Shown in pieces: positions 1 through 60,152 of a stretch of 60,152 bases of DNA. The position numbers and the translations under genes are program-made. Positions within the stretch are counted from its first letter, which is position 1. Each line of letters starts with the position of its first letter. Location of the stretch: the IMG/VR virus record IMGVR_UViG_3300048797_000033, positions 1 to 60,152 of that record, one strand, 5' to 3'. The notes below the pieces were generated by a model. That model worked only from the letters and a program-made list of their open reading frames with translations, was not told where the DNA came from and did not search any database. This stretch comes from a virus.

Positions 1-695
1 GCCCCGACCTGAGCCCTGACCTGATCGCTGACCTGAGCCCTGACCTGATCGCTGACCTGAGCCCTGACCTGAGCCCCGACCTGAGCCCTGACCTGATCCC
101 AGACCTGATCGCTGACCTGATCGCTGACCTGAGCCCCGACCTGAGCCCCGACCTGAGCCCAGACCTGATCGCTGACCTGAGCCCCGACCTGAGACCTGAC
201 CTGATCGCTGACCTGAGCCCCGACCTGATCGCTGACCTGATCCCAGACCTGATCGCTGACCTGAGCCCCGACCTGAGACCTGACCTGATCGCTGACCTGA
301 GCCCTGACCTGAGCCCCGACCTGAGCCCAGACCTGATCGCTGACCTGAGCCCTGACCTGATCGCTGACCTGAGCCCTGACCTGATCGCTGACCTGAGCCC
401 TGACCTGAGCCCCGACCTGAGCCCTGACCTGATCCCAGACCTGAGCCCCGACCTGATCGCTGACCTGAGCCCCGACCTTCATTAAGGCGATTGCAATATA
501 GAGGTCAACAGGAGATTCCAACAGAACCACGATAGGGTGATCGTTACCGATTTTAAATGTTTGATAAAACCAATGCATATACTCAATTAGCTCATTAGTT
601 TTAATTTCGTTAGTATTGTTTAATACAGCATCAATATATTTTTGACGATACTCAGCTAGTTTATTGATTTGAATTTGTGATAGTGAATTTATCAT
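1..695 (-). CDS. Tetrapeptide-repeat protein (DUF6745-like), C-terminus cut by window edge
   Basis: Translation from the ATG at 693-695 gives a helical N-terminal segment of about 75 residues with a P-I-V-V-L-L-E-S-P stretch. It then enters about 39 perfectly phased four-residue repeats of the form x-A/D/S-Q-V ([16 protein letters not shown]) that run off the left edge. Proteins with a similar N-terminus, an SP motif and QV/QL tetrapeptide repeats often carry a C-terminal DUF6745 domain; that part is not in the window, so the family call is inferred. Function is unknown. The gene lies last in the leftward gene series. The ORF is open to position 1 without a stop. Confidence 0.7.
3..476. repeat. 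12-bp tandem repeat array inside a coding region
   Basis: About 39 head-to-tail 12-bp units share the core GACCTGA, followed by variable triplets such as GCC/TCG and CCT/CCC/CAG/GCT. The 12-base register never slips, so all three minus-strand frames and one plus-strand frame stay open. The minus frame continuous with the ATG at 695 is the coding one. Differences between units are confined to the codons for the first two residues of each tetrapeptide; the QV codons are invariant. Confidence 0.97.
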
Positions 696-773
696 AATAA
701 TTAATTAAAAAGTGTGTAAATTTACTGATAAAAATAACATAAAAGCAAGCAATTGTGTAATTTATAAAGATTC

Positions 774-983
774 TTAATAGTCAGAAAGGAACTCAGACGC
801 TTTGTAGTTTTCAGGTCTGGCTTTTATCCCTTCCTGCCTATATTTACAGCATTCAATTTTATATCTGACGTTTGCCAGCTCACTTTGTAAGCAGCAATAT
901 TCCCTTACCGTACACTTTGCAATAGCATCTTCAAGTTTAGATTCCTTGATGATTAGCTGTTTTAGTTTCTCTTCATCTGACAT
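774..983 (-). CDS. Small hypothetical protein, probably coiled coil
   Basis: 69 aa from the ATG at 981-983; an upstream GTG at 1010 would add nine residues but is less likely. The sequence is Lys/Glu-rich with heptad-like leucine spacing (EEKLKQLIIKESKLEDAI) and three cysteines, including a CC pair. No family is recognised. It stands alone between the repeat protein and the next small genes. Confidence 0.6.
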   Translation of the reverse strand: MSDEEKLKQLIIKESKLEDAIAKCTVREYCCLQSELANVRYKIECCKYRQEGIKARPENYKASEFLSDY

Positions 984-1087
984 GGTTGTGGCCCTGTGAT
1001 TCGTTAGCACTTGAGAGCGTTTTGTTTTTTAGGGGGGCACTGTAAAGAAGTCCCGAATAGCTTTTCTTACTTTGCTATAGATTTTTT

Positions 1088-1282
1088 TCATAGCGTAAAA
1101 TTATTAAACAGTTCAATTTCTTTTTGTTTTAAAATCTCGTTTAGCATGATCATACAGCCATCTTCATCGGTCACGTAGTATATTGTCTTAAATAGAGACA
1201 AAAGTTCGTTACAGGGCTTTATTTGCTGTAGTATCACACAGCTCTCAATAACCTTTTTGATTTTCTCGAATGAAGCTCTCAT
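1088..1282 (-). CDS. Small hypothetical protein
   Basis: 64 aa, mostly helical, with two cysteines. Its ATG overlaps the stop of the upstream 77-aa gene in a four-base ATGA junction, the usual arrangement for translationally coupled genes in this region. No domain is recognised. Confidence 0.6.
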   Translation of the reverse strand: MRASFEKIKKVIESCVILQQIKPCNELLSLFKTIYYVTDEDGCMIMLNEILKQKEIELFNNFTL

Positions 1283-1512
1283 AGGTACAGATTATCACGG
1301 TGAATTAAAACGCCATTTATTTCAACAAATGTAATGTTTCCCAGCTTGTCAGTACAAATATTATTGACTTCGCCTTTGATTTTAGAGCTATTTGAGTAGT
1401 AAGACGCTTTCATGCCCACTTTGAGATTTTTTACAAACTTCTCTCTTCTGTTTGCGCTGTAAAGATATGAAATGATACATATTATTACAAGTGGAATAAT
1501 TATATACTTCAT
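1279..1512 (-). CDS. Small membrane-anchored protein
   Basis: 77 aa. Residues 1-19 are hydrophobic (KYIIIPLVIICIISYLY) and look like an uncleaved membrane anchor or signal anchor. A basic stretch (NRREKF) and a beta-rich C-terminal domain of about 50 residues follow. The start codon overlaps the stop of the 59-aa gene upstream. Function is unknown. Confidence 0.65.
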   Translation of the reverse strand: MKYIIIPLVIICIISYLYSANRREKFVKNLKVGMKASYYSNSSKIKGEVNNICTDKLGNITFVEINGVLIHRDNLYL

Positions 1513-1688
1513 TTTACATTTTTAAGTGATTTTAAAAATTCATTTGTCATACTGATTGCTACTTTATGAGCAAAAATAGCATCGCAGTCTTTTTGCGTGT
1601 ACGTGTTCTTTTGCAAAATAGCGTAAAGTTTCGCTTCGTGTACTTCTTTGCGCTTTTCGTATTCTAAAATTAGGTTTTCGATTGTCAT
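1509..1688 (-). CDS. Small hypothetical protein, 59 aa
   Basis: An ORF beginning MTIENLILEYEKRKEVHEAK is rich in charged helical residues. It is supported mainly by position: it fills the gap between its neighbours and its TGA overlaps the next ATG by three bases. No family is recognised. Confidence 0.55.
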   Translation of the reverse strand: MTIENLILEYEKRKEVHEAKLYAILQKNTYTQKDCDAIFAHKVAISMTNEFLKSLKNVK

Positions 1689-1691
1689 AAT

Positions 1692-1835
1692 TTAAAATTT
1701 AGTTTGCTTCTGATTCCTGCTTAAGATTAAGATTAATAAAACTACAATTAAAGTGAATACAATAACGGTCATTGACTTTGTAATGAATGCCCAGCTAATT
1801 ACCAAGCAAATAGACAAATAAAATAGGTTTTTCAT
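1692..1835 (-). CDS. Very small membrane protein, 47 aa
   Basis: Two hydrophobic segments (residues 4-18 and 22-39, the second rich in Val/Ile/Leu) are separated by a short polar turn, and the tail is basic (SRNQKQTK). The start overlaps the end of the 115-aa upstream gene by four bases. It could be a small inner-membrane effector; holin-like size and topology are noted, but nothing specific supports a holin role. Confidence 0.55.
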   Translation of the reverse strand: MKNLFYLSICLVISWAFITKSMTVIVFTLIVVLLILILSRNQKQTKF

Positions 1836-2179
1836 ACCTCTTTTTGTGTTAAATTATACTCTCTAATCTTTTCATTTACAATATGAATATTATCATGATG
1901 TGTCTTGCAATGATCATCAAAACACATCATCACTTCTAATCTAGCGGTATCTTCTCTAATAGTTTTGAAAAGATCATCATGCTGAATACAAAATCTTGCT
2001 TGGTACTCAGTAGGAATATAAGATCCTCCGGCTGTCTCATAATCAAAATTACTCTTACTTCGTCTTTTGCCGGCTTTCTCTTGCTTTGCAGTGTAATATT
2101 CTGCCTGTCCTACTGGGGTACTCATTCTTTCTTTAAATGCTGCCCTTTGGCTTGCGTTTGGTTTCCATTTGTAGCTCAT
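1832..2179 (-). CDS. Hypothetical protein, 115 aa
   Basis: The N-terminus is basic (WKPNASQRAAFKERM) and ends in KRRSK; the middle is Tyr-rich and the C-terminus is helical with a C-x4-C-K-T-H-H segment. The N-terminal pattern resembles small phage proteins seen in Bacteroidota, but no function is known. Both ends overlap neighbouring genes by four bases. Confidence 0.65.
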   Translation of the reverse strand: MSYKWKPNASQRAAFKERMSTPVGQAEYYTAKQEKAGKRRSKSNFDYETAGGSYIPTEYQARFCIQHDDLFKTIREDTARLEVMMCFDDHCKTHHDNIHIVNEKIREYNLTQKEV

Positions 2180-2349
2180 GGCTTTGATTTTTGAATGTAT
2201 ACAATTTCAAACTCAATCATATCAATAGATGTATTAATATGCCATATTACTGCATCTATATTGCTGTTTGTTATGTTTAACAACATAGCTTTTGAATTTA
2301 ATAGGCTGTTTCTAACCTTCTCTAATTCCTTTATTTTTGTGGTTTTCAT
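2176..2349 (-). CDS. Small hypothetical protein, 57 aa
   Basis: The sequence starts MKTTKIKELEKVRNSLLNSK and is helical throughout. Its TGA overlaps the ATG of the downstream gene, and its own ATG overlaps the stop of the 83-aa gene upstream. The support is operon fit; no homologue is recognised. Confidence 0.55.
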   Translation of the reverse strand: MKTTKIKELEKVRNSLLNSKAMLLNITNSNIDAVIWHINTSIDMIEFEIVYIQKSKP

Positions 2350-2597
2350 TTCATTATTTTTTTAACTATTTCCAAATTATATCCCAGTCCTGAAAGTTCA
2401 TTAAATAAGTCGTTATACTCTTCAGGAGAAGCTAACTTTGTAGATTGAACAATTCCTTTACTTGCTGTCCCGTGCTGTCCTACGTGCATGTATGACATAA
2501 TTAGATAACTTTCGGGCATTTCAGGAAACAAGGCAATTACTTCGCCGTCTGGAAACTTCCTGAATATTACTTTCGTTTTTTCGGTATCTTTTTTCAT
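2346..2597 (-). CDS. Hypothetical protein, 83 aa
   Basis: Contains an IFRKFPDGEVIALFPE segment followed by SYMHVGQHGTAS. This pattern is familiar from small uncharacterised proteins of Bacteroidota phages and mobile elements (FRKxxxGEVIALFPE). No biochemical role is known to me. An A/T-rich leader precedes the ATG. Confidence 0.7.
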   Translation of the reverse strand: MKKDTEKTKVIFRKFPDGEVIALFPEMPESYLIMSYMHVGQHGTASKGIVQSTKLASPEEYNDLFNELSGLGYNLEIVKKIMK

Positions 2598-2598
2598 T

Positions 2599-2835
2599 TT
2601 ATTGTTCGTATAATAATTTAAAAGTTGAGTTTTTGTAAAAGTTTGTAAATGAATATACTTTAAAGTGTTCGTAGTTTAATGATTTCATTCTATTGATAAC
2701 ACCTTTCAAGGTTTTCAGGTCCTTTGTTATGTGTTTCCCTTCGCTTCCTGCTGATTCATTACCCAATGTCTCAACACCCTTGTAGCTGTAAAAATTCATG
2801 TCGTTTAATTTAAAAGTGAATTGGTAGGTTTTCAT
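2599..2835 (-). CDS. Hypothetical protein, 78 aa
   Basis: Begins MKTYQFTFKLNDMNFYSYKG and looks like a small alpha/beta protein rich in aromatics. It overlaps the upstream 86-aa gene by four bases. No recognised domain. Confidence 0.6.
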   Translation of the reverse strand: MKTYQFTFKLNDMNFYSYKGVETLGNESAGSEGKHITKDLKTLKGVINRMKSLNYEHFKVYSFTNFYKNSTFKLLYEQ

Positions 2836-3092
2836 TTTATTTGATGTAAATGTTTTATGATTTGCTTTGCGTTTGCAATTTCATTTTGAAAATACTCAAT
2901 ATCTTTTGAAATAAACTTTTGATCTTTTTTATTGAGTGTATCAAAATGTTTTTTACGATCATCAATATGATGTAAATTCATTGTAATTTCAATCATATAA
3001 TCATAGATTAACTCTTCTTTTGTTTGATAGACCTTTTCAAATGTTTGATCTACTTCTTTGATACGTGCTAAAAATGCTGTATCCCTGTCCAT
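2832..3092 (-). CDS. Hypothetical helical protein, 86 aa
   Basis: Highly charged and almost wholly helical, probably a coiled coil. No domain recognised. Upstream, 3093-3154 is an A/T-rich leader containing the TTAATTTAAAAG-type sequence that precedes many genes on this strand. Confidence 0.6.
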   Translation of the reverse strand: MDRDTAFLARIKEVDQTFEKVYQTKEELIYDYMIEITMNLHHIDDRKKHFDTLNKKDQKFISKDIEYFQNEIANAKQIIKHLHQIK

Positions 3093-3154
3093 TTTGTCGT
3101 TTAATTTAAAAGTGAATAATGTATTGTTAATTTAAAATCGTTCGTTATATGTGT

Positions 3155-3526
3155 TTATATTCCGTTTGGTAACTCAACATCTAAGGCATAACCCAAAGTA
3201 TCATAAAAATACTCTTTTGTTTGGTTTATGTCCTTGCCTGTTATTTTCATATCATAGCCGGAAAACGTAGGAAGTAAAATAACTTTGTGTTCAGTCCATC
3301 CAATGTAATAACCATTTTCATTCATGTGATGGAAAGAGAAATTTAAAACTACTTTCTTTTCTCCTGATTCCTTAATATTAATTTCACATCCTGAGTCAAA
3401 TCCACTACCGGAGGGTAATAAATCCCGTAGTTTATCTAAATTATCAATACACTGATCAATAAATTTATCATTGACTGTTTTATACCATTGACAATTTTTT
3501 GCAATTTCTGAAATAACTGTTTTCAT
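3155..3526 (-). CDS. Hypothetical protein, MKT-leader family member 1
   Basis: 123 aa. The N-terminus (MKTVISEIAKNCQWYKTVND) resembles those of the genes at 3624-4022 and 4137-4439, while the remainder differs. The middle is beta-rich (KVVLNFSFHHMNENGYYIGW), suggesting a compact alpha/beta fold. Function is unknown. Confidence 0.65.
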   Translation of the reverse strand: MKTVISEIAKNCQWYKTVNDKFIDQCIDNLDKLRDLLPSGSGFDSGCEINIKESGEKKVVLNFSFHHMNENGYYIGWTEHKVILLPTFSGYDMKITGKDINQTKEYFYDTLGYALDVELPNGI

Positions 3527-3569
3527 AATTTAAGTTTTTAAGATTAATTTAAAAGTATTTTTTGTTTAA

Positions 3570-3585
3570 TCGGCATTCCTGCCGA
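3570..3585. other. Short perfect hairpin in intergenic leader
   Basis: TCGGCA-TTCC-TGCCGA forms a six-bp stem with a four-base loop between two MKT-leader genes. No U-tract follows on the minus strand, so it is not a standard terminator. It could mark an RNA processing or stability site. Confidence 0.4.
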
Positions 3586-3623
3586 CCTATCACAATTTAT
3601 AAGGAATTTAGACCTTAATACTT

Positions 3624-4022
3624 TTATTCGTCAAACATTCTGCAAACTTCTTCTGCTGCAAACCATGCCAAAACGTTTGTAATTGTCCCTTGCTCACATT
3701 TTACACCTCCTAAATATCTATAAAGGTCTTTTTTATCGTCCGAATCTGCCGGATTATTACGGAACACTCCAAAAGAACAAACCATATTAACAACATCTTC
3801 TCCCATTGAATCGGCTGAATCTTCAAGCATTTTAATAATATGCTTTCTGTAAGTCATTGCAAATTTATGCGTATCATAATAATAAATAAAACCAGAATAA
3901 CCTCCATCAATTCCGTGATTGTTTACATCTTCGATAGAATCTTTTCCGATTCTGCTTACTACTGCATTAATTAAGACTTTGTAGTCTGAATTTTCTCTAA
4001 TAACTTGTGCAATTGTTTTCAT
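3624..4022 (-). CDS. Hypothetical protein, MKT-leader family member 2
   Basis: 132 aa. The N-terminus MKTIAQVIRENSDYKVLIN resembles the two neighbouring genes. The C-terminal half has a conserved look (YRKHIIKMLEDSADSMGED and ITNVLAWFAAEEVCRMFDE) resembling uncharacterised phage proteins with a C-terminal W-F/Y-A-xE-V helix. Function is unknown. Confidence 0.7.
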   Translation of the reverse strand: MKTIAQVIRENSDYKVLINAVVSRIGKDSIEDVNNHGIDGGYSGFIYYYDTHKFAMTYRKHIIKMLEDSADSMGEDVVNMVCSFGVFRNNPADSDDKKDLYRYLGGVKCEQGTITNVLAWFAAEEVCRMFDE

Positions 4023-4083
4023 AATTTAAGATTTTGAATTATTAATACTCGTTAGGTAATTCAACGGTTTTGGTTTGTTTGGT

Positions 4084-4110
4084 TAAGACCCCTTGCGGGG
4101 TTTCGTCTTA
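4084..4110. other. Two-part hairpin between MKT-leader genes
   Basis: TAAGAC and GTCTTA form an outer six-bp stem around an inner CCC-TTGC-GGGG hairpin, with a bulge on one side. It sits in the 5' leader of the 3624-4022 gene or the 3' end of the 4137-4439 gene. No uridine tract follows on either strand, so a regulatory or processing role is more likely than simple termination. Confidence 0.5.
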
Positions 4111-4136
4111 ATTTTCAAAGACTCTTCAGTTAACCT

Positions 4137-4439
4137 TTACAATACTAAATTTGAATTTTCAACAAATTGATTTTCGTGGTAAAGTTCTGATTTATGAACG
4201 TGTCCCAGGTTTGCACATTTTGCGTAATTATGTCTCCCGTGCCCTGATTCAATTTGAACAAAAACAAACCCTTTTATTATTTTTATTTGTCCCACTCCGC
4301 CCGATCCCATTGCTTTTTCCTCTATATTGTCAAAACCTATTTCTTTTTCACGATCAATAACACGTTTATTGGCATTCACGATGTTCATAATTGATTTATA
4401 TGAACCGCTTTCTTTGATTGTTTCTTGAATAGTTTTCAT
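4137..4439 (-). CDS. Hypothetical protein, MKT-leader family member 3
   Basis: 100 aa. Begins MKTIQETIKESGSYKSIMN, like the two downstream genes, then diverges into a Gly-rich segment (KAMGSGGVGQIKIIKGFVFVQIESGHGRHNYAKC). Function is unknown; the shared N-terminus suggests a common partner or targeting role. Confidence 0.65.
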   Translation of the reverse strand: MKTIQETIKESGSYKSIMNIVNANKRVIDREKEIGFDNIEEKAMGSGGVGQIKIIKGFVFVQIESGHGRHNYAKCANLGHVHKSELYHENQFVENSNLVL

Positions 4440-4460
4440 GGCTTTAAATTTTATGATTAA

Positions 4461-4631
4461 TTACCTAACCCCATATAGAAAAAAAAGATAAAACCTGCTT
4501 TGTTGTTTGCTTTTACTGTTGTATTTATAGGCTGTTGATTTTGCCCCTATTTCAGATAGTCCATGTTTTTTGCAATATTTATAAACTTGCATCCAATTCA
4601 TTTTTCCGAACATTTTAATTAAGTTTTTCAT
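4461..4631 (-). CDS. Small basic protein, 56 aa
   Basis: MKNLIKMFGKMNWMQVYKYC at the N-terminus, then KKHGLSEIGAK and a Lys/Ser/Gln-rich stretch; strongly basic. It fits the gap between neighbours and has an A/T-rich leader. No family is recognised. Confidence 0.5.
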   Translation of the reverse strand: MKNLIKMFGKMNWMQVYKYCKKHGLSEIGAKSTAYKYNSKSKQQSRFYLFFLYGVR

Positions 4632-4650
4632 GGTTTAAAATATTAATAGG

Positions 4651-4782
4651 TTAATAATTTAAAAGTATGTATAACTGATTAGCTGATAACGAATGAATAA
4701 ATAAAGTATATGCAATTGATAAAATAAGAATAGCTAATATACTTGTTATTGTGTTCGGGTAACGGTTTATAAGTGCTTTCAT
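4651..4782 (-). CDS. Very small membrane protein, 43 aa
   Basis: One hydrophobic segment (residues about 11-30, TITSILAILILSIAYTLFI) follows a short basic N-terminus. The start codon overlaps the stop of the upstream 57-aa gene by four bases. Function is unknown. Confidence 0.55.
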   Translation of the reverse strand: MKALINRYPNTITSILAILILSIAYTLFIHSLSANQLYILLNY

Positions 4783-4952
4783 TTTACTTCAAGTTTTAAA
4801 ATTATATTTGAAAGGGTTTCGGGAAAAATAACAATTCCTTTGAAGATTACATAAACATCTTTTGTCTTTTCTAATTTACGTAATTCAGGGAGATCAAAAA
4901 ACGTAATTAGCCGTTCCGTTGTTTTACCTTTATTTATTGTTAATGTTTTCAT
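4779..4952 (-). CDS. Small hypothetical protein, 57 aa
   Basis: Starts MKTLTINKGKTTERLITFFD. Predicted beta-rich with charged loops. It is the first gene of this leftward cluster, directly downstream of the long A/T-rich gap at 4953-5623. No family is recognised. Confidence 0.55.
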   Translation of the reverse strand: MKTLTINKGKTTERLITFFDLPELRKLEKTKDVYVIFKGIVIFPETLSNIILKLEVK

Positions 4953-5213
4953 GTGATATAATTTTAAAATGTTTGAATTAAGAATACTGTAAATTTAATA
5001 TTGAATTTAACGTTGTCAACAGTTTTTGTTATTTATAATGAAAATAATTTGATTATGTATATCAATTAGTTAGGTCATTGTTTAGACTAAATAAAGATAA
5101 GGAAGTCAAATATATAGAGTAAAATGTAAAAAAGTCGCCCCTTTTTTGACCAGTGCACAAAAAAACGTAAAATAAACATTATCTACATTATTTATATTTA
5201 ATATAAATAACAC

Positions 5214-5244
5214 TTGTATAATAGATTAAAAAGAACTATCTTTG
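5214..5244 (+). promoter_or_regulatory. Bacteroidota-type promoter pointing into a noncoding region
   Basis: TTGTA, 18 bases, then TATCTTTG: the same geometry as the promoters of the virion genes. The only annotated gene to its right for more than 1 kb is on the opposite strand, so the expected product is a noncoding RNA or antisense transcript. Confidence 0.6.
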
Positions 5245-5574
5245 TATTTGTTCATTGAATATCTGAAAAAAAAACGACAATAATATAGATAGGGAATTAC
5301 CCGACCAAAAAACGTACATTGAAACGTTGAGAAGTTAAAAGGCCAAAATACCAGGAAACCGGCTAAATTAAAACCAGATCAAAACAGTGATCTAAATACT
5401 GAGGTGATGCAATCAGATAAAACAATCTAACAAATGTTAATCCGATTAAGGTATAAAGAGACTACAAACAGAGTAAACAAGCTAAAAGCACACTAATATC
5501 GTTTTAACAGTAAAATTAAACAGTATAACAGTGAAGCAATTTAGTTTTATAAGATTGTAGAGAGGTTAAGACAT

Positions 5575-5600
5575 AAAAAAAGCCCTCATAGTTGAGAGCT
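5575..5600 (-). terminator. Rho-independent terminator for leftward transcription
   Basis: On the minus strand AGCTCTCA and TGAGGGCT form an eight-bp stem (one G-U pair) around a four-base ACTA loop, followed directly by seven T residues. It lies just downstream of the 5624-5827 gene. Confidence 0.85.
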
Positions 5601-5623
5601 TACAATATTGAGAGGGTGGAAAA

Positions 5624-5827
5624 CTAATTACCAATGAATGAGTCAAATGTTTTCGGGTATGCTCTTTTTAGATACTCCCTATCAAGCCAGAAAAATATCT
5701 GTGCTTTCTTTGTCTTACTTGGAAATTGGGGATTAACCTCAACCCGACATTTTTTGTCTGAACGATAAAGGATATTTTTAATTTTATATCCATTATGCAA
5801 TGCTGAATTTAATGTTCTTGGTGTCAT
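5624..5827 (-). CDS. Hypothetical basic protein, 67 aa
   Basis: Begins MTPRTLNSALHNGYKIKNIL; contains basic clusters (RSDKKCRVE, KTKKAQIFFW). Predicted alpha/beta; could bind nucleic acid but has no recognised domain. A terminator follows immediately. Confidence 0.65.
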   Translation of the reverse strand: MTPRTLNSALHNGYKIKNILYRSDKKCRVEVNPQFPSKTKKAQIFFWLDREYLKRAYPKTFDSFIGN

Positions 5828-5867
5828 ATAATTTAATTTAAAAAGGTTAATAGGTAAGGATTAAAGG

Positions 5868-5993
5868 TTAATTAAAGAATGAGTGAAATTTTTTAACCAA
5901 AATTAAAAATTGTTTCTTGCTTATGTTTTTAATTTTGTATTTTATTGGGAGTTTAACAACTTTCACATAGTTAATCCCATCGCTACTTGCCAT
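5868..5993 (-). CDS. Small basic protein, 41 aa
   Basis: MASSDGINYVKVVKLPIKYK start, then KIKNISKKQ; very Lys-rich. Support is limited to an ATG with an A/T-rich leader and a position between two better genes. Confidence 0.4.
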   Translation of the reverse strand: MASSDGINYVKVVKLPIKYKIKNISKKQFLILVKKFHSFFN

Positions 5994-5997
5994 ATAT

Positions 5998-6171
5998 TTA
6001 GTTTTTAACATATTCACGGGTATTTATATTCTTAAATAAATCCTCATCATTGGCATTTGTGCCCATATACATATAATTACCAGCGTAATTAATAGCCGAA
6101 GGGTTTAAACTTAATACATTTGATTTAATAGCTGCATTAAATGCGTGTTCTGGGTTTCGGTAAGTGTTCAT
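5998..6171 (-). CDS. Conserved small phage protein (MYMGT type)
   Basis: 57 aa from the ATG at 6169-6171; an upstream start would add 14 unconvincing residues and sits closer to the promoter. Contains NTYRNPEHAFNAAI and MYMGTNANDEDLFKNINTRE, a pattern I associate with small conserved Bacteroidota phage proteins (DLFKN-x-x-TREYV). Function is unknown. A promoter lies about 40 bases upstream. Confidence 0.75.
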   Translation of the reverse strand: MNTYRNPEHAFNAAIKSNVLSLNPSAINYAGNYMYMGTNANDEDLFKNINTREYVKN

Positions 6172-6210
6172 CGTGTTTAATTTAAAAAATGAATAAATAA
6201 TAATAACACA

Positions 6211-6242
6211 CAAATGTATGTTATTAAATAAACAAAAGTCAA
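6211..6242 (-). promoter_or_regulatory. Promoter for leftward genes from 6171
   Basis: On the minus strand TTGAC, 19 bases, then TACATTTG matches the TTG/TAnnTTTG pattern. The start codon is about 40 bases downstream, and a palindromic operator-like site lies just upstream at 6255-6273. Confidence 0.6.
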
Positions 6243-6254
6243 TAGATAAGTAAC

Positions 6255-6273
6255 ATTTAGAAACTGTCTAAAT
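6255..6273. promoter_or_regulatory. Operator-like palindrome ATTTAGA-N5-TCTAAAT
   Basis: Perfect seven-bp inverted repeat with a five-base spacer (AACTG). It sits 12 bases upstream of the leftward promoter at 6211-6242 and matches the palindromes upstream of several late plus-strand promoters, implying a shared regulator. Confidence 0.65.
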
Positions 6274-6311
6274 AAGCAAGTGACTGATAATTAAAGATAA
6301 GATGATGTAAT

Positions 6312-6641
6312 TTATTTTGATTCTAAATTAGATAATTGTTCGTCTATGTAGTTTATGACTTCAATAGAGTAAGAAGTGAAACAAAATGTATCAGTAGAGA
6401 CACGAATTAATAAGTTTAATTTAATCAAAGAATTAATAACTGTACTAATTGAACCTTTCGAAATTGTCCAACCGATCACATATCTACTGATATATGCCTT
6501 ATTATCCCTTTTATATTGCATATAAGAGTAGTAAAGGATATATAGGTAGTATTGTTTGATTTTAAGTTTGATTGCAGTAGAGCGAATATAAAAGGCTAAT
6601 TTAGCAAAATATTCTACACTATATAATGTTTGTTCGTTCAT
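6312..6641 (-). CDS. Putative winged-helix transcriptional regulator
   Basis: 109 aa. After an N-terminal helical segment rich in Tyr, residues about 55-100 read as a winged helix: IGWTISKGSISTVINSLIKL as helix-turn-recognition helix, then a LLIRVSTDTFCF beta wing, then a C-terminal helix. Small size and large noncoding flanks suit a phage regulator. A 19-bp palindrome lies 20 bases upstream of the ATG, suggesting autoregulation. Its DNA target is unknown; it is one candidate for binding the TCTAAAT palindromes. Confidence 0.5.
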   Translation of the reverse strand: MNEQTLYSVEYFAKLAFYIRSTAIKLKIKQYYLYILYYSYMQYKRDNKAYISRYVIGWTISKGSISTVINSLIKLNLLIRVSTDTFCFTSYSIEVINYIDEQLSNLESK

Positions 6642-6660
6642 AATCTTATTTAAAGTAATA

Positions 6661-6679
6661 TCAAATTGATATCATTTGA
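6661..6679. promoter_or_regulatory. 19-bp palindrome upstream of winged-helix gene
   Basis: TCAAAT-TGATATC-ATTTGA: six-bp arms around a near-symmetric centre containing GATATC. It lies 20 bases upstream of the ATG at 6641, a typical location for an autoregulatory operator. Confidence 0.55.
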
Positions 6680-6717
6680 CATGTAGTATTAATTACATTT
6701 AAGGAGCCAAACAGACA

Positions 6718-6742
6718 AAAGTGTAAAGAAATTATACACTTT
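6718..6742. promoter_or_regulatory. Inverted repeat AAAGTGTA-N9-TACACTTT
   Basis: Perfect eight-bp arms separated by nine bases in the noncoding region upstream of the winged-helix gene. Could be a second operator or a short RNA hairpin. Confidence 0.5.
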
Positions 6743-7158
6743 ATCATATTCCTGGCTTGCCTCTGATTGTATCATTGTGTTTTAACTTGTTTATATTCAA
6801 TTGTCAGGCACATATCACAGTGAGAAGTTGTCGCAATAATAAATATTATGTTAACTAGGTCCATTGTGAGTAGTTTTTACCCCTGTCATACTGTCATATC
6901 TTTGCGTGTTATCCATTTGCTTGTTGTGTTGTGTTTGTGTATCAACATGTTAAGACGTCCGTTTATGATAGATTGTGCATACATTAGAAGCGTTATAAAT
7001 AACATAACATTGCTTTGTGGCTTTGTATTTATCGTAGACCTTTGTTTGTCATTGTGTTGCGTTGTTATGTGGAACGATTCCAAATAATGAGGGGTGGGGT
7101 GTTGCAAAGTCCGATTTTCGTTTGACCGACCCCCGGCTGAATAATCTATTAAGTCCCT

Positions 7159-7446
7159 CTACGGACGAACACTTGTAATAGAATTTCCATCACACGGTTG
7201 ATTACAGGTGCATACGTCATCCATATGGTGTTGCATGGATGAAATGTATGGATTACCTCTTGGCGATAGATGAAAAGGCTCTAAATAGCCTTCTTTTGCA
7301 AAGTAACCTACTTCCTTGTACCTAAACTCGAAACCTGAGTCTCTCATACAAATTGTTAGTGTTTCTCCGCTATCGTTTTTCAGTACTGCCTCATTGAATA
7401 ATTCTTCAATTTGAATTACTCCGTTTTCGATTGTCGTTATTTTCAT
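7159..7446 (-). CDS. Hypothetical protein, 95 aa
   Basis: Begins MKITTIENGVIQIEELFNEA. The beta-rich body (GETLTICMRDSGFEFRYKE) is followed by a C-terminal C-x-C-x3-C cluster (CTCNQPC), perhaps a metal site. The start is three bases from the end of the upstream peptidase-like gene. No family is recognised. Confidence 0.6.
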   Translation of the reverse strand: MKITTIENGVIQIEELFNEAVLKNDSGETLTICMRDSGFEFRYKEVGYFAKEGYLEPFHLSPRGNPYISSMQHHMDDVCTCNQPCDGNSITSVRP

Positions 7447-7449
7447 TGT

Positions 7450-7827
7450 TTAAAATTTATTTAGTTTAACTTTCTCACAGCATTCAGCGATCCAACCGAC
7501 AAGATAGGCGTCTGCTTCCATTCCTATTGATGTTTCACCGAGTTCGTCCCATATAATTCGTGCTGCATGTGTAGCTTCATGTGCAATATTGCCCATATTC
7601 ATTTTGTCTTTTCCGGAAAAAGTAATAATAACACCGTATAACAGTGTTCTCTTTTCCATTACAGAGCAAGTTGTTGCGTGAAATTTGGATATATCTTCAT
7701 ACACTATTTCGCTCTTTAGTTTATTGTCAAAAAACCTGTCTTTAACGCACTGTATGTTTCTTGTCACGACTATCCATAGCTTGCGTGGATATATTACAGG
7801 GTCAAATTGATGTATGATAGGTTTCAT
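7450..7827 (-). CDS. Zinc-peptidase-like phage protein (HExxH)
   Basis: 125 aa. Residues about 80-90 contain HEATHAAR, an HExxH zincin motif, followed by WDELGETSIGMEADAYLVGWI in which a downstream Glu could be the third ligand. Similar short proteins recur in phage genomes, where they are usually called uncharacterised or peptidase-like. There is no signal peptide, so it would act in the cytoplasm if active. Substrate is unknown. Confidence 0.65.
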   Translation of the reverse strand: MKPIIHQFDPVIYPRKLWIVVTRNIQCVKDRFFDNKLKSEIVYEDISKFHATTCSVMEKRTLLYGVIITFSGKDKMNMGNIAHEATHAARIIWDELGETSIGMEADAYLVGWIAECCEKVKLNKF

Positions 7828-7830
7828 ATC

Positions 7831-7992
7831 TTATCGTGTGTTAGATTGGCTTATTTGCAGTATTTCCTCTACGCCTTTCATATATCTCTTGTGAGCCGAT
7901 GAAGAACGGAACGACACTACACTTCTAAACCCAAATGCTTTTGCAATGACTTCGTGTGACAGTTTCGCTTTTTTGATGTTTTCGTACTTCAT
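7831..7992 (-). CDS. Small putative DNA-binding protein, copy A
   Basis: 53 aa: MKYENIKKAKLSHEVIAKAF, then GFRSVVSFRSSSAHKRYMKG. Closely related to the 56-aa protein at 10573-10743. The pattern K-L-S/T-H-x-x-I-x-x-x-F-G-F-x-x-V-x-S-F-R resembles the helix-turn-helix of small Cro-like proteins, with S-F-R in the recognition helix. A TATCTTTG element lies about 40 bases upstream, so it may head its own transcript. Confidence 0.6.
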   Translation of the reverse strand: MKYENIKKAKLSHEVIAKAFGFRSVVSFRSSSAHKRYMKGVEEILQISQSNTR

Positions 7993-8030
7993 TTTGGTGT
8001 TTATGATAGTATATCGGTGTATTATGGATG

Positions 8031-8038
8031 CAAAGATA
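8031..8038 (-). promoter_or_regulatory. TATCTTTG promoter element for leftward gene at 7992
   Basis: On the minus strand TATCTTTG lies 38 bases upstream of the start codon at 7992. No clear TTG is found at the usual 18-base spacing, so this is a weaker call than the others. Confidence 0.45.
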
Positions 8039-8046
8039 CGGTATTT

Positions 8047-8268
8047 TTAAGCAGGTTCGAGGTTCTCGTCGAAGTATTTCTTAGCTACATACCATACATC
8101 AGCATGGTTATTAGGGTTTCTAGCCACATATCCCTGAGCAAACTCTTCATTTGAAAGAAGCTTGTCTTGTTCGGATACGGATAGATTCGACATATCAACG
8201 CCTACGTATTCCGAGAATGGACACATCTCTGATAATCCTTTACGCTTGTATTGTTTAAATTCAATCAT
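8047..8268 (-). CDS. Conserved small phage protein (KGLSEM type)
   Basis: 73 aa. MIEFKQYKRKGLSEMCPF at the start and GYVARNPNNHADVWYVAKKY near the end match a recurring small protein of Bacteroidota phages with an N-terminal KQY-x-RKG-L-S-EM and a C-terminal ARNP-x-NH-x-D-x-WYVA. Function is unknown. Confidence 0.75.
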   Translation of the reverse strand: MIEFKQYKRKGLSEMCPFSEYVGVDMSNLSVSEQDKLLSNEEFAQGYVARNPNNHADVWYVAKKYFDENLEPA

Positions 8269-8338
8269 TGTCTTGGGTTATTTATTGTTATCAATGTAAG
8301 TATTGTCTTTGTTGTTATCGTTCATTGTAGGGCTTTAT

Positions 8339-8770
8339 TTAGATAATTTTCATGTATTCAAGCATCCTTGCAACTCGTACCCAATCTACAAATGGACGGT
8401 CTGAAATGTCAGGTCTGTCTAATAGCGGTATTCCGAGTGCTGCATCATCAATGTAAAGGTGAGCGTATGGCTTTGGAGAATGAGTCCATGATTTCTGCTC
8501 AGGGTTTTCATTGATTCCCCATAACTCAATTCCATTTTCTTTGAACCAATTTACTGCATTAGTAAGATATGTTCCACCTGAACTATGAATAGCATCATCG
8601 TCTGATACAGGAAACTCCACATCAGAACGCATGGTAAATAATATAATTCTATGCCCGTTTGCAACGATTCTTTTAAGCGTGTGCTGTGCGTTAATATCTT
8701 TTCCTATATTTGGGAACTCGTGTGTTACTACTGTTCCATCAAAATCAATGGCTATTATTTTTTTGTTCAT
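8339..8770 (-). CDS. HAD-superfamily hydrolase
   Basis: 143 aa. Motif I is at residues 8-12 (DFDGT), motif II is the T in ILFTMRS near residue 46, and the acidic motif appears as YIDDAALG near residue 107. Length and order fit small HAD phosphatases without a large cap, of the BT0820 type. The likely reaction is phosphoester hydrolysis, perhaps on nucleotides or nucleic-acid ends; the substrate cannot be read from sequence. Overlaps the next gene by four bases. Confidence 0.85.
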   Translation of the reverse strand: MNKKIIAIDFDGTVVTHEFPNIGKDINAQHTLKRIVANGHRIILFTMRSDVEFPVSDDDAIHSSGGTYLTNAVNWFKENGIELWGINENPEQKSWTHSPKPYAHLYIDDAALGIPLLDRPDISDRPFVDWVRVARMLEYMKII

Positions 8771-8967
8771 TTCATCGGGTTTAAATAGCTACAATAACTC
8801 ACTTGTCCTTTTTCAATTATGCAGTCATTGGAACAGGTTTTGTAATCTGCCTGACAATTTTTGCAGAGTCCCTGGTTTAACTTGCGGTTTCCGGAATTTG
8901 ATTTGTTTACAGCTTGCCATTGTTTGATATGCTCTGTGCTGTGAGGGGTCATTCCGATTATTTTCAT
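8767..8967 (-). CDS. Cysteine-rich small protein
   Basis: 66 aa with C-x2-C-x6-C-x3-C in GLCKNCQADYKTCSNDC plus a later Cys; likely binds one zinc. Two other small proteins in the window (9149-9280 and 33372-33560) have a related arrangement. Function is unknown. Confidence 0.6.
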   Translation of the reverse strand: MKIIGMTPHSTEHIKQWQAVNKSNSGNRKLNQGLCKNCQADYKTCSNDCIIEKGQVSYCSYLNPMK

Positions 8968-9152
8968 AGCGGTTTATCTACTACTTTAAAATACAAATCA
9001 TACAGGAACTTCAAAGACTGTTGCTTTTCGTATCTCCTGAGAATATCTTCTGAGTTGTGATGCTTGTCGATTGACAGAGTAAGTATATCCATTTCCTTAT
9101 CAATTTTTTCTATCTGATCATTTATAAGTTCGCCTATTTCTTGATTGGTCAT
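8964..9152 (-). CDS. Small coiled-coil protein, 62 aa
   Basis: MTNQEIGELINDQIEKIDKE with Ile/Leu heptads throughout. Overlaps both neighbours by four bases or fewer. No domain recognised. Confidence 0.6.
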   Translation of the reverse strand: MTNQEIGELINDQIEKIDKEMDILTLSIDKHHNSEDILRRYEKQQSLKFLYDLYFKVVDKPL

Positions 9153-9280
9153 TCTGTTTCGTATTTAATACATTCAACAATCTCGTTGTCCACTACTTTA
9201 AAATCCCCTACGTTAGCTGCACAAAACGCAGGATCACTCTTGCAGGACTCGCAAAGTTCGATTAGGTTGTCTTTATTCAT
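9149..9280 (-). CDS. Cysteine-rich mini-protein, 43 aa
   Basis: MNKDNLIELCESCKSDPAFC with C-x2-C-x6-C and a fourth Cys near the end, matching the probable zinc arrangement of the 8767-8967 protein. Its stop overlaps the ATG of the downstream gene. Function is unknown. Confidence 0.55.
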   Translation of the reverse strand: MNKDNLIELCESCKSDPAFCAANVGDFKVVDNEIVECIKYETE

Positions 9281-9629
9281 GGTTACTTGGTGTTATTCCT
9301 AAAATTTCAGCAATCCTACTCAATTCTTCTAATGTGTTTTGTGGTTGATATTGTGAACTGAAATGATTTCTTATTTTTTGGTGAAGATCACTACGGTTAT
9401 ACATATCTAAAATTTCTTGCTTTGTCAGGTATAATTGAACATTGTTTTGGGAATAATCCTTACATGAATATAAAAGAGTCTCCTTATCAAAACTTACATC
9501 ACTATCCTCTGTTGTATAGAAATATTTTCTACCAATTTTTGAAATGGTAAATTCAGATAGTTTCCCTTTTTGACCCCAACTCCTTTTAATGCCAAATAAT
9601 TTCATTCCAATTGTCAGCTCTGTGCTCAT
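9273..9629 (-). CDS. Hypothetical protein, 118 aa
   Basis: The N-terminal half is beta-rich (KLFGIKRSWGQKGKLSEFTI, SKIGRKYFYT) and the C-terminus is helical (LEELSRIAEILGI). This combination is typical of small uncharacterised phage proteins. Function is unknown. Confidence 0.65.
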   Translation of the reverse strand: MSTELTIGMKLFGIKRSWGQKGKLSEFTISKIGRKYFYTTEDSDVSFDKETLLYSCKDYSQNNVQLYLTKQEILDMYNRSDLHQKIRNHFSSQYQPQNTLEELSRIAEILGITPSNHE

Positions 9630-9778
9630 TTCTTATCCCTCCAATAACAGTAAGTTTCCCAATAGTACATTGCCAAAAGTCCGTAGATAAAACTAAGCGG
9701 TGTGGTAGAACTAAGATATTTCATCTCGTACTTAAACCATAAGGCGTTATATTTTATGCGGGCTTCGGTGACTGTCAT
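9626..9778 (-). CDS. Small protein with one hydrophobic segment, 50 aa
   Basis: MTVTEARIKYNALWFKYEMK start; PLSFIYGLLAMYYW may span or contact the membrane. Overlaps both neighbours by four bases. No family. Confidence 0.5.
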   Translation of the reverse strand: MTVTEARIKYNALWFKYEMKYLSSTTPLSFIYGLLAMYYWETYCYWRDKK

Positions 9779-10176
9779 TTAATCTGTGATTTAATCCAAT
9801 TTTCAAGTTCCTGATATGGTTCAATGGTTCCACCAATCATACGAATTGTGCTGAATTGAATAGCAAAGGAAACCATATCTTTTTTATTAAAGCATTTACT
9901 TTCGTTTTCAAGCGCGTTTTTTAGTGACTGTTCTTCCATGTCAAATCCTCCCTTTGCTTCCATCATTGGAGTCCAGTTCGGATTATCTTTTCTGACAGAT
10001 TCAATTGCCAAATCAAACATATTCTGTTTAGGTTCCAAATTATTCATTCGTTTAGGTGGCAGCCCTGAAACTTCGCTAATAATATTCGTTCCATTGCAGG
10101 TCTCACATTTTAACACTTGACCAAACGAGTTCATCAGTGTTCCTGTTCCGTTACATATTGGACATTTTTGCCACAT
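9775..10176 (-). CDS. Protein with DnaJ-type zinc finger
   Basis: 133 aa. Residues 5-12 (CPICNGTG) and 24-30 (CETCNGT) are two CxxCxGxG-like half-sites, the zinc module of DnaJ. No J-domain is present. The C-terminal 75 residues are helical and unassigned (FDLAIESVRKDNPNW). May bind unfolded protein or simply be a structural zinc protein. Confidence 0.65.
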   Translation of the reverse strand: MWQKCPICNGTGTLMNSFGQVLKCETCNGTNIISEVSGLPPKRMNNLEPKQNMFDLAIESVRKDNPNWTPMMEAKGGFDMEEQSLKNALENESKCFNKKDMVSFAIQFSTIRMIGGTIEPYQELENWIKSQIK

Positions 10177-10310
10177 TATATTAGTTTTAAAATGAGTTTA
10201 ATAAAAAATATCTTAACAGTCAGATAGGTTATTTTAAATGGTTCATCAAACACATAAGCCCATGCAAGACTTACTTCTGACTCAATTAATATATCTGATA
10301 GCTTTTTCAT
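10176..10310 (-). CDS. Small hydrophobic protein, 44 aa
   Basis: MKKLSDILIESEVSLAWAYV start, then a hydrophobic C-terminus (IFFIKLILKLI). Fills the gap exactly, with one-base and four-base overlaps. No family. Confidence 0.45.
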   Translation of the reverse strand: MKKLSDILIESEVSLAWAYVFDEPFKITYLTVKIFFIKLILKLI

Positions 10311-10576
10311 CTTTCCCAGTCTCTTAAATCATTAATCTGATCATCAATTTCTTTCTCTGACTGCTTAGTATGTTTGCCACATAATTCAGATAACTTTCCT
10401 TTTATTGCTTCTTTGGCAGCATCCGGAGAATAAACAATAGTTCCGTTTTCAATTCCAATTATCCCAGCATCTCCACATTCATCAGAAAGATCTTTTCCCA
10501 TTTGTTCTTCAATCCAGATCTCTCCTTTTATGGATGGTTGGAATTTCATGGACTCTTCAAGTGTCTCCTTTTTCAT
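10307..10576 (-). CDS. Hypothetical protein, 89 aa
   Basis: Acidic; includes SIKGEIWIEEQMGKDLSDEC, GDAGIIGIENG and a helical C-terminus. Starts inside the stop of the small DNA-binding gene upstream. No domain is recognised. Confidence 0.6.
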   Translation of the reverse strand: MKKETLEESMKFQPSIKGEIWIEEQMGKDLSDECGDAGIIGIENGTIVYSPDAAKEAIKGKLSELCGKHTKQSEKEIDDQINDLRDWER

Positions 10577-10743
10577 ATCTTGCTTTTGATGTTTTCAATT
10601 ACAATCCCAATCAACTTATCTATTCCTTCCATGTAAGTCTTGTGAGACGTAGTGTTTCTGAAAGAATGAACATTTTTAAAACCAAATAACTCTGAAATAC
10701 GCTGGTGTGTCAGTTTTGTTTTTTTTATGTTCGGATATTTCAC
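10573..10743 (-). CDS. Small putative DNA-binding protein, copy B (GTG start)
   Basis: 56 aa, from a GTG codon at 10741-10743: VKYPNIKKTKLTHQRISELF, then GFKNVHSFRNTTSHKTYMEG. About half identical to the 53-aa protein at 7831-7992. It follows a full promoter match by about 45 bases, so it heads a transcript that includes the 89-aa gene. A Cro-like role in phage control is plausible but unproven. Confidence 0.6.
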   Translation of the reverse strand: MKYPNIKKTKLTHQRISELFGFKNVHSFRNTTSHKTYMEGIDKLIGIVIENIKSKI

Positions 10744-10786
10744 TTTTATTTGTATTGATTATAGTACGGTTTGGTATTTTCGAGTA

Positions 10787-10817
10787 CAAAGATAATTCAT
10801 ATTATAACAAAAAGCAA
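10787..10817 (-). promoter_or_regulatory. Promoter for leftward genes from 10743
   Basis: On the minus strand TTGCT, exactly 18 bases, then TATCTTTG. The GTG start of the small DNA-binding gene lies about 45 bases downstream. One of the best minus-strand matches to the window-wide promoter consensus. Confidence 0.75.
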
Positions 10818-10820
10818 GTA

Positions 10821-11180
10821 TTATTTTTTAAGTGTCTTTGAAAATTTCTCTGCGTGAACCTCAATTGCTTTTGACATACACAGCGAGAAGAACTGCCCTA
10901 AATACCTGCGAACGGTAGATGGCAATACTGATTTCTTCTGCATCATCTTTTCGCATTCGATCAGAAGTGAATCTACATTCAGCATTCCGTGTTCCAATAA
11001 ATAGACATACGGTGTCCTGTTTAGCTTAATTTCCGTGGTGATAAAATTATCAGCGTTATACCTTGCCGTCCTGTCTATTATTTTCTCCCTGAATAGACTT
11101 ATCTCTTTAAGTTGGTTGATAATTGCTTGTCTGAAAGCTGAATCCTGTAGAAAATTATCCTGGTTTAAAATATTCTTCAT
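10821..11180 (-). CDS. Hypothetical helical protein, 119 aa
   Basis: The N-terminus MKNILNQDNFLQDSAFRQAI is similar to that of the 52-aa protein at 11667-11825 (MKSILNTKNYLHDATFRRFI), suggesting duplication. Helical throughout, with a basic C-terminus. No function known. Confidence 0.6.
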   Translation of the reverse strand: MKNILNQDNFLQDSAFRQAIINQLKEISLFREKIIDRTARYNADNFITTEIKLNRTPYVYLLEHGMLNVDSLLIECEKMMQKKSVLPSTVRRYLGQFFSLCMSKAIEVHAEKFSKTLKK

Positions 11181-11350
11181 GCTAAATCCTTTTGTTCTTG
11201 TTTAAATATTAATTCGTATTCATCACTCGGTAAGGTTATTTTACCAATTTCACACCAAATAAAATTGAGTGTTATTATTCCATTAAAGTGTGTTTTCCGT
11301 TTACTTACCGGAAACTCTTTACCGTCTGATTTTCGTTTTAAGTATAGCAT
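11177..11350 (-). CDS. Small hypothetical protein, 57 aa
   Basis: MLYLKRKSDGKEFPVSKRKT start; probably beta-rich. Overlaps the downstream gene by four bases. No family. Confidence 0.5.
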   Translation of the reverse strand: MLYLKRKSDGKEFPVSKRKTHFNGIITLNFIWCEIGKITLPSDEYELIFKQEQKDLA

Positions 11351-11352
11351 AA

Positions 11353-11670
11353 TTATTTTTGATAATAAATTTTAAACCCCAATTTCTTTGCAACCCAATA
11401 CTCTAAACATGCACCGTCCGATTCTTTCCAGCCTTTTAACATGTAGATCGAATTACAGTGTAGTAAATGCCACAAACAGATAATCATACACTTTAACCAA
11501 CTGTCTTTAAATGTTAGTCCTAATTGAGTTGGATTACAAACGCTAAATGATTTCCATTCGGGTCTACAAAGTAAATAAATATCATACTGGGCTTGTTTGA
11601 ATTTTCGTTTTGTTTCCTCTAAATCGGTACCGGAAACTTTTCCACTGATAAAAATACGGTCTTTTTTCAT
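11353..11670 (-). CDS. DUF4406-like protein (nucleoside deoxyribosyltransferase fold)
   Basis: 105 aa. IFISGKVSGTDLEETKRKF at the N-terminus and HCNSIYMLKGWKESDGACLE near the C-terminus match the DUF4406 pattern (ISGxxxG...M-L-x-G-W-x-x-S-x-G-A-x-x-E), related to nucleoside 2-deoxyribosyltransferases. The Glu after SDGACL would be the nucleophile-position residue. The phage role may be nucleotide metabolism; substrate unknown. Confidence 0.8.
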   Translation of the reverse strand: MKKDRIFISGKVSGTDLEETKRKFKQAQYDIYLLCRPEWKSFSVCNPTQLGLTFKDSWLKCMIICLWHLLHCNSIYMLKGWKESDGACLEYWVAKKLGFKIYYQK

Positions 11671-11825
11671 AAATCAACAGGGTTACATTCGTTTTTATTT
11701 GCAGGTGTAATTTTGTCGTCAATTAATTTCTGACGTTTCTGTGCTAGGTCGGTAAGGTGTTCTTGGATAAACCTACGAAATGTAGCGTCATGTAAATAGT
11801 TCTTAGTATTTAAAATTGATTTCAT
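11667..11825 (-). CDS. Small protein related to the 10821-11180 gene
   Basis: 52 aa: MKSILNTKNYLHDATFRRFI, then QEHLTDLAQKRQKLIDD. It shares the pattern MK-x-ILN-x-x-N-x-L-x-D-x-x-FR with the N-terminus of the 119-aa neighbour and seems to be a short paralogue. Overlaps both neighbours by four bases. Confidence 0.55.
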   Translation of the reverse strand: MKSILNTKNYLHDATFRRFIQEHLTDLAQKRQKLIDDKITPANKNECNPVDL

Positions 11826-12481
11826 TTCAGCAGTCTTTTAAGGTTTGATTTATTATGAATGGTTGTAAACTTTTCCAATTCAGAAATAAGCTGTATAACC
11901 TTTTCTTTTGATGGTTCGGGTAGATTATGATTACCACTATCGCAACCAATGTTTACCTGTGACGGTCTGCATCTCTTGATGTATGACACAAAGTGCATAA
12001 GGTTAAAATCAAGTATTGGCTCAATTGTGACATACGTTTCAAATCCCATATCAGAAAGCATGTTCATGTATTTTGCTCTTTCGTATGGATTTGGGCTTTC
12101 TTTCATTATCTCAGGATAAAAAATATCGCTTTCGAGAGTGGTACAGATTACTGATTTAGGTAATCTAAAATCCAATATTCGTTTTGGGTTCTTTGTCTGA
12201 ATAAGATATTTATTATCAAACTTATTCAAATAATTCAAAACACATGCAATCCAATCGTCTGGTATATTTTCAGCAAACATATCAATACTTGAGCCGACAA
12301 ATATGAAATTGTCTTTACCTAAATCAGTTTTAATTTCTTTGTTATCAAAACGTGGAGGGTTTAACTTTCCCCATCTCTTCATATAGCAATAACTGCAATC
12401 GTGAAAACAAGCACCTTTTATTATATTAAAAGTGTGAGTTACAAACTCATACATGTTACCTGTTGATTTATTCAGTCCCAT
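11822..12481 (-). CDS. DUF5131-like radical-SAM-type protein
   Basis: 219 aa. Residues about 25-32 (CFHDCSYC) give C-x3-C-x2-C, the [4Fe-4S]/SAM cluster motif. An N-terminal G-L-N-K-x-T-G-N-M-Y segment, FVGSSIDMFAENIPDDWI and IEPILDF match the DUF5131 (Gp37/Gp68) family found in phages and related to radical-SAM enzymes such as spore photoproduct lyase. The reaction is unknown; nucleic-acid modification is only a guess. Complete in length for the family. Confidence 0.8.
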   Translation of the reverse strand: MGLNKSTGNMYEFVTHTFNIIKGACFHDCSYCYMKRWGKLNPPRFDNKEIKTDLGKDNFIFVGSSIDMFAENIPDDWIACVLNYLNKFDNKYLIQTKNPKRILDFRLPKSVICTTLESDIFYPEIMKESPNPYERAKYMNMLSDMGFETYVTIEPILDFNLMHFVSYIKRCRPSQVNIGCDSGNHNLPEPSKEKVIQLISELEKFTTIHNKSNLKRLLK

Positions 12482-12497
12482 CTTTAACCTCCTTTAC

Positions 12498-12917
12498 TCA
12501 TTGGTTTTCTTTTAAAATTTGATTAACCTTGTTTGCGTAATATCTGAAGTCGCTGTCAAACTTAAACTTCAGTTCGTATTCTTTCTTGTAAAAACTGATC
12601 GTAGAGTGATCTCGTTTTAATAATCTGCTAATTTCTTTGTCGGGTATCTTTTCCTTAAAACACCAGTTAGCGAAAATAAGCCTAGCGTATGCGTTATATC
12701 GTTCTTTACCTCTTTTTGATAAATCTGTAAGGTTTACATTCAAAACGCTGTGTAGTGACCTTAAAACAGGGTCTACGTCAACGACTGGACTAAATCTACC
12801 TGTGATTTTAATCCTCACGTCCGAATAACCGATTCTTTGGAAAAGTTCCGTTAAAAACCGTTCTACCGATTCTGGCGGGACTTCTCCTTTTGAGGTTGCT
12901 GTTATGGTTAGGTTCAT
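12498..12917 (-). CDS. DnaA domain IV-like DNA-binding protein
   Basis: 139 aa. The C-terminal part (residues about 65-130) resembles the DNA-binding domain of DnaA: SKRGKERYNAYARLIFANW, a helix with PDKEISRLL, then RDHSTISFYKKEY, the signature R-D-H-S-T recognition helix. No AAA+ ATPase domain is present; the N-terminal 60 residues are unrelated. It may bind DnaA-box-like sites on the phage or act on host initiation. Four-base overlap with the nuclease gene upstream. Confidence 0.8.
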   Translation of the reverse strand: MNLTITATSKGEVPPESVERFLTELFQRIGYSDVRIKITGRFSPVVDVDPVLRSLHSVLNVNLTDLSKRGKERYNAYARLIFANWCFKEKIPDKEISRLLKRDHSTISFYKKEYELKFKFDSDFRYYANKVNQILKENQ

Positions 12918-13561
12918 TTGAATTTAAACCCAGTTAGTTTTATGATAGTAGCAACAGGAACCTCGTTGCCGTTCTTGCCATTGCCGGAATCATCAATGGT
13001 GTTGTTGAATAAAAAGGCTCGATACGTGTGCTGGGCTTTAATGTATAATACTTTCCACATCTGAGTTGGAACATACACTCTACCTATCATTTTTAGTTCT
13101 CCGATAGACCCACACCGAACATAAACAGAATCAACCGTACTCGCTATGTTGCGTGTTATTTTCTCTAAATTTTCCCAACTTCCTGCATTAAATGCGTGAT
13201 ACTGAGCAGCCATGTTCGAAAAGTAAAAACACTCTCTTTGGACTTGATCTGTCTGACACAGGTTATCATCGCACGGATCATTATGGCCTTTGTCAAACCC
13301 TGACTTTAGATAATCTTTGGCTAAATTTGTTTCATCTGGTAATAGCGGATCTGGGGCAAACGTATTATTTCTTTTCAGTGGTTGCATACATTTTACTTTA
13401 GCTTTGGTGTCCCACCACATAACAATTACGGGTCTGTGCATAGAAATACTGTACACCGTAGTGTAGTTTGTGTGTTTGATTCTTATAGTGTCAGTCTTTG
13501 GAATCTGACCCAAGCAGATGTTGGAAATAATTAATAAAATTAATAATAATAAGGTTTTCAT
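12914..13561 (-). CDS. Secreted DNA/RNA non-specific endonuclease (NUC1 family)
   Basis: 215 aa. Residues 1-18 are a signal peptide (KTLLLLILLIISNICLG). SGFDKGHNDP carries a DxGH variant of the DRGH active site (His as base), and ECFYFSNMAAQYHAFNAGSW matches the F-x-x-SN-x-x-x-Q-x-x-x-x-N-x-x-x-W block with the metal-binding Asn. Length fits the family. Such enzymes cleave DNA and RNA; export suggests action outside the cytoplasm, perhaps degrading host or competitor DNA. Unusual in a replication gene series. Confidence 0.85.
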   Translation of the reverse strand: MKTLLLLILLIISNICLGQIPKTDTIRIKHTNYTTVYSISMHRPVIVMWWDTKAKVKCMQPLKRNNTFAPDPLLPDETNLAKDYLKSGFDKGHNDPCDDNLCQTDQVQRECFYFSNMAAQYHAFNAGSWENLEKITRNIASTVDSVYVRCGSIGELKMIGRVYVPTQMWKVLYIKAQHTYRAFLFNNTIDDSGNGKNGNEVPVATIIKLTGFKFK

Positions 13562-13574
13562 TTTTTTTTGTTTT

Positions 13575-13775
13575 TTAGTTATACAATATTTGTGTCAGTA
13601 ATAATTCTTCTTCCCCAGAATAATCACAGCATCCGGTGAATATATCAATCTCCATAGCAATATTGAACCCATCGTCAGACCTTACGTTGTTTCCAATAAG
13701 ATTAGCAGGCTCGTCTCCGAAAAATGAACACATCTCGATATGCTCTGCGAGTTTATAATACGGGAGTTGATTCAT
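13575..13775 (-). CDS. Hypothetical protein, 66 aa
   Basis: Start chosen at the ATG of MNQLPYYKLAEHIEMCSFFG (13773-13775), because a longer version runs through the 55-aa gene in another frame. Contains NLIGNNVRSDDGFNIAMEID and CCDYSGEEELL. This looks like a conserved small phage protein but its function is unknown. Confidence 0.65.
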   Translation of the reverse strand: MNQLPYYKLAEHIEMCSFFGDEPANLIGNNVRSDDGFNIAMEIDIFTGCCDYSGEEELLLTQILYN

Positions 13776-13920
13776 TTTCGATAAATATTTTGTGATCTGA
13801 TGCTTTGCAATAATTCTGCGATAACTCCATACAGTCAGGGTCGTCAATCAATACACAGCCGATACACTGTGTGTTATCAGCATCAACTAATTTTAGGTTT
13901 TCTTTTTCGTATTCTTTCAT
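13753..13920 (-). CDS. Cysteine-containing small protein, 55 aa
   Basis: MKEYEKENLKLVDADNTQCI, then GCVLIDDPDCMELSQNYC: four cysteines in C-x2-C-x7-C-x7-C spacing, a possible zinc or iron site. It overlaps the downstream gene by 23 bases in a different frame. Confidence 0.5.
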   Translation of the reverse strand: MKEYEKENLKLVDADNTQCIGCVLIDDPDCMELSQNYCKASDHKIFIENESTPVL

Positions 13921-13938
13921 AGTGCAAATTTATTACAT

Positions 13939-14151
13939 TTATTCGGTTAAATCAATAGGTTCAAGTAATTTAGAATCGTTCCAAATAAGGTTCTCAAAAT
14001 CAAACAAGCATTTTTTACACAGTTCGATCTTTTGGTCAATTCTTATCTGGTGAATACTGTCGTTCATCCTGCGCTGTTGTTTTAATTGGAATATATCGGA
14101 TTGAAGTTCTCTTATGCAGCGTTTAAGATTGCGTTCTGTGTCGGGGGTCAT
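13939..14151 (-). CDS. Small coiled-coil protein, 70 aa
   Basis: MTPDTERNLKRCIRELQSDI, then FQLKQQRRMNDSIHQIRID: long basic amphipathic helices. Preceded by the methyltransferase gene in the direction of transcription. No family is recognised. Confidence 0.6.
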   Translation of the reverse strand: MTPDTERNLKRCIRELQSDIFQLKQQRRMNDSIHQIRIDQKIELCKKCLFDFENLIWNDSKLLEPIDLTE

Positions 14152-14189
14152 AATGTTTATTTTCTTAATGTGCTGAAAAATACCGAGAA

Positions 14190-14933
14190 TTACAAATTAT
14201 TTTCGTATTCATTTATTGCTTTAAAGATTTGATGTGCCACTTGTGGGACTATGGCGTTACCTGCTCCGTGAATGGCCTGCTCAGCCAATCTTCTGGGAAA
14301 CCCATAATGTTCACTACACACGAAGGGCATGGCGTTCCTTTGAATAAAGTCGACAAACCTATTTGTTTTCCTATTTCCAATCTCCGTTGGTTGCAATTGT
14401 TCCAATATATTCCCCTGTCCCGAAAGTCCGATGCTGACGGAGTAGGCAATAAACCAAACCCTGTATCTTTCGTGTTCTGCGCCAACCGACGAAGCTGGAA
14501 TAATAACCGGTTGTATTTTGTACCCCTCGTTTTCCAACGATGAACATATAAACTCGAACACTGCTGAAAATTTTGATGAAGCAATAGCAAAAACGTTTTC
14601 GGCAACGATCCACCTGGGCTTAATCTCTCTGATCGCTCTAAGCATCTCTGGAAATAAATATCTTTCGTCGCTTTCTCCAAGCTGTTGTCCTGAGTTGCTA
14701 AAGCTCTGACAAGGAAATCCACCTGTGAGAACATCAATTCTGTTTGCATATTTTGTAAAATCAGTTGTTTTTATATCTTCAAATAATTCTGCATTAGGCC
14801 AATAATATTTCAGCACTTTTTGTCCGAATGGATTTATCTCACAATGAAATAAATTATCCCACCCCGACCATTCAGCAGCCAGATCGAAGCCACCAATACC
14901 AGAAAATAAACTTCCATGTGTTAGCTGTGTCAT
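14190..14933 (-). CDS. C5-cytosine DNA methyltransferase
   Basis: 247 aa from the ATG at 14931-14933; a TTG seven codons upstream is less likely. Motif I is SLFSGIGGFDLA (SAM binding, residues about 7-18). Motif IV is GGFPCQSFS, with catalytic Cys near residue 75. Motif VI is AENV near 112-115, motif VIII the weak HERYRVW, and motifs IX/X GAGNAIVPQVAHQIF at the C-terminus. Compact for the family, with a short target-recognition region. It transfers methyl to cytosine C5, probably protecting phage DNA from host restriction; no cognate nuclease is beside it. Confidence 0.9.
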   Translation of the reverse strand: MTQLTHGSLFSGIGGFDLAAEWSGWDNLFHCEINPFGQKVLKYYWPNAELFEDIKTTDFTKYANRIDVLTGGFPCQSFSNSGQQLGESDERYLFPEMLRAIREIKPRWIVAENVFAIASSKFSAVFEFICSSLENEGYKIQPVIIPASSVGAEHERYRVWFIAYSVSIGLSGQGNILEQLQPTEIGNRKTNRFVDFIQRNAMPFVCSEHYGFPRRLAEQAIHGAGNAIVPQVAHQIFKAINEYENNL

Positions 14934-15031
14934 AATATCCGTTTTTTGCCACAAATTAGCTTGTGTAATGAACGATTAATCCAAATTGATATATAGATAC
15001 CACTTTGACTTTATCGTGTCTTAAATCGAAG

Positions 15032-15295
15032 CTATTTGCCATTTTGTATTTTCTCAATTAAATCTGTTTGCTGTTGGGTTAATTCAAAATCTTGCTGTGT
15101 CATTCCCACTATGGAGTACGAAACAATATCCTGTACTGTGAATATTCCACACTTAGGGCATGGGAGAAGTGGCGGTTCTCTCCTGAGAATATGCATCAGG
15201 GATAAAAAGTAAGTCTCGTTGAATGGTTTATTTGCTTCGCTGATGATTATCTCATTACAACGACGACATTTGGTTTCGTAGGTTATATTTTCCAT
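15032..15295 (-). CDS. Zinc-ribbon protein, 87 aa
   Basis: Start at MENITYETKCRRCNEIIISE. Two CxxC knuckles (CRRC at about 10-13, CPKC at about 51-54) form a probable zinc ribbon around a helical spacer. The C-terminus is Gln-rich and helical. Function is unknown; may bind nucleic acid. Confidence 0.65.
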   Translation of the reverse strand: MENITYETKCRRCNEIIISEANKPFNETYFLSLMHILRREPPLLPCPKCGIFTVQDIVSYSIVGMTQQDFELTQQQTDLIEKIQNGK

Positions 15296-15384
15296 TAGAA
15301 ATAGTTTATGTAAATTGATACTCCGAGAATAAACAGCACTGTTAGAGTGCGCCAGTCGATTAAAAAGTGTAAAAGTCTTTTCAT
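15295..15384 (-). CDS. 29-aa single-pass membrane peptide
   Basis: MKRLLHFLIDWRTLTVLFIL, then GVSIYINYF: a basic start and one hydrophobic helix. The stop and the next ATG interlock as TAATG and its ATG overlaps the upstream stop, supporting a real coupled gene despite its size. Confidence 0.45.
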   Translation of the reverse strand: MKRLLHFLIDWRTLTVLFILGVSIYINYF

Positions 15385-15575
15385 TTTGTCCATTTTTCAA
15401 TTACTTCGTTAAAGTCGTTAATTTGTTCAATTTCTTTGTCAATGATATGATTGATATTTCTGTGCCATGAAATATCTGAATCGGGATGACCGTTTCTTGT
15501 TTCGATCTTATCCATTAGGTTTTTCTCGCAAATGGATAGTTGTTCTTGCATTATTTCAATTAGTGATTTTTCCAT
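15381..15575 (-). CDS. Small hypothetical protein, 64 aa
   Basis: MEKSLIEIMQEQLSICEKNL start; acidic and helical. Sits directly after the primase-helicase gene with a two-base gap. No family. Confidence 0.6.
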   Translation of the reverse strand: MEKSLIEIMQEQLSICEKNLMDKIETRNGHPDSDISWHRNINHIIDKEIEQINDFNEVIEKWTK

Positions 15576-15577
15576 AA

Positions 15578-17401
15578 TTAAAAAGGTGTTTCGTCGTTTT
15601 TATCGGTAAAATTATCGTTAATTGTAATTGATTCAAATTGAACGTTTGGATTTATTGTTTTCGGTGGTTCGGATATTGATATTTGACTTGTGTCTAATCG
15701 TAAATGTGAACCTGAAATCCATTCGTTATCCTGAAATTCTCTGTCACGATTTAGTTCTGCATATCTACCAGTTTGGTAGTAATATTCAAATCTTACCATA
15801 CCTCCACGGGTCTCTCCAAGATGCTTAAACTTTACTTTCTGTACGTGTAATTCTACACAATCAGATTTTCTGTAAACACATAGTCCGTAAAATGCTTTGT
15901 TATACCAATTTGCTGAACCATTAATATCATAAAGAGTTGGAACCTCAAAATCTCCGGCAGCATCTTTTTTCATTTTGGTAGGGTGCGCTACAACCATTAT
16001 CAGCAAATCATTTTGTTTTGCGAATATTTCAATCGTATCAAGTGTTTTGGATATATATTCAGTCTCGCTGTCTCCCTTTTCTCTTTTGTGTTCGAGTTTA
16101 TTCCACGGATCAATGACAAGTATTTTTATTCCTTTGCGTTTTACTAAACTTTTTGCATGATTTAATATGCTGTGAATGCTAAGATTATCGTCCTCTGGAT
16201 AAATAAAAAAGAAGTTTTCTTTAACATAATTTAATGCTTGTAGTAGTTCCGACTTATCAATATCTCGTTTACAAAAGTGTCGTCCAAGTACCCTGCTGAC
16301 TATTTTAGAGACGTGTACTTTTGTCGGCCAGTTCTCTGGTGAAAAGTATGCTACTTTCCATCCATGTAAAATATTCAGTTGTTCACAAACTTCGTCTACC
16401 ATTTCAGATTTACCATGTGATGGAATACCTGTCCAAATAGCAACCGCACTACTTACCCATGAAATAACACCGTTCAGTTCTTTGTGTTTCAAATAAAGAC
16501 CCGGTGGCATTCCGTGTTCCCAAAGATCAACGATACCCTCTAAATCATCATCGACTGAGTAGATACCTGATAATGGAACGTCTTTGGCATTTTTGATACA
16601 ATCTCGCAAGTCCAATACCCCATACTTAACAAGAAACTCATTTGCGTCCTTACAGTCCTTAAAATCAACTGTCTTGCATTTTTCTGAACCAAAACGTCTT
16701 ATTAGTTCTTCTTTAAGTTTTCTTCCTGGTTCATCGTTGTCTGTTGCAATATAATGAACCTGTATGTGTTCAATATCGTCAATGACGTTGTCAATGTATG
16801 TCAGATTTTGATTTTGTTTACCTGCACCGTTAGGAACGCTTGTGGCAAATTTAAACCCTGCTTCGTAAAAAGAAAGTTGGTCAAACTCTCCCTCACACCA
16901 AATACACTCTTTAAAATCTTTAAGATTATCTAAGTTGTAAGGGATTAATTCTGCATCTTTTACGAGTTTAAAATGTTTCTCTCCGTCTCTAAACTTTGTG
17001 TTTATTAATTCTTCGTTGCGAAAATAGTTGAAGCAAATACAATTAGCCTTTTTATTTATTTGTGGCATGTGCTCCAATTGTTCCGTAATCTGCATTTCAA
17101 TTATGGTTCGTTTTGTTATTCCACGTTTCTCAAAATACAATACTGCCTTATCCGAAAGGTCAGTATTATTAAAAACTGGCTTTATGTATTCCGGTTTCTT
17201 TTCGAGTGGTTCCGATTTTACAAACTTATACCCACAATTCCAACACTCCCCGCACCCTTTTGTAATATTGAATGAAAAGTCTTTTTTTGTTTTATTCTTT
17301 CGTGAATCGGTACATACGGGACATAATACGGATTGATTGCCGGCTTTTTTTGTAAAGACGACATCATAAATTGTTTCGTTATCAATGCAGTATAGTTCCA
17401 T
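15578..17401 (-). CDS. Bifunctional primase-helicase (T7 gp4 / Twinkle type)
   Basis: 607 aa. The N-terminal zinc-binding module has CPVC at 27-30 and C-x2-C-x2-C at 50-56. The TOPRIM primase core has CEGEFD near 169-173 and ATDNDEPG near 219-226. The RecA-fold helicase has Walker A GIPSHGKS at 325-332 and Walker B ILVIDPW at 427-433, then VVAHPTK near 471. Domain order and length match phage primase-helicases that unwind the fork and make primers. No DNA polymerase gene is seen in the window. One-base overlap with the upstream replication gene. Confidence 0.92.
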   Translation of the reverse strand: MELYCIDNETIYDVVFTKKAGNQSVLCPVCTDSRKNKTKKDFSFNITKGCGECWNCGYKFVKSEPLEKKPEYIKPVFNNTDLSDKAVLYFEKRGITKRTIIEMQITEQLEHMPQINKKANCICFNYFRNEELINTKFRDGEKHFKLVKDAELIPYNLDNLKDFKECIWCEGEFDQLSFYEAGFKFATSVPNGAGKQNQNLTYIDNVIDDIEHIQVHYIATDNDEPGRKLKEELIRRFGSEKCKTVDFKDCKDANEFLVKYGVLDLRDCIKNAKDVPLSGIYSVDDDLEGIVDLWEHGMPPGLYLKHKELNGVISWVSSAVAIWTGIPSHGKSEMVDEVCEQLNILHGWKVAYFSPENWPTKVHVSKIVSRVLGRHFCKRDIDKSELLQALNYVKENFFFIYPEDDNLSIHSILNHAKSLVKRKGIKILVIDPWNKLEHKREKGDSETEYISKTLDTIEIFAKQNDLLIMVVAHPTKMKKDAAGDFEVPTLYDINGSANWYNKAFYGLCVYRKSDCVELHVQKVKFKHLGETRGGMVRFEYYYQTGRYAELNRDREFQDNEWISGSHLRLDTSQISISEPPKTINPNVQFESITINDNFTDKNDETPF

Positions 17402-18225
17402 TAGTTTCCGTATATCCAGTCGTTTTGTGTATCACTCCATTTGTGTAGTGTGCTTGGCCTTGGTCTTGTTCCTGGCGGAATTACCTTAGTTAAACACATT
17501 CTTACACCGTTTACATAACTTTCTCCGTTTCCTAAAACGTCTTTTTGTTGTTGAGTAGTTTTTATTTCATCATTCCATCGTTTATTATTCAAATATGTTT
17601 CCGGGTGTGGTTGAAATTGTTTATCCGTTATCAGTTTTAAAAAGTCTGGTAGTGTTTCGAATATTTTATCTTTTTCGAGTTGCTTTAATTTTGACCACTT
17701 TTTAAAACACTTATCTTTATCACCAACTTTTTTATTATAAATATTCCAGAAATTTTCAAACTCAATCCTTCCGCTTTCTATTTCTATTTCACTTTCTATA
17801 GTTTCACTTTCAATTTCTAATGTGAGAAGGGTTTGCAAAGACTTTGAAAGGGTTTCAAAGGATTCCGAAGCGTTACCATTTATTTTGTCTTTCAGATCAT
17901 TAGGTAAATCTTTGTAATCCTTCATAACATTCTTCATCATATTTGGATTTAATGCTTGATGCTTCAAATGATTTACAATTATTATGTGTCCAAATAAATA
18001 AAACACCTTTTTAAGGCTTTCAAAGACTTTCAAATGCTTAGTAACTGTTTCGATTGTTATCCCTGTTTCAAATGCAATTCTGTTTAGGCTTATTTTATAA
18101 ATACCTAAAATATTACTCAATGGATTAGTGAGTAAATAAAGAAACAGTAACTTTTGGTCTGTTTTTAGTGTTTCAATCCATTCGTCTGTCCAATAACAGC
18201 AGTTAACCGATCTTCTTACGTCCAT
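17401..18225 (-). CDS. Probable replication protein with winged-helix N-terminus
   Basis: 274 aa from the ATG at 18223-18225. The N-terminal 90 residues (YWTDEWIETLKTDQKLLFLY, then ILGIYKISLNRIAFETGI) match the winged-helix start of phage replication initiators and DnaD-like proteins. An acidic Glu/Ser-rich linker follows, then FENFWNIYNKKVGDKDKCFK, typical of the C-terminal helicase-interaction domain of such proteins. Likely loads the adjacent primase-helicase at the origin. Confidence 0.75.
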   Translation of the reverse strand: MDVRRSVNCCYWTDEWIETLKTDQKLLFLYLLTNPLSNILGIYKISLNRIAFETGITIETVTKHLKVFESLKKVFYLFGHIIIVNHLKHQALNPNMMKNVMKDYKDLPNDLKDKINGNASESFETLSKSLQTLLTLEIESETIESEIEIESGRIEFENFWNIYNKKVGDKDKCFKKWSKLKQLEKDKIFETLPDFLKLITDKQFQPHPETYLNNKRWNDEIKTTQQQKDVLGNGESYVNGVRMCLTKVIPPGTRPRPSTLHKWSDTQNDWIYGN

Positions 18226-18368
18226 TGTATTAAATATAAAAACCCCATAAACGTAAAATTCCCAGAGCACAGGCTTCTCACGGCCTTTAACTGGGAATAT
18301 ACGAATATAGGGTTTAGGGGTTTGTAATAACGTTTCATTTTGTGAGAATTTAAGTGCTTTTAACAGTA

Positions 18369-18376
18369 CAAAGATA
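18369..18376 (-). promoter_or_regulatory. TATCTTTG element upstream of replication genes
   Basis: TATCTTTG on the minus strand, about 145 bases upstream of the replication protein start. No TTG at the canonical spacing, but TTGCA occurs further upstream. A long leader would result. Confidence 0.45.
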
Positions 18377-18427
18377 CGACATTAATTATTAAGAAATAAT
18401 ATAAATTGCAATTATTTTAAATTATTT

Positions 18428-18781
18428 TCATTTGTTTAAATCCCTCAGCGTTGGTAGTGGCTCGCATCCACAAAACTCGCAGTTCTTGTAGTAGAAATGC
18501 TTTTTAAATTTACCTTTCTTAATCCACGCAATAGCAAAGTAATGCTCGCAAGGTTTGTTCGGGTCGATCTCTGCCAGGCGCTTGTTTAGGTAATCAAGAC
18601 AACATTGATATTCCTGACCCATTTCGGTTAGTTCTGAAATAATTAATCTGTAATTATCATCGCCATCGCCCATTTTTCCATCATCAATGTATCTTTCGTA
18701 TTTGGCTATTTGCGATTTCACATCATAAAAATCCTTCTCAGTCGTATTTACTAACTTGTCCAATATTTCTTTCTCTCTCAT
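18428..18781 (-). CDS. Hypothetical protein with C-terminal cysteines, 117 aa
   Basis: The N-terminal two thirds form charged helices (EKEILDKLVNTTEKDFYDVK). The C-terminus has C-x-H...NCEFCGCEPL, a likely zinc site. No family is recognised. Confidence 0.6.
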   Translation of the reverse strand: MREKEILDKLVNTTEKDFYDVKSQIAKYERYIDDGKMGDGDDNYRLIISELTEMGQEYQCCLDYLNKRLAEIDPNKPCEHYFAIAWIKKGKFKKHFYYKNCEFCGCEPLPTLRDLNK

Positions 18782-18856
18782 TTGTACAAATTTATTAATG
18801 TTAAATGCTCTCCACGTTGAAGCATCTGATATGTGAATTGAATTATCTTGTAACCG

Positions 18857-19156
18857 TTATTCATATTTTACAGACCTGTCGTGCTTATCAACCCAAACAG
18901 TGTCGGCGTTTCTTCTCCTCTTTACGCTGTTTTCGTGGATATTTATAGTATCTTCAAGGTCAGATATTTGAGCCTTTAGTCGTTTGCATTCGCTGCATTC
19001 TTCTTTGTGTCCAATATGCTGATATGATTCCATTTCGTGTTCCATTTCGATATTGAGTGAGAAATCTTCGGCTATTCGCTTGATTTGTTCTCCTGTTGCC
19101 GTAATTCCATTATCGAAAAGTATTTCCGTTAACGCTTCAATTCTTTCTGGTCTCAT
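18857..19156 (-). CDS. Hypothetical protein with coiled coil and CxxC, 99 aa
   Basis: MRPERIEALTEILFDNGITA start, HKEECSECKRL with CxxC, then a leucine-heptad helix and a basic tail. Overlaps the VRR-NUC gene by four bases, so it may be co-translated with it. Confidence 0.6.
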   Translation of the reverse strand: MRPERIEALTEILFDNGITATGEQIKRIAEDFSLNIEMEHEMESYQHIGHKEECSECKRLKAQISDLEDTINIHENSVKRRRNADTVWVDKHDRSVKYE

Positions 19157-19527
19157 TTTGGTTCGTTTAAATATCCTTTAATAATAAGCATAAAATCTTC
19201 AATTGATCGGCAAACAACATACATATTCCCATACTTTTCAGCCTGTTTCTGCCACTCTTTTTGTGCAGGTGATTGCTTTCCTTTACCTGCTTTCATCTCA
19301 ATACAGAGTGAATGAAAACCGTGTTTCGGAATAAGTAATATTAAATCTGCCACTCCAGGCGTAATACCCTCTCTTTTCATCTTAACAGCTTCGATCACAT
19401 TTCTATTTCCGCCATTGGGAACTGCAAACAAAAGAGTAGATATATTTGCGTATTGGGAGTTCCACCACTGCATACACGCTTGTTGTATCTGACTTTCGGT
19501 TGGTGGCTTTATTCCGCTAATCTTCAT
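19153..19527 (-). CDS. VRR-NUC domain nuclease
   Basis: 124 aa from the ATG at 19525-19527. TESQIQQACMQWW at the N-terminus, PNGGNRN, then GVADLILLIP and LCIEMKAGKGKQSPAQKEW: the PD-(D/E)xK active site of VRR-NUC proteins (D in VADL, E-x-K in IEMKA). Full length for single-domain phage members, which cleave branched or Holliday-type DNA. Overlaps the HNH-like gene upstream by 11 bases. Confidence 0.88.
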   Translation of the reverse strand: MKISGIKPPTESQIQQACMQWWNSQYANISTLLFAVPNGGNRNVIEAVKMKREGITPGVADLILLIPKHGFHSLCIEMKAGKGKQSPAQKEWQKQAEKYGNMYVVCRSIEDFMLIIKGYLNEPK

Positions 19528-19816
19528 CGAATACCTTTCCTTCAAATTCGGTTAAATAAGCACGTCTGACAGCGTTTTGTCGTTCAATGAATATTGGATA
19601 ACGTTCTTGGTGATTGTGCTGTTCTACGGTCATTAGAATTATGTTCTCAGGTCGTAGTTTGTATTTCTTCCACGTACCCTTTCCGAGTAGGTGACCAAAC
19701 TGCCAATGCCACATAAAATGACCTTTTGGATACAATTGTGAGCCGTCAATTTCAGAAATATTTGGTCTGGTTTCCCAAACATAGTCGAATAGTTCTTTTT
19801 GATTTTTAAATTCCAT
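19517..19816 (-). CDS. HNH-like phage endonuclease
   Basis: 99 aa. FMWHWQFGHLLGKGTWKKYK followed by LRPENIILMTVEQHNHQERY reads as a compact HNH/beta-beta-alpha-Me fold: a first His in FGHLLGKG, Asn in ENIILM and His in EQHNH. Similar small proteins occur in phage replication clusters. The neighbouring VRR-NUC gene suggests a recombination or resolution role. Confidence 0.65.
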   Translation of the reverse strand: MEFKNQKELFDYVWETRPNISEIDGSQLYPKGHFMWHWQFGHLLGKGTWKKYKLRPENIILMTVEQHNHQERYPIFIERQNAVRRAYLTEFEGKVFDED

Positions 19817-20117
19817 CTTCTAGTTTTGTTTTAATTGTTTCACGCATATCTGTTGAACCGTAGATGTAATGTCGTATACAACAATCGTTTTGTATCTCAG
19901 AAGTTCTTTCTGATATTTCCTCGTCTGTAGGCCACTCAAAATCTTTCAGCCTGTTTAGTTGGTCAATACACTTCTGATACAATTGTAACTTCTTATCAGC
20001 TTTTACGATCTCTGATTCAGCACCGTTTATCGTTAACCAATGGCGTTTGTAGCCGTCAAGTAACATTTGTGATTCTGTTACCATTTGTAACAATTCGTTT
20101 ATGACTTCTGTATCCAT
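19806..20117 (-). CDS. Hypothetical helical protein, 103 aa
   Basis: Start at MDTEVINELLQMVTESQMLL. Long helices then a C-terminal DCCIRHYIYGSTDMRETIKT. Overlaps the HNH-like gene by 11 bases. No family is recognised. Confidence 0.6.
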   Translation of the reverse strand: MDTEVINELLQMVTESQMLLDGYKRHWLTINGAESEIVKADKKLQLYQKCIDQLNRLKDFEWPTDEEISERTSEIQNDCCIRHYIYGSTDMRETIKTKLEDGI

Positions 20118-20121
20118 TTGT

Positions 20122-20403
20122 CTAATAATTATCTTCGTGACCAAATACGTTTTCAGGGTCAATTCCGTAATACTCACACACTGGTAGAATATCAAGACCA
20201 ATGTATCCATCCATCAACTTGCAATCCAATGGTTCGTCGGTATCCATTCCTTTTATTAATTTCATAAACTCTTCGAGTTGATAGAAGAATAGAAAATAAA
20301 TTATCTCTTCGCTATCAATGTTCCCCAAGTCATCACGCTTTACATACCAGTGATTCTCAATGTTGTTATCTTTGGTAAATTTGAATAATTCTAATTCTGT
20401 CAT
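20122..20403 (-). CDS. Hypothetical acidic protein, 93 aa
   Basis: MTELELFKFTKDNNIENHWY start; contains LFFYQLEEFMKLIKG and GYIGLDILPVCEYYGIDPEN. The pattern resembles small uncharacterised Bacteroidota phage proteins. It lies directly downstream of the tRNA-like element. Confidence 0.65.
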   Translation of the reverse strand: MTELELFKFTKDNNIENHWYVKRDDLGNIDSEEIIYFLFFYQLEEFMKLIKGMDTDEPLDCKLMDGYIGLDILPVCEYYGIDPENVFGHEDNY

Positions 20404-20426
20404 GATTTTGTTATTTTTGTTTTTAG

Positions 20427-20536
20427 CGGAAAGAGAGGGATTCGAACCCCCGTTTTTGCCTACCGATTTCAGACCACACGCCCGGGATTTTTCCCTTTTC
20501 TGTCCGTCTTCAATGTATATCAGCCTTCGCCTTTCC
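20427..20536 (-). other. tRNA-Ser-like element, possible attP core
   Basis: On the minus strand the 3' end has an intact T-arm (GGGGG-TTCGAAT-CCCTC) and acceptor strand TCTTTCC followed by G, the usual serine discriminator. A matching GGAAAGG lies 110 bases upstream. Between them I cannot fold a proper anticodon arm, and 110 nt is long for a tRNA, so it is probably degenerate or only a 3' tRNA fragment. Such fragments beside an integrase typically mark phage attachment sites. Two TACATTTG elements lie just upstream on the same strand. Confidence 0.45.
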
Positions 20537-20639
20537 AGTTTGCCGGTCTATTCCCGGCTGTCGTGACAAATGTAAATTTTGGTCTGTGTACAAATGTAAA
20601 TTTATGGTGAACGAATTTTATCCATATTATCACTTGTCG

Positions 20640-21419
20640 TTAAACCTCTGTTGTATATGCTAGCGTAAACTCTTTTTCAATAGTCCGTGAGCAGGGAATA
20701 ATGACAGCACTCTCCACGGTAGTAGTAAATTCCAGGCTTTCGTGTACTCCGTCTTTCTCCGCTTTCTCTGCCAATGATGTTTTTAGCCAGTCGTTAATAA
20801 CAATCATTGCCGAATCTACATCAACAGCCTGTAAGACAAACGTGCTTAGATAGTCGTATTCCTCTTTGTGAACCCGGACGTCTATCTGATAGAACTTGGT
20901 GTCAGCCTTGCCGTCTACACCTACTGGTTTTAGGATGTCTTTGATAATAATACAGTTGTTAAAATCCTTAACAGCAAGAATCATAAACGAACTGTCAAAA
21001 TTCAACTCGATAAAGTCCTTTGCGATGTCAAGTGCCATCTGCACCGAGTTGGCATAAAGCAGGAATCGGTGTTTCTTTTGACCGATGGTTGCCGTAACAG
21101 CCCACGGTACTATACCACAGTTCACATGAGTAGATTGACGTTTTTGGTTGCTTACTGCTACTTCTTTGATGTCTCCGGCAATGAGGTGAAAGTTAATACT
21201 GGAAAGTAGATTCCCGTCAATAAGTAAACCTTTTTGTGCAATTACTTCATTGCGCTCGATAGGCACCACCTCTCCGTTATCGTCCACAAAGTTCTCAGTC
21301 CATGTTCTTTTCAATGTTTCGGCAAGGTACATTCCGTTCATTTCTGCTGTGTCCGTAGTCACGAATCTTCTTTCGTTTTTACGTGTTTCAAGTAATAATT
21401 CTTTGTTTTTCTTTTTCAT
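20640..21419 (-). CDS. Conserved phage protein of unknown function, 259 aa
   Basis: The N-terminus LLLETRKNERRFVTTDTAEM, then LAETLKRTWTENFVDDNGEV is reminiscent of an uncharacterised Bacteroidota phage family (TRKNERRF-x-T-x-DTAE). The middle is beta-rich (GKADTKFYQIDVRVHKEEYD). One base overlaps the integrase gene, so they are co-transcribed. Function is unknown. Confidence 0.7.
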   Translation of the reverse strand: MKKKNKELLLETRKNERRFVTTDTAEMNGMYLAETLKRTWTENFVDDNGEVVPIERNEVIAQKGLLIDGNLLSSINFHLIAGDIKEVAVSNQKRQSTHVNCGIVPWAVTATIGQKKHRFLLYANSVQMALDIAKDFIELNFDSSFMILAVKDFNNCIIIKDILKPVGVDGKADTKFYQIDVRVHKEEYDYLSTFVLQAVDVDSAMIVINDWLKTSLAEKAEKDGVHESLEFTTTVESAVIIPCSRTIEKEFTLAYTTEV

Positions 21420-21985
21420 TACTTTGATTTTTTAATTGGTTTTAAACTCAATGTCTTATATGCCTTGGAAATCTCCTCGTCTGTGATTCCTAGGTATATA
21501 CGGGTGATCGCTGTGCTTGAATGTCCGAGTATTTCACTTAACAGTATCAGCGCAGCATCGTTCTCTCCGTTGTTCTCCCATAAAGAGCGAGCAAAAGTCT
21601 TTCGCATCGTGTGATTGGAAACATTTACGTTTCTGACATTTATCCTGCCAACAAGTTTTTTTAGCACCATAGAACATTGATGTGATTTGATAGGAACCAC
21701 AAAATCGTTGTTTGACTTGACGAGATCATCTTTGCATTGGTTTATCAGGTCAATCACGTCCTGCGAAATCGTTATATCACGTTTCTTCTTGGTCTTTTCT
21801 TCCTGTACTTTGATCGTGGGTTTTATGTCACAGTAACGCAGTTTTAGAATGTCACCGATACGCAACCCAGTAAAGAACCCTAACGTGCAAAATGCAAGGT
21901 ATTGTGTGCTTTGTAATGTATTATCCTTTTTCAGTAACGATATAATACGTAAAGCATCACTCCATTTTAAGTAGTCGCTTTTCAT
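21419..21985 (-). CDS. Tyrosine recombinase / integrase, catalytic domain only
   Basis: 188 aa. The catalytic residues are visible in order: Arg in TGLRIGD (about 42), Lys in TKKKRD (about 66), H-x-x-R in NHTMRKTF (125 and 128), His in LGHSS (155) and nucleophile Tyr in RIYLG (164). The usual N-terminal arm- and core-binding domains are absent, so it may need a partner or act as a simple resolvase or invertase. Its presence suggests chromosomal integration; a tRNA-like element about 0.9 kb away could be the attachment site. Confidence 0.88.
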   Translation of the reverse strand: MKSDYLKWSDALRIISLLKKDNTLQSTQYLAFCTLGFFTGLRIGDILKLRYCDIKPTIKVQEEKTKKKRDITISQDVIDLINQCKDDLVKSNNDFVVPIKSHQCSMVLKKLVGRINVRNVNVSNHTMRKTFARSLWENNGENDAALILLSEILGHSSTAITRIYLGITDEEISKAYKTLSLKPIKKSK

Positions 21986-21986
21986 T

Positions 21987-22352
21987 TTACCAAAGGTCTT
22001 TTATCCAATCAACGTTTGGATGTTTTGTTTTTAATTCTTTGATTTCATCATTTGATAGAATAGTAAGCCACTCCGATCTAGTTGGCTTTCTTTCTTCATC
22101 ACAAACCGTACACCTCATTCTTGTTGCAGATTTGGGTATAGTGTGGGTTTGCTCAAATGTATGTTCGCTACCATTTAAACAGTCTGCTTTTTTTGCTTCG
22201 TAGTAAAAATGTATCGAAGTTGTGTACACGAAATATTTTCCGCAATTTGAACATGGCTGATTATGTGTTTCATCCTCCTCGTATCCTATACCATCATCAT
22301 GGTTAATTTCTACTTCTTCGTCACAATATGGACATGTAACATCTTTTCTCAT
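21987..22352 (-). CDS. Zinc-ribbon protein, 121 aa
   Basis: Start at MRKDVTCPYCDEEVEINHDD. Three CxxC pairs (CPYC, CSNC, CTVC) suggest two zinc sites, the first two resembling a zinc ribbon. The C-terminus includes KPTRSEWLTILSNDEIKELK. First gene of the leftward series that contains the integrase; a promoter lies directly upstream. Confidence 0.7.
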   Translation of the reverse strand: MRKDVTCPYCDEEVEINHDDGIGYEEDETHNQPCSNCGKYFVYTTSIHFYYEAKKADCLNGSEHTFEQTHTIPKSATRMRCTVCDEERKPTRSEWLTILSNDEIKELKTKHPNVDWIKDLW

Positions 22353-22369
22353 TGTTTTATTTTTTTCTG

Positions 22370-22400
22370 CAATATTACGACTTAAAAAGTCAATATGCAA
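22370..22400 (-). promoter_or_regulatory. Leftward promoter for integrase region
   Basis: On the minus strand TTGCA, 18 bases, then TAATATTG (one mismatch from TAnnTTTG). It is divergent from the plus-strand promoter at 22489, and the operator palindrome at 22422-22444 lies between them. Confidence 0.6.
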
Positions 22401-22421
22401 GTAAAAAGTGCAATCGAACTC

Positions 22422-22444
22422 TAATTTAGACTGATTCTAAATTA
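22422..22444. promoter_or_regulatory. Operator-like palindrome TAATTTAGA-N5-TCTAAATTA
   Basis: Perfect nine-bp inverted repeat with spacer CTGAT, the most symmetric copy in the window. It sits between divergent promoters, where one regulator could control the leftward integrase series and the rightward replication operon. Confidence 0.75.
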
Positions 22445-22488
22445 CTGATATATTATCACATGAATGTAAAATGTGAATAAAATTGTGC

Positions 22489-22496
22489 TATCTTTG
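22489..22496 (+). promoter_or_regulatory. TATCTTTG element for rightward operon 22518-23894
   Basis: TATCTTTG ends 21 bases before the first ATG. The 18-base-upstream element is GTAAA instead of TTGCA, so the promoter may depend on an activator. An inverted repeat TCACAT/ATGTGA spans the -33 region (about 22456-22475). Confidence 0.6.
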
Positions 22497-22517
22497 TGGA
22501 AACATTAAAAAAAGATA

Positions 22518-22784
22518 ATGGAACCAACTGCGAACACACTTGAGGGCGTATATATTGCACCAGAAAGAGCATCAGGAAACACAACAAGAATTATTAATAA
22601 CGCTATTGAATTGCTTTTCAAAGGTGTTAGAATTGAAATAAAAGATCATCACGAAAATGGAAATAGTGATATGGCAAATAGGATTCTTGCTGATCGTATC
22701 TTAAAAAGATTGCAGTGCGAAAAACTATGCAGCCAAGAATGGATTGATTTCAACAAGGGCAAAATGACCATGAAGTTAAAATAA
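22518..22784 (+). CDS. Hypothetical protein, 88 aa
   Basis: First gene of the rightward operon. Includes IAPERASGNTTRIINNAIEL and KDHHENGNSDMANRILADRI. Looks alpha-helical and conserved-phage-like, but the family is not recognised. Confidence 0.65.
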   Translation: MEPTANTLEGVYIAPERASGNTTRIINNAIELLFKGVRIEIKDHHENGNSDMANRILADRILKRLQCEKLCSQEWIDFNKGKMTMKLK

Positions 22785-22790
22785 AACGGT

Positions 22791-23057
22791 ATGAACATAC
22801 AAATCGGTAAGTACATCGCAAAACAATCTACAGCAAACCCAAACAGATTTGATTTAGTTAAGATTGTTACTAAAAAGAGTGCAAAATTAGGAGAGTATCA
22901 AGGTGAATCAGAGGAAGGTTACGGAATGATGCTTGAAACAATAGTACAGAAAATTATTATGTCCAATCTTGCGGAACAAACAGAAACAATTGGCTTAAAT
23001 GAATTTATTGTCAAGTACAAAAAGGAACGTGACACCGTAATGAATATTTTAGGATAA
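22791..23057 (+). CDS. Phage protein with a late-region paralogue, 88 aa
   Basis: MNIQIGKYIAKQSTANPNRF, then EGYGMMLETIVQKIIMSNLA. Nearly the same framework occurs at 33563-33862 (MNIQIGDYIAKPCEGNLQRF). Pattern: MNIQIG-x-YIAK...E-GYGM-x-LE-x-IVQ-x-I-MSNL. Small, mixed alpha/beta; function unknown. Located in the recombination operon. Confidence 0.7.
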   Translation: MNIQIGKYIAKQSTANPNRFDLVKIVTKKSAKLGEYQGESEEGYGMMLETIVQKIIMSNLAEQTETIGLNEFIVKYKKERDTVMNILG

Positions 23058-23058
23058 C

Positions 23059-23526
23059 ATGCGTGAGACTAAAAGCTATGCCGAACTATACCCCGATGGT
23101 ACCCTAAAAGTATTCAGACGTGCTGAGTATTTTCAGTCGTTAAAGGTTCTATTTGGTGACAGCAAAGCTAAGTCGATCCGTGTTGAGTTGATCGTAAAGA
23201 AACTATACAAGAAGCGGTCTAATCCTCAAAACGCATATTACTATGGGGTAGTAGTTAATGATTTTGTAACAGGGCTTAAAGAGACAACAGGACAAGAAAT
23301 AACACCTACTGAAGCTCACGAACTTTTGAAAAGCAATTGTAATGCAATTGAAATACCCAATGAAACAACAGGTGAAATACTAAAGGTAGGCAGGTCAACA
23401 ACAACTCTCTCCACAGTTGAGATGGAAGAATATCTGGACAGGTGTAGACGGTTTATATTTGACTGGTTTAATATTACGGTACTTTTACCCGGGGAACAGA
23501 GTGAGATAATTTTTGAAACAAAATAA
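23059..23526 (+). CDS. NinB-like recombination protein
   Basis: 155 aa. KKRSNPQNAYYYGVVVNDF is the R-S-x-PQN-x-x-Y signature of NinB and related phage proteins; the C-terminal STVEMEEYLDRCRRFIFDWF matches the M-x-x-Y-L-x-x-x-x-x-F/W region seen in that group. NinB-type proteins act with single-stranded DNA in phage recombination. The neighbouring SSB-like gene supports this role. Confidence 0.7.
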   Translation: MRETKSYAELYPDGTLKVFRRAEYFQSLKVLFGDSKAKSIRVELIVKKLYKKRSNPQNAYYYGVVVNDFVTGLKETTGQEITPTEAHELLKSNCNAIEIPNETTGEILKVGRSTTTLSTVEMEEYLDRCRRFIFDWFNITVLLPGEQSEIIFETK

Positions 23527-23537
23527 AAAACAAATTA

Positions 23538-23894
23538 ATGGCAAATTACGAAATAACAGGTAGATTATTTGAGAAGTTTTCTACCCAACAGGTAACAGAC
23601 AAGTATTCTAAAAGAGAACTTGTTATTGAGGTTACAGAGAACAATTACACACAGCACATCAAACTCCAACTATCGAAAGACAGGTGTGCATTGCTCGACA
23701 AATTCAATGTAGGTGATGAGATTAAGGCGGTATTTAACTTAAATGGTCGTCGGTGGGAGAAAGATGGCAAGGTCAGCTATTTCAACACACTCGATGCGTG
23801 GAAACTCGACTTAATTGCAAGTGGTGGCGTTCAACAAGCAGACGAAACAAACCAACCGGAGTTTGATGATGGGGAAAATGATCTGCCTTTTTAA
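23538..23894 (+). CDS. DUF3127 single-stranded DNA-binding-like protein
   Basis: 118 aa. An OB-fold-like beta core (YEITGRLFEKFSTQQV, RELVIEV, IKLQLSKDRCALLDKFNVGD, KAVFNLNGRRWEKDGKVSYF) ends in a flexible acidic tail DDGENDLPF. The DUF3127 family and the D-x-P-F tail resemble bacterial SSB, whose tip recruits partners. Expected to coat ssDNA at replication forks and assist the NinB-like protein. Convergent with the terminase gene 15 bases away. Confidence 0.85.
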   Translation: MANYEITGRLFEKFSTQQVTDKYSKRELVIEVTENNYTQHIKLQLSKDRCALLDKFNVGDEIKAVFNLNGRRWEKDGKVSYFNTLDAWKLDLIASGGVQQADETNQPEFDDGENDLPF

Positions 23895-23909
23895 AATAAA
23901 AATGTTTCT

Positions 23910-26180
23910 TTAATACTGGAATGATTTGAAGTACTCAGCAATATTATATTTTGACTCTACTATCGTTGTATGATTAGTATTGCTAAGTTCTTTATCTCCA
24001 AGTAAACAACCGAGGTAAGCTGACATTGCATCGAAGTTGGTCAAATCTGTAACCCCTAGAATACTAATACATTCCACAAGTAAGTCCTCTAACTCCATAC
24101 GTTCAGCGTGCATATTTAAGTCATCACGTATTAGGTTGAAGCCAGCCTGTTTTGTCGTTAAATTAGCAAAGTAACCGGCTACCGTTTTCTCTACACCATT
24201 TTGGTCTAACGGATAAAGCAAATACCCATCAAAACCGTTATCAGTGAAATATTCATTGACGTTATTTAAATTGTTCTCGTTGTAGGCAAGCGATCCGTAG
24301 AGAATACAGAGTTTAAGCATGTCCTCGCAGAAATCTGCTACCAATGGAGGCTTGTGACTGTAATAAACCACTTGTTTTGCTGTTTTCCATTTTGACACAG
24401 GTATATTGTCCGTATCTATTCTCATATCACGTCTCATGCGTAGCCCTATACCACCTTTAGAGTATCTGTTTCCTGTTGGGTTGTCTAACTTAAAAGTATC
24501 AGCAGAGGCGATGAAACGCTCTGTTTCTGGGTATTGTACTCCGTCTATTATCCTCCACCTATTCTGTTCGTTTGGCTCAGGAATATAAGAGGCGATAAAG
24601 TGTCCTTCTTCTTTGAATATCATCGCTACCTTACCACCAAAGTTACTCTCCCATGCTAAATCAAACCTACGTGTCATAGATTTGCCAAAACGTAATTCAG
24701 TGATCCGGCTCTCAATTCTCTCGTTAGGGAATATATTCGATGAAGCGGGGGGAGTAAAGGCATCCCGGAAGCATCTTGGGTTCTGACGTTTTAGCTGTGA
24801 TCGCTTATCTTCATCGGCTCCGACAAGTAGGCTTTGAAGGTATTCGTCTGCGCCTATTTTGGGGTTCATACCCTTTGATTTTAGATATTCCTGTTGAACT
24901 GGTGTAGGTTTATCAGCTATTGGATATCCATACTGATCCATAAAATCAGGAAAACAGTCTTGCGCTCTGAAATTCACGGTTAGTAACCCAGATATAGTCT
25001 GACCACTACCTGTCCGTTGGTGGAATTTGGATTGCTTGCATAATTTTAAAAACTTAATACCTGATTCTCTGTCCATTTGCTCTACAGTACTGGCGTAGAG
25101 CATGATACCATCTATATGTTCTCTTTCAGATAGTGCTAATTTTACCGTCTGTGTTCTCTGTACTATGTCTTGTGATTCTAGTTTTCCAACTTCGTCGCCG
25201 ATGTAATAAGTTAAACCAGATCCATCATAATGTACGTCCTTTGCGGACGTGGCGAAGTCTATCCAACTTGATAGTGTCGTTTCTGGATCATCGCTAAAGA
25301 ACTCTAATTTCTCTTTCGGGTCGATAGCCCTGAATAGCGGTTTAAAGAATACAGGATATTTCTTAAACTGAAACATGATGTGTTCGATAAATACCTTCTC
25401 GCTGCTGTTTTCAGATTCAGCCTGTAGCCCAAAGTGATTTTCAATTGATCTGGTGGCGAGTTCCAGGCAAAATGCCGCTGCCTTGCTGGTGTCTCCCACA
25501 CGACGGGGTTTAACCGATGTTATGCCATAAAAAACCCTACGCCCGAGGTCAATCATTTCGTAGGTTCCGTCTGGCTCAGGTATGGCTATTCCGTCTTTAT
25601 CTAATTTGGCGAAAGTCCTTGTTTCGAGTATAGCCCAGTTGTATGCAATCCCGAACCTCCTATCCCTATCACGGTATTCTAGCATACGTGCCTTTGGAAT
25701 AAAAGAGAAGTTGATGTAAAACCAATAACTCGGTGAGAAGTAAATAGGTTTACCATTTATTAAATACCATGCTCCGAAGCATCTATGATACCAACACTTC
25801 TCAATCCATTTTATTTCCTCCACATAATCGTCAGCGTGGTTTTCAAGTTCCTCCCAGAAGCTATTTATTATGTTGAGTTCTATTTTAATAGATGTCTGTT
25901 CACGTTTTTTGATCGCCTTCTCTTTTGCCCGTAAATGTTTCTCTAATGAGATAAGTCGGGGTGGGATTGTTTCACGTACAAATATTTGTTCTTCTGGTGG
26001 CATACCATAGTAGTACATTTTACTGTGGTCAGGAAAACAAGTAGGGTGTTCTTTGCCAAAACTATTATAGGTACGCTGTATCAGGTCTAATATATCTATC
26101 TTGACTCCCATCCCATTGGGTGTCAAGTCTTTATCATCATTGATAATTACAAACTTTTCACAAGGTTCGTAGGAATACAT
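23910..26180 (-). CDS. terL: Terminase large subunit
   Basis: 756 aa. The ATPase has a Walker A-like VKPRRVGDTSK (residues 223-233, a Ser/Asp variant) and Walker B LTYYIGDEVGK (323-333, catalytic Glu at 330). Further on, FIASADTFKLDNP resembles the first acidic residue of the RNase H-like nuclease. The size matches large terminases of Bacteroidota phages. It powers packaging and cuts the concatemer. Unusually it is on the strand opposite the portal and capsid, read in a leftward unit with its own promoter. Confidence 0.88.
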   Translation of the reverse strand: MYSYEPCEKFVIINDDKDLTPNGMGVKIDILDLIQRTYNSFGKEHPTCFPDHSKMYYYGMPPEEQIFVRETIPPRLISLEKHLRAKEKAIKKREQTSIKIELNIINSFWEELENHADDYVEEIKWIEKCWYHRCFGAWYLINGKPIYFSPSYWFYINFSFIPKARMLEYRDRDRRFGIAYNWAILETRTFAKLDKDGIAIPEPDGTYEMIDLGRRVFYGITSVKPRRVGDTSKAAAFCLELATRSIENHFGLQAESENSSEKVFIEHIMFQFKKYPVFFKPLFRAIDPKEKLEFFSDDPETTLSSWIDFATSAKDVHYDGSGLTYYIGDEVGKLESQDIVQRTQTVKLALSEREHIDGIMLYASTVEQMDRESGIKFLKLCKQSKFHQRTGSGQTISGLLTVNFRAQDCFPDFMDQYGYPIADKPTPVQQEYLKSKGMNPKIGADEYLQSLLVGADEDKRSQLKRQNPRCFRDAFTPPASSNIFPNERIESRITELRFGKSMTRRFDLAWESNFGGKVAMIFKEEGHFIASYIPEPNEQNRWRIIDGVQYPETERFIASADTFKLDNPTGNRYSKGGIGLRMRRDMRIDTDNIPVSKWKTAKQVVYYSHKPPLVADFCEDMLKLCILYGSLAYNENNLNNVNEYFTDNGFDGYLLYPLDQNGVEKTVAGYFANLTTKQAGFNLIRDDLNMHAERMELEDLLVECISILGVTDLTNFDAMSAYLGCLLGDKELSNTNHTTIVESKYNIAEYFKSFQY

Positions 26181-26202
26181 AAGCTACGTTAATTGGTCAC
26201 TG

Positions 26203-26233
26203 CAAAGATAGTTCATTTCTGCGTGAAAGCCAA
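26203..26233 (-). promoter_or_regulatory. Promoter for terminase gene
   Basis: On the minus strand TTGGC, 18 bases, then TATCTTTG, ending 22 bases upstream of the terminase ATG. It lies inside the 3' end of the neighbouring small gene, so the terminase can be expressed independently. Confidence 0.7.
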
Positions 26234-26419
26234 TAGCACGACCACGCTGTCTATGTCTACCTCTTTATCCTGTGATTTTAACTTAGCCATCCCTTCTACT
26301 AATAGATATTCTTTTATCTGATCTAAGTCACATCCATCAAAATAACGTCTAGCACGCACGTTTAAATGACATGTATCGCCTTGTTTGTCCCATACGTTGT
26401 ATTCGTCAACAATAATCAT
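26213..26419 (-). CDS. Hypothetical protein, 68 aa
   Basis: MIIVDEYNVWDKQGDTCHLN start; RARRYFDGCDLDQIKEYLLV follows. Probably a small alpha/beta protein. Its end overlaps the terminase promoter. No family. Confidence 0.6.
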   Translation of the reverse strand: MIIVDEYNVWDKQGDTCHLNVRARRYFDGCDLDQIKEYLLVEGMAKLKSQDKEVDIDSVVVLLAFTQK

Positions 26420-26589
26420 AGCATCATTTCTAATAGTTCGTCAACAATAGTTTCGGGTATGTAAACCGTTGAATCGGGTGGTTGATTATTAATTCGTCTC
26501 AGACTGTCCGTGAACTCAAACCAATTCTTCCATCCGTTAATCACAGCCCAGCAATTTTTTACCTCTAAAGAACTCTTAAATTTTAACAT
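26416..26589 (-). CDS. Small hypothetical protein, 57 aa
   Basis: MLKFKSSLEVKNCWAVINGW start, then DSTVYIPETIVDELLEMML. Its stop overlaps the next ATG by four bases. The HNH endonuclease gene just upstream ends within its first codons, consistent with insertion of that gene next to it. Confidence 0.5.
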   Translation of the reverse strand: MLKFKSSLEVKNCWAVINGWKNWFEFTDSLRRINNQPPDSTVYIPETIVDELLEMML

Positions 26590-27338
26590 AGTGAGTTTAG
26601 GTTTAGTTCAAATTTATTATCATTGAAATTAAAATGAGCAAAATCTTGGAAAAAATAAGCAGCCCAAAAATCATACACGTGAGCAGCTTCTTCTGCTGTT
26701 TTAAAATATCCTAAAAATGTATCTTTATTATTTGATCTTATCCTTGCCGAGTATAACCCAAATTCCATTTTATATGATACGCCCTTAAATGTGCTTGATG
26801 ATGGAGTAGATTTTTTCAGAGCATTCCTTGTGTTTTGTGGGCATGTACATATTCTTAAATTACATTTTCTGTTATCCAATCCATTATGATTTATGTGATC
26901 AATATGAATACTTTTATCCGTAATTCCCAGTATTAGTCTATGCAGTAAAGAAGACTCTCCATTTTTTAGTTTTCTTGAATCCCTAGATGCGTACCATATT
27001 TCACTTTTATTGCCACACTTTATAGCATGCCACTTAAATGATGAAACTATGTCATAATCATCCCTATCTATTAGTGTCCATTTATTTTTGGATAATTGAA
27101 TCCATACTGAATTATCATCAATATCATCAGGCCTAATTGGAAAATTAAGTTTTCTCCCTAATTTATTATCAATAACATATTTATCATACTCCCTTGCAGC
27201 TTCTATTTTTTCATAAAAATAACCTAAAATAATGTTTTTGAAATTAATCATTATGTGTGATATATACATAGTTCCACACTTATTTAACATGACTCCTATA
27301 TATTTATCATTATCAATGACAACCTTTTTCCTTATCAT
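26583..27338 (-). CDS. Homing endonuclease, AP2-HNH-AP2 type
   Basis: 251 aa. The central HNH domain reads SSLLHRLILGI, then IHIDHINHNGLDNRKCNLRI, with the catalytic H and N residues visible. The C-terminal AP2-like DNA-binding segment is SSTFKGVSYKMEFGLYSARI, then DTFLGYFKTAEEAAHVYDFW. The N-terminus also carries a partial AP2-like element (ILGYFYEKIEAAREYDKYVI). Free-standing selfish endonuclease; it overlaps the next gene by seven bases and is not expected to serve phage structure. Confidence 0.9.
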   Translation of the reverse strand: MIRKKVVIDNDKYIGVMLNKCGTMYISHIMINFKNIILGYFYEKIEAAREYDKYVIDNKLGRKLNFPIRPDDIDDNSVWIQLSKNKWTLIDRDDYDIVSSFKWHAIKCGNKSEIWYASRDSRKLKNGESSLLHRLILGITDKSIHIDHINHNGLDNRKCNLRICTCPQNTRNALKKSTPSSSTFKGVSYKMEFGLYSARIRSNNKDTFLGYFKTAEEAAHVYDFWAAYFFQDFAHFNFNDNKFELNLNSLC

Positions 27339-27342
27339 AATT

Positions 27343-27657
27343 CTACCCCTCTCGTTTCGATTTAATATACCCTGCCATTAAAATTGCGTAATTAGCCAAA
27401 TCCAACAGCGTATCTTCAACTTTTTCATTGTCGACAAGTAATACTCCACTTGACACAAATGATGCAACACGTGACATCTTATCGCTCATTCGGGTTAAGA
27501 ATCCTACTTCTGGATTAATACCGTATTGTTCGATAATTTTAAAGTTAGCAAATGTGTCTGTTTGTGAAGCGGTATAGTCGTGGTTTTTTGACTTGAATAA
27601 TGCTTGCATCTTTTCAAAACAAGCTGTTTGATAGGTGATAAATTCGTTATTGTTCAT
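27343..27657 (-). CDS. DUF1599-like / MazG-type protein
   Basis: 104 aa. KSKNHDYTASQTDTFANFKI, RMSDKMSRVASFVSSG and VEDTLLDLANYAILMAGYIK match the all-alpha nucleotide-modification-associated domain (DUF1599, related to MazG-type NTP pyrophosphohydrolases). E/D residues in EDTLLDLANY would hold magnesium. A likely role is dNTP housekeeping. A near-zero gap joins it to the upstream gene. Confidence 0.8.
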   Translation of the reverse strand: MNNNEFITYQTACFEKMQALFKSKNHDYTASQTDTFANFKIIEQYGINPEVGFLTRMSDKMSRVASFVSSGVLLVDNEKVEDTLLDLANYAILMAGYIKSKREG

Positions 27658-27658
27658 A

Positions 27659-28207
27659 TTATTTTGAGTAATAAGGGTCAGGTATTTTTAAATTTTTATC
27701 GGCTATGGAACGGGCTATGTGCTCTGGACGCAACCTTAATTTGTCAACCATAGACGAATAAAGAGCCTTTCGGAGTGCATTTTCATTATCACCGAACAAA
27801 TTAACTTCGATTTGTTTTAGGTCATCACTGATATTGTTGATATTTTCACGGATAACCTTAACCAGTTTTTCGTCTGTTTCACTCATTGACCTTGACACCT
27901 GTGCTGATAACATCTGCTGAAAAGCGACATAGCGTATCATGTCTGGGCTACCGAGTGAGATAATGTAGTCGATGATGATTTTATTAGCTTCTTCATCCTT
28001 ACCGAGTAGCATGTCCTCTACTTCTGGTTCAAAGGTATCGTCGAACTCAAAACCAGCCATGATTGCGCTTTCACGTTTTCTCTCGAAATAGTCTTGATAT
28101 TTTTTACGGTTTTCAGAGTTGAAGTTGTACATGTAAACGCAATACTTATCGAGTTTATCTTTGTCGATATAACTTGGTTCGGGTTCTTCTTTTACTTTTT
28201 TAGCCAT
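27659..28207 (-). CDS. Hypothetical protein near terminase, 182 aa
   Basis: Helical and charged. A Lys/Glu/Pro N-terminus (MAKKVKEEPEPS) precedes a helical region (YNFNSENRKKYQDYFERKRE) and a C-terminal SSMVDKLRLRPEHIARSIAD. Position in the terminase unit and helical character would suit a small terminase or packaging accessory, but no helix-turn-helix is clear. Function is unassigned. Confidence 0.65.
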   Translation of the reverse strand: MAKKVKEEPEPSYIDKDKLDKYCVYMYNFNSENRKKYQDYFERKRESAIMAGFEFDDTFEPEVEDMLLGKDEEANKIIIDYIISLGSPDMIRYVAFQQMLSAQVSRSMSETDEKLVKVIRENINNISDDLKQIEVNLFGDNENALRKALYSSMVDKLRLRPEHIARSIADKNLKIPDPYYSK

Positions 28208-28578
28208 TATAGATTTATTTCAAGTTCAATATCCCAAATTTTAAACATGTTTTGAAGTTCGTGCAAGTATGTTTTAAAGCATAGTATATTGTCCATAAAA
28301 TAGACGCAAACCTGTTTATTGTTTAATATTTCGATCATTATATGATCCTTATAATTGAAATATTTTCTAAATCCATTTACATGGTGGAATGTTATACCGC
28401 ACGCCAAAAGTATTTCTTCTGTAATCGGAATAGGTTCTATGTTTTTGTAGCCAGTTTTTAGTTTTGAATGTTTAAGTTTTATTGATACTGTATTTTGGAA
28501 TAGAATTTTAATTGTTCCAATTCTACCAAATTCATCCTTAACATAATTCCCAATCCTTAATTCGTTTGCTTTAACCAT
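28207..28578 (-). CDS. LRIGNYV-type conserved phage protein
   Basis: 123 aa from the ATG of MVKANELRIGNYVKDEFGRI at 28576-28578; a longer version would overlap the GroES-like gene deeply. The KANELRIGNYV start followed by beta strands and EPIPITEEILLACGI is common in uncharacterised Bacteroidota phage and prophage proteins. Function is unknown. Confidence 0.75.
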   Translation of the reverse strand: MVKANELRIGNYVKDEFGRIGTIKILFQNTVSIKLKHSKLKTGYKNIEPIPITEEILLACGITFHHVNGFRKYFNYKDHIMIEILNNKQVCVYFMDNILCFKTYLHELQNMFKIWDIELEINL

Positions 28579-29353
28579 AAATAACTCCATTTCTTTTAAT
28601 ATACAAAATGTCTCTGCCCAATATCGGGACGAGTGTTCCAAAATATTTATTCAGTCCGTTATCCATAGCGTGTGCTGCGTACTTTTTAAAATGTATAATG
28701 TCCGAAACCTGAACGTCCATATCCATAGGTTCATACATGTAATCACCGTTTTGGTTATAGCGTTCCATGTACTTGGTGTTCTTTTTACCCACGTATTTAA
28801 CGAGAGCGTGGTCAGTCTCCTTATCTACCATGTAAGCTCCGATACCTTCTTTTTTGAATATTGGCTCGGCTAAGATATATCCGTTGATAGGGATAAGATA
28901 GTCAGGAATATTCATTGAGACGGCATTGCGTATGTCATTTACGTTACCTGAGAAATTCTTTATCTTACAGTAAATGTCAGAATAACGAATATAATAATAG
29001 GTGCATCCCTCGCAGACGATGAAGTTACCACTTACCACCGATGGCTGTAAGTCGAAGTAATTGCATACCACGGTGTCTCCAACCTCTAACTCTACTGTGG
29101 TCTCCCATTCGCTGAATTGTATGCGTGAGTCCCTGTCATGTGGTTTAGTGCCGAAGATTATCTTGTCTGGTACTGCAACGACCTGATTGATAACCCCGAT
29201 ATATCGGAATGCGTCTTTAGTGAAATCAATATCAAGTTTTAGTTCGATGTCTTTTGTGAGTTGATATTTTGACCTGTCCTCCAATGATTTAATAATAACC
29301 ATGTTATTTTGAGGTCGCAGAGATAAAAGTTCTTCTTTGGTAAGTTTTATCAT
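28571..29353 (-). CDS. Two-domain GroES-like protein (phage co-chaperonin candidate)
   Basis: 260 aa containing what appear to be two copies of the GroES fold. Copy 1 (about 12-130): LRPQNNMVIIKSLEDRSKYQ, FRYIGVINQVVAVP, VELEVGDTVVCNYFD, YYYIRYSDIYCKIK. Copy 2 (about 150-257): LIPINGYILAEPIFKKEG, DHALVKYVGKK, MDVQVSDIIHFKKYAAHAMD, LVPILGRDILYIKRNG. Each follows the GroES order of first strand, V-V-x-V-G, V-GD-x-V-x-F and a final D-I-L-x-I-K. T4 gp31 is a known phage GroES that helps fold capsid protein; a similar role is an inference. Confidence 0.6.
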   Translation of the reverse strand: MIKLTKEELLSLRPQNNMVIIKSLEDRSKYQLTKDIELKLDIDFTKDAFRYIGVINQVVAVPDKIIFGTKPHDRDSRIQFSEWETTVELEVGDTVVCNYFDLQPSVVSGNFIVCEGCTYYYIRYSDIYCKIKNFSGNVNDIRNAVSMNIPDYLIPINGYILAEPIFKKEGIGAYMVDKETDHALVKYVGKKNTKYMERYNQNGDYMYEPMDMDVQVSDIIHFKKYAAHAMDNGLNKYFGTLVPILGRDILYIKRNGVIYG

Positions 29354-29601
29354 ATAATTACTGTCTTTCTGAAATATTTGTGGTTTATGTTTGTGATTTC
29401 ATGTGATTCCGTAGTCTCTGTGATCTGTTCTCTGACTACGCTACCTTCTTTTATGTTCTCTACCTTAGTTGTTTTCTCACAGACCGCACGAATACAGTCG
29501 GGAGACAGCTCGGTAAGACTTACACAGTTTACCCCGACCTCAAACCAGTCGAAGTGGTCTTGGTCGATGAAATTATAGTCGACACGCCATAGTTTTTCCA
29601 T
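29350..29601 (-). CDS. Hypothetical protein, 83 aa
   Basis: MEKLWRVDYNFIDQDHFDWF start; beta-rich middle with NINHKYFRKTVII at the end. Four-base overlap with the GroES-like gene. A TATCTTTG at 29606-29613 on this strand lies almost at the ATG, implying a very short leader if used. Function unknown. Confidence 0.65.
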   Translation of the reverse strand: MEKLWRVDYNFIDQDHFDWFEVGVNCVSLTELSPDCIRAVCEKTTKVENIKEGSVVREQITETTESHEITNINHKYFRKTVII

Positions 29602-29646
29602 AGCACAAAGATAAATAACAAATAAGCAAAAAGCTATTCTGAATGC

Positions 29647-29669
29647 TAATTTGGAATCGTTCTAAATAA
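29647..29669. promoter_or_regulatory. Operator-like palindrome before portal promoter
   Basis: TAATTTGGA-ATCGT-TCTAAATAA, two bases away from the TTGCA of the portal promoter. Same design as the site at 22422-22444, with minor arm mismatches. Lies between divergent leftward and rightward genes. Confidence 0.65.
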
Positions 29670-29671
29670 TC

Positions 29672-29702
29672 TTGCAAATTTTTAAACTAATGACTATCTT
29701 TG
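29672..29702 (+). promoter_or_regulatory. Portal promoter
   Basis: TTGCA, 18 bases, then TATCTTTG, ending 19 bases before the portal ATG. A full match to the window-wide consensus. Confidence 0.8.
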
Positions 29703-29721
29703 TAGAATCAAATATAAAGAC

Positions 29722-32187
29722 ATGCCATTCGATAAGTCCGTTGTTGAAACCTATGTAACCCAAGAGTCAGATATTGTAAGAACCAATGGGCGCAAAGACA
29801 AGTCATATTACCTTAGCAATGCCGTTGGAATGTTCAGCATCCACGTTAGGAACTGTGGTGGGATATCTTATTCGGAGCAAGGTAGATACCAAATACTTCG
29901 GGATTACTCCAACGGAAAGCAATCGGAATCGACGTATAAAAATTACTTCGCATCCGATACCAAACACGATAGTCCTGTTGCAGAACGTGTATCTGATGTA
30001 GACGGTAAAGGCGGTTTTGTCGATCAGAAAGAAAATAAGCGTGAAGGATATTTCAATGTGCTGTGGAAAGTAATTAGCCCGGCACCAAAAGTCATAGCAA
30101 CCCTTCTCGGTAAATTTGAATCAGCAGAATATGATATAAAAGCTAACCCTATTGACGCTAACTCAGGCGCAGAGGTTGAGAATAAGATGCTCGAACTGTG
30201 GGCTATGAAAGAAAACATGGAGTTTCTGCGTACTTTCAATAGTAATATGGGCGTCGAGACACAGGAACCCGACTTCATGCCTGAGACCATTGATGAACTA
30301 AAACTTTTCAGAGACAGAGGTGGGTTCAAAGCCGAACACGCCATGTTTATGGAACAATTAATAAGATGGACGCTGTTTGTCTCTCGATGGAAAGAGATAA
30401 AGAAAGACATGACAAAGGATATTATAGATCTTTCCTTTGCTTGTTGCCACGACTACTACGACAGAGAAGATAACACAGTAAAGACCGAATATGTAGACCC
30501 AGAGATGTTCGGCATCCAGTATTCCGACTACAACGACTTCCGTGACTCAGAACATGCTTTTGTAGGCAAGGAGATGACTATTTCTCAGATCAGATATTTA
30601 CTTCAAGAAGAAGGCATCCCTAAAGACGTCTACGAGCCACAGCTACAGAAATGTGCAAGGGCTTATTGTGGTAAATACGGTAACCCCTTCGAGAGAGACA
30701 TTAATGACTTCGGCACACCTAATGAGATGGGTGGTTGGAAATATGACTACTTCAAAGTATTAGTCACCGATAGCTGGTGGGTAGACACCGATGAGACCAA
30801 AGACTTGATTTCTACTACTCGTTACGGAAAGAAAAAGATTTATCATAACTTCGAGGGCGAACCCAAAGAGGGACAAGAGTTATTATCTACTTGTGTAAGA
30901 AAAGGATTTATCTGTTCGTGGCTGGTAGGATCTGAATTGGTCTTTAATTACGGAGTAGCACAAAACATCACAAGGAATAAAAAAGACGTAATCAGTCCGT
31001 TCCATGCTTATAAGTTCCCGTGGACTTCTATCACCGATCAACTCATACCTATATATGATAACTTCGCTATAATCTGGTACAAGTATCAAAACGCTATCGC
31101 TACTGCCGTAAACAGAGGTGTGGCTATCGACTGGGACACACTTGTTTCTTTGGAGACCGGAGGTAAGAGTACTATCAAAGAAGCCCTGAAACTCTATTTC
31201 CAGACAGGTAACATAATCTACAAACGAACCAACAGTAGAGGTAGACAAGAAAGCAACCAACTACCGGTACAAGAATTAAAGGGAGGTATGGGAGAAGCTG
31301 TGAATGACGCATTCTTGCAGTTCAAACTGAACTTCCAGATGATAGAGACGCTGACAGGTATCAACCCGCTCTCTCTGGGAACGGTAGACCCTAACGCTCC
31401 CGTAAAGACCAACGAGATAGCTGTAGCTGCCACCTCTGACACCCTACGACCTATACTGAGTGGAATACTAAGCTTGAAAGAAAGCATGGCTAAGAACACC
31501 TGTTTCACTATCCAGACCTTACTTAAATATGACGAAGATGCTCAAAAGACATATTCAGAGATAATCGGTAGCAGGGGAATAGAGATCATGCAGATAGCTA
31601 ACGGCAACGCTGTGAAGTACGGAATAGCACTCGAAGCCAAACCTTCGGAACAGGAAAAAGCCGATTTAAAGAACAAGACAGAAGTAGCCTTACAGGCAGG
31701 TCGTAACGGACAGCCAGGAATCACACTTGCTGATGCGTTTGCCGTCAGTCGAATTCTCGAATATGGAGGCTCTTTGCAGTTAGCAGAGATGATGCTCGAG
31801 ACTTCAATTCGCAAGAACAAAGAAGCTATTGCAAAACAGGCACAGGCAAACTCACAGGCACAGATACAGGGTCAGATGCAGATGGAACAGGCAAAAACTC
31901 AGATCCAGTCACAGGCGGATATAGCACTTGTGCAGGAAAAGGGGAAACAGGAACGTGAGACGCTTACCACTAAAGCGTTTTATGATGCTTTACTGTTACA
32001 AGACAAAGCTAATGCCGACGCCACCATTAAAGCTATCGAAGGATATATAAAAGGTGGTCAAATGTATGTTCCACCTCCACAGGGCGACCAACAGCAAGGT
32101 CAACAACAAGCACCCGACCAATCACAGCAACCGCAAGGGCAGCCAGCACCTCCACAGCAGCAACCCGAACCCCAAATGCAACAATAA
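29722..32187 (+). CDS. Portal protein
   Basis: 821 aa. First virion gene, followed by scaffold- and capsid-like genes. Typical portal features: a mixed N-terminal wing, a long central part (LIPIYDNFAIIWYKYQNAIA, TLTGINPLSLGTVDPNAPVK with LTGI-like turn), helical clip/stem (LKLNFQMIETLTGI), and a long helical, then Gln/Pro-rich disordered C-terminus (PQGDQQQGQQQAPDQSQQP). Length is similar to portals of large Bacteroidota podoviruses. Forms the ring at the capsid vertex through which DNA passes. Confidence 0.75.
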   Translation: MPFDKSVVETYVTQESDIVRTNGRKDKSYYLSNAVGMFSIHVRNCGGISYSEQGRYQILRDYSNGKQSESTYKNYFASDTKHDSPVAERVSDVDGKGGFVDQKENKREGYFNVLWKVISPAPKVIATLLGKFESAEYDIKANPIDANSGAEVENKMLELWAMKENMEFLRTFNSNMGVETQEPDFMPETIDELKLFRDRGGFKAEHAMFMEQLIRWTLFVSRWKEIKKDMTKDIIDLSFACCHDYYDREDNTVKTEYVDPEMFGIQYSDYNDFRDSEHAFVGKEMTISQIRYLLQEEGIPKDVYEPQLQKCARAYCGKYGNPFERDINDFGTPNEMGGWKYDYFKVLVTDSWWVDTDETKDLISTTRYGKKKIYHNFEGEPKEGQELLSTCVRKGFICSWLVGSELVFNYGVAQNITRNKKDVISPFHAYKFPWTSITDQLIPIYDNFAIIWYKYQNAIATAVNRGVAIDWDTLVSLETGGKSTIKEALKLYFQTGNIIYKRTNSRGRQESNQLPVQELKGGMGEAVNDAFLQFKLNFQMIETLTGINPLSLGTVDPNAPVKTNEIAVAATSDTLRPILSGILSLKESMAKNTCFTIQTLLKYDEDAQKTYSEIIGSRGIEIMQIANGNAVKYGIALEAKPSEQEKADLKNKTEVALQAGRNGQPGITLADAFAVSRILEYGGSLQLAEMMLETSIRKNKEAIAKQAQANSQAQIQGQMQMEQAKTQIQSQADIALVQEKGKQERETLTTKAFYDALLLQDKANADATIKAIEGYIKGGQMYVPPPQGDQQQGQQQAPDQSQQPQGQPAPPQQQPEPQMQQ

Positions 32188-32188
32188 T

Positions 32189-32653
32189 ATGGATATAATT
32201 AAAGCCATGAGGGACGCACAGCAAGCAATTATGCTAAGCAGGGCAGTGTTTGGTGTAGATACCACAGGGTTTGCACAGCGAAGCAGGAGCCTACTTCTTA
32301 GCAATGTTCATCAAGGACAAAATGGGTTCATAGGTAATAAAAGATATACAGACTTAGGTCAGTCAAGTACAGCCATTACTAGGTCATTAGGTGTTGGTAC
32401 AAGGGGAATACCAGATGGAACTCCCATTCCGTGGTATGTTAAACCGTCAGATCAAGGATTTGTTATGCAGCCGCTTGGCGACCCTAACGCCAAAGTAAAT
32501 CTCGGTTTAGATAAGGCATTTGCGGACTACGTTTCGACAATTGGTGTTACAGAAGCCAATAAACTTAAAAATCCATTAGCTTATCAACAGGCACAAAGAG
32601 AGTTTGCAAAAAGAGTTAACATAAGACCGATAGATAATTACGCCAAGCAATAG
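32189..32653 (+). CDS. Hypothetical virion-region protein, 154 aa
   Basis: Start at ATG 32189-32191, two bases after the portal stop; a longer ORF from 32054 is an artefact overlapping the portal. Contains FGVDTTGFAQRSRSLLLSNV and GTPIPWYVKPSDQG. Probably co-translated with the portal and perhaps a structural or adaptor component; no family recognised. Confidence 0.65.
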   Translation: MDIIKAMRDAQQAIMLSRAVFGVDTTGFAQRSRSLLLSNVHQGQNGFIGNKRYTDLGQSSTAITRSLGVGTRGIPDGTPIPWYVKPSDQGFVMQPLGDPNAKVNLGLDKAFADYVSTIGVTEANKLKNPLAYQQAQREFAKRVNIRPIDNYAKQ

Positions 32654-32673
32654 TTTAGAATCATTCTAAATTA
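32651..32673. promoter_or_regulatory. Operator-like palindrome before 32.7-kb promoter
   Basis: TTTAGA-ATCAT-TCTAAA core (extended TAGTTTAGA/TCTAAATTA), overlapping the stop codon of the previous gene and lying ten bases upstream of the next promoter. Confidence 0.65.
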
Positions 32674-32683
32674 CTATTACCTA

Positions 32684-32714
32684 TTGATTTACGTTTTTTA
32701 TAGTTATATATTTG
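32684..32714 (+). promoter_or_regulatory. Promoter for 32732-33025
   Basis: TTGAT, 18 bases, then TATATTTG, ending 17 bases before the ATG. Confidence 0.65.
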
Positions 32715-32731
32715 TGGCAAATTAAAACGAT

Positions 32732-33025
32732 ATGAAAAAAGTAAAAGGATTTTTAATAGTAAATATTATTATTACGGTGTTTCTATTGATAATGTTAAGT
32801 AACTATATGGTGAAATTTAAATCATTAGAAAGACAAGTTAATTCGTTATCTAATGAAAATATTGGAATCATTCACGGGCTTATGTCTATTTCTATTATTC
32901 AGAAAAAACAAGACACAATAAACTCACAACAATTAAACATTAATCAATTACTATCTGTAAAAAGCACAAAAAAGAAAGAAGAGCATTATACGCTCAAATG
33001 GATTGGTGGAAGACTGGAAAAATAA
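32732..33025 (+). CDS. Membrane-anchored coiled-coil protein (spanin-like candidate)
   Basis: 97 aa. Residues about 6-27 form a transmembrane helix (GFLIVNIIITVFLLIMLSNY) after a basic start; then a helical region (FKSLERQVNSLSNENI) and a basic C-terminus. This topology resembles Rz-type inner-membrane spanins or other phage membrane accessories. No lysis gene is recognised nearby, so the lysis role is only a possibility. Confidence 0.55.
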   Translation: MKKVKGFLIVNIIITVFLLIMLSNYMVKFKSLERQVNSLSNENIGIIHGLMSISIIQKKQDTINSQQLNINQLLSVKSTKKKEEHYTLKWIGGRLEK

Positions 33026-33070
33026 TTAATCAATTTGAAAATAAAATAAGCTAATGAACGCTTTATTTTG

Positions 33071-33078
33071 TATCTTTG
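33071..33078 (+). promoter_or_regulatory. TATCTTTG element upstream of 33152
   Basis: TATCTTTG without a matching TTG at 18 bases. A terminator-like hairpin lies 28-57 bases downstream, before the first ATG, so transcripts from here would have an attenuator-like leader. Confidence 0.5.
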
Positions 33079-33105
33079 AGTCCTCAGAAGCTTTGAATTT
33101 AATCT

Positions 33106-33137
33106 AAGCGGGTGCAGTACGACCTACACCCGCTTTT
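33106..33137 (+). terminator. Terminator-like hairpin in a 5' leader
   Basis: AAGCGGGTG and CACCCGCTT form a nine-bp stem around a 12-base loop, followed by a short TTTT run. It terminates transcripts from 32.7 kb or attenuates the following gene. Confidence 0.7.
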
Positions 33138-33151
33138 AAAGTTACACTAAT

Positions 33152-33346
33152 ATGATCAACGTAATTCCATTAGACGATATTGAAGAACATTCAGCTTCGG
33201 GGTGTAGGTGTAAACCAACTGTTTATTTTGTAAGCGACAGATGTATTATAATTCACAACTCTTTTGATGGAAGAGAAATAATTGAAAAGCTAATTTCTGA
33301 CATGAAAATTAAACCCTCAACAAATTGGGAGGTTAATTATTACTAA
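33152..33346 (+). CDS. Conserved small phage protein (HNSFDGRE type)
   Basis: 64 aa. Contains EHSASGCRCKPTV and CIIIHNSFDGREIIEKL. The C-x-C-x-P...HNSFDGRE pattern recurs in small phage and bacterial proteins of unknown function. Read from a leader that contains the 33106-33137 hairpin. Confidence 0.75.
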   Translation: MINVIPLDDIEEHSASGCRCKPTVYFVSDRCIIIHNSFDGREIIEKLISDMKIKPSTNWEVNYY

Positions 33347-33371
33347 TTTATTTTGACAAAACAAAAAACCT

Positions 33372-33560
33372 ATGGCAACTAAAATAAGATTAATACCCAC
33401 ACTGGAAGGTAAGACGGCAAAGGACTTCGTCGAAAAGGCTGATAGGAATTTAGCAAAGGTGCGGGCATGGAACAAAATACCAGAAAAGTGCTTTGTTTGC
33501 CAAAACGCATTAACAGATATTTGTCACGAATGTATTAATTATCCATTAAAGAAAGCTTAA
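33372..33560 (+). CDS. Cysteine mini-protein, 62 aa
   Basis: The C-terminal half has CFVCQNALTDICHEC, giving C-x2-C-x7-C-x2-C, a compact zinc site like those of the early proteins at 8767-8967 and 9149-9280. The N-terminus is basic. Function unknown. Confidence 0.6.
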   Translation: MATKIRLIPTLEGKTAKDFVEKADRNLAKVRAWNKIPEKCFVCQNALTDICHECINYPLKKA

Positions 33561-33562
33561 TA

Positions 33563-33862
33563 ATGAACATTCAAATCGGTGATTACATCGCAAAACCATG
33601 CGAAGGGAACCTGCAAAGGTTTGATCTTTTTAAAAAGACAGTAACAACTAAGAAAACAGGCGAAAAAGTAGATTCCGAAACCAATGAGGGATATGGAATG
33701 TCGCTCGAAAACATTGTTCAAAGAATAATGATGAGCAATTTATCCGAAAATAAATCAACAGTAGGATTGAATGAGTTTATCATTGAATACAAAAAGGAAT
33801 ATGGAAAGATAATGAGTATTTTTGATCTCAATAAAACACAGAAACCTTCTCCTTCTGAATAA
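33563..33862 (+). CDS. Paralogue of the 22791-23057 protein, 99 aa
   Basis: MNIQIGDYIAKPCEGNLQRF, then GYGMSLENIVQRIMMSNLSE, clearly related to the early-region 88-aa protein but with a longer, Lys/Pro/Ser-rich tail. Two copies in oppositely timed regions suggest specialised roles. Two-base gap after the upstream gene. Confidence 0.7.
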   Translation: MNIQIGDYIAKPCEGNLQRFDLFKKTVTTKKTGEKVDSETNEGYGMSLENIVQRIMMSNLSENKSTVGLNEFIIEYKKEYGKIMSIFDLNKTQKPSPSE

Positions 33863-33879
33863 GTTGAAATAAATATTAT

Positions 33880-33910
33880 TTGCATTCATTCTAAATAATA
33901 ACTATCTTTG
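33880..33910 (+). promoter_or_regulatory. Promoter immediately before HNH gene
   Basis: TTGCA, 18 bases (including a TTCTAAAT half-site), then TATCTTTG. It ends only three bases before the ATG at 33914, so a transcript would be leaderless or start within the first codons. Confidence 0.65.
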
Positions 33911-33913
33911 AAT

Positions 33914-34450
33914 ATGGAACTTATTGAACTTGGAGAAAACCTTGTTGTAGATAAATCTAAATACAGCAAAGCAGTAAAAGAACTCAATAAGTTTCTTAAA
34001 GATTATGGATTGAGCAAAACTAATTTGCATTCATCTATATTTAGGTATGCGAAAATAAAATACGGTATTTTATTGAATGGAAAATCTGAGCTAGAATATC
34101 AGATATGGTTTGTTAATAAATTTCAGATAACCAAAAGAACAGAGGTAAAAATACAAAAGCACAAATTTGTAAGCAACTTTACTCCACCGAGTAGAAAATT
34201 GGAATATTGGGAATTTTTACAAACTTCATATTGGTTTGGTATTAAAGATTTAGTTCTCAGGAGAGACAAACACAAGTGTATTGCTTGCGGATCAAAGAAA
34301 TCATTACAAGTGCATCACAAGGTCTATACTCACCGATTTTCAGAACATAAACACTTAGATGACTTAGAAACATTATGCGGAGATTGCCATAAATTCGTTC
34401 ATAGTATAGATGAAAAACAAATGATAGAACAACATTTGAACTCAATCTAA
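33914..34450 (+). CDS. HNH endonuclease
   Basis: 178 aa from ATG 33914-33916; a TTG two codons upstream overlaps the promoter. The C-terminal HNH domain has KHKCIACGSKKSLQVHHKVY (CxxC, HH), then LDDLETLCGDCHKFVHS (N/D-L-x-x-LC-x-x-CH). The N-terminal 110 residues are helical and may bind DNA. Could be a homing endonuclease or help terminase cut the genome, as HNH proteins in some tailed phages do; its place before scaffold and capsid fits either. Confidence 0.88.
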   Translation: MELIELGENLVVDKSKYSKAVKELNKFLKDYGLSKTNLHSSIFRYAKIKYGILLNGKSELEYQIWFVNKFQITKRTEVKIQKHKFVSNFTPPSRKLEYWEFLQTSYWFGIKDLVLRRDKHKCIACGSKKSLQVHHKVYTHRFSEHKHLDDLETLCGDCHKFVHSIDEKQMIEQHLNSI

Positions 34451-34482
34451 AATTCCTTATTTTTATTTAGTATAAATAAACC

Positions 34483-34513
34483 TTGCATTAAATTCTAAAT
34501 AGATTTATCTTTG
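34483..34513 (+). promoter_or_regulatory. Promoter for scaffold-capsid unit
   Basis: TTGCA, 18 bases containing the half-site TTCTAAAT, then TATCTTTG. Followed by a structured leader of about 115 bases before the scaffold ATG. Confidence 0.75.
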
Positions 34514-34526
34514 TAAATTAAATACG

Positions 34527-34605
34527 GAGTGGCGTAGTTTTGCGCTCAATTCCTTATTTAGAATAAGACTAAATTAAAATAACAATCTGTTTGACTGTCC
34601 CACTC
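34527..34605 (+). promoter_or_regulatory. Structured 5' leader of scaffold gene
   Basis: GAGTGG (34527-34532) pairs with CCACTC (34600-34605), enclosing a CTTATT-TAG-AATAAG hairpin (34553-34567). The sequence CGGAAGC follows the closing stem; the same string occurs near the end of the leader at 39628-39721. A role in translation control or RNA stability is possible. Confidence 0.5.
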
Positions 34606-34633
34606 GGAAGCTAAACACAAAAAACCTAAAAAT

Positions 34634-35788
34634 ATGGCACATATCGACGACCTTTTAAACGACGTAAAACCCGGTGACATCGCAGAAGATGTAAGACCTG
34701 ATAATATAGTAAACACACCTGCCGATCCACCACAGGTAGAGCCGCCCGCAGATGATACACCTGCCGATCCACCTGTAAGTGACGAAGTGGTAAGTTGGTT
34801 TAAGTCACAAGGTATTGAAGGAACCACACGTGAAGATTTTATCCCTCATATTGAAAAGGCAAAGAACTTTGACCAAGAGGTCAACAAATACAAACCTTTA
34901 GAGACAGAGGTACAGACGCTAAAACAGCGTGAAGCCGACATGGCTGAAAAGATGAACGCATTGAAAGACCTTGCAGACCCTCTCAAAATATTTGGTTCGG
35001 AAGACGAATACAAAGCTGCACTATTAAAGAAACAACACCCCGAACTCGACCCTAACTCTTTGATGCAGGTAATGACCAAAGAATTAAGTGCCGACCCCAG
35101 ACAGGTGTTAAAGTTACAGTTCAAGTTAAATAACCCAGAGTTCAGCGATAGCCAGATTGAGGGACATCTAGCAAAGAAATATGGGTTTGAAGACTTTGAA
35201 TCAGATTTTAACGACATTGAACCCCAAGATCAAGTCAATATAAAGATAGCAGAGAAAGAAGCACGTAAGGAATTCAACACCCTAAAGGAAGGGGTAAAAG
35301 TTCCAGAGGTGATTGACATCGACGCTTATCTAGGCAACAAAAAAATCCAGACGAAGGAAAGTCTGGAGACGCTACAGAACGCATGGGAACCGCTTGTGAA
35401 GACCATACCCGGGCAGTTAGACAAAGTAGTCATTTCCGAAGGCGAGAATACTATCTTTGAATTTGCTATCGACGAGGACTTCAAGAAAGGCGTGACGGAG
35501 AACATTGGCAACACCAAGCAATGGCTAATCAGTCAGGGCTTAGAACCCAATGCAGAGAACACCAAGCAGACAGTACAGAATCTGAAGGATTACTATTTAC
35601 ACCAAAATTTGGTTAAAATAATGAATGCTTACTCTTCACAGAAGGTTGTGGAGGCTGAGATCGCATTTAAAAAAGGAATAGATAATCCAACGCCAGCTAA
35701 TACAAGGTCTACTCAACGTGTTTCCCCAGAAGCGCAGTCCGAAGAGAAGTTCTATGATAATGTTTTGGCAGACATCAAGGGTAAATAA
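34634..35788 (+). CDS. Putative scaffold protein
   Basis: 384 aa, directly before the capsid gene. Acidic N-terminus with Pro-rich tandem motifs (PADPPQVEPPADDTPADPPV), then a long coiled-coil segment (YKPLETEVQTLKQREADMAE). The C-terminus is charged and Lys-ended. Acidic, helical and capsid-adjacent is the usual profile of phage scaffolds, which guide shell assembly and are then lost. Confidence 0.7.
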   Translation: MAHIDDLLNDVKPGDIAEDVRPDNIVNTPADPPQVEPPADDTPADPPVSDEVVSWFKSQGIEGTTREDFIPHIEKAKNFDQEVNKYKPLETEVQTLKQREADMAEKMNALKDLADPLKIFGSEDEYKAALLKKQHPELDPNSLMQVMTKELSADPRQVLKLQFKLNNPEFSDSQIEGHLAKKYGFEDFESDFNDIEPQDQVNIKIAEKEARKEFNTLKEGVKVPEVIDIDAYLGNKKIQTKESLETLQNAWEPLVKTIPGQLDKVVISEGENTIFEFAIDEDFKKGVTENIGNTKQWLISQGLEPNAENTKQTVQNLKDYYLHQNLVKIMNAYSSQKVVEAEIAFKKGIDNPTPANTRSTQRVSPEAQSEEKFYDNVLADIKGK

Positions 35789-35819
35789 CATATTTATTTA
35801 CTAAAAAACATATAAGTTA

Positions 35820-37274
35820 ATGGCAACAAATAACTTAGTCACTGGAGGAGCGAATACTTCCCAGATAATGAGTTTAAGGGACTTCCAAAAGAGACCCGAT
35901 ATTACCGACGAGCTTCACAAGCTCTACGGAAAGGGATATGAGCTGATTAATTTATTTCATAACTCCCCCGGACGTGTTGAAGTCATGTCAAATGAATCCT
36001 GTTCCGGTGAAGAAGAAAACTTCACATGGAGAACACTAAAACTGGGTGCTACCATTACTAAGGTAACCACCGTAGTTTATACTATCACTCTTGATGCAGC
36101 CGAACTCGACGATCAGAACAACTTCTTCCCACGTGTGGGATTCTCTGTAATGATAGGTAACACTATCACAGGATTTACGGAATGCCGTATCGACTCTATC
36201 GACGTCACTACTCCTGCTACACCCGTCTTGACTATCAAGTCATACAGCTCAACAGCTCCTACATTGGATGCTCAGGTATCAGCCGGAAACCTTGTCACAG
36301 GTATCGAGTTACCTATCACAGCATCTGCTTTTGCCGTTGGAACACATGGTACTACTCCTACCAACCTCGGTTCGGTACAACGTACGTTCTATGCTCAGAT
36401 TATGAAAGAAGCTTTAGGATTTGACGGTATGGCTATGGCACAGATGAAATGGCAGACATACAACGAAGGCACTAAGTTCTTCAACAAGGAAATCACCCGT
36501 GGTGAGTTTATGCTAGAGATACAACAGGAACAAGCCTGTGTCTTTGGTCAGCTTAACACCGAAAACCTCACACAGACCTCAGTCATGAGTGGTGCTGCCG
36601 GACTTATCGGTAAGACACAGGGTATCTGGGACTGGATCGACCAGTTGGGTGGTGACATCCGTATAGGTGCTAGTGGTGTAGGTATCGACGACCTTACCTC
36701 TGTAGAAGGTTATATGGTACAAAAAGGTTTACAAGACACAGTAGTTGCTTGTTATGGTGGTTACTCTGCTTTATCTAAGCTGATGGCTAATTCCAACGCT
36801 AAGATACAGGGAACTTCTGGTGGTTTGGCAGGTACTCCCTATGTACAATCTGTTGCTGATAAACTCTATGGTGGCGACACTAAGATGATTAACTTCAACT
36901 TGCAGTACATCAAGATGAGTCACATCACTTTTGTACTCATTCCTTCTCCGCTATTCTCTAACCCTACTATGATGGGTACTGCTAACACTAAGTTGGATGA
37001 CGCTATCATGTTCATCCCTTTAAATCAAGAAGCAGTGACTATCGACAGGAAAAAGGTAACTGTACCGAACTTGCGTAAACGTTACGTAGGATTAGGTGCT
37101 TACTCTCGTGAACGTATCTGCGGTATGTTGGCCGGTATGGACGGATATATGAATCAGACAATGCGCTATCCAATTATAACAGACGTTGACGGTTCAAACG
37201 TACACTGGACTTCACATACAGCTTATGAGTTATACGGTGCATTTAGGGGAGTATTAGCAACCAGAAGTTCGTAG
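35820..37274 (+). CDS. Major capsid protein
   Basis: 484 aa, following the scaffold after 31 bases. Thr/Gly-rich with beta strands, and motifs seen in large Bacteroidota phage capsids: GYELINLFHNSPGRVEVMSN near the start and GLGAYSRERICGMLAGMDGY near the end. A strong terminator follows. An HK97-type fold is expected from gene order, not seen directly. Confidence 0.75.
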   Translation: MATNNLVTGGANTSQIMSLRDFQKRPDITDELHKLYGKGYELINLFHNSPGRVEVMSNESCSGEEENFTWRTLKLGATITKVTTVVYTITLDAAELDDQNNFFPRVGFSVMIGNTITGFTECRIDSIDVTTPATPVLTIKSYSSTAPTLDAQVSAGNLVTGIELPITASAFAVGTHGTTPTNLGSVQRTFYAQIMKEALGFDGMAMAQMKWQTYNEGTKFFNKEITRGEFMLEIQQEQACVFGQLNTENLTQTSVMSGAAGLIGKTQGIWDWIDQLGGDIRIGASGVGIDDLTSVEGYMVQKGLQDTVVACYGGYSALSKLMANSNAKIQGTSGGLAGTPYVQSVADKLYGGDTKMINFNLQYIKMSHITFVLIPSPLFSNPTMMGTANTKLDDAIMFIPLNQEAVTIDRKKVTVPNLRKRYVGLGAYSRERICGMLAGMDGYMNQTMRYPIITDVDGSNVHWTSHTAYELYGAFRGVLATRSS

Positions 37275-37301
37275 TCTAAAAATAAATTTGCATATCTAAA
37301 G

Positions 37302-37333
37302 AGTAGGGGTGTAAAATCCCCTACTTATTTTAT
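37302..37333 (+). terminator. Terminator after major capsid gene
   Basis: AGTAGGGG and CCCCTACT form an eight-bp perfect stem around TGTAAAAT, followed by TATTTTATT. Placed to set high capsid expression apart from downstream genes. Confidence 0.8.
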
Positions 37334-37381
37334 TAACCTGTCGTTTATCGCATTCCGATAAATTACACAAAACCTAAAGTT

Positions 37382-38461
37382 ATGATTGACATTGATGGCG
37401 AAAGAGTAAAACTCGATGCCAAGTACAAAGGAACAGACGAATTGTTGGTAGCTTTTGCAAAGGCACTGACGCAGATCAACAACCACTTCGACAGGTATCC
37501 ATCTTTCAGACTTAAATGGGCTGAGAAATATACCAATAAGAACAAAGCCACAGGCAAACTGGAACCAAAGGCAGCAGCTATCGTACGTTTTGAATCAGAG
37601 ATTAATATAGGTATGGGAAACCATGTCGTTAACTACTATGAGAACAAACGAGTAAAAGACAACGAGACTATCTACGTCCCACACAGCGAGCTGTTCGATG
37701 GTAACATGATCTTTACTCGCAAAGACACCGAAAGACTTGCTTACTACCTGGTCTGTGAGCCACGTCTTAAGAGCGGGATGATGCTTATCGAAAACATCGA
37801 GGAAGATGCTTCGAAACTGGCAGTAACCAGAGGCCAGAATGCAGACCTGTTGTTCTATATTTACTCTGATGCTTCACCACTCGACGAAGCAAGAATGAGG
37901 GTTATTGCGTACAACTGGGGTATTGACATAACCAAATTTGCAACGCTTGAGTTGCTTAAAAACCAGTTGTATAATACCATTACCGCTGAAGAAGGTAGGA
38001 AACTGGGAGTTGCTATTGCAGAGTTCAAAAAACAAACAATGGGGCTTACGGACGAAATGAAGGCTGTTTCCCTTGTTTCGCAGGGTGTTTACAAAAAACT
38101 AATCGAGTTCAATCACGCTGAATCAGCATGGTTCTGGAAGGGCGACAAAGATGAACCTATCTTAAGAATCCCAGTGAACGAGCGAAGTGATGAAATGCAG
38201 ATTCGTAAACGTCTTGCTTCGTTTTTAATCGCTTCTAAAAAGCTATATCTATTGCAGGAAGCATTAGGTATCACAGAGGACGAGGATATGAATGAAACAT
38301 CTATTGACGTCAAACTGGATAAGTTTACGGACTTTGAGAAGTTGTCATGGGTTGAATTGAAACGTGCTTTGAAAAAAGGAAATGTAGCGTTTGATAAAAC
38401 AGACAAGATGCCGAGACTTATTGAACTCTGTAAAGAAGCGTTTGGAAACGTGGAACCTTAA
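37382..38461 (+). CDS. Hypothetical virion-region protein with HeH/SAP-like C-terminus
   Basis: 359 aa. No family recognised for the main part, which includes YVPHSELFDGNMIFTRKDTE and a helical middle. The last 40 residues (LSWVELKRALKKGNVAFDKT, then DKMPRLIELCKEAF) resemble the small helix-extension-helix motif used in DNA or protein contact. Gene order suggests a head-completion or capsid-decoration role. Confidence 0.6.
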   Translation: MIDIDGERVKLDAKYKGTDELLVAFAKALTQINNHFDRYPSFRLKWAEKYTNKNKATGKLEPKAAAIVRFESEINIGMGNHVVNYYENKRVKDNETIYVPHSELFDGNMIFTRKDTERLAYYLVCEPRLKSGMMLIENIEEDASKLAVTRGQNADLLFYIYSDASPLDEARMRVIAYNWGIDITKFATLELLKNQLYNTITAEEGRKLGVAIAEFKKQTMGLTDEMKAVSLVSQGVYKKLIEFNHAESAWFWKGDKDEPILRIPVNERSDEMQIRKRLASFLIASKKLYLLQEALGITEDEDMNETSIDVKLDKFTDFEKLSWVELKRALKKGNVAFDKTDKMPRLIELCKEAFGNVEP

Positions 38462-38480
38462 TTAGAATCGTTCTAAATTA
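38460..38480. promoter_or_regulatory. Operator-like palindrome overlapping a stop codon
   Basis: ATTAGA-ATCGT-TCTAAAT, five-bp perfect core arms plus partial extension; starts in the stop codon of the previous gene and precedes the promoter at 38501 by 20 bases. Confidence 0.6.
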
Positions 38481-38500
38481 CTGAGATACACCAATTAAAC

Positions 38501-38531
38501 TTGCATATTAGGTTTGGTTGGTGTATTTTTG
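38501..38531 (+). promoter_or_regulatory. Promoter for 38550-38780
   Basis: TTGCA, 18 bases, then TATTTTTG, ending 18 bases before the ATG. Confidence 0.7.
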
Positions 38532-38549
38532 TGTTAAAATATAAACGAT

Positions 38550-38780
38550 ATGAAAGCACAAGAAGCATACGAAAGAACAATTAATAGTGAGCTAAATACG
38601 GTTTACCTTGAAATACAGGATGCAATAAACGATGGATGTCTGAAACTTTTAACTAATAGACTATCAAAACAAACTGTGAATAGGCTATTATTAGAGGGGT
38701 ATGATGTAACAAAAGATAAAACTCCATCTGGTAAAAAACTATCATTGGTAGATTGGGATATGAATAAAAGAATTGATTAG
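38550..38780 (+). CDS. Small hypothetical protein, 76 aa
   Basis: MKAQEAYERTINSELNTVYL, then EIQDAINDGCLKLL and LSKQTVNRLLLEGYDVTKDK. The I-x-x-AI-x-x-G...L-x-x-x-GY-x-V pattern is shared by small phage proteins of unknown function. It is the only ORF between the capsid-side genes and the RNA unit, and has its own promoter and operator-like site. Confidence 0.65.
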   Translation: MKAQEAYERTINSELNTVYLEIQDAINDGCLKLLTNRLSKQTVNRLLLEGYDVTKDKTPSGKKLSLVDWDMNKRID

Positions 38781-38795
38781 ATTGATTCTAAATTA
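38774..38795. promoter_or_regulatory. Operator-like palindrome before RNA-unit promoter
   Basis: TTAGA-TTGAT-TCTAA core (GATTAGA/TCTAAATTA), overlapping the stop of the 76-aa gene and ending ten bases before the TTGCA of the RNA-unit promoter. Confidence 0.6.
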
Positions 38796-38805
38796 CACCC
38801 AATAC

Positions 38806-38836
38806 TTGCATTGACTAAAAAATTGTCATACATTTG
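38806..38836 (+). promoter_or_regulatory. Promoter of the noncoding RNA unit
   Basis: TTGCA, 18 bases, then TACATTTG. The predicted start falls next to a perfect TTCCAC-AC-GTGGAA hairpin at 38844-38857, a natural 5' cap for a stable RNA. Confidence 0.75.
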
Positions 38837-38935
38837 TATCGTATTCCACACGTGGAAAAACGCTAGTCTCCCATCAGACCGTAAATATTGGATAAACCGA
38901 TCTGATTTGATGCCCATCTATTCGGGTCGGTAAAT

Positions 38936-39009
38936 GGGTCACTAGCTCAGTTGGTAGAGCATCTGTTTTGCAAGCAGAGGGTCTTGAGTTCGAATCTCAA
39001 GTGTATCCA
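38936..39009 (+). tRNA. tRNA-Ala(UGC)-like gene
   Basis: D-arm GCTC-AGTTGGTA-GAGC; anticodon arm TCTGT-TTTGCAA-GCAGA with anticodon TGC; T-arm TTGAG-TTCGAAT-CTCAA. Acceptor GGGTCAC pairs with GTG-T-ATCC if one base is bulged; the stem is otherwise mismatched in the middle, so charging or function may be altered. First element of the noncoding unit. Confidence 0.8.
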
Positions 39010-39327
39010 CAAATAAGTTCTTTAAAATACTAAATCATTCAGCCAGCGGGGAGACCTATCCTAGTGTTATATCGATCAATGGCTAGGGGATTCGTAGTAT
39101 TTATTATTACGACGCAGGCTGAATGATTAAAATATTGGTAATATTCGTGCGGTGGCAGACACTTATCGAATTGGTTACACACCTAACATAAGGTCTCGTA
39201 GGTGGTGAATAAGGTCAAACGGTGGACGGTTGGTGAGACAAAGCGTCCGAAGTCATAATAACTGATCAGATTGTGATGGGATTCCGAATAAATGTAACTT
39301 GAATATTACCAACGTTCTTTAAAATAA

Positions 39328-39385
39328 TAGTAGTGAGATTATCGACTATGATGTAAGACGACGGTTCGAATCCGTCATACTCCAC
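39328..39385 (+). other. Truncated tRNA-like element with intact T-arm
   Basis: GACGG-TTCGAAT-CCGTC is a perfect T-arm followed by ATACTCC-A, a plausible acceptor 3' strand. The 5' portion is too short for a D-arm; GTGAG...CTCCAC can pair partly. Either a decayed tRNA or a tRNA mimic within the structured RNA. Confidence 0.5.
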
Positions 39386-39569
39386 TCAACTCATTGGCTG
39401 TGAGAGTGATAAGATTGATTAATGATCGCTTATCACAAATTATTCGGGGTATTAAGGCTTTTCGATTGCATTAAAGAGGGTAACATAAAGAAGCTACTAT
39501 CGCCTAAACGGCAAATCAATACAATTAAACCAAGAATTAGAAATGGCTGCATAGTCGTTTCATTCGGTT

Positions 39570-39609
39570 AAGAGAGGTAAGTTAGACTTGCTTCTCTTTT
39601 CTTTTTTGT
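39570..39609 (+). terminator. Strong terminator of the noncoding unit
   Basis: AAGAGAGGTAAG and CTTGCTTCTCTT form a 12-bp stem with two G-U pairs around TTAGA, followed by TTCTTTTTT. The TTG element of the next promoter lies inside the 3' arm, so termination and restart are interleaved. Confidence 0.88.
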
Positions 39610-39618
39610 CTATCTTTG
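39588..39618 (+). promoter_or_regulatory. Promoter for tail genes, overlapping the terminator
   Basis: TTGCT, 18 bases, then TATCTTTG. A structured leader of about 120 bases separates it from the ATG at 39740. Confidence 0.75.
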
Positions 39619-39627
39619 TAGGAGATT

Positions 39628-39721
39628 GGGTGGTGTGAGAAAAAACTGTAATCAGGTGAGACGGAACCTGACATTAAACAAAAAACGCTTCAGCGCAGAA
39701 GTGCGGAAGCAACCACCACCC
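39628..39721 (+). promoter_or_regulatory. Structured 5' leader of first tail gene
   Basis: GGGTGGTG (39628-39635) pairs perfectly with CACCACCC (39714-39721). Inside, CAGGT/ACCTG forms a hairpin and a TTC/GAA element lies near CGCTTCAGCGCAGAA. CGGAAGC precedes the 3' arm, as in the scaffold leader. Possible post-transcriptional control of structural genes. Confidence 0.55.
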
Positions 39722-39739
39722 GATCTTAACTTATAAGAT

Positions 39740-40495
39740 ATGATTGATAGGCACGTTTTCGAGAAGCAGTACATGGATCTGGACACTGATGGGCGCAACT
39801 TACCCCTCAATGCCACGAGGGAGGTGTATAACATGCGCAGTTCAAACACTTCATCCAACGGAAAAGGGTGTATGGAAGCGGTTAAAAGCAACGTAGACAT
39901 CACCACACTCGATTTAAACGTTGGTCATCCTGGGTCTGTTCCTACCGTCACCTATTACAATTCTACTCAATCACAGACGTTCGTTCGTAACAACTGCGGG
40001 TCTGGATACTCTGGAAGCACAGTTACCTATACAGTCCCCTACGCTACATATTCGTCTACGATAAGTCAAATAGCAGCAGACCAGATGGCACTTGATGATA
40101 TATCAGCAAACGGACAAAACAACGCCAACTCAACAGGAACCTGTACCATTATTCCTAGTGGGACACTGAGTGCATATTTCATCAAAGGTGATGGAGCACC
40201 CGGTGGTTATCTTAAAATATCCAAGAACGGAACGCTGATAATCGACATCGAAAGATACACTGGTTCTGATTCGTTCTCGATAACCGACGGTGATGCAATA
40301 CATATCGAAGCGTGTTCAGCAACAAGTTCGGGAGTAGGTAACTCTATCAGTGTAGGAATCTACTCTTCTGTAAGCGGAGAACTGTGGTCTACGACACTTT
40401 CAGGATATAATCAAGTAATCACACACGACTACACATATCACACGGCAGACGGTACCATTTCAGTCCAGTGCGGTGTTCCAATATTATACTCATGA
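39740..40495 (+). CDS. Tail-region protein with DUF5977 domain
   Basis: 251 aa. Residues about 70-135 match DUF5977: YYNSTQSQTFVRNNCGSGYS, then YTVPYATYSSTISQIAADQM, then DISANGQNNANSTGTC. DUF5977 occurs in Bacteroidota surface and phage proteins. The N-terminus (DRHVFEKQYMDLDTDGRNLP) resembles starts of phage tail or stem proteins; the C-terminal part is a beta sandwich. Overlaps the next gene by four bases, so the two probably form one structure. Confidence 0.75.
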   Translation: MIDRHVFEKQYMDLDTDGRNLPLNATREVYNMRSSNTSSNGKGCMEAVKSNVDITTLDLNVGHPGSVPTVTYYNSTQSQTFVRNNCGSGYSGSTVTYTVPYATYSSTISQIAADQMALDDISANGQNNANSTGTCTIIPSGTLSAYFIKGDGAPGGYLKISKNGTLIIDIERYTGSDSFSITDGDAIHIEACSATSSGVGNSISVGIYSSVSGELWSTTLSGYNQVITHDYTYHTADGTISVQCGVPILYS

Positions 40496-43400
40496 GAACA
40501 ATAGGTAAAGCACAGGACATAGAAAACAAGGCACTGATAACGTTCTTGGACGGTGGTATTATACAACGTATCTGGTCAAACGGCAGGATAGAGAGGATAG
40601 CCTATTATGAGTACTTCAACTTCGGGGTGATAAATCATGCCAACGTAATTGGTGATATACTTTACTGGACTGACGGAGAAGAGCTTGATATGTCTCTTGG
40701 TTCTTTTAACCCACCACGAAAACTAAACATAGTCAGAGCAAGTGCGCTTACCAATCAATACTTAGCAAATAAACTACCCACATATGACCCTGCCTATAAT
40801 TATACTATAGTTCCCCCTACCCCTGCACCGAAAGTAGAATATGAGGGCAACCTTTATGTAGCAGTTCAGGATTCAACAGGACAAACACCTTCTAACACTT
40901 CTCTTTACTGGCGACTGGCACGTCCTAAATTTGTCACTGGGGAGATAGTAGGGTTTGATGGTAATTGTTTTCAGTGCCTACAGGACACCACCACGCAAGA
41001 TCCTACGCACTCCGCTAACTGGAAGCTGATAGAATACAAACACTACGATGCTTTTACCTTACAGAACATAATGAGGGGTAAGATACCTCCACTACAGCCT
41101 ACATGGTCGGTTATTACAGACGGAACAATTAAGAAAAACGAGCTTCGAGACAAGATATTCCAGTTCCGTTCAAGATTTATCTATGATGACAATGAAAAGT
41201 CCACATGGAGTTGTATGTCTACACCCACACTGCTAAACTTAGAATATGATGGCTACTATTCTGATCCTTGCATTAATAATACAATCCTACTCTCGTTACA
41301 AACAGGGACGAAAGAAGTAGTCAGGATTCAGATAGCCTGTCGGATAAATAACGGAGACTGGGTACTGGTGGATGACATACATAAATATACACCAACGTTT
41401 GGAGTATTAATTGCATCTAATATAAATTATACCTACACTTTCAAAAACGACATTCAGACCCTCCCGCTCGACCAGACAGAGACCAATAACCTTTTTTCTT
41501 ATACTCCACAGATATCCAACTGTCAGGAGTTAATTCAGGGAAATAGGTTGGTGGATGCTGACATCACAGAGGGATATGACTATCCAGACGTAAACTGTAC
41601 GCTTACACCACGCTATGCCACAGTACCACAGCCAGTAGAAACGGCTCTATCAGTAAGTTATATTTCCACTGCCTATGTGTTTGTTATGCCTACTTTTGAT
41701 TCTTTAATAAAAGTATCTATACTGAAATTTATCATACCATTAAGCACCACAAATAAAATAACTATTCAGTATTTCCCGAAGAACGAAACCACGATTGGAC
41801 AGGTTTTAGACGGAATAGTATTGGAGTTTGCTAAAAATGGAGTGACTGCCATAAAGGTAGGATTAACATTAAGCGTGACGATACCAAGCAATGGCGCTGC
41901 TTTGTTCTCGCTAATAAACGTACCAGATAGGATAGGTGGATTGAAGTATTCCTCCACACTTAATCCGGGGATCGTGTTTTTTGATGAACTTAAAAGATCA
42001 TGTTCTGTTTATAAACTCCCAAAAATTGACATTCAATCCGTAAACGACCAAGTAGGAGGAACCACTGTTTCTTTTCTACCTGTTCCTGTGATTGACTTTT
42101 CTCTGGCGGGTACGCCTCCAATTCAGGCTTATTCGTATAAGTTCTGTCATGTAGATAATCGTTATGCTTTTTTGGATATTGCTATTCCTACTACCTATAT
42201 AGTAGCTGACTCCATAAAAAGGATAGTAAGGATAAATCTCGACAGTGCAGTGTTGGATTACAGAAATGCCAACCCTGATTCCGTGGTACAGCCGTGGACA
42301 TGGACGAAAGGTGACAGGATAAGACTTCTTGGTTACTCTAACTACGACTCTATCGAGTACTTCACTTCTGAATATGACTTAGAATTATCGGCTTCCGTGG
42401 TAGGCAGTGCCACTACGTATTCTTTTCCTTACCAGAACATCGACTATTCCAGAAACCTTTTGGTAGAGGTATACAGAGACGTACCGGCTAACGTAGACCC
42501 AACCGTTTATTTCGAGTGCGGTGAAGAGTACATAATAACTAACCCCAGGACGCCAATAAGAGCGTATGGCACGACTTCTGGTACGATTGATATGTACGAT
42601 GCCTTCCAGAAAAACAGCACGCAGGCGAACGCATATCTGTACGCATGGATGTATTCTTCATCACTGGGAGAGATACAGATATTCGATGTGTCTGTTCCTA
42701 ATATGCCACAGCTTTTAAGTTCTACTAACACCCCTATCTCTAATCCGAGGTATATGGTGGTATCAGGAAATTATGCTTACACTTCATACACCCAGACCTT
42801 GCAGATTTGGGACGTATCCAATATTGCCAATCCTGTAGTAGTATCTTCTATCACCTTAGATTATGATGACTCCAAGACGGTAAGATTGAATGCCGGATAT
42901 GCCTACATAGTGAGTGGAAACCACGCTAAGCTGACTGTTATAAACGTCTCTACACCTTCTTCACCTGTGAAATACACTGCTATCTCCCTGACAGGTGGAG
43001 CAGGTAACGAAGATATCTGTTTTCACGGTACCAAGGCTTACTCTTCAGGAGTACTGACAGGCACTATTGACGTGATAGACATATCTAACCCGCAGATACC
43101 AGTACTGGGAACTCCTATCACAGGGCTAAGTAGTCCGAGAAAACTATGTATCTCTGGTGACTACCTGTTCGTAACCAATAGCGGTGCTAATGAGTTAAGG
43201 ATATTCAACATCTCTGGAACCCCCTCATACGTCTCTACGGTAGGTGGACTAAACGACTGTTACGCAGTGAGTGTCCAAGGGAAATATGCTTACGTGGTCA
43301 ACTACGGATCTAATACTTTAAGTGTTATTGACATCTCAAGTATTACGTCTCCAGTGGTGGTTGGAACGGCATCCGTAGGTACCAACCCCTATGACTTGGC

Positions 43401-44712
43401 CGTTGCAGGACAGTATGTATATGTGGCCAACTTCACCTCGATGACTATTTCAGTAGTAGATGTATCGAATCCTACCGCACCTAATACTATAGCCACTACA
43501 GCAGCCGTAGCTAGTTATTCCAGTTTAAGTGTGAGTGGAATATCTACATTTGGATCTATAGAGAGCAGAAACTACTCTGACCTGTTTAAGTCCGACCAAG
43601 GGGACTTGCAAAGAACAGCAGTTTATTCTTTAGAACTGAAACGTAAACGAATAAAAGGATTAAAACGTTGGTCGGGTGTTTATCTACAAAACACTTTCAA
43701 AAACGATCTTAATCAAAATGATTACGCTGACTACGACGAATCTAACGAGACATTTGGTGGTATAACTCGTATATTTGAATACGGAGACATACTTAAAGTG
43801 TTACAGTCAGAGAAAGTCACAAGTTATTATTTGAGCAAGGCCGTACTTAATCAAGCAGCACAATCCGGCACAGAGATAGTGTCTACCTCTACTCTCGTAT
43901 TGGGTTCTATGCACCAATCCACAGAGAGATATGGATGCCAGAACGCAGAATCACTTGTACAAAATGGTACTACATCTTATTATGCAGACGTCAACAATGG
44001 GTGTTTCATCCGAGAAGGAACAAGTGAACCAGTGCCTATCTCTGATAACGGAATAAAGAACTACACAAAAGCACTTTTCGATCAGATTAAGAACTACTAT
44101 CCAAGAATTGTAGGCGGTTACGATCAGTCTAAAGGTGAGTTGTGGTACACTATCTATGCCTATATGCCAACAGGTGAGATAAAAATAACTCTGATGTTCA
44201 ACGAAGAAGAAAAGACATGGAAGTCTTATTTTGACTTCGTTGATGTTGGTGGTAATATTCCAGAGATGTACGGAAGCATAGGTCAGGTGATGTTTGCCTT
44301 TGTACAGGGTATTACATGGCAACATGAATCGGGTACGGATTATTCTAATTTCTTTGGAATTGACGTACAGCCAAAGGTAAATATCGTAGCAAAGGGAAAC
44401 GGGAAATCTGTTTTCAATTCGGTGAAACTTATCAGCAACAAAAACTGGAAGTGTGATTCAGTATTAGTATTTGATAATAATACATATCAAGCTGGAATGG
44501 TTAGTAAATTACCCGCATTTGTCAAAAAAGAGGGGTGGCTATACGCTCCATTTTTGAGAGATATGACTACATCATCACCAACGCCCACCAATAATGATCT
44601 TTTTAATGGCAGGTCTTTGAGGGGGATGACCGCAGAGTTTGAATTACAAACTATTGAATCTGGATTAACACAGCTTTATGAGGTAGAAGTGACAACTACG
44701 CCTTCTTTATAA
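40492..44712 (+). CDS. Large tail/stem protein with CBM-like modules and LVIVD beta-propeller
   Basis: 1406 aa; start ATG 40492-40494 overlaps the previous TGA (an ORF start at 40468 is artefactual). Residues about 110-185 hold two carbohydrate-binding-like repeats (YEGNLYVAVQDSTGQTPSNT, then GFDGNCFQCLQDTTTQDPTH) each ending in W-x-L. Residues about 720-1010 contain six or seven LVIVD-type repeats (IQIFDVSVPNMPQLLSS, LQIWDVSNIANPVVVSS, ISVVDVSNPTAPNTIAT), forming a beta-propeller. Probably forms the tail stem or hub and displays adhesive modules toward the cell surface. Confidence 0.8.
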   Translation: MRTIGKAQDIENKALITFLDGGIIQRIWSNGRIERIAYYEYFNFGVINHANVIGDILYWTDGEELDMSLGSFNPPRKLNIVRASALTNQYLANKLPTYDPAYNYTIVPPTPAPKVEYEGNLYVAVQDSTGQTPSNTSLYWRLARPKFVTGEIVGFDGNCFQCLQDTTTQDPTHSANWKLIEYKHYDAFTLQNIMRGKIPPLQPTWSVITDGTIKKNELRDKIFQFRSRFIYDDNEKSTWSCMSTPTLLNLEYDGYYSDPCINNTILLSLQTGTKEVVRIQIACRINNGDWVLVDDIHKYTPTFGVLIASNINYTYTFKNDIQTLPLDQTETNNLFSYTPQISNCQELIQGNRLVDADITEGYDYPDVNCTLTPRYATVPQPVETALSVSYISTAYVFVMPTFDSLIKVSILKFIIPLSTTNKITIQYFPKNETTIGQVLDGIVLEFAKNGVTAIKVGLTLSVTIPSNGAALFSLINVPDRIGGLKYSSTLNPGIVFFDELKRSCSVYKLPKIDIQSVNDQVGGTTVSFLPVPVIDFSLAGTPPIQAYSYKFCHVDNRYAFLDIAIPTTYIVADSIKRIVRINLDSAVLDYRNANPDSVVQPWTWTKGDRIRLLGYSNYDSIEYFTSEYDLELSASVVGSATTYSFPYQNIDYSRNLLVEVYRDVPANVDPTVYFECGEEYIITNPRTPIRAYGTTSGTIDMYDAFQKNSTQANAYLYAWMYSSSLGEIQIFDVSVPNMPQLLSSTNTPISNPRYMVVSGNYAYTSYTQTLQIWDVSNIANPVVVSSITLDYDDSKTVRLNAGYAYIVSGNHAKLTVINVSTPSSPVKYTAISLTGGAGNEDICFHGTKAYSSGVLTGTIDVIDISNPQIPVLGTPITGLSSPRKLCISGDYLFVTNSGANELRIFNISGTPSYVSTVGGLNDCYAVSVQGKYAYVVNYGSNTLSVIDISSITSPVVVGTASVGTNPYDLAVAGQYVYVANFTSMTISVVDVSNPTAPNTIATTAAVASYSSLSVSGISTFGSIESRNYSDLFKSDQGDLQRTAVYSLELKRKRIKGLKRWSGVYLQNTFKNDLNQNDYADYDESNETFGGITRIFEYGDILKVLQSEKVTSYYLSKAVLNQAAQSGTEIVSTSTLVLGSMHQSTERYGCQNAESLVQNGTTSYYADVNNGCFIREGTSEPVPISDNGIKNYTKALFDQIKNYYPRIVGGYDQSKGELWYTIYAYMPTGEIKITLMFNEEEKTWKSYFDFVDVGGNIPEMYGSIGQVMFAFVQGITWQHESGTDYSNFFGIDVQPKVNIVAKGNGKSVFNSVKLISNKNWKCDSVLVFDNNTYQAGMVSKLPAFVKKEGWLYAPFLRDMTTSSPTPTNNDLFNGRSLRGMTAEFELQTIESGLTQLYEVEVTTTPSL

Positions 44713-44728
44713 TCGGTATAAATAAAAA

Positions 44729-44759
44729 TTGCAAAACATTTACCAATTGACTATCTTTG
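44729..44759 (+). promoter_or_regulatory. Promoter for 44775 unit
   Basis: TTGCA, 18 bases, then TATCTTTG, ending 15 bases before the ATG. Confidence 0.75.
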
Positions 44760-44774
44760 TAGAAAGATTTAGCA

Positions 44775-45512
44775 ATGGACGGTAGCGCACTAACTTCTCT
44801 CAAACGTATTTGTTTAAAGTCTATTCACAGAAACAGGCTCCCAATGAGTGAATACAAACTTGTGTTCAGCCTTTCATGCGACTGCCTCCGTGATCTACAC
44901 CTATTTACTGTCAAGTCAGAGCGCACGGTACGTCTTAAAATGGACTTGGTTAACTGCGTCTCACTCCCTTCCGATTTCCTTTCGCTTATTAAAATCGGTT
45001 GTGCTATCAATGGCAGGTTTTGGTCATTTACCAATGACGAGGGGATTATCATTCCACAGACAATAGTCAATGGCGTACCTACTCTCAATGGTGATCTAGG
45101 CGAAGGTCAGACACGTGTGGAGGGTAAGTTCAACTCCGATGGCAGTCAGGCAGGATGGTCATTCAGTGCCTATACTTCCAGTGGCGGGGTAAACAACTAT
45201 TACCTTAAATTCGACTACGAAAACAGAAGGATTATCCTTGATAATATTGACAGAGGCGATGTGATACTCGTTTATAAATCCAATGGAATAAGCACGTCAG
45301 GCGAGACGTTAGTTCCTGTTATCTACGAGGAAGCATTACTTTCATTTATCGACTGGAAACGTAGTTTGGGGGAGAGAAATATGTCATGGGCGCAAAAAAA
45401 TGAACAAAGCTATTACGAGGAATGCCACAAATTACAATTTTTGGAGAGTCCATCACTCACAGACTTGTTCGATGTTATAAGGTCAACGTATTCACAAGGA
45501 ATTAAAAGGTAA
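44775..45512 (+). CDS. Tail tubular / head-tail connector-like protein
   Basis: 245 aa. VNCVSLPSDFLSLIKIGCAI, then NGRFWSFTNDEGI, a pattern seen in connector-type proteins of podoviruses (LP-x-DF-x-x-x-x-K-x-G). It has a beta middle and a helical C-terminus (YEEALLSFIDWKRSLGERNM). Placed between the tail stem and internal proteins. Connector role is inferred from motif and order. Confidence 0.65.
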   Translation: MDGSALTSLKRICLKSIHRNRLPMSEYKLVFSLSCDCLRDLHLFTVKSERTVRLKMDLVNCVSLPSDFLSLIKIGCAINGRFWSFTNDEGIIIPQTIVNGVPTLNGDLGEGQTRVEGKFNSDGSQAGWSFSAYTSSGGVNNYYLKFDYENRRIILDNIDRGDVILVYKSNGISTSGETLVPVIYEEALLSFIDWKRSLGERNMSWAQKNEQSYYEECHKLQFLESPSLTDLFDVIRSTYSQGIKR

Positions 45513-45515
45513 GAT

Positions 45516-46295
45516 ATGGAACCAATGGAATGGCTCGCAATAGGGCAAGCAGCACTCGGTGGAATAAAATCAATATTTGGAGCAAGTAAAGCATCGCAAG
45601 CCAAAAAGCAATTAAACGCTCTACAGCGACCTATGATGCAGATACCGGCTGAGGCTTCTGCTGCTCTGGCCAACGCACAGAAAATGGCTTTAATGACCAC
45701 TCTCCCCGGACAAGATATTATGCAAAACAATATTGGCTCTAATACGCAGGCTAACGTCAACGCACTAGGGGAAGTAGCAACAGGAGGATCTTTACTTGAA
45801 GGAACCAATCGTGCCTATCAACAGGGCGCAAAGCAGATTTCTGATCTCGATGTAGCCGCAGCACAGTTCAACGCAGCCAATCAGGGAGCATATCGCCAAG
45901 AGTTAGGCCAAATGACTAACTTGAAGAACCAACAGTTTCAAGTCAACCAACTCGACCCATACAATCAGAAATACCAAGAACTAACCAACCAAAGAAGCGC
46001 AGGTCAGTCTAATATGTGGGGTGGTATTGGAATGGCGGCACAAGCAGCAGGCAGTTATTTGGGAATGAAACAGGAAAGTGATCAATTTAACCAAATGATG
46101 GGAACAGGAAATTATGCCCCCAATCCCAACAGAGGAGTAACAGGAATGCAGGTTTCACCTATGTCTCCAGTTCAAACCAATTCTTTACCGATGAATTTCA
46201 GCCAAAATCCATTAATGGATAGTCGAAATATCAATTCAATGCAACAAAAGATGTACAGTCCTTGGAATAATTACAATCCCTTCAAAACTCAATAA
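45516..46295 (+). CDS. Probable ejection or internal virion protein
   Basis: 259 aa. GQAALGGIKSIFGASKASQA at the N-terminus, long Ala/Gln-rich helices (EASAALANAQKMALMTT, LTNQRSAGQSNMWGG), then GIGMAAQAAGSYLGMKQ, a hydrophobic Ala/Gly segment. This Ala/Gln-rich helical, membrane-active profile is typical of podoviral ejection proteins. Gap of three bases to the upstream gene. Confidence 0.65.
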   Translation: MEPMEWLAIGQAALGGIKSIFGASKASQAKKQLNALQRPMMQIPAEASAALANAQKMALMTTLPGQDIMQNNIGSNTQANVNALGEVATGGSLLEGTNRAYQQGAKQISDLDVAAAQFNAANQGAYRQELGQMTNLKNQQFQVNQLDPYNQKYQELTNQRSAGQSNMWGGIGMAAQAAGSYLGMKQESDQFNQMMGTGNYAPNPNRGVTGMQVSPMSPVQTNSLPMNFSQNPLMDSRNINSMQQKMYSPWNNYNPFKTQ

Positions 46296-46297
46296 TT

Positions 46298-46390
46298 ATG
46301 AAAGCACCTAAAAAGATCAAGAAAGTAAAGAAAGCACCAAAGAAAGCCATGCCTCCAAAGCCAATGCAAAAAGTAGGCAAGCCGATGTAA
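46298..46390 (+). CDS. 30-aa Lys/Pro/Met-rich peptide
   Basis: ATG AAA GCA... encodes 30 residues, 12 of them lysine, beginning MKAPKKIKKVKKAPKKAM and ending in KPMQKVGKPM. It starts two bases after the previous stop and is followed by a terminator, so it is the last cistron. Highly basic, histone-tail-like; could condense DNA or coat packaged DNA. Too short for a domain call. Confidence 0.6.
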   Translation: MKAPKKIKKVKKAPKKAMPPKPMQKVGKPM

Positions 46391-46410
46391 CAAACGAGCA
46401 ACCGGAATAA

Positions 46411-46440
46411 AAACCATCTCAAAATCTGGGATGGTTTTTT
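46411..46440 (+). terminator. Terminator after basic-peptide gene
   Basis: AAACCATC and GATGGTTT form an eight-bp stem around an 11-base loop, running into TTTTTTT. It ends the 44775-46390 unit; the next promoter begins three bases later. Confidence 0.85.
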
Positions 46441-46442
46441 GT

Positions 46443-46473
46443 TTGCATAAAATTAGTTTAATGACTATCTTTG
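46443..46473 (+). promoter_or_regulatory. Promoter for internal-protein unit
   Basis: TTGCA, 18 bases, then TATCTTTG, ending 25 bases before the ATG at 46499, directly after a terminator. Confidence 0.75.
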
Positions 46474-46498
46474 TATCTGGATTTAATCTAAATAAATA

Positions 46499-47860
46499 AT
46501 GGCTGATATTGGCGCACTTTTACTTCCTGACATAAATCTCATGGGGGCTTATGAACAGAGCTTTCAGAGACAACAAGCACTGAAACAGTATGTCGTACAA
46601 AAGTCAGAGAAGAACGAAGATAAGTTCTGGAAAGACAACACTGTATCCTTGGATGATTCATTGGGGGCAATAAAGGGAGTACAGAATGTAATGACTGCCA
46701 AGCTGAATGACCACATGGCAAAGGTACAGAAAGCCTTTGGCGACAACAAACGTGGGCCTGTTTTTCATATAGACCCTAAAACCAACGCTGAATTACAGAT
46801 GGATGCGTTTAAGTTACAGGCAGAGCAGGCACAATATATGAATGAGATATCCAAACTTAACTCTGCAAGGTCTACCATCAATAACCCTGCATTCGCATCT
46901 ACCCACGATATAGATCACACAAATAATTGGATAAAACAATTACAGGAAGGCAAGCATCCAGAAGGGGAACCGATTCAGACACTCCCTATGGATGGGGGAA
47001 AGGCGCTATTGGATTTATCCAAAGAGCTACCAGGCAGAAACAAATATGATACACCACACAAGGGACTACAATACGACAAGTATGGGTATCACTCTGGCCT
47101 TGTTAAGAATTTCGATCCTAATAACATAGATAAGAGTAACCAGGAGGCGTATAACAGCTTCACGGAGATGGCACATAAAAACAATGCAATTTATGGTATA
47201 GCACAGGCTGATTTTGCTCACGCAGCAAACAAAGATCCCAATATCGTAAAGCAATTTGCCAGTGATCCTGACCCTGCTTGGTCTTATTTTGTAGCTAAGA
47301 ACAGTGCGGTAATATCTGGAATAACAAAGGCCACACAAGAGCACATAACAGATAAACCATACAAATCAGGTGGTTCTGAATATACTAAAGACAAGCATAC
47401 CTTATTTGATGAAGGAAACAATAATTTCACCGTTCCTACCAGTGGTGGCAAGGTTACTATCCCTATGTCCGTAGACGCAAGTGACGGTGGAACCGCAAGC
47501 GGGACGTTGACATCTATTTCTCCATCAAGGGGTGAGGCAACGGCAGTTTATCAGGGGAAAGATTTAGATGGAAAGGGTAATCCTAAAACAAACGATGCCG
47601 GACAGGTAATATATGTAAACAAAACTAAAATACTCAAAGGTGCTGAATATACCAAAGCAGTAAATACCCTTAAATCACAAGGGAAATGGCATTTCGACAC
47701 AAATCCGGCAGAAACACACCAAAACCAAGTACAAAGCTCACCACAAGGTAAGCCTACCTCGCAAGTTCCACAGGGTAAATACCCTCCTGGAGTTGATGCA
47801 AATGGAAATGGGAAAGACGACAAAAATAGAACATGGAAACACGGTAAAATACAAGTATAA
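46499..47860 (+). CDS. Internal virion protein candidate, 453 aa
   Basis: Helical N-terminal 130 residues (QSFQRQQALKQYVVQKSEKN, LKLQAEQAQYMNEISKL-type heptads), then a Gly/Ser/Thr-rich beta-like middle (TVPTSGGKVTIPMSVDASDG) and a Gln/Pro/Lys-rich flexible tail. Its stop overlaps the start of the 2326-aa gene. Probably an internal or ejection component. Confidence 0.6.
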   Translation: MADIGALLLPDINLMGAYEQSFQRQQALKQYVVQKSEKNEDKFWKDNTVSLDDSLGAIKGVQNVMTAKLNDHMAKVQKAFGDNKRGPVFHIDPKTNAELQMDAFKLQAEQAQYMNEISKLNSARSTINNPAFASTHDIDHTNNWIKQLQEGKHPEGEPIQTLPMDGGKALLDLSKELPGRNKYDTPHKGLQYDKYGYHSGLVKNFDPNNIDKSNQEAYNSFTEMAHKNNAIYGIAQADFAHAANKDPNIVKQFASDPDPAWSYFVAKNSAVISGITKATQEHITDKPYKSGGSEYTKDKHTLFDEGNNNFTVPTSGGKVTIPMSVDASDGGTASGTLTSISPSRGEATAVYQGKDLDGKGNPKTNDAGQVIYVNKTKILKGAEYTKAVNTLKSQGKWHFDTNPAETHQNQVQSSPQGKPTSQVPQGKYPPGVDANGNGKDDKNRTWKHGKIQV

Positions 47861-50800
47861 TGGAAGAATTACCTATAAAAACACCACAAGACCTATACCC
47901 TCAATTTGCGAAAGCGGGTAGGCTACGTAATGTATTATCTTCTTTAGATGTAGACGTACCGGATAATGACAAAGACTTCTATACGAAGCTATCTGATGAT
48001 AAATACAGGGATAGATTACACAAACTGTTACCTACATTAAATGTAGATGTTCCAGAAAACTTTGACGAGTTCTCAGCAGAATATGGTTTAAAAAAAAAGT
48101 CTACTTCACAGACTGGTTCTTCGGCTTCAAAATTACCATTACAAAAGTTTAAGGGATTTACTAAAGAACAGTCTGAGAAACTAAAGACAGACGTAGAACA
48201 AAGAAACCAACCACAACAGGTAGATGAAAAGGGTAAAACCGTAGAAGAATTACCACAGGAACTTCCGTCTGGATTTATGGACGAACACAATTCTTTATCA
48301 AACGTAACACAACGACTGGCCCCAGGTTCTAACTCGCAAGACTTTTTACTTCCAGAAGGAACACAAGATCACGTAACCACGGAGGACGAACAAAAAGAAC
48401 TTGACCAAAATCTATTCAAGACACAATCAAAATATTTCTCCACTAATATTTCCGACGAGGAATTAAAAATTCTACCCACAGATTCAGAGTGGAAAAAGAA
48501 ATTAAAGATAGCAGCACAACAAGCTAAGACTAACTCACAATATAACCCAGTAGAAAGAGCTGTTTACGGTTTAGGCAAGGATGTAGTTTCTAATTTTGAT
48601 ATATTAACAAACGATTTAAAAGGCGCAGCTAAGTTTCTCGAAGATGCAGCCCAAGCACATTACAAGGCTACATACGAATTAAAACACGGAGTAGGAACCG
48701 CACCCGATGTGTCAGACATAGCACACCCATTATCTAAGGGTATTCCTGAATTACTATCAAAAACAAAATTAGGAGACAAATTAGTTAATCAGTGGGATGA
48801 ACTAAAATCTACGTTTCCAGATGTTCCCGATAATACTTTTGGAGCAATAGAAAAGGGACTTGCACCCGTACCTGCTATGGTTGCTGAATTTTCTACTTTA
48901 GGTGGAGAAGCTAAGTTATTTGGCATGAGTACCAAGTTAGCCACTGCAATAGTTACCGGTAGCGCACTAAAAACATACAACGAACAAGGCGATAAGCCTA
49001 TGGGAGAAAAACTTGCAGCAGCAGGTGAATCAGCAGCAGAGGGCGCATTGACGGGAACCGCTATGGAATTATCATGGTTGCTGGGAGCAAAGACAAAGAG
49101 TATAGTGAAGTCGGCACTTATATCGGGGGCAACAGGAGCAGCCCTAAACGCAGCAGAGACATACAAGGCAACAGGCGATGTAAGTATCCCCGGCATGATA
49201 GCCAATGCAGCATTCATGATGGGTGGTGCAAGAAAAGACTACAAGGCAGAAGGCAGAGAATTAACCGATATTTTAGGAGATAGAACGCAAAAAGCTATCA
49301 CTAATTTCTTCACCGCACCACAATCAGCAGTAAAATTTGCAGCAGACTACGAGGTAGCACCATCTTATCTGAGAGAGAAAGCAGAAGGACTAATCAACGA
49401 TGCTATAAAAGACGAAGATATAGTCTTACATACCGACGAGAACGGTAAACAGACATTCAGATTAAACCTACAGCCAGAAAACATCACTCCCGAAGATATC
49501 CACAGTTTAGGGATGGGAACTACGCTTAATAATATATCAGACCATTTAGCTATAACGAGACACCTACAAGACCCCAAAGTTCAACAAGAATGGATAGATA
49601 GGATTAACAGCAATCCAGACCTACCCCCAGAGACGAAGCAGATGATGTTACAGCGCATCAAGGACACCGTTGAGGCCAATGACCCCACTCACAAAGCAAT
49701 CGAACCTATATCTAACGATATTGAAAAATTAAAGAAACAGAAATATGACATTGATAACAGCAAGATCCTTTCAGAAGAAGAAAGAATTGCCCGCAACAAA
49801 ATCCTCGACACACAGATAAAAGCAAAACAGGGAGAGATTGAAGCGTTATTACAACCAAAAGAAGCTGCCAAGGACGCTAATGTTCCGACCAAAACCGAAA
49901 AGGTAGGTGGCAAAAAAACCAATGCCAAAACCAACAGTGAAGTCAGCACCAAAAATGCCGATGAAGAAAGGCTGTTAGCCGAAAAAAAAGTAGCGACAGG
50001 CGAACAACCTGTTGCTACTTCTAAACCAAACGTTTTGGTTGATGAAAATGGCGAATTTACACAACATGCTAAAAAAATAGCTGACGATTGGATATTAAAT
50101 GCAACTCCCGAAGAAATAGCAAAAAGAGCCGATGAAATTAAAAGTAGATTCAAAGACGCTTTTGAGAAATACAATGGAGATGGTTCGTATAAAAAATATC
50201 TTAGCCTAAAAAGAGAATCAGAAAATTCTAATGCCGAAAACGGAAACAGAATTGATGCCGAAATAGAGAAAATGGAAAACAATATTCCGAAAGGAGAAGG
50301 TGAGATCAGTCCAGAAGAATATTATGACAGCAGAGAGTGGCAGAAAATTAAAAGAACAGCCGAATTAACAAGCGAAGAATCACTTAAAAAAACTGATCCT
50401 GAAGACTTATACAATATGATTGGATATAGTCTAACTGATCCAAGAACATTCGATGCCAATAGTTATTCCCCAGAGGGAATTATCAAGCTGAGAGAAGCGT
50501 ATAAGGAACTAAAAAGCAGAGGAGTGTCTGATAAGGATATTATTCAAAACTCATTATCAGAGAGAGAGAAAAGGGGTGATAATGCAGAACATTTGATGCA
50601 ATTAGCACAGGATAACATAAATAAATTAAAACAATTCGGGGGAAAAGAAGAATCAACCACCAAACAATTACCCGAACTGGTAGGTGACAAAACAACACCG
50701 ACTGAAACAAAAGCTGACCTCACGCCTAAAGTAGAACCTGAAATATCTGAACCAAAGCCTGAACCTAAAACTAAAGACCAACTCACAAAAGACAAGGCAG

Positions 50801-53800
50801 GAAAAGCACGTATCAAAAAAACTGTTGCTGAATCAAAAGCATTAAAAGCCGACAAAGAACGTGTACAGCAAGAAATAGCTGACATCCACAAAACTATTCT
50901 CGAAACAGTTGACCCCGAAGCACAAAAATATATCAAAGAACAAGGTGCTGATGAATTTAATAAAAACGTAGGCAGTTACGATGTTACCCGTGATATGATC
51001 GAAACACTCAAAGACAATGGTGTTAATATCGACAACAAAGGAATGGTAACTATCAAAACACCAAAGGGAGAGTTTAAATTTGAAGCAGGAAATGTATTTA
51101 ATATTGAGAAAGCCATTAAAGAGCAATATCCATCTACTGCAAGTAAAGGCGGTATTGCTAATCCTCGACAAGTTGCCCCACGTAGTAAGTCTGGAATATA
51201 TGACGCAGAGGAACTTATCAAAATATACGAACAAAACTTAGCTGAAGCAAAACGCACAGGGAATAAAGAACTTGCTGATGTTTTCCAAAAAGAAATCGAA
51301 TATTTAAAGAAAAACAAACCGTATGAAAGCACAACCGAAACTCCAAGAGATACACCAACTATTATCGACCAAGCACAGACTGTTGAATCTAAGGGAAAAC
51401 TTGCTGAAAATCCAGAGCAAGCCACAGAATCAATCGCAGAAGTAGATAAGTTGTTAGGTGAAATTGACAACAAAGTTAACGAACAATTAAAACCACAAGA
51501 AGATGCCGTTAAAACAGGGAAAGTCGAAGAAGGTAATCAGCAGCAACATAAAGGAAGTGATGCACAGTTACCACAAGAAGGGGACAATAGGAACGTCAAC
51601 ACCAACGTCAAACAAGAAGGCGCAGAAGCAAGCAATAGCGATAGCGTACTCAAAAGCGAAAAAGAAGTAAGATTATCTAAGTCACTTAGAGAGATTGCAT
51701 CTAAAGCAAGGGAGGGTAAAATAAAAAAGCCCGGAACGTTTCAAATGGCTACGCCTGGATCATTAGCTTGGGATGGTGCTATTGAGGTATTCTCTAAGGC
51801 TCTCGAAGCGAGTGCAGATATTATTGATGCTATTGATAAAGGACTTGAACATCTAAGAAATACCGAATTTTATAAATCACATAAAAACAAGATGTCTCTC
51901 GAAAAACAATTCAGAGACGCTGTTTCTGGTATTGAGACAAAGGCAAAAAAAGAATACGAATCTACTAAAAAGAAAATAAGAAAAACTTTTGTAGATGTTA
52001 AGTCGTTAGCAAATGAAGATGTAAACAGGGATTTACTGAAGCTGGCAAGCTATCATGTAGACGAGGGTGCCGACTTAGGTGAATTTACAAAGAGGATAAA
52101 AGACGACTTAGGTGCTAAATTTGATTTAATAAAAGAATCTATCGAAAACCTATATAACGATGGGAAAGAGCTAATAAAATCATTAAGCATTGATGATTAT
52201 ATTAAAGAAAATCAGAAAAAAATAGAGGTATCTAATGATTTATCTAATGATCTATTTAAGCTGAAAACAAGGTCGAAAGGAGATAACATTGCAGCAATAC
52301 AACTAATGAACTGGGTTGTCGATGAGTTCAGTCCCACAAGGGAGGATATGGAGGCTATTTATCACCATGCTGAAAACCCGAATGAGCCAATAACGACTAA
52401 ACAGGAAAAGTTATATAAAAAAGTAATTTTACCATTACAACAAGCTAATGAGATGATGTATCGTTATCTTAAGGAACAGGGGTTACCTATTTCTGACTAT
52501 AATCCAAGGGTTGTTATTAAGCCAAGAGGATTGTATGAAATGTTAAAGACTGGAAGGAAAAACATAGCCGAAGGAAGACTATTGACCAAATCTGCGTCTT
52601 TCTTAAAGAAAAGACAGATAAAAGTTCTCGTAGATGCCGATGGAAATAGGAAGATTGCAATATTCAGGGGTAAGAATGAAGACGTGCTGGGATATACCGA
52701 TAATGTCGGAGAAAATTTAGGTAGGCATAACGTGTCCACTATTAGAACAGAGATTCAAAAAAATATAGATAACAGTAATATAAAGATAGGCAAAAGCAAA
52801 GAGGTCATCGCAAGACTAAGCGACTATAAGGTGCAGACCCCAGAGATGCTTAGCGATATTGCTTATGAGAAAAGAATGATCGAAGACGAAGAGGTTTATA
52901 AGAAAGAGCAAAGAGAGAAACTTGAAAATGGTTCGATATTTATTGATAAAAATAAAAAGAAGTGGACGATAAAAGAAGCCACAACTAAAGAAATTGAGGC
53001 CAATACTAATGTAAGATATTATCATACTCCATTTGCCAATACTATGACACAATATGTCAAATTAAGACAAATTAAACGTGCTGTAGAGTATCTTGAAAGT
53101 TTTAAAAATTCAGAGGGATTTAAAAATATTGCAGTAGGAGAAGACGAAGGAGATATACCAAAAGACTGGAAGCGCACAACTCTCCCCCAGTTAAAACCAT
53201 ATTATTTTGAACCAAGAATAGCAGAGGTATTAAATAAGTTTGACAAAGAGACCAGTGGCGGTCAGGATATGCTTAAAGGTGTTAATAAGATGAACTCATT
53301 TCTTAGAAATGCCATCTTCTTTAATCCTATGATACACGTACCTAATATTACAGTTCACTGGGCTGTAAACAGGGGTCTTTCTCCATTCTTACTACCAAGT
53401 GGTTATGCTAAGTTGTTAAAGACAAGCTCAAAGGCTTTAAAGGCAGTATGGGAGAAGAATGACGACTACCTAAAAGCATTGGATCATGGTTCTCCTATGA
53501 TGCTAGGAGAAGATGGAGAAATAGGAAAAGTGTTGCTTCAAAAATTAGAAAACGAAGTAACAGCCAACCAATCTGTTCAAGAAAAGATAGCAGAGGCATT
53601 AAGTATTACTCCGGTAAGACTTGTAAAAGCTGTATATCAAATGTCAAAAAAGGTTACGTGGGGTGTAAATGACTTTCTTACATTACAGGCCACTTACGAA
53701 GAAATGGCAAATGGAAGAACATTTGATGAAGCTGTAAAAGAAGTTGGTAAGCATATTCCTAATTATAGGATACCTGCAAGGGTTTTAGGTAGTAAGGGGA

Positions 53801-54840
53801 TATCTGATTTGATGAGTAATCCAAATATTACAATGTTCGGTGGCTATCACTATGGCGCATTAAGGTCTTATGGTGAAATGATTAACGATATAGCCAAAGG
53901 AGACGGTCGGCACAAATTAGAAGCTATTGATAAAATAGCTATGTTTGCGCTTATTGGACTTGTTATTTACCCTGAGATGGATAAGATAGCTAAAAAAATT
54001 ACAGGAAATCCAAATGCCTATTTCAGACGTGCTGGATCTATTACGTTCCCAGAGAATATCTATAAGTTGGCAAAAGGATATATCACACCATCACAATTGC
54101 TGACAAGCGTAATGACACCGGCCATAGGTACACAACTTCTCGCAGAGGGTGTTGAGAATAAAAACTTCTTCACGGGTAGAAATATCTACAGGGCAGGGGA
54201 TACGTTTGGTGGTCTATTTTCTGATATATTTAATTACGCAGTGAGTAAGGTTGGGCCGGGACAGTTATTAGGACAGTATCAATCAGGGTCTAAGACACCA
54301 AAAGAAATTTTGGGTAATTTTTTGTCTATCACTTCGCCTAAATATACTCCAATGGAGGGCAAAATAGTGAGAGAACATAACGAAGAAGTAGGGGTAGCTA
54401 ATTATTATTATTCCGAAAAGAAAGAAAAACAGATTAAAAGCGATATTGCACAAAAGATAAAAGATGCAAAAACAGATCAGAAAGCAGGTAAGACGGACGA
54501 CTATCACACAAAAATAGGCGAAGCCAAAGCCATGCTTCAAAAAGCTATTGACGAGAAATCAATAAAGAACGCAGCATTTAGTAAGGAATTTACCTCACTA
54601 ACAAAAATAACAGGTAAAACTTATCCAGAATATGCTTTTAAAGGGCTTAGGGAGATAACCAAAGCAAAAAGACTTGTAGAGATGACCGATGAAGAGTTTA
54701 AGCAATATTATCACCTCGCAGGAAATATATTCACCAAGGCAAATGAAGATGATGTCGTAAAGATAAAAGAACGACTTAAACGATTGGGTATGTCAGCAAA
54801 TGCACAAACAGTAGGTTCACGTAAACCTAGAAAGATATGA
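47860..54840 (+). CDS. Giant internal virion / polyvalent protein, 2326 aa
   Basis: The N-terminus has two related segments (LRNVLSSLDVDVPDNDKDFY and LHKLLPTLNVDVPENFDEFS). An Ala/Gly-rich, partly hydrophobic region follows at about residues 330-460 (LATAIVTGSALKTYNEQG, ALISGATGAALNAAETYKA), as in membrane-active ejection proteins. Long charged coiled-coil and disordered stretches come next, with many Lys/Glu/Pro/Thr. The C-terminal 500 residues include FLRNAIFFNPMIHVPNITVH, typical of large polyvalent proteins of phages and mobile elements. Probably travels in the capsid and enters the host with DNA; no RNA polymerase motif was seen. Confidence 0.65.
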   Translation: MEELPIKTPQDLYPQFAKAGRLRNVLSSLDVDVPDNDKDFYTKLSDDKYRDRLHKLLPTLNVDVPENFDEFSAEYGLKKKSTSQTGSSASKLPLQKFKGFTKEQSEKLKTDVEQRNQPQQVDEKGKTVEELPQELPSGFMDEHNSLSNVTQRLAPGSNSQDFLLPEGTQDHVTTEDEQKELDQNLFKTQSKYFSTNISDEELKILPTDSEWKKKLKIAAQQAKTNSQYNPVERAVYGLGKDVVSNFDILTNDLKGAAKFLEDAAQAHYKATYELKHGVGTAPDVSDIAHPLSKGIPELLSKTKLGDKLVNQWDELKSTFPDVPDNTFGAIEKGLAPVPAMVAEFSTLGGEAKLFGMSTKLATAIVTGSALKTYNEQGDKPMGEKLAAAGESAAEGALTGTAMELSWLLGAKTKSIVKSALISGATGAALNAAETYKATGDVSIPGMIANAAFMMGGARKDYKAEGRELTDILGDRTQKAITNFFTAPQSAVKFAADYEVAPSYLREKAEGLINDAIKDEDIVLHTDENGKQTFRLNLQPENITPEDIHSLGMGTTLNNISDHLAITRHLQDPKVQQEWIDRINSNPDLPPETKQMMLQRIKDTVEANDPTHKAIEPISNDIEKLKKQKYDIDNSKILSEEERIARNKILDTQIKAKQGEIEALLQPKEAAKDANVPTKTEKVGGKKTNAKTNSEVSTKNADEERLLAEKKVATGEQPVATSKPNVLVDENGEFTQHAKKIADDWILNATPEEIAKRADEIKSRFKDAFEKYNGDGSYKKYLSLKRESENSNAENGNRIDAEIEKMENNIPKGEGEISPEEYYDSREWQKIKRTAELTSEESLKKTDPEDLYNMIGYSLTDPRTFDANSYSPEGIIKLREAYKELKSRGVSDKDIIQNSLSEREKRGDNAEHLMQLAQDNINKLKQFGGKEESTTKQLPELVGDKTTPTETKADLTPKVEPEISEPKPEPKTKDQLTKDKAGKARIKKTVAESKALKADKERVQQEIADIHKTILETVDPEAQKYIKEQGADEFNKNVGSYDVTRDMIETLKDNGVNIDNKGMVTIKTPKGEFKFEAGNVFNIEKAIKEQYPSTASKGGIANPRQVAPRSKSGIYDAEELIKIYEQNLAEAKRTGNKELADVFQKEIEYLKKNKPYESTTETPRDTPTIIDQAQTVESKGKLAENPEQATESIAEVDKLLGEIDNKVNEQLKPQEDAVKTGKVEEGNQQQHKGSDAQLPQEGDNRNVNTNVKQEGAEASNSDSVLKSEKEVRLSKSLREIASKAREGKIKKPGTFQMATPGSLAWDGAIEVFSKALEASADIIDAIDKGLEHLRNTEFYKSHKNKMSLEKQFRDAVSGIETKAKKEYESTKKKIRKTFVDVKSLANEDVNRDLLKLASYHVDEGADLGEFTKRIKDDLGAKFDLIKESIENLYNDGKELIKSLSIDDYIKENQKKIEVSNDLSNDLFKLKTRSKGDNIAAIQLMNWVVDEFSPTREDMEAIYHHAENPNEPITTKQEKLYKKVILPLQQANEMMYRYLKEQGLPISDYNPRVVIKPRGLYEMLKTGRKNIAEGRLLTKSASFLKKRQIKVLVDADGNRKIAIFRGKNEDVLGYTDNVGENLGRHNVSTIRTEIQKNIDNSNIKIGKSKEVIARLSDYKVQTPEMLSDIAYEKRMIEDEEVYKKEQREKLENGSIFIDKNKKKWTIKEATTKEIEANTNVRYYHTPFANTMTQYVKLRQIKRAVEYLESFKNSEGFKNIAVGEDEGDIPKDWKRTTLPQLKPYYFEPRIAEVLNKFDKETSGGQDMLKGVNKMNSFLRNAIFFNPMIHVPNITVHWAVNRGLSPFLLPSGYAKLLKTSSKALKAVWEKNDDYLKALDHGSPMMLGEDGEIGKVLLQKLENEVTANQSVQEKIAEALSITPVRLVKAVYQMSKKVTWGVNDFLTLQATYEEMANGRTFDEAVKEVGKHIPNYRIPARVLGSKGISDLMSNPNITMFGGYHYGALRSYGEMINDIAKGDGRHKLEAIDKIAMFALIGLVIYPEMDKIAKKITGNPNAYFRRAGSITFPENIYKLAKGYITPSQLLTSVMTPAIGTQLLAEGVENKNFFTGRNIYRAGDTFGGLFSDIFNYAVSKVGPGQLLGQYQSGSKTPKEILGNFLSITSPKYTPMEGKIVREHNEEVGVANYYYSEKKEKQIKSDIAQKIKDAKTDQKAGKTDDYHTKIGEAKAMLQKAIDEKSIKNAAFSKEFTSLTKITGKTYPEYAFKGLREITKAKRLVEMTDEEFKQYYHLAGNIFTKANEDDVVKIKERLKRLGMSANAQTVGSRKPRKI

Positions 54841-56159
54841 AAAAAACGCCAAGATCATTATTTGGTCAACCAACACTACGACCAACGAACTATAACACCA
54901 CAGAGCCATACGAGGAGGTGGACTTATCTACCAAAGTCTGTATGCAGATTGACGGTGGATTATCTGTTGATTTTGGGTGTATGCTAGCTAAGTCATTTGG
55001 TAAAGTCTACTATCATGTTCCCAATACGGACACGTTTCCCAAATTAAATATCGACTTGATAGGCTATGGCATGGAAGGACTTATTCTGTGTAACGATATT
55101 TGGGAGGTCATTGACGAAGTGGATATATTCATCTTCACATGGATTGGCATGGGTGGATTCCAAGAATACCTTATAAAACAAGGTAAGAGAGTGTGGGGAA
55201 TGAGACGAGGTGAAGACCTTGAACTACTCAGGTTCCAGACTAAAGTGTGGATGGATTCCAACGGATTAGATGTGAATGAGACCACTAAGATAATCGGAAT
55301 TTCAGAATTAAGAAAATACTTTGAATCACACGAAGATGTTTACGTCAAAATAAGCAAATACAGGGGTCAGTTCGAGACTTTTCACCACGCCAATATCTTC
55401 ACCTCGGAAACATGGTTGGATGAAACAGCGAGAGAGTTAGGGGCATTTAAAGAAGAATGTGAGTTTCTTGTAGAAGTACCTATCGAGACCAAGGTAGAAG
55501 CTGGTTTTGATGGCTACGTTGTGGATGGTCAATATCCTAAAATTCAAATCTGTGGCTTTGAGGTTAAAGACAAAGGATATGTATGTAGGATTGGTGATCC
55601 TCCCGAAGTAGTGACTGAAATCAATGAACTTTTTAAACCTATCATATCTGACTACGGCTGTAGGGGTAATTTCTCTAACGAGATAAGACTTACTCCTGAT
55701 AGAAACTTCATGTGTGATATGACTATGAGGCTACCAAGTCCTCCGGCAGAACTCTATCAGAACATGATTTCAAACTGGGCCGAAATAGCATGGCATGGGT
55801 CTATGGGCAACTTCATCGAACCTATCTACACTGCTAAGTACGGAGCCTTGATTATGGTAGAAAGTATGTGGATTGACAAGCACTGGATGACCATTAAGTT
55901 TCCACCTAAATTCAGGGAAAACGTAAAGTTGTCATTTTGCTGTAAGATTGATGGCAACTATCATATCATACCACAAGACATGGAACTGACTAACTTCTGT
56001 GCTGTGATAGGCACTGGAGACACCTTAGAAGAAGCTATCGAGCAAGCTAAAGAAGTAGCAGGGTCATTACAAGCCTACGACTTAAAAGCACACTGTGGCG
56101 CACTGGATGAAGCGGAAGAGGTCATTGAAAAAGCAAAGGAACTGGGAATTAAATTTTAA
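54837..56159 (+). CDS. ATP-grasp-like protein in the virion operon
   Basis: 440 aa. The layout is pre-ATP-grasp then ATP-grasp, resembling PurD (GAR synthetase). VDIFIFTWIGMGGFQEYLIK, then QGKRVWGMRRGEDLELLRFQ, matches the stretch before the fold; VYVKISKYRGQFETF carries the nucleotide-loop Lys (171); CEFLVEVPIE is the hinge; NEIRLTPDRNFMCDMTMRL has E282, D294 and R298 in the metal/phosphate pattern E-x-R...D-x-T-x-R. ATP-grasp enzymes ligate carboxyl groups to amines. Four-base overlap with the giant gene puts it in the late operon. The substrate is unknown; cofactor or peptide modification is possible. Confidence 0.6.
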   Translation: MKKTPRSLFGQPTLRPTNYNTTEPYEEVDLSTKVCMQIDGGLSVDFGCMLAKSFGKVYYHVPNTDTFPKLNIDLIGYGMEGLILCNDIWEVIDEVDIFIFTWIGMGGFQEYLIKQGKRVWGMRRGEDLELLRFQTKVWMDSNGLDVNETTKIIGISELRKYFESHEDVYVKISKYRGQFETFHHANIFTSETWLDETARELGAFKEECEFLVEVPIETKVEAGFDGYVVDGQYPKIQICGFEVKDKGYVCRIGDPPEVVTEINELFKPIISDYGCRGNFSNEIRLTPDRNFMCDMTMRLPSPPAELYQNMISNWAEIAWHGSMGNFIEPIYTAKYGALIMVESMWIDKHWMTIKFPPKFRENVKLSFCCKIDGNYHIIPQDMELTNFCAVIGTGDTLEEAIEQAKEVAGSLQAYDLKAHCGALDEAEEVIEKAKELGIKF

Positions 56160-56162
56160 GAT

Positions 56163-56549
56163 ATGAAAATAGTCATAGAAACGCTACCATTAAAAAAACT
56201 TCGCTACAAAAGTTTGGGCGATTATTTTGAAGATCATGGAGTTGAATATATACAAGTCGCAGAATTGGGCGACTGGCGCATGGAACTTGCAATAGCAATC
56301 CACGAGTTAGTTGAAGATTATATTTGCAAACATCGCGGTATAAAAGAAGAAGATATAATGGCATTTGACCTCGAATTTGAAAAGAATAGACCAAAGGGCA
56401 ATGATTCAGAACCCGGTGATTCGCCTCTCGCACCGTACACGAAGGAGCATCAAATAGCCACAGCAGTAGAGAGACTACTTTGTTCTTATTTAGACGTTAG
56501 TTGGGAAGATTACGAGCAGAGGTGTATAGACGTGCTGAATAGTATTTAA
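56163..56549 (+). CDS. Conserved phage protein with HELVE motif, 128 aa
   Basis: ELAIAIHELVEDYICKHRGI contains HELVE, a partial zincin-like motif (HExxE rather than HExxH). Later APYTKEHQIATAVERLLCSY supplies another His. The pattern E-x-x-x-AIHEL-x-E...APY-x-x-H-x-x-A is familiar in small phage proteins of unknown function. Three bases after the ATP-grasp gene, so the two may act together. Confidence 0.65.
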   Translation: MKIVIETLPLKKLRYKSLGDYFEDHGVEYIQVAELGDWRMELAIAIHELVEDYICKHRGIKEEDIMAFDLEFEKNRPKGNDSEPGDSPLAPYTKEHQIATAVERLLCSYLDVSWEDYEQRCIDVLNSI

Positions 56550-56567
56550 AACCAGTCTAAATAACTA

Positions 56568-56598
56568 TTGCATAATCCAGCCTAAATAGCTATCTTTG
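56568..56598 (+). promoter_or_regulatory. Promoter for receptor-binding/fibre unit
   Basis: TTGCA, 18 bases with a CCTAAATAG half-site, then TATCTTTG, ending 18 bases before the ATG at 56617. A second half-site (TCTAAATAA) lies at 56556-56564. Confidence 0.75.
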
Positions 56599-56616
56599 TA
56601 TTCAAATAAAACAAAG

Positions 56617-56985
56617 ATGGCTAATTTATTAAACACAGTAACAGTCACAGAGAATTGGCAAACAATCGGAGACATTAAGACAGCCAATGTACGTCAGATT
56701 GCGCTATTCATTGATCGTTACAAGCACGATTCTTCTGGATTAGAGATACGACTTCTCGGAATCGAAGATGGCAAAACATTTCCTTTCTTTACTCAATCCA
56801 CGATTAAACATGAAATTACGCTTATTCCTAAACATTACAATATTAATGACACTGATTCGGATGCGGTATTGGTTGAACTCTTGTATGACCTCTTTGATTC
56901 TATTAGCATCCAATGCAAAGTCGAGAAAGTGGGCAAAACACCTGACCAAATAACTATTTCGTATAAAGGAAAAATTTTCAAATAA
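56617..56985 (+). CDS. Tail fibre-associated beta protein, 122 aa
   Basis: Start ATG 56617; a TTG start upstream overlaps the promoter. TVTVTENWQTIGDIKTANVR, then IALFIDRYKHDSSGLEIRLL. The same module forms the C-terminal 120 residues of the next gene (SSWVEMGEIKTSGVRRAVFY). Probably a beta-sandwich oligomer in the fibre. Confidence 0.65.
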   Translation: MANLLNTVTVTENWQTIGDIKTANVRQIALFIDRYKHDSSGLEIRLLGIEDGKTFPFFTQSTIKHEITLIPKHYNINDTDSDAVLVELLYDLFDSISIQCKVEKVGKTPDQITISYKGKIFK

Positions 56986-56996
56986 CATAAACTAAG

Positions 56997-57845
56997 ATGT
57001 CAGTAATTGTATCAATTCAAGTAGCAACGGTTCCGCTTTTAAACGGATTTATTACAGGTGGTGGCTTAGCTACCTTCGGTGATAGCATTACCCTAACACC
57101 CTACCCTAACAGAGGTAGGTATTTCAGAGATTGGACTCTGCCCAACGGCACGAAGTCCACGAGTAATCCACTCACATTCACAGCAGCAACAAGCGGTGTA
57201 TGGACTGCAAACTTTGAGAATCTAGTGTCGGTACGAGTTCCACAGACTGGTGGCGGATCAGCTACTGGAGAGAACCTACAAGCTAAGAAAACCGACACTA
57301 TCACTCTGGCAGCCACACCTTCATCTGGATGGCTCTTTCAGGGTTGGTATGAGAATGGTAATCTTATCTCTACAGCAGCCTCTTATTCTTTTACCACGGC
57401 ATCTGACAGGGTTATCACTCCACGTTTCTATGAAGCCAGCACAGGAACTACAATAACCACCGCAACACCAAAACTCACTCTATTGGCAGCAGCCACAGCC
57501 GTTACTTCCAGTTGGGTTGAAATGGGTGAAATCAAGACAAGTGGTGTACGCAGGGCTGTATTCTATGTCGATGTCGTTCACACTAGTTCATCTAATGTAA
57601 GACTGCAATTCTTAGCTAAGAAAACAAGTGGTGGCACCGGATATTCTTTTGTTCCATACGTTGAAACACCGGGTGTGGTACTTATAGACGGTGAATACTT
57701 TGAACTCAACACTGATGCTACACAGAGCGTAATGATCGAATTACTCTTAAATGAAGACGTAGCCTTCTTAGGTGTAAACATCGAAGCAGGAACAGTAGGT
57801 GTAACAGCCGACACAGTGGCAGTTAGTTATTCAACCCATCAATAA
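56997..57845 (+). CDS. Tail fibre protein with Listeria-Bacteroides-type repeats
   Basis: 282 aa. Two InlB B-repeat-like units in the first half (ITLTPYPNRGRYFRDWTLPN and ITLAATPSSGWLFQGWYENG, each followed by F-T-A/T...F), then the same beta module as the 56617 gene. Extended adhesive structure suits a receptor-binding fibre. Confidence 0.7.
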   Translation: MSVIVSIQVATVPLLNGFITGGGLATFGDSITLTPYPNRGRYFRDWTLPNGTKSTSNPLTFTAATSGVWTANFENLVSVRVPQTGGGSATGENLQAKKTDTITLAATPSSGWLFQGWYENGNLISTAASYSFTTASDRVITPRFYEASTGTTITTATPKLTLLAAATAVTSSWVEMGEIKTSGVRRAVFYVDVVHTSSSNVRLQFLAKKTSGGTGYSFVPYVETPGVVLIDGEYFELNTDATQSVMIELLLNEDVAFLGVNIEAGTVGVTADTVAVSYSTHQ

Positions 57846-57855
57846 TTTTAAAGAC

Positions 57856-58956
57856 ATGAATATCAGCTTATTAAATAAAACTATCACTATTATAGACGCA
57901 AAGACGTTTGTATTACGTGAACAGGATTTGGTCAACCTATCCTTAAAAACCGACTACATTCTGTTGGAGGTAAATCAGATGGGTACACCACAGGAGTTTA
58001 GGATCTACTCTTCGGACGTGATCTTACCTACTCATTCTACCTTAGCCGGACTGTTTACTATCCTATCTAATTGGTACTCGATAGTGAAGAACGAGACATT
58101 CCTTGACAGGGAGATTATTGGAACAACCCGAACACTGGTAGATACTGAGGTGATGAACACTATAATCAGTAACTACGGACAGGGAGAGGCTAATATTAAC
58201 ATGACACTCCCCACTCCAGCACAAGGTTATAAGTTCGTGGTACAGGTCACCGAACCTTCCGCTAACTATTTCAGAATAACATCTACTGGAAATATCATAG
58301 TAGACGGTGTTCAGGCTGATTATGCTTCTTTTGCCACGCCAAAACAGGGTGATTACTTTAAGGTCTTTACTGAAAAAATCATCCCGACTGCGGATAACTT
58401 CATTACCGCACCTAAACTTACAATGAGTACTTCGGCACACGTAAAAGCGCATTCTACAGCGTTCTCTTATTATCTTTCAGGTGTTAAATACTCTGTAGCA
58501 GCAGGGGACTTATTACTCGGTACTGATACCATCCCTAAAGGCAAATTTGGGGCTGTAGCGATTGATATTGACTCTACGGGGGTGTCTACGCCTATCTCTG
58601 CTCCAGATAACGCCACAGGCTATAATACAGCCGCTTTAGCCATAGCAGGACTTCCAGCAGCAGGTGCAGGGTTTTTAAGACTTGGTTATGTGACCGCTTC
58701 CGGTAATAACGAGACAGGCGGTGCAGATTTTACTTTCTCTGACACCGCTCTGGATGCAGCACATACTTTGGTTACAATCGTAACTTTAGGCACAACTTAC
58801 GTACCGACATATAAATACATCGTAACCACAGGGCAGGCAGCTAATAAGAATTATGTCACCGATGCTGAACTGGCACTGCTTGTAGGTACAGGTGCGACAG
58901 AAGGGGCTTATTTGAAGATTGTGAGTGGAGTCCCAACATGGGTATTACCTTCGTAA
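57856..58956 (+). CDS. Tail fibre protein, 366 aa
   Basis: The N-terminal 90 residues (NISLLNKTITIIDAKTFVLR, then EFRIYSSDVILPTHSTLAGL) resemble the start of the next gene. The remainder is Thr/Ala/Gly-rich beta repeats typical of fibres (DTALDAAHTLVTIVTLGTTY). Likely trimeric receptor-binding component; no enzyme motif is seen. Confidence 0.65.
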   Translation: MNISLLNKTITIIDAKTFVLREQDLVNLSLKTDYILLEVNQMGTPQEFRIYSSDVILPTHSTLAGLFTILSNWYSIVKNETFLDREIIGTTRTLVDTEVMNTIISNYGQGEANINMTLPTPAQGYKFVVQVTEPSANYFRITSTGNIIVDGVQADYASFATPKQGDYFKVFTEKIIPTADNFITAPKLTMSTSAHVKAHSTAFSYYLSGVKYSVAAGDLLLGTDTIPKGKFGAVAIDIDSTGVSTPISAPDNATGYNTAALAIAGLPAAGAGFLRLGYVTASGNNETGGADFTFSDTALDAAHTLVTIVTLGTTYVPTYKYIVTTGQAANKNYVTDAELALLVGTGATEGAYLKIVSGVPTWVLPS

Positions 58957-58957
58957 C

Positions 58958-59623
58958 ATGGAAATCTCAATTGTCGATAAGAGCTTAATAATTAGCGATA
59001 CAAATCAATCGTGGAACCTGGATCAGTCTAATTTGATTGATCCCCCTACGAAAAGTCCGCAGGGGTATATCCTTTTCTGTTTTGTTTCCACTAAGAGCAA
59101 TAAGGGAACATGGGAGATAAGGATATACCCTAATGATGTGACTTTGCCTGTTCATAACGGATTAGACGACTTGTTTGTTGTGGTTAGCTCGTGGTGGAAT
59201 TTGGCACAGAGAAGAAGGGCTTTTGACGATGTAACAGAGCAGTTTGATAACATCGGTCAGATTATCGCTACTTATCCAGTTGGTGTTACTGACTTAAAAG
59301 TAGGCAACATGCAAACAGGTTCGTTGTGGCTATGGTATGTCGATCATTGGATGGACACGCATATTCCGAATAAACTCGGTGGTATCTATAATCGCACTCC
59401 GATACCTTTTGTCAACCAACAAGTGCCGACTATAACTAGCTACCAAGAGGTCTACGCAGCACAGTACACGCAGAACCCTACCGTGACCTGTTGGGCTTAC
59501 AACTCCGATGGAAAGTACGCACAGAGACAGGAAATGCCACAGACTACTATGGTTGATGGCAAAATCGACACACTTTATTTTGAACTACCCGAAGCAACAA
59601 GCGGAAACATAATCTTACAATAA
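58958..59623 (+). CDS. Tail fibre-associated protein, 221 aa
   Basis: Start ATG 58958, one base after the previous stop. The N-terminus (MEISIVDKSLIISDTNQSWN, then WEIRIYPNDVTLPVHNGLDD) is paralogous to that of the previous gene. The C-terminus is beta-rich (QVPTITSYQEVYAAQYTQNP) and may be an adaptor joining fibres to the tail. Confidence 0.65.
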   Translation: MEISIVDKSLIISDTNQSWNLDQSNLIDPPTKSPQGYILFCFVSTKSNKGTWEIRIYPNDVTLPVHNGLDDLFVVVSSWWNLAQRRRAFDDVTEQFDNIGQIIATYPVGVTDLKVGNMQTGSLWLWYVDHWMDTHIPNKLGGIYNRTPIPFVNQQVPTITSYQEVYAAQYTQNPTVTCWAYNSDGKYAQRQEMPQTTMVDGKIDTLYFELPEATSGNIILQ

Positions 59624-60152
59624 ATGAAGAAGTTAATTTTAATCATATTTGTTTTTGCTTCTTTAGTGGCAAAATCACAAGACATACAGCCTTCGGGAGC
59701 TAACTGGAAAACAGGATTTAGTACTTCTTTTGGGTATTACCTTGCTGATTCTACAGTATGGATTTACAAAGGCACTACTTACGGATGGACGGAATTAGCT
59801 TCACATAGAGATGTGAAAAAAGTAGTTGATAGTTTAGCGCATTTAGGATATACCAAGATAGAAGTAAATAATCTTTTATCCGCAAAGCTTAATTCCGCTG
59901 ATTCCCTCAATAAATATGTCACGCCATATTATATACGTAATTATCTTAAAAAGTCTGATACCACTTTATTGGTAGGCACTAAATATGATTTGAGTTTAAA
60001 GCAAAACAAGTTAATAAATCCACTTGTAAAGGCAGACACGGCTACGCTTTTGGCTACTCATTATAATCTATATATGAAGCTAAATACTGCCGATACCTCG
60101 TGGATGTTAAACCCGTATGCCAAAAACATATCAGTTGCTTTAAAATTAAATA
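59624..60152 (+). CDS. Fibre-region protein with signal peptide, cut by window edge
   Basis: ATG 59624-59626 directly after the previous stop, open to position 60152 (176 codons seen). A signal-peptide-like start (KKLILIIFVFASLVAKS) is followed by QDIQPSGANWKTGFSTSFGY and repeated DSLxxY/DTxxL segments suggesting coiled or fibrous structure. A signal peptide is odd for a virion protein; it may be exported or be borrowed from a host surface protein. Confidence 0.7.
   Translation, partial: MKKLILIIFVFASLVAKSQDIQPSGANWKTGFSTSFGYYLADSTVWIYKGTTYGWTELASHRDVKKVVDSLAHLGYTKIEVNNLLSAKLNSADSLNKYVTPYYIRNYLKKSDTTLLVGTKYDLSLKQNKLINPLVKADTATLLATHYNLYMKLNTADTSWMLNPYAKNISVALKLN

Follow-up and report, generated by a model that had tools for sequence, protein, structure and literature searches.

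In Riemerella anatipestifer (Flavobacteriales), gel shifts with the purified protein showed that Fur binds the box ATTTAGAATTATTCTAAAT, and mutants in fur or in the Fur box show derepression (PMC5609570, PMC10986502, PMC11967795). The box controls host iron-uptake genes and lies close to start codons, with one copy common to the divergent rhuH and rhuR-rhuA. Bacteroidota LexA recognizes another palindrome, GGA-N5-TCC, and substitutions in its GGA/TCC arms abolished LexA binding (PMC8565304). Here we analysed a 60,152-nucleotide stretch of viral DNA (IMG/VR record IMGVR_UViG_3300048797_000033, positions 1 to 60,152; hereafter the window) for a palindromic motif: we measured how often it occurs and how it is spaced, established that it is identical with published Fur boxes and located it at host iron genes. 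By this comparison, a phage of Bacteroidota carries about a dozen copies of a site known for host Fur binding, placed at fixed distances from early and late phage promoters rather than at host iron-uptake genes.

The original prediction, made from the letters alone, listed six palindromes with a five-base spacer, and all six were found where it had placed them. Allowing up to three mismatches, TAATTTAGA-N5-TCTAAATTA matched the window nine times, whereas 100 dinucleotide shuffles gave 0.22 matches on average and never more than 3. A matrix trained only on the boxes of other phages, with the window left out of training, recovered the same sites plus several absent from that list: 11 window sites scored above everything in 50 Markov shuffles, and four further sites scored at levels expected 0.02–0.08 times per shuffle. 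The list had missed 13966–13988, 34554–34576 and 6308–6330 (two mismatches each), as well as weaker sites at 7068, 44706 and 56545. Ten of the 14 best sites lay wholly or mostly outside called genes, a fraction that makes up ~12% of the window; among the others, 44706 and 56545 were partly coding, and 6311 and 13969 fell inside gene 3′ ends. The boxes, with their matrix scores, are as follows.

6253..6275, weaker box, 37 bases before the −7 of the leftward promoter at 6242; score 10.4
6308..6330, degenerate box, the second one ahead of that leftward −7 (92 bases), reaching into the winged-helix gene at its 3′ end; score 15.2
7068..7084, variant box with GGA/TCC arms and no canonical promoter within 100 bases; score 16.9
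13966..13988, box 36 bases before the −7 of a leftward promoter (13955–13925); score 27.4
22422..22444, box with no mismatches to the originally predicted 23-mer, common to divergent promoters (−7 at 47 bases rightward, TAATATTG at 47 bases leftward); score 28.4
29647..29669, box common to divergent promoters: plus strand, portal operon, 28 bases to −7; minus strand, leftward operon starting at 29601, 36 bases; score 27.4
32651..32673, box with the perfect core TTTAGAATCATTCTAAA, 36 bases before the −7 of the promoter for 32732 onward; score 31.6
33879..33895, degenerate full box that falls within the 33880 promoter, 7 bases ahead of −7; score 17.9
34554..34576, box between the promoter at 34483 and gene 34634; score 19.7
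38458..38480, box 46 bases before the −7 of the promoter for 38550–38780, adjoined by a terminator-like hairpin; score 26.1
38773..38795, box 36 bases before the −7 of the promoter that precedes the tRNA-Ala/tail region; score 19.1
44706..44722, weak box 29 bases before the −7 of the promoter at 44729; score 11.2
56545..56561, weak box 29 bases before the −7 of the promoter at 56568; score 15.7

The window is AT-rich and the box at 38458 stands beside its hairpin, as might be expected of chance palindromes or transcription terminators, but the excess over shuffles, the spacing to −7 elements and the independent matrix make such an origin barely credible, and chance is refuted statistically.

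The box core in the window, TTTAGAATnATTCTAAA, matches the R. anatipestifer Fur box. Both contain the same 19-base palindrome, ATTTAGAATnATTCTAAAT; the operator itself is an already known Fur box. The 7-1-7 palindrome TTAGAATnATTCTAA with ATT/AAT flanks, the form of the Flavobacteriales Fur box, was present in the window, with all 16 specified core bases matched at 32654, one mismatch at 22425, and two at 13969, 29650, 34557, 38461 and 38776. Deviant phage sites carried A/T to G/C changes near the centre.

The boxes could also be taken for LexA/SOS sites of Bacteroidota S24-type repressors, given the likeness of GGA-N5-TCC to the RGA-N5-TCY arms that some window sites carry (PMC8565304). A fixed five-base spacer, phylum-wide occurrence and phage-like regulators are further points of similarity. 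The arms differ, however: the G in both arms of a Bacteroidota LexA box was not the rule in the window, where arms are nearly all AGA/TCT and GGA/TCC occurs at 7068 only, and in the alternative motif CTAA-N5-TTAG the arms follow another order. As a control, the GGA-armed palindrome TTTGGAATNATTCCAAA showed no fixed spacing, no promoter association and no centre preference across 80 viral loci, and dinB-type genes in 12 Bacteroidota genomes had no clear upstream box. We rejected the LexA reading as highly improbable.

Promoters of the Bacteroidota type were recognizable next to many of the boxes.

6211..6242, minus strand, promoter TTG-N21-TACATTTG, leftward
13925..13955, minus strand, promoter TTG-N20-TAAATTTG, leftward
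29672..29702, plus strand, promoter TTG-N20-TATCTTTG, portal operon
32684..32714, plus strand, promoter TTG-N20-TATATTTG
38501..38531, plus strand, promoter TTG-N20-TATTTTTG
38806..38836, plus strand, promoter TTG-N20-TACATTTG

At most recognizable promoters of the window, on both strands, the box lay 28–29, 36–37 or 46–47 bases ahead of the Bacteroidota −7 element, with 7 bases as an additional distance; the boxes sit in promoter regions at defined positions, as Fur boxes do. In two cases one box serves a divergent promoter pair, an arrangement also seen in R. anatipestifer. Most boxes had been predicted 2–30 bases upstream of promoters; the gap to −33 is not loose and takes few values, about 5–6, 13 and 23–24 bases. 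Half-sites had been proposed in the spacers of three more promoters, which proved correct only in part: the one at 56568 is present, with a weak full box immediately ahead of that promoter; at 34483 there is a half-site only, plus a very weak upstream box; and at 33880 the degenerate full box takes its place. Control of early (minus strand) and late (plus strand) promoters by one dimeric regulator fits these data, given one palindrome, a small set of spacings, promoters on both strands and two boxes common to divergent promoters, but the phage proteins proposed for this role are unsupported.

The box is widespread in viruses, being found in at least 120 viral contigs among the matches listed. 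Across 46 viral records, each chosen for holding a box, we counted 103 boxes with up to two mismatches, compared with nine for the reversed pattern. Viral boxes favoured distances of 15, 35–36, 45–46 and 56–57 bases to −7, with none at 25, and in promoters of the 15-base class the box replaces the −33 TTG, whereas host boxes favoured 7–9 and 27–30 bases to −7. Window distances mix the two sets, 28–29 and 7 being host-like and 36 and 46 phage-like. The central base was C/G in 92 of 119 viral boxes versus 7 of 21 host iron boxes (p=1e-4), and window boxes, unlike host sites, mostly have a C/G centre. A 10–11-base periodicity of viral spacing was modest (p about 0.02–0.04 in 31 clusters, with similar promoters merged), and helical phasing is therefore not a main argument. 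Among the window's nearest cultured relatives, elemoF, Panino and Gundel_1 had no box and the others had isolated two-mismatch matches only, with no array, which counts against the Fur reading; portal and capsid searches for conservation of homologous promoters returned relatives that were near-identical, about 25% identical, or none.

The C/G centre and the partly different spacings make a related but different host regulator possible. Such a protein would recognize a Fur-like palindrome and chiefly activate transcription, from positions in helical phase (about −35, −56, −66 and −76), much as CRP does at class II and class I sites. CRP promoters of these classes have discrete upstream spacings about 10 and 20 bases apart; the phage boxes share this discreteness, but involve another protein family and another motif, and activation here is putative. 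Consistent with this idea are the viral spacings and their gap at 25, the 15-base promoter class with the box in place of the −33 TTG, the preferred C/G centre and the exchange of A/T for G/C near the centre of deviant phage sites. Against it, the 17-base core is identical to a Fur box already proven, the host-like 28–29 and 7 spacings are also used in the window, the phasing is modest once similar promoters are merged and no candidate host protein emerged. We regard this alternative as unlikely.

Bacterial genomes speak for Fur or a close relative. Of 119 genomic loci of the box, 117 were intergenic, and TonB-dependent receptors accounted for 13 of 117 adjacent genes versus 14 of 664 others (p=3e-5). 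Further neighbours were three FUR-family genes, sodA, and hemA with a divergent AraC-type regulator, and the box stood beside sufS in four Flavobacterium genomes; it lies upstream of iron and heme genes in Bacteroidota, as expected of a Fur box. FUR was encoded by all 17 Bacteroidota genomes tested. Most fur genes inspected (Flavobacterium and six other genomes) had no box nearby, so autoregulation gives no confirmation of Fur as the reader.

Many dispersed copies of one operator also mark mycobacteriophage L5, whose stoperators are read by its own repressor. A dimeric regulator encoded by the window (6312–6641, 7831, 10573 or another gene) could likewise act in the manner of a temperate-phage repressor with several operators: the boxes make up a set that spans the phage, those at 6253 and 6308 adjoin the winged-helix gene, and a tyrosine recombinase (21419–21985) is present. 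The L5 sites serve one phage's repressor, whereas the window's box is common to dissimilar phages and to host iron genes. By BLAST or phmmer, searches that strongly diverged proteins could escape, no protein family turned up in more than five of nine sampled box-bearing phages or prophages and they had no phage transcription factor in common; a cognate regulator shared by the site-carrying phages did not appear in this sample. The winged-helix protein (6312–6641) and the small HTH proteins (7831, 10573), which the original prediction had offered as candidates, had no recognizable homologues in the fetched loci of other box-bearing phages and were rejected as readers; a structural model of the winged-helix protein (pLDDT 52) was too poor for fold prediction. 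A phage-borne Fur was rejected too, as none of 47 box-bearing virus records encodes one. We consider a phage-encoded reader improbable. Host regulators, which the prediction had also named, are where the evidence points, because the sequence is that of the published Flavobacteriales Fur box.

We infer binding, the direction of control and titration from these patterns. The palindromes would be copies of the 7-1-7 Fur box of the Bacteroidota that the phage infects, bound by the Fur dimer of the host itself or by a closely related protein such as PerR; early and late phage promoters probably follow the cellular iron or redox state in this way. Boxes 7 and 28–29 bases before −7 share the position of host Fur sites at iron-uptake genes, and metal-loaded Fur would be likely to repress there. 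At 36–37 and 46–47 bases, where boxes stand upstream of a mostly complete promoter, activation or looping would be no less likely than repression. Replication raises the number of boxes, and in consequence Fur may also be titrated in the course of infection, which would free phage and host iron promoters alike. A broader version, in which many unrelated Bacteroidota phages use host Fur or a relative as an activator or timing switch, brought to early and late promoters by phased boxes, with replication titrating it, the lytic programme coupled to iron and host uptake derepressed, is tentative and on balance doubtful. The open-access literature searched yielded neither the literal form of the motif nor a description of Fur-box arrays at structured positions of early and late Bacteroidota phage promoters. 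If host Fur reads the boxes, phages of a major bacterial phylum would adjust their gene expression to the iron available, with a bearing on phage–iron ecology, and the borrowing of a single host regulator by unrelated phages would be open to test.

The published consensus of the PerR box, NTANAANNATTNTAN, agrees with the core as well (PMC3458967). PerR boxes of B. subtilis and streptococci share the 7-1-7 geometry, and the consensus core satisfies the pattern, but they serve a peroxide regulon and typically have TTATAAT arms, in place of TTAGAAT here (PMC3458967, PMC4487405). In streptococci, neighbours of the box included P-type ATPases for heavy metals that are similar to PmtA, which PerR is known to target.

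All six palindromes of the original prediction are present in the window, and a motif scan with the 23-base pattern (≤3 mismatches) returned 9 matches, compared with 0.22 expected from dinucleotide shuffles. The 17-base core, TTTAGAATnATTCTAAA, is a palindrome centred on one base; a perfect copy lies at 32654, a copy with one mismatch at 22425, and copies with two mismatches each at 13969, 29650, 34557, 38461 and 38776. When we scanned with a scoring matrix trained solely on the boxes of other phages, leaving the window out of training, 11 window sites outscored everything in 50 Markov shuffles and a further four were found at 0.02–0.08 expected. Non-genic sequence makes up roughly 12% of the window, and 10 of the 14 best sites fall wholly or mostly outside called genes, with two partly coding and two within gene 3′ ends. 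These scans confirm the palindrome observation and extend it.

Promoters in the window are of the Bacteroidota type TTG-N20-TAnnTTTG. Counting the bases between the last base of the 17-base core and the -7 element gave the following spacings.

Distance from each box to the -7 element
Box 33879: 7 bases
Box 29650, rightward, portal promoter: 28 bases
Box 29650, leftward: 36 bases
Box 44706, weak: 29 bases
Box 56545, weak: 29 bases
Box 32654: 36 bases
Box 38776: 36 bases
Box 13969, minus strand: 36 bases
Box 6256, minus strand: 37 bases
Box 38461: 46 bases
Box 22425, rightward: 47 bases
Box 22425, leftward: 47 bases, to TAATATTG

TAATATTG is a -7 variant with one base changed, read straight from the sequence. 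Very weak boxes upstream of promoters 5237 and 34506 likewise have a spacing of 29, and two boxes, 29650 and 22425, are common to divergent promoters. Box-bearing promoters serve leftward genes as well as the structural genes, which run rightward; promoters 39611, 46466, 26210 and 10794 lack a box. A tRNA-Ala (TGC) gene (38936–39008) lies shortly downstream of box promoter 38806.

Beyond the window, TTTAGAATNATTCTAAATNA was found in at least 120 viral contigs, nearly always in intergenic sequence. Among 46 viral records, each picked for holding a box, there were 103 boxes (≤2 mismatches) versus 9 for the reversed pattern. In these contigs, and in prophages such as that of Flavobacterium sp. 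1355 (loci L256 and L260), the -7 element chiefly follows the box by 15, 35–36, 45–46 or 56–57 bases. After similar promoters were merged, 9 of 31 clusters had the 35–36 spacing, and a 10–11-base periodicity reached modest significance (p about 0.02–0.04). A -7 element accompanied this AGA box in 89/467 flanks, versus just 4/120 usable flanks, at four unrelated distances, for a control GGA palindrome, TTTGGAATNATTCCAAA (80 viral loci), which also showed no centre-base preference. Frequently, two viral promoters diverge from one box, with spacings of 15 and 35 bases. One such box separates a tail-fibre-like gene from a gene for a small membrane protein; this conserved pair, whose 65–77 aa membrane protein has a His-rich stretch, shares a single box in eight Bacteroidota phage loci (L065, L090, L096, L117, L120, L143, L185 and L260). 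The box is not universal among phages: it is absent from elemoF, Maribacter phage Panino and Tenacibaculum phage Gundel_1, and eight further cultured or named phages have 0–2 weak matches each.

The box sequence equals the Riemerella anatipestifer Fur box ATTTAGAATTATTCTAAAT, which purified Fur binds in gel shifts (PMC5609570); variants occur at rhuB (PMC10986502) and at the bidirectional rhuH/rhuR promoter, where a Fur-box mutant was derepressed (PMC11967795). In bacterial genomes TTATTTAGAATNATTCTAAATAA was intergenic at 117/119 loci, and heme- and siderophore-type TonB-dependent receptors made up 13/117 adjacent genes versus 14/664 others (p=3e-5). Three FUR-family genes, sodA, and hemA with a divergent AraC-type gene (F. 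psychrophilum among the genomes) also adjoin it, and Flavobacterium genomes carry near-perfect copies upstream of sufS and hemA, named by translated starts and a GlutR match. The box also fits the published PerR-box pattern (PMC3458967), and the streptococcal heavy-metal P-type ATPase genes beside TTATTTAGAATNATTCTAAATAA resemble pmtA, which PerR directly represses in group A streptococci (PMC4487405); in S. suis, pmtA was not bound (PMC3458967). The site itself is already known; its systematic use at Bacteroidota phage promoters appears undescribed among the open-access papers searched.

Other bacterial contexts were also seen. Six Bacteroidales loci (L173, L184, L232, L238, L244 and L245) carry the 23-base palindrome ~300–430 bases upstream of dnaA, a context other than iron genes, some with arms extended by G+C. 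In the Dysgonamonadaceae MAG Nc350_bin116, at least eight copies are embedded in intergenic repeats that are similar to one another and look like a dispersed repeat (L134, L144, L170, L171, L177, L221, L223 and L240), and in two Bacteroidota MAGs (L200 and L246) LuxR-type response-regulator-like genes lie directly 3′ of Fur-like boxes.

FUR was encoded in 0/47 virus records, window included, but in 17/17 Bacteroidota genomes tested. Of nine box-bearing phages and prophages sampled, at most five shared any one protein family, and none of the fetched loci held a recognisable homologue of the window's winged-helix protein or of its small HTH proteins, although a strongly diverged regulator could go unnoticed in such searches. 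Because of this distribution, a host-encoded regulator is the simplest putative reader, with Fur the best candidate. The original proposal of a single dimeric regulator finds support in outline, but this regulator is most likely host Fur or a close relative and not a phage protein. Confidence in Fur is lowered because phage boxes favour a C or G centre (92/119, compared with 7/21 host iron sites) and their spacing differs in part from the 7–9 and 27–30 bases of host sites.

We propose that metal-loaded host Fur would bind the phage boxes. Those at 7 and 28–29 bases occupy host iron-gene site positions, where repression would be likely; at 36–37 and 46–47 bases, upstream of a mostly complete promoter, activation would be as likely as repression. 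Replicating phage DNA might further titrate Fur.

The window also encodes two paralogous 53–56 aa HTH-like proteins (7831–7992 and 10573–10743; pattern IKK.KL.H..I...FGF..V.SFR...), a DNA/RNA non-specific endonuclease (12914–13561), a cytosine-5 DNA methylase (14190–14954) and a tyrosine recombinase-like protein (21419–21985).

Follow-up and report, generated by a model that had tools for sequence, protein, structure and literature searches.

The window, as the whole viral stretch of 60,152 nt analysed here is called, carries a compact run of RNA genes on its plus strand at positions 38806−39618, the region followed up in this work; the upstream neighbour ends at 38780 and the downstream one starts at 39740. 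The region contains a candidate promoter, a tRNA-Ala gene, two copies of a boxA-like 13-mer that flank two stem-closed domains named X and Y, a circularly permuted (two-piece) tmRNA gene, and a terminator (Table 1). An earlier sequence-only reading had described a self-contained noncoding RNA unit adjoining virion genes, with promoter and terminator of its own, which is supported here; the absence of a credible ORF, also claimed, is correct for frames of at least 60 aa, none of which occurs between the flanking genes (ORF listing, 38780−39740), but a 14-codon tag frame is present. The "full promoter" stands only in part, as a Bacteroidota-type site is visible by eye while no sigma-70 promoter match was obtained at that site; TAnnTTTG-like boxes are also found upstream of the corresponding units of L268 and L221 (L-numbers denote the viral and genomic loci used for comparison). 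The tRNA-Ala-like gene was recovered by both ARAGORN and Rfam, and the terminator was likewise found; the acceptor stem of the tRNA-Ala has a bulged U between pairs four and five, which is unusual in a working tRNA.

Table 1. Features of the RNA unit (window coordinates)
Feature	Position	Strand	Basis or remark
Candidate Bacteroidota-type promoter, TTG-N20-TAcaTTTG	38806-38836	+	By eye, sequence only
tRNA-Ala(UGC), CCA not encoded	38936-39008	+	ARAGORN; Rfam RF00005, 54.8 bits
boxA-like element 1, GTTCTTTAAAATA, just 3' of tRNA-Ala	39017-39029	+	Exact repeat
Domain X, three-way junction with perfect 12 bp closing stem	39033-39128	+	Fold, shuffles
Domain Y, perfect 12 bp closing stem	39135-39312	+	Fold, shuffles
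boxA-like element 2, GTTCTTTAAAATA, directly 5' of acceptor piece	39314-39326	+	Exact repeat
tmRNA acceptor piece: helix 2 strand, GAC, T-arm, acceptor 3' strand, discriminator A	39327-39384	+	
T-arm GACGG-TTCGAAT-CCGTC, joined directly to acceptor 3' strand	39360-39376	+	Stem covaries among relatives
Acceptor stem 3' strand ATACTCC	39377-39383	+	Pairs with GGGGTAT, 39446-39452
Intervening sequence, 61 nt, GTGATAAG/CTTATCAC hairpin, removal expected	39385-39445	+	Kept in L268
tmRNA coding piece: acceptor 5' strand GGGGTAT, D-like loop, helix 2 strand, tag, H5-like hairpin	39446-39598	+	
Helix 2, coding-piece strand	39466-39500	+	Pairs with acceptor piece; 8 + 5 + 8 bp
Tag frame GKSIQLNQELEMAA + stop	39510-39554	+	Predicted; resume codon GGC, preceded by CCTAAAC
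H5-like 9 bp hairpin, holds tag end; stop codon begins in loop	39540-39561	+	Fold
Intrinsic terminator	39570-39598	+	Sequence; stem changed on both sides in L268
TATCTTTG box, probable promoter of downstream operon (39740 onward)	39611-39618	+	Sequence only

Terminase and portal group the window with the elemo-like podoviruses of Flavobacterium and with MW202828 at 20−30% identity; from these phage relatives and the promoter type the host is inferred to be a member of the Bacteroidota. A permuted tmRNA is absent from MW202828 and from one elemo phage, both of which were searched whole, and no tRNA or tmRNA was found in the stretch around the portal in any of 80 portal relatives (L016−L095); the RNA unit is therefore considered an accessory of the window's lineage. 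Elsewhere in the window, on the minus strand at 21419−21985, lies a short tyrosine-integrase-like gene (phrog_216), here in an elemo-like phage.

Ribosomes that have stalled are released by tmRNA, which adds a tag to the incomplete proteins on them. The part of the unit that runs from the "second T-arm" of the sequence-only reading through the terminator (39314−39598) is a circularly permuted tmRNA gene, and it accounts for roughly half of what had been taken for an ornate RNA; the T-arm itself is real (39357−39384) and is now read as belonging to this gene. Acceptor piece, intervening sequence and coding piece follow one another in the order of permuted tmRNA. The 7 bp acceptor stem lies between the two pieces and has a G-U at its third pair (G3-U70), which is an alanine identity element; helix 2 is formed from 39327−39334 with 39493−39500, 39339−39343 with 39479−39483, and 39349−39356 with 39466−39473. 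An unconstrained minimum-energy fold recovers the acceptor stem, the T-arm and the three-part helix 2 unaided. The 5' end of the acceptor piece is uncertain and CCA is not encoded; the 3' end of the coding piece is presumed to be at the terminator. Of the pseudoknots PK1−PK4, no clear PK1 is visible by eye, and the folds were computed with programs that omit pseudoknots.

In a permissive Rfam scan, positions 39334−39554 give a full-length match to the permuted tmRNA model RF04321 with 36.1 bits (E = 1.8e-5), below the gathering cut-off of 47 bits; the cyanobacterial permuted tmRNA model cyano_tmRNA (RF01851) also matches the window (E = 1.3e-5). ARAGORN reports no tmRNA either in the window or in L268, a 34 kb viral contig found by scanning for GTTCTTTNAAATA after a T-loop. 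The L268 homolog scores 29.4 bits in the Rfam covariance model, and the relatives in L113, L112, L111, and L013 exceed the cut-off. Patterns and family searches together placed permuted tmRNAs also in L013, L097, L098, L100, L103, L106, L108, L111, L112/L221, L113/L222, L217, and L348; L013 is the crAss-like phage cr114_1, where the GenBank annotation is likewise tmRNA. The gene exceeds the cut-off in one of 395 sampled Bacteroidota genomes, namely L217, where it is located inside a tRNA cluster. The first acceptor-plus-GGGGT pattern returned only the tRNA clusters of large phages in L010 and L011 and was set aside as a chance match; one of these tRNA-rich contigs has at L011 6420−6565 a tRNA-like gene interrupted by a large insert (GGAGTTG ... 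CAACTCCACCA, T-arm, about 110 nt between).

The closest comparison is provided by L268, whose unit consists of a promoter, tRNA-Met, GTTCTTTAAAATA, permuted tmRNA and terminator, with neither X nor Y; its tmRNA is 71.6% identical to that of the window over 285 nt (blastn E = 1e-32). A joint fold of the two shows both-side changes in 15 pairs and no broken pair, and within helix 2 each pair is either conserved or altered on both sides, with none broken. The automatic joint fold omitted the T-stem; read directly, this stem adds four further both-side changes (GACGG/CCGTC against CTCCC/GGGAG in L268), and the T-loop of L268 is shorter by one base. The hairpin of the intervening sequence also differs on both sides from that of L268; the H5-like hairpin, 9 bp in the window, is not preserved as such there. 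Covariation was assessed on the acceptor/T-arm of 12 distinct phage or prophage sequences (10 in an earlier set), the L268 row having one N in the T-loop to keep register. Across this set 99.3% of cells are paired, both-side changes occur in 9 of the 12 pairs, none of 500 shuffles comes up to this, and slid controls collapse. The acceptor stem is paired in 100% of cells with four of its seven pairs covarying, all five pairs of the T-stem change on both sides, and G3-U70 is invariant in all 12 sequences.

The frame of the predicted tag is preserved too: despite many codon changes, the aligned frame of L268 reads GNVYQLNPEVKAAA and a stop. The tags of L217 (GKVIQMNNAPVRLAA), L222 (GKLIAFGRPAVKAAA), and L348 (GKNNNFSVNFGPVAQTAAPKAMMAAA, GK...MMAAA) terminate, as do those of the window and L268, in AA and a stop; an Ala-Ala end is the usual hallmark of tmRNA tags, and the MAA end of the window's tag looks like a ClpXP-type degron. 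The tag of cr114_1, GNFYVTDYTRIAA, starts at GGC like that of the window. A frame starting from GCA (ANQYN, then stop) was rejected, as it is without Ala-Ala and GGC opens the frame in the relatives. Phage tmRNAs of standard form, with tags of unusual length (ANVELSTWTFEDAMAFAEGELEMAA), are present at L099 836−1228 and L101 304−695; one of the two ends in ELEMAA, like the window's tag.

The two identical 13-base elements described before are confirmed, and the exact 13-mer has only these two copies in the 60 kb window. An identical 13-mer precedes the permuted tmRNAs of three other phages (L112/L221, L113/L222, and L268); searching for GTTCTTTNAAATA no more than 40 nt ahead of GAC and a T-arm gave two matches, L112 and L113, each a permuted tmRNA preceded by the identical 13-mer. 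A T-loop followed 15−45 nt later by GTTCTTTNAAATA occurs at no fewer than 119 viral loci, and the reversed motif, used as a control after the T-loop, at none. What follows this tRNA-boxA motif is a further tRNA, a gene for a small protein, or noncoding sequence; in L225, L233, L246, L267, L272, and others a small membrane-protein-like ORF (MEQILAFVLGV..., about 80−130 aa) recurs just after it. The closely similar form GTTCTTTGACATATTG occurs in the genomes of Bacteroidota in 16S leaders or before 23S. Of 100 genome matches of this form, 21 are in rrn operons, 11 of these right after a spacer tRNA, and 76 are near neither a tRNA nor the rRNA markers used. The core GTTCTTTRAMATA is the sequence found in Bacteroidota rrn leaders and spacers, and sequence and position make it very probable that the 13-mer is a boxA element. 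By analogy with the boxA of rRNA operons, whose role is known (PMC4807359, PMC5725501), the 13-mers would most likely bring in the Nus (NusB-S10) complex of the host; a literature search in the library consulted returned nothing on boxA in phage tRNA operons.

Domains X and Y comprise the 280 nt left unaccounted for by the tmRNA. Their two perfect 12 bp long-range stems are present as first described and exceed chance: the X stem (39033−39044 with 39117−39128) extends to 16 nt at 94%, the Y stem (39135−39146 with 39301−39312) is 12 bp at 100%, and the longest Watson-Crick stem in 200 dinucleotide shuffles of 39030−39313 averaged 7.1 bp with a maximum of 11, never reaching 12. The fold of the whole 39010−39610 RNA has z = −5.4 (20 shuffles). 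X alone has z = −5.5 and is a convincing structured RNA far stabler than chance; because whole Y has z = −1.3 and its interior z = +0.3, Y is not "ornate" past its closing stem. The earlier description of an ornate structured RNA fails for the interior of Y, which is no stabler than shuffled sequence. The proposal of a new GOLLD- or ROOL-like RNA, as a member or as a class of its own, found no backing in the search with GOLLD, ROOL and other large-RNA covariance models, as no Rfam family matches X or Y at E values up to 5.

Relatives of X-Y were absent from the 341 compared loci (nhmmer, blastn), from plasmids, and from the INPHARED phages, in which the best match (E = 3) lies inside structural genes. 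None was found in the 395 Bacteroidota genomes; five matches of 21−38 nt with per-genome E values of 0.002−0.008 are taken as chance because the search was spread over 395 genomes. A likeness of X to the L230 and L243 spacers noted by eye was dropped after nhmmer found nothing, as was the idea of Y as a 6S-like RNA, given the lack of an Rfam match and an interior no stabler than shuffles. Since L268, L221, and L222 have boxA and tmRNA without X or Y, the two domains are most simply read as an extra, separable RNA placed behind the tRNA, either a single one of 280 nt or a pair. Segments closed by 9−13 bp stems are also located just after boxA at L273 3448−3590, L282 2510−2725 (minus strand), L330 634−772, and L342 10347−10512 (minus strand); it is possible that these noncoding segments are structured RNAs without a family. 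Long stems after boxA number 11 among 87 loci against 4.9−5.7 expected at a score of at least 11, by which a general rule of boxA followed by a stem-closed RNA is weakly supported.

The reading that we hold with high confidence makes the RNA unit a polycistronic operon of noncoding RNAs in a Bacteroidota phage, which includes a permuted tmRNA and would serve trans-translation under boxA antitermination. The operon would run from the promoter through tRNA-Ala, boxA, X, Y, the second boxA and the permuted tmRNA to the terminator. Processing of the tRNA type (RNase P, 3' trimming, CCA addition) is expected to excise the 61 nt intervening sequence; CCA, encoded neither in the tmRNA nor in the tRNA-Ala, would be added by a host enzyme, and the two pieces would stay joined through the 7 bp acceptor stem and helix 2. 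Charging of the acceptor piece would then fall to alanyl-tRNA synthetase, by way of G3-U70. No SmpB gene was found in the window, and host SmpB would therefore be needed; with it and EF-Tu the charged tmRNA is proposed to enter stalled ribosomes, where translation would resume at GGC and GKSIQLNQELEMAA would be appended. The phage may benefit by keeping ribosomes cycling in infection, and boxA with the Nus complex may allow the untranslated, highly structured operon to be transcribed without Rho termination.

It is improbable that the tmRNA is instead a decoy or pseudogene, in which a retained tRNA-like domain would occupy SmpB or ribosomes and block the host tmRNA. Tag-less phage tmRNAs do exist, and the form from mycobacteriophage DS6A inhibits the endogenous tmRNA (PMC11915505); the window's gene also has a low Rfam score and lacks demonstrated pseudoknots. 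L268, however, retains the tag frame through many substitutions, with AA and a stop and a conserved resume context, and both-side changes maintain the acceptor and helix 2 stems. Far less credible is a single large ornate RNA of the GOLLD/ROOL kind with an incidental T-arm: the size, the tRNA neighbour, the long-range stems and the fold z of −5.4 agree with it, and GOLLD adjoins a tRNA-boxA in L296, but the 3' half is homologous to permuted tmRNA, the L268 unit is entirely without X and Y, and the family searches described above returned no large RNA.

Two further readings concern X-Y. It may be a 5' extension of the acceptor piece that replaces the missing pseudoknot domain (PK2−PK4), part of which could sit upstream of the acceptor strand in a permuted gene; the coding piece does stop soon after the H5-like hairpin. 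This is nevertheless unlikely, as a boxA copy separates Y from the acceptor piece, and in L268, L221, and L222 boxA and the acceptor piece are complete without X or Y. The identical 13-mers might also be a target-site duplication left by insertion of X-Y between tRNA-Ala and tmRNA, and not boxA at all; they flank X-Y exactly, and the relative L268 has no X-Y at this place. There is little to recommend this version, given that the 13-mer is single before the permuted tmRNAs of three other phages, that the GTTCTTTNAAATA 13-mer follows tRNAs at the 119 or more loci mentioned, and that terminal inverted repeats are absent from X-Y. As insertion and a copied boxA do not conflict, the duplication and boxA readings can both be partly true.

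The gene is most similar to the permuted tmRNAs of RF04321 and RF01849−RF01851, with which it shares the piece order, the 7 bp acceptor stem with G3-U70, the T-arm, helix 2, the intervening sequence and a tag ending in AA and a stop. It differs from the Rfam members in its score below the cut-off, in being missed by ARAGORN, in the boxA upstream, in the lack of demonstrated pseudoknots, and in its location in a Bacteroidota phage; the named permuted tmRNA lineages are those of the Alpha- and Betaproteobacteria and the Cyanobacteria. Permuted tmRNA in phages is already known, including that of the crAss-like gut phage cr114_1. In the latter (NC_055897) and in Melnitz (PMC9004378), as in the window, the permuted tmRNA is carried by a phage and has tRNAs within its unit or next to it; cr114_1 differs by a tRNA-His within the intervening sequence and no boxA upstream, and Melnitz-type genes by alphaproteobacterial ancestry and linkage with a glutamine riboswitch (PMC9004378). 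Two-piece phage tmRNAs have been described as 53 ARAGORN predictions, mostly marine (PMC9004378), and permuted forms have been reviewed, including a case with a tRNA-Ala inside the intervening sequence (PMC11915505). The divergent sub-threshold tmRNA clade, the boxA leader and the unexplained X-Y are new. Two-piece tmRNAs are almost absent from the host phylum, and the window places one in a phage of that phylum; several other viral contigs contain related genes, some of which are missed by ARAGORN or lie below the Rfam cut-off.

The window's boxA has the GTTCTTTRAMATA core in common with that of rRNA operons and, like it, is placed ahead of structured RNAs and behind tRNAs, as seen in the 16S leaders and 16S-23S spacers of Bacteroidota; it differs in sitting in a phage tRNA/tmRNA operon. 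This suggests that the tRNA arrays of the window's phage group carry ribosomal-type boxA signals. A broader idea, that Bacteroidota phages borrow host rRNA boxA/Nus antitermination for tRNAs, tmRNA and other untranslated RNAs, X-Y being one of several undescribed structured RNAs led by boxA, is put forward tentatively and is somewhat doubtful. Ribosomal-type boxA signals in the tRNA arrays would account for the escape of long untranslated phage operons from Rho termination, and boxA is a handle for finding more phage RNAs like X and Y.

Like GOLLD and ROOL, the unit holds large structured phage RNA near a tRNA; it differs in having no covariance-model match to them. A GOLLD RNA of 160 bits is located on a small viral contig just upstream of a T-arm and boxA (L296 333−747, minus strand). 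Hatchet ribozymes and RAGATH-9/RAGATH-20 RNAs share contigs with permuted tmRNAs (L106 1178−1279, 2214−2371, and 4004−4132; L111 34−156 and 1286−1448; L108 1067−1221), and integron attC-like repeats surround the permuted tmRNA of L222 (1300−1480 and 1650−1900). In cr114_1 an acceptor/T-arm minihelix (GTGAG...GAGGGTTCGATTCCCTCCCTCAC) is present 3' of the coding piece at L013 2829−2875, and is possibly a processing site for the 3' end of that tmRNA.
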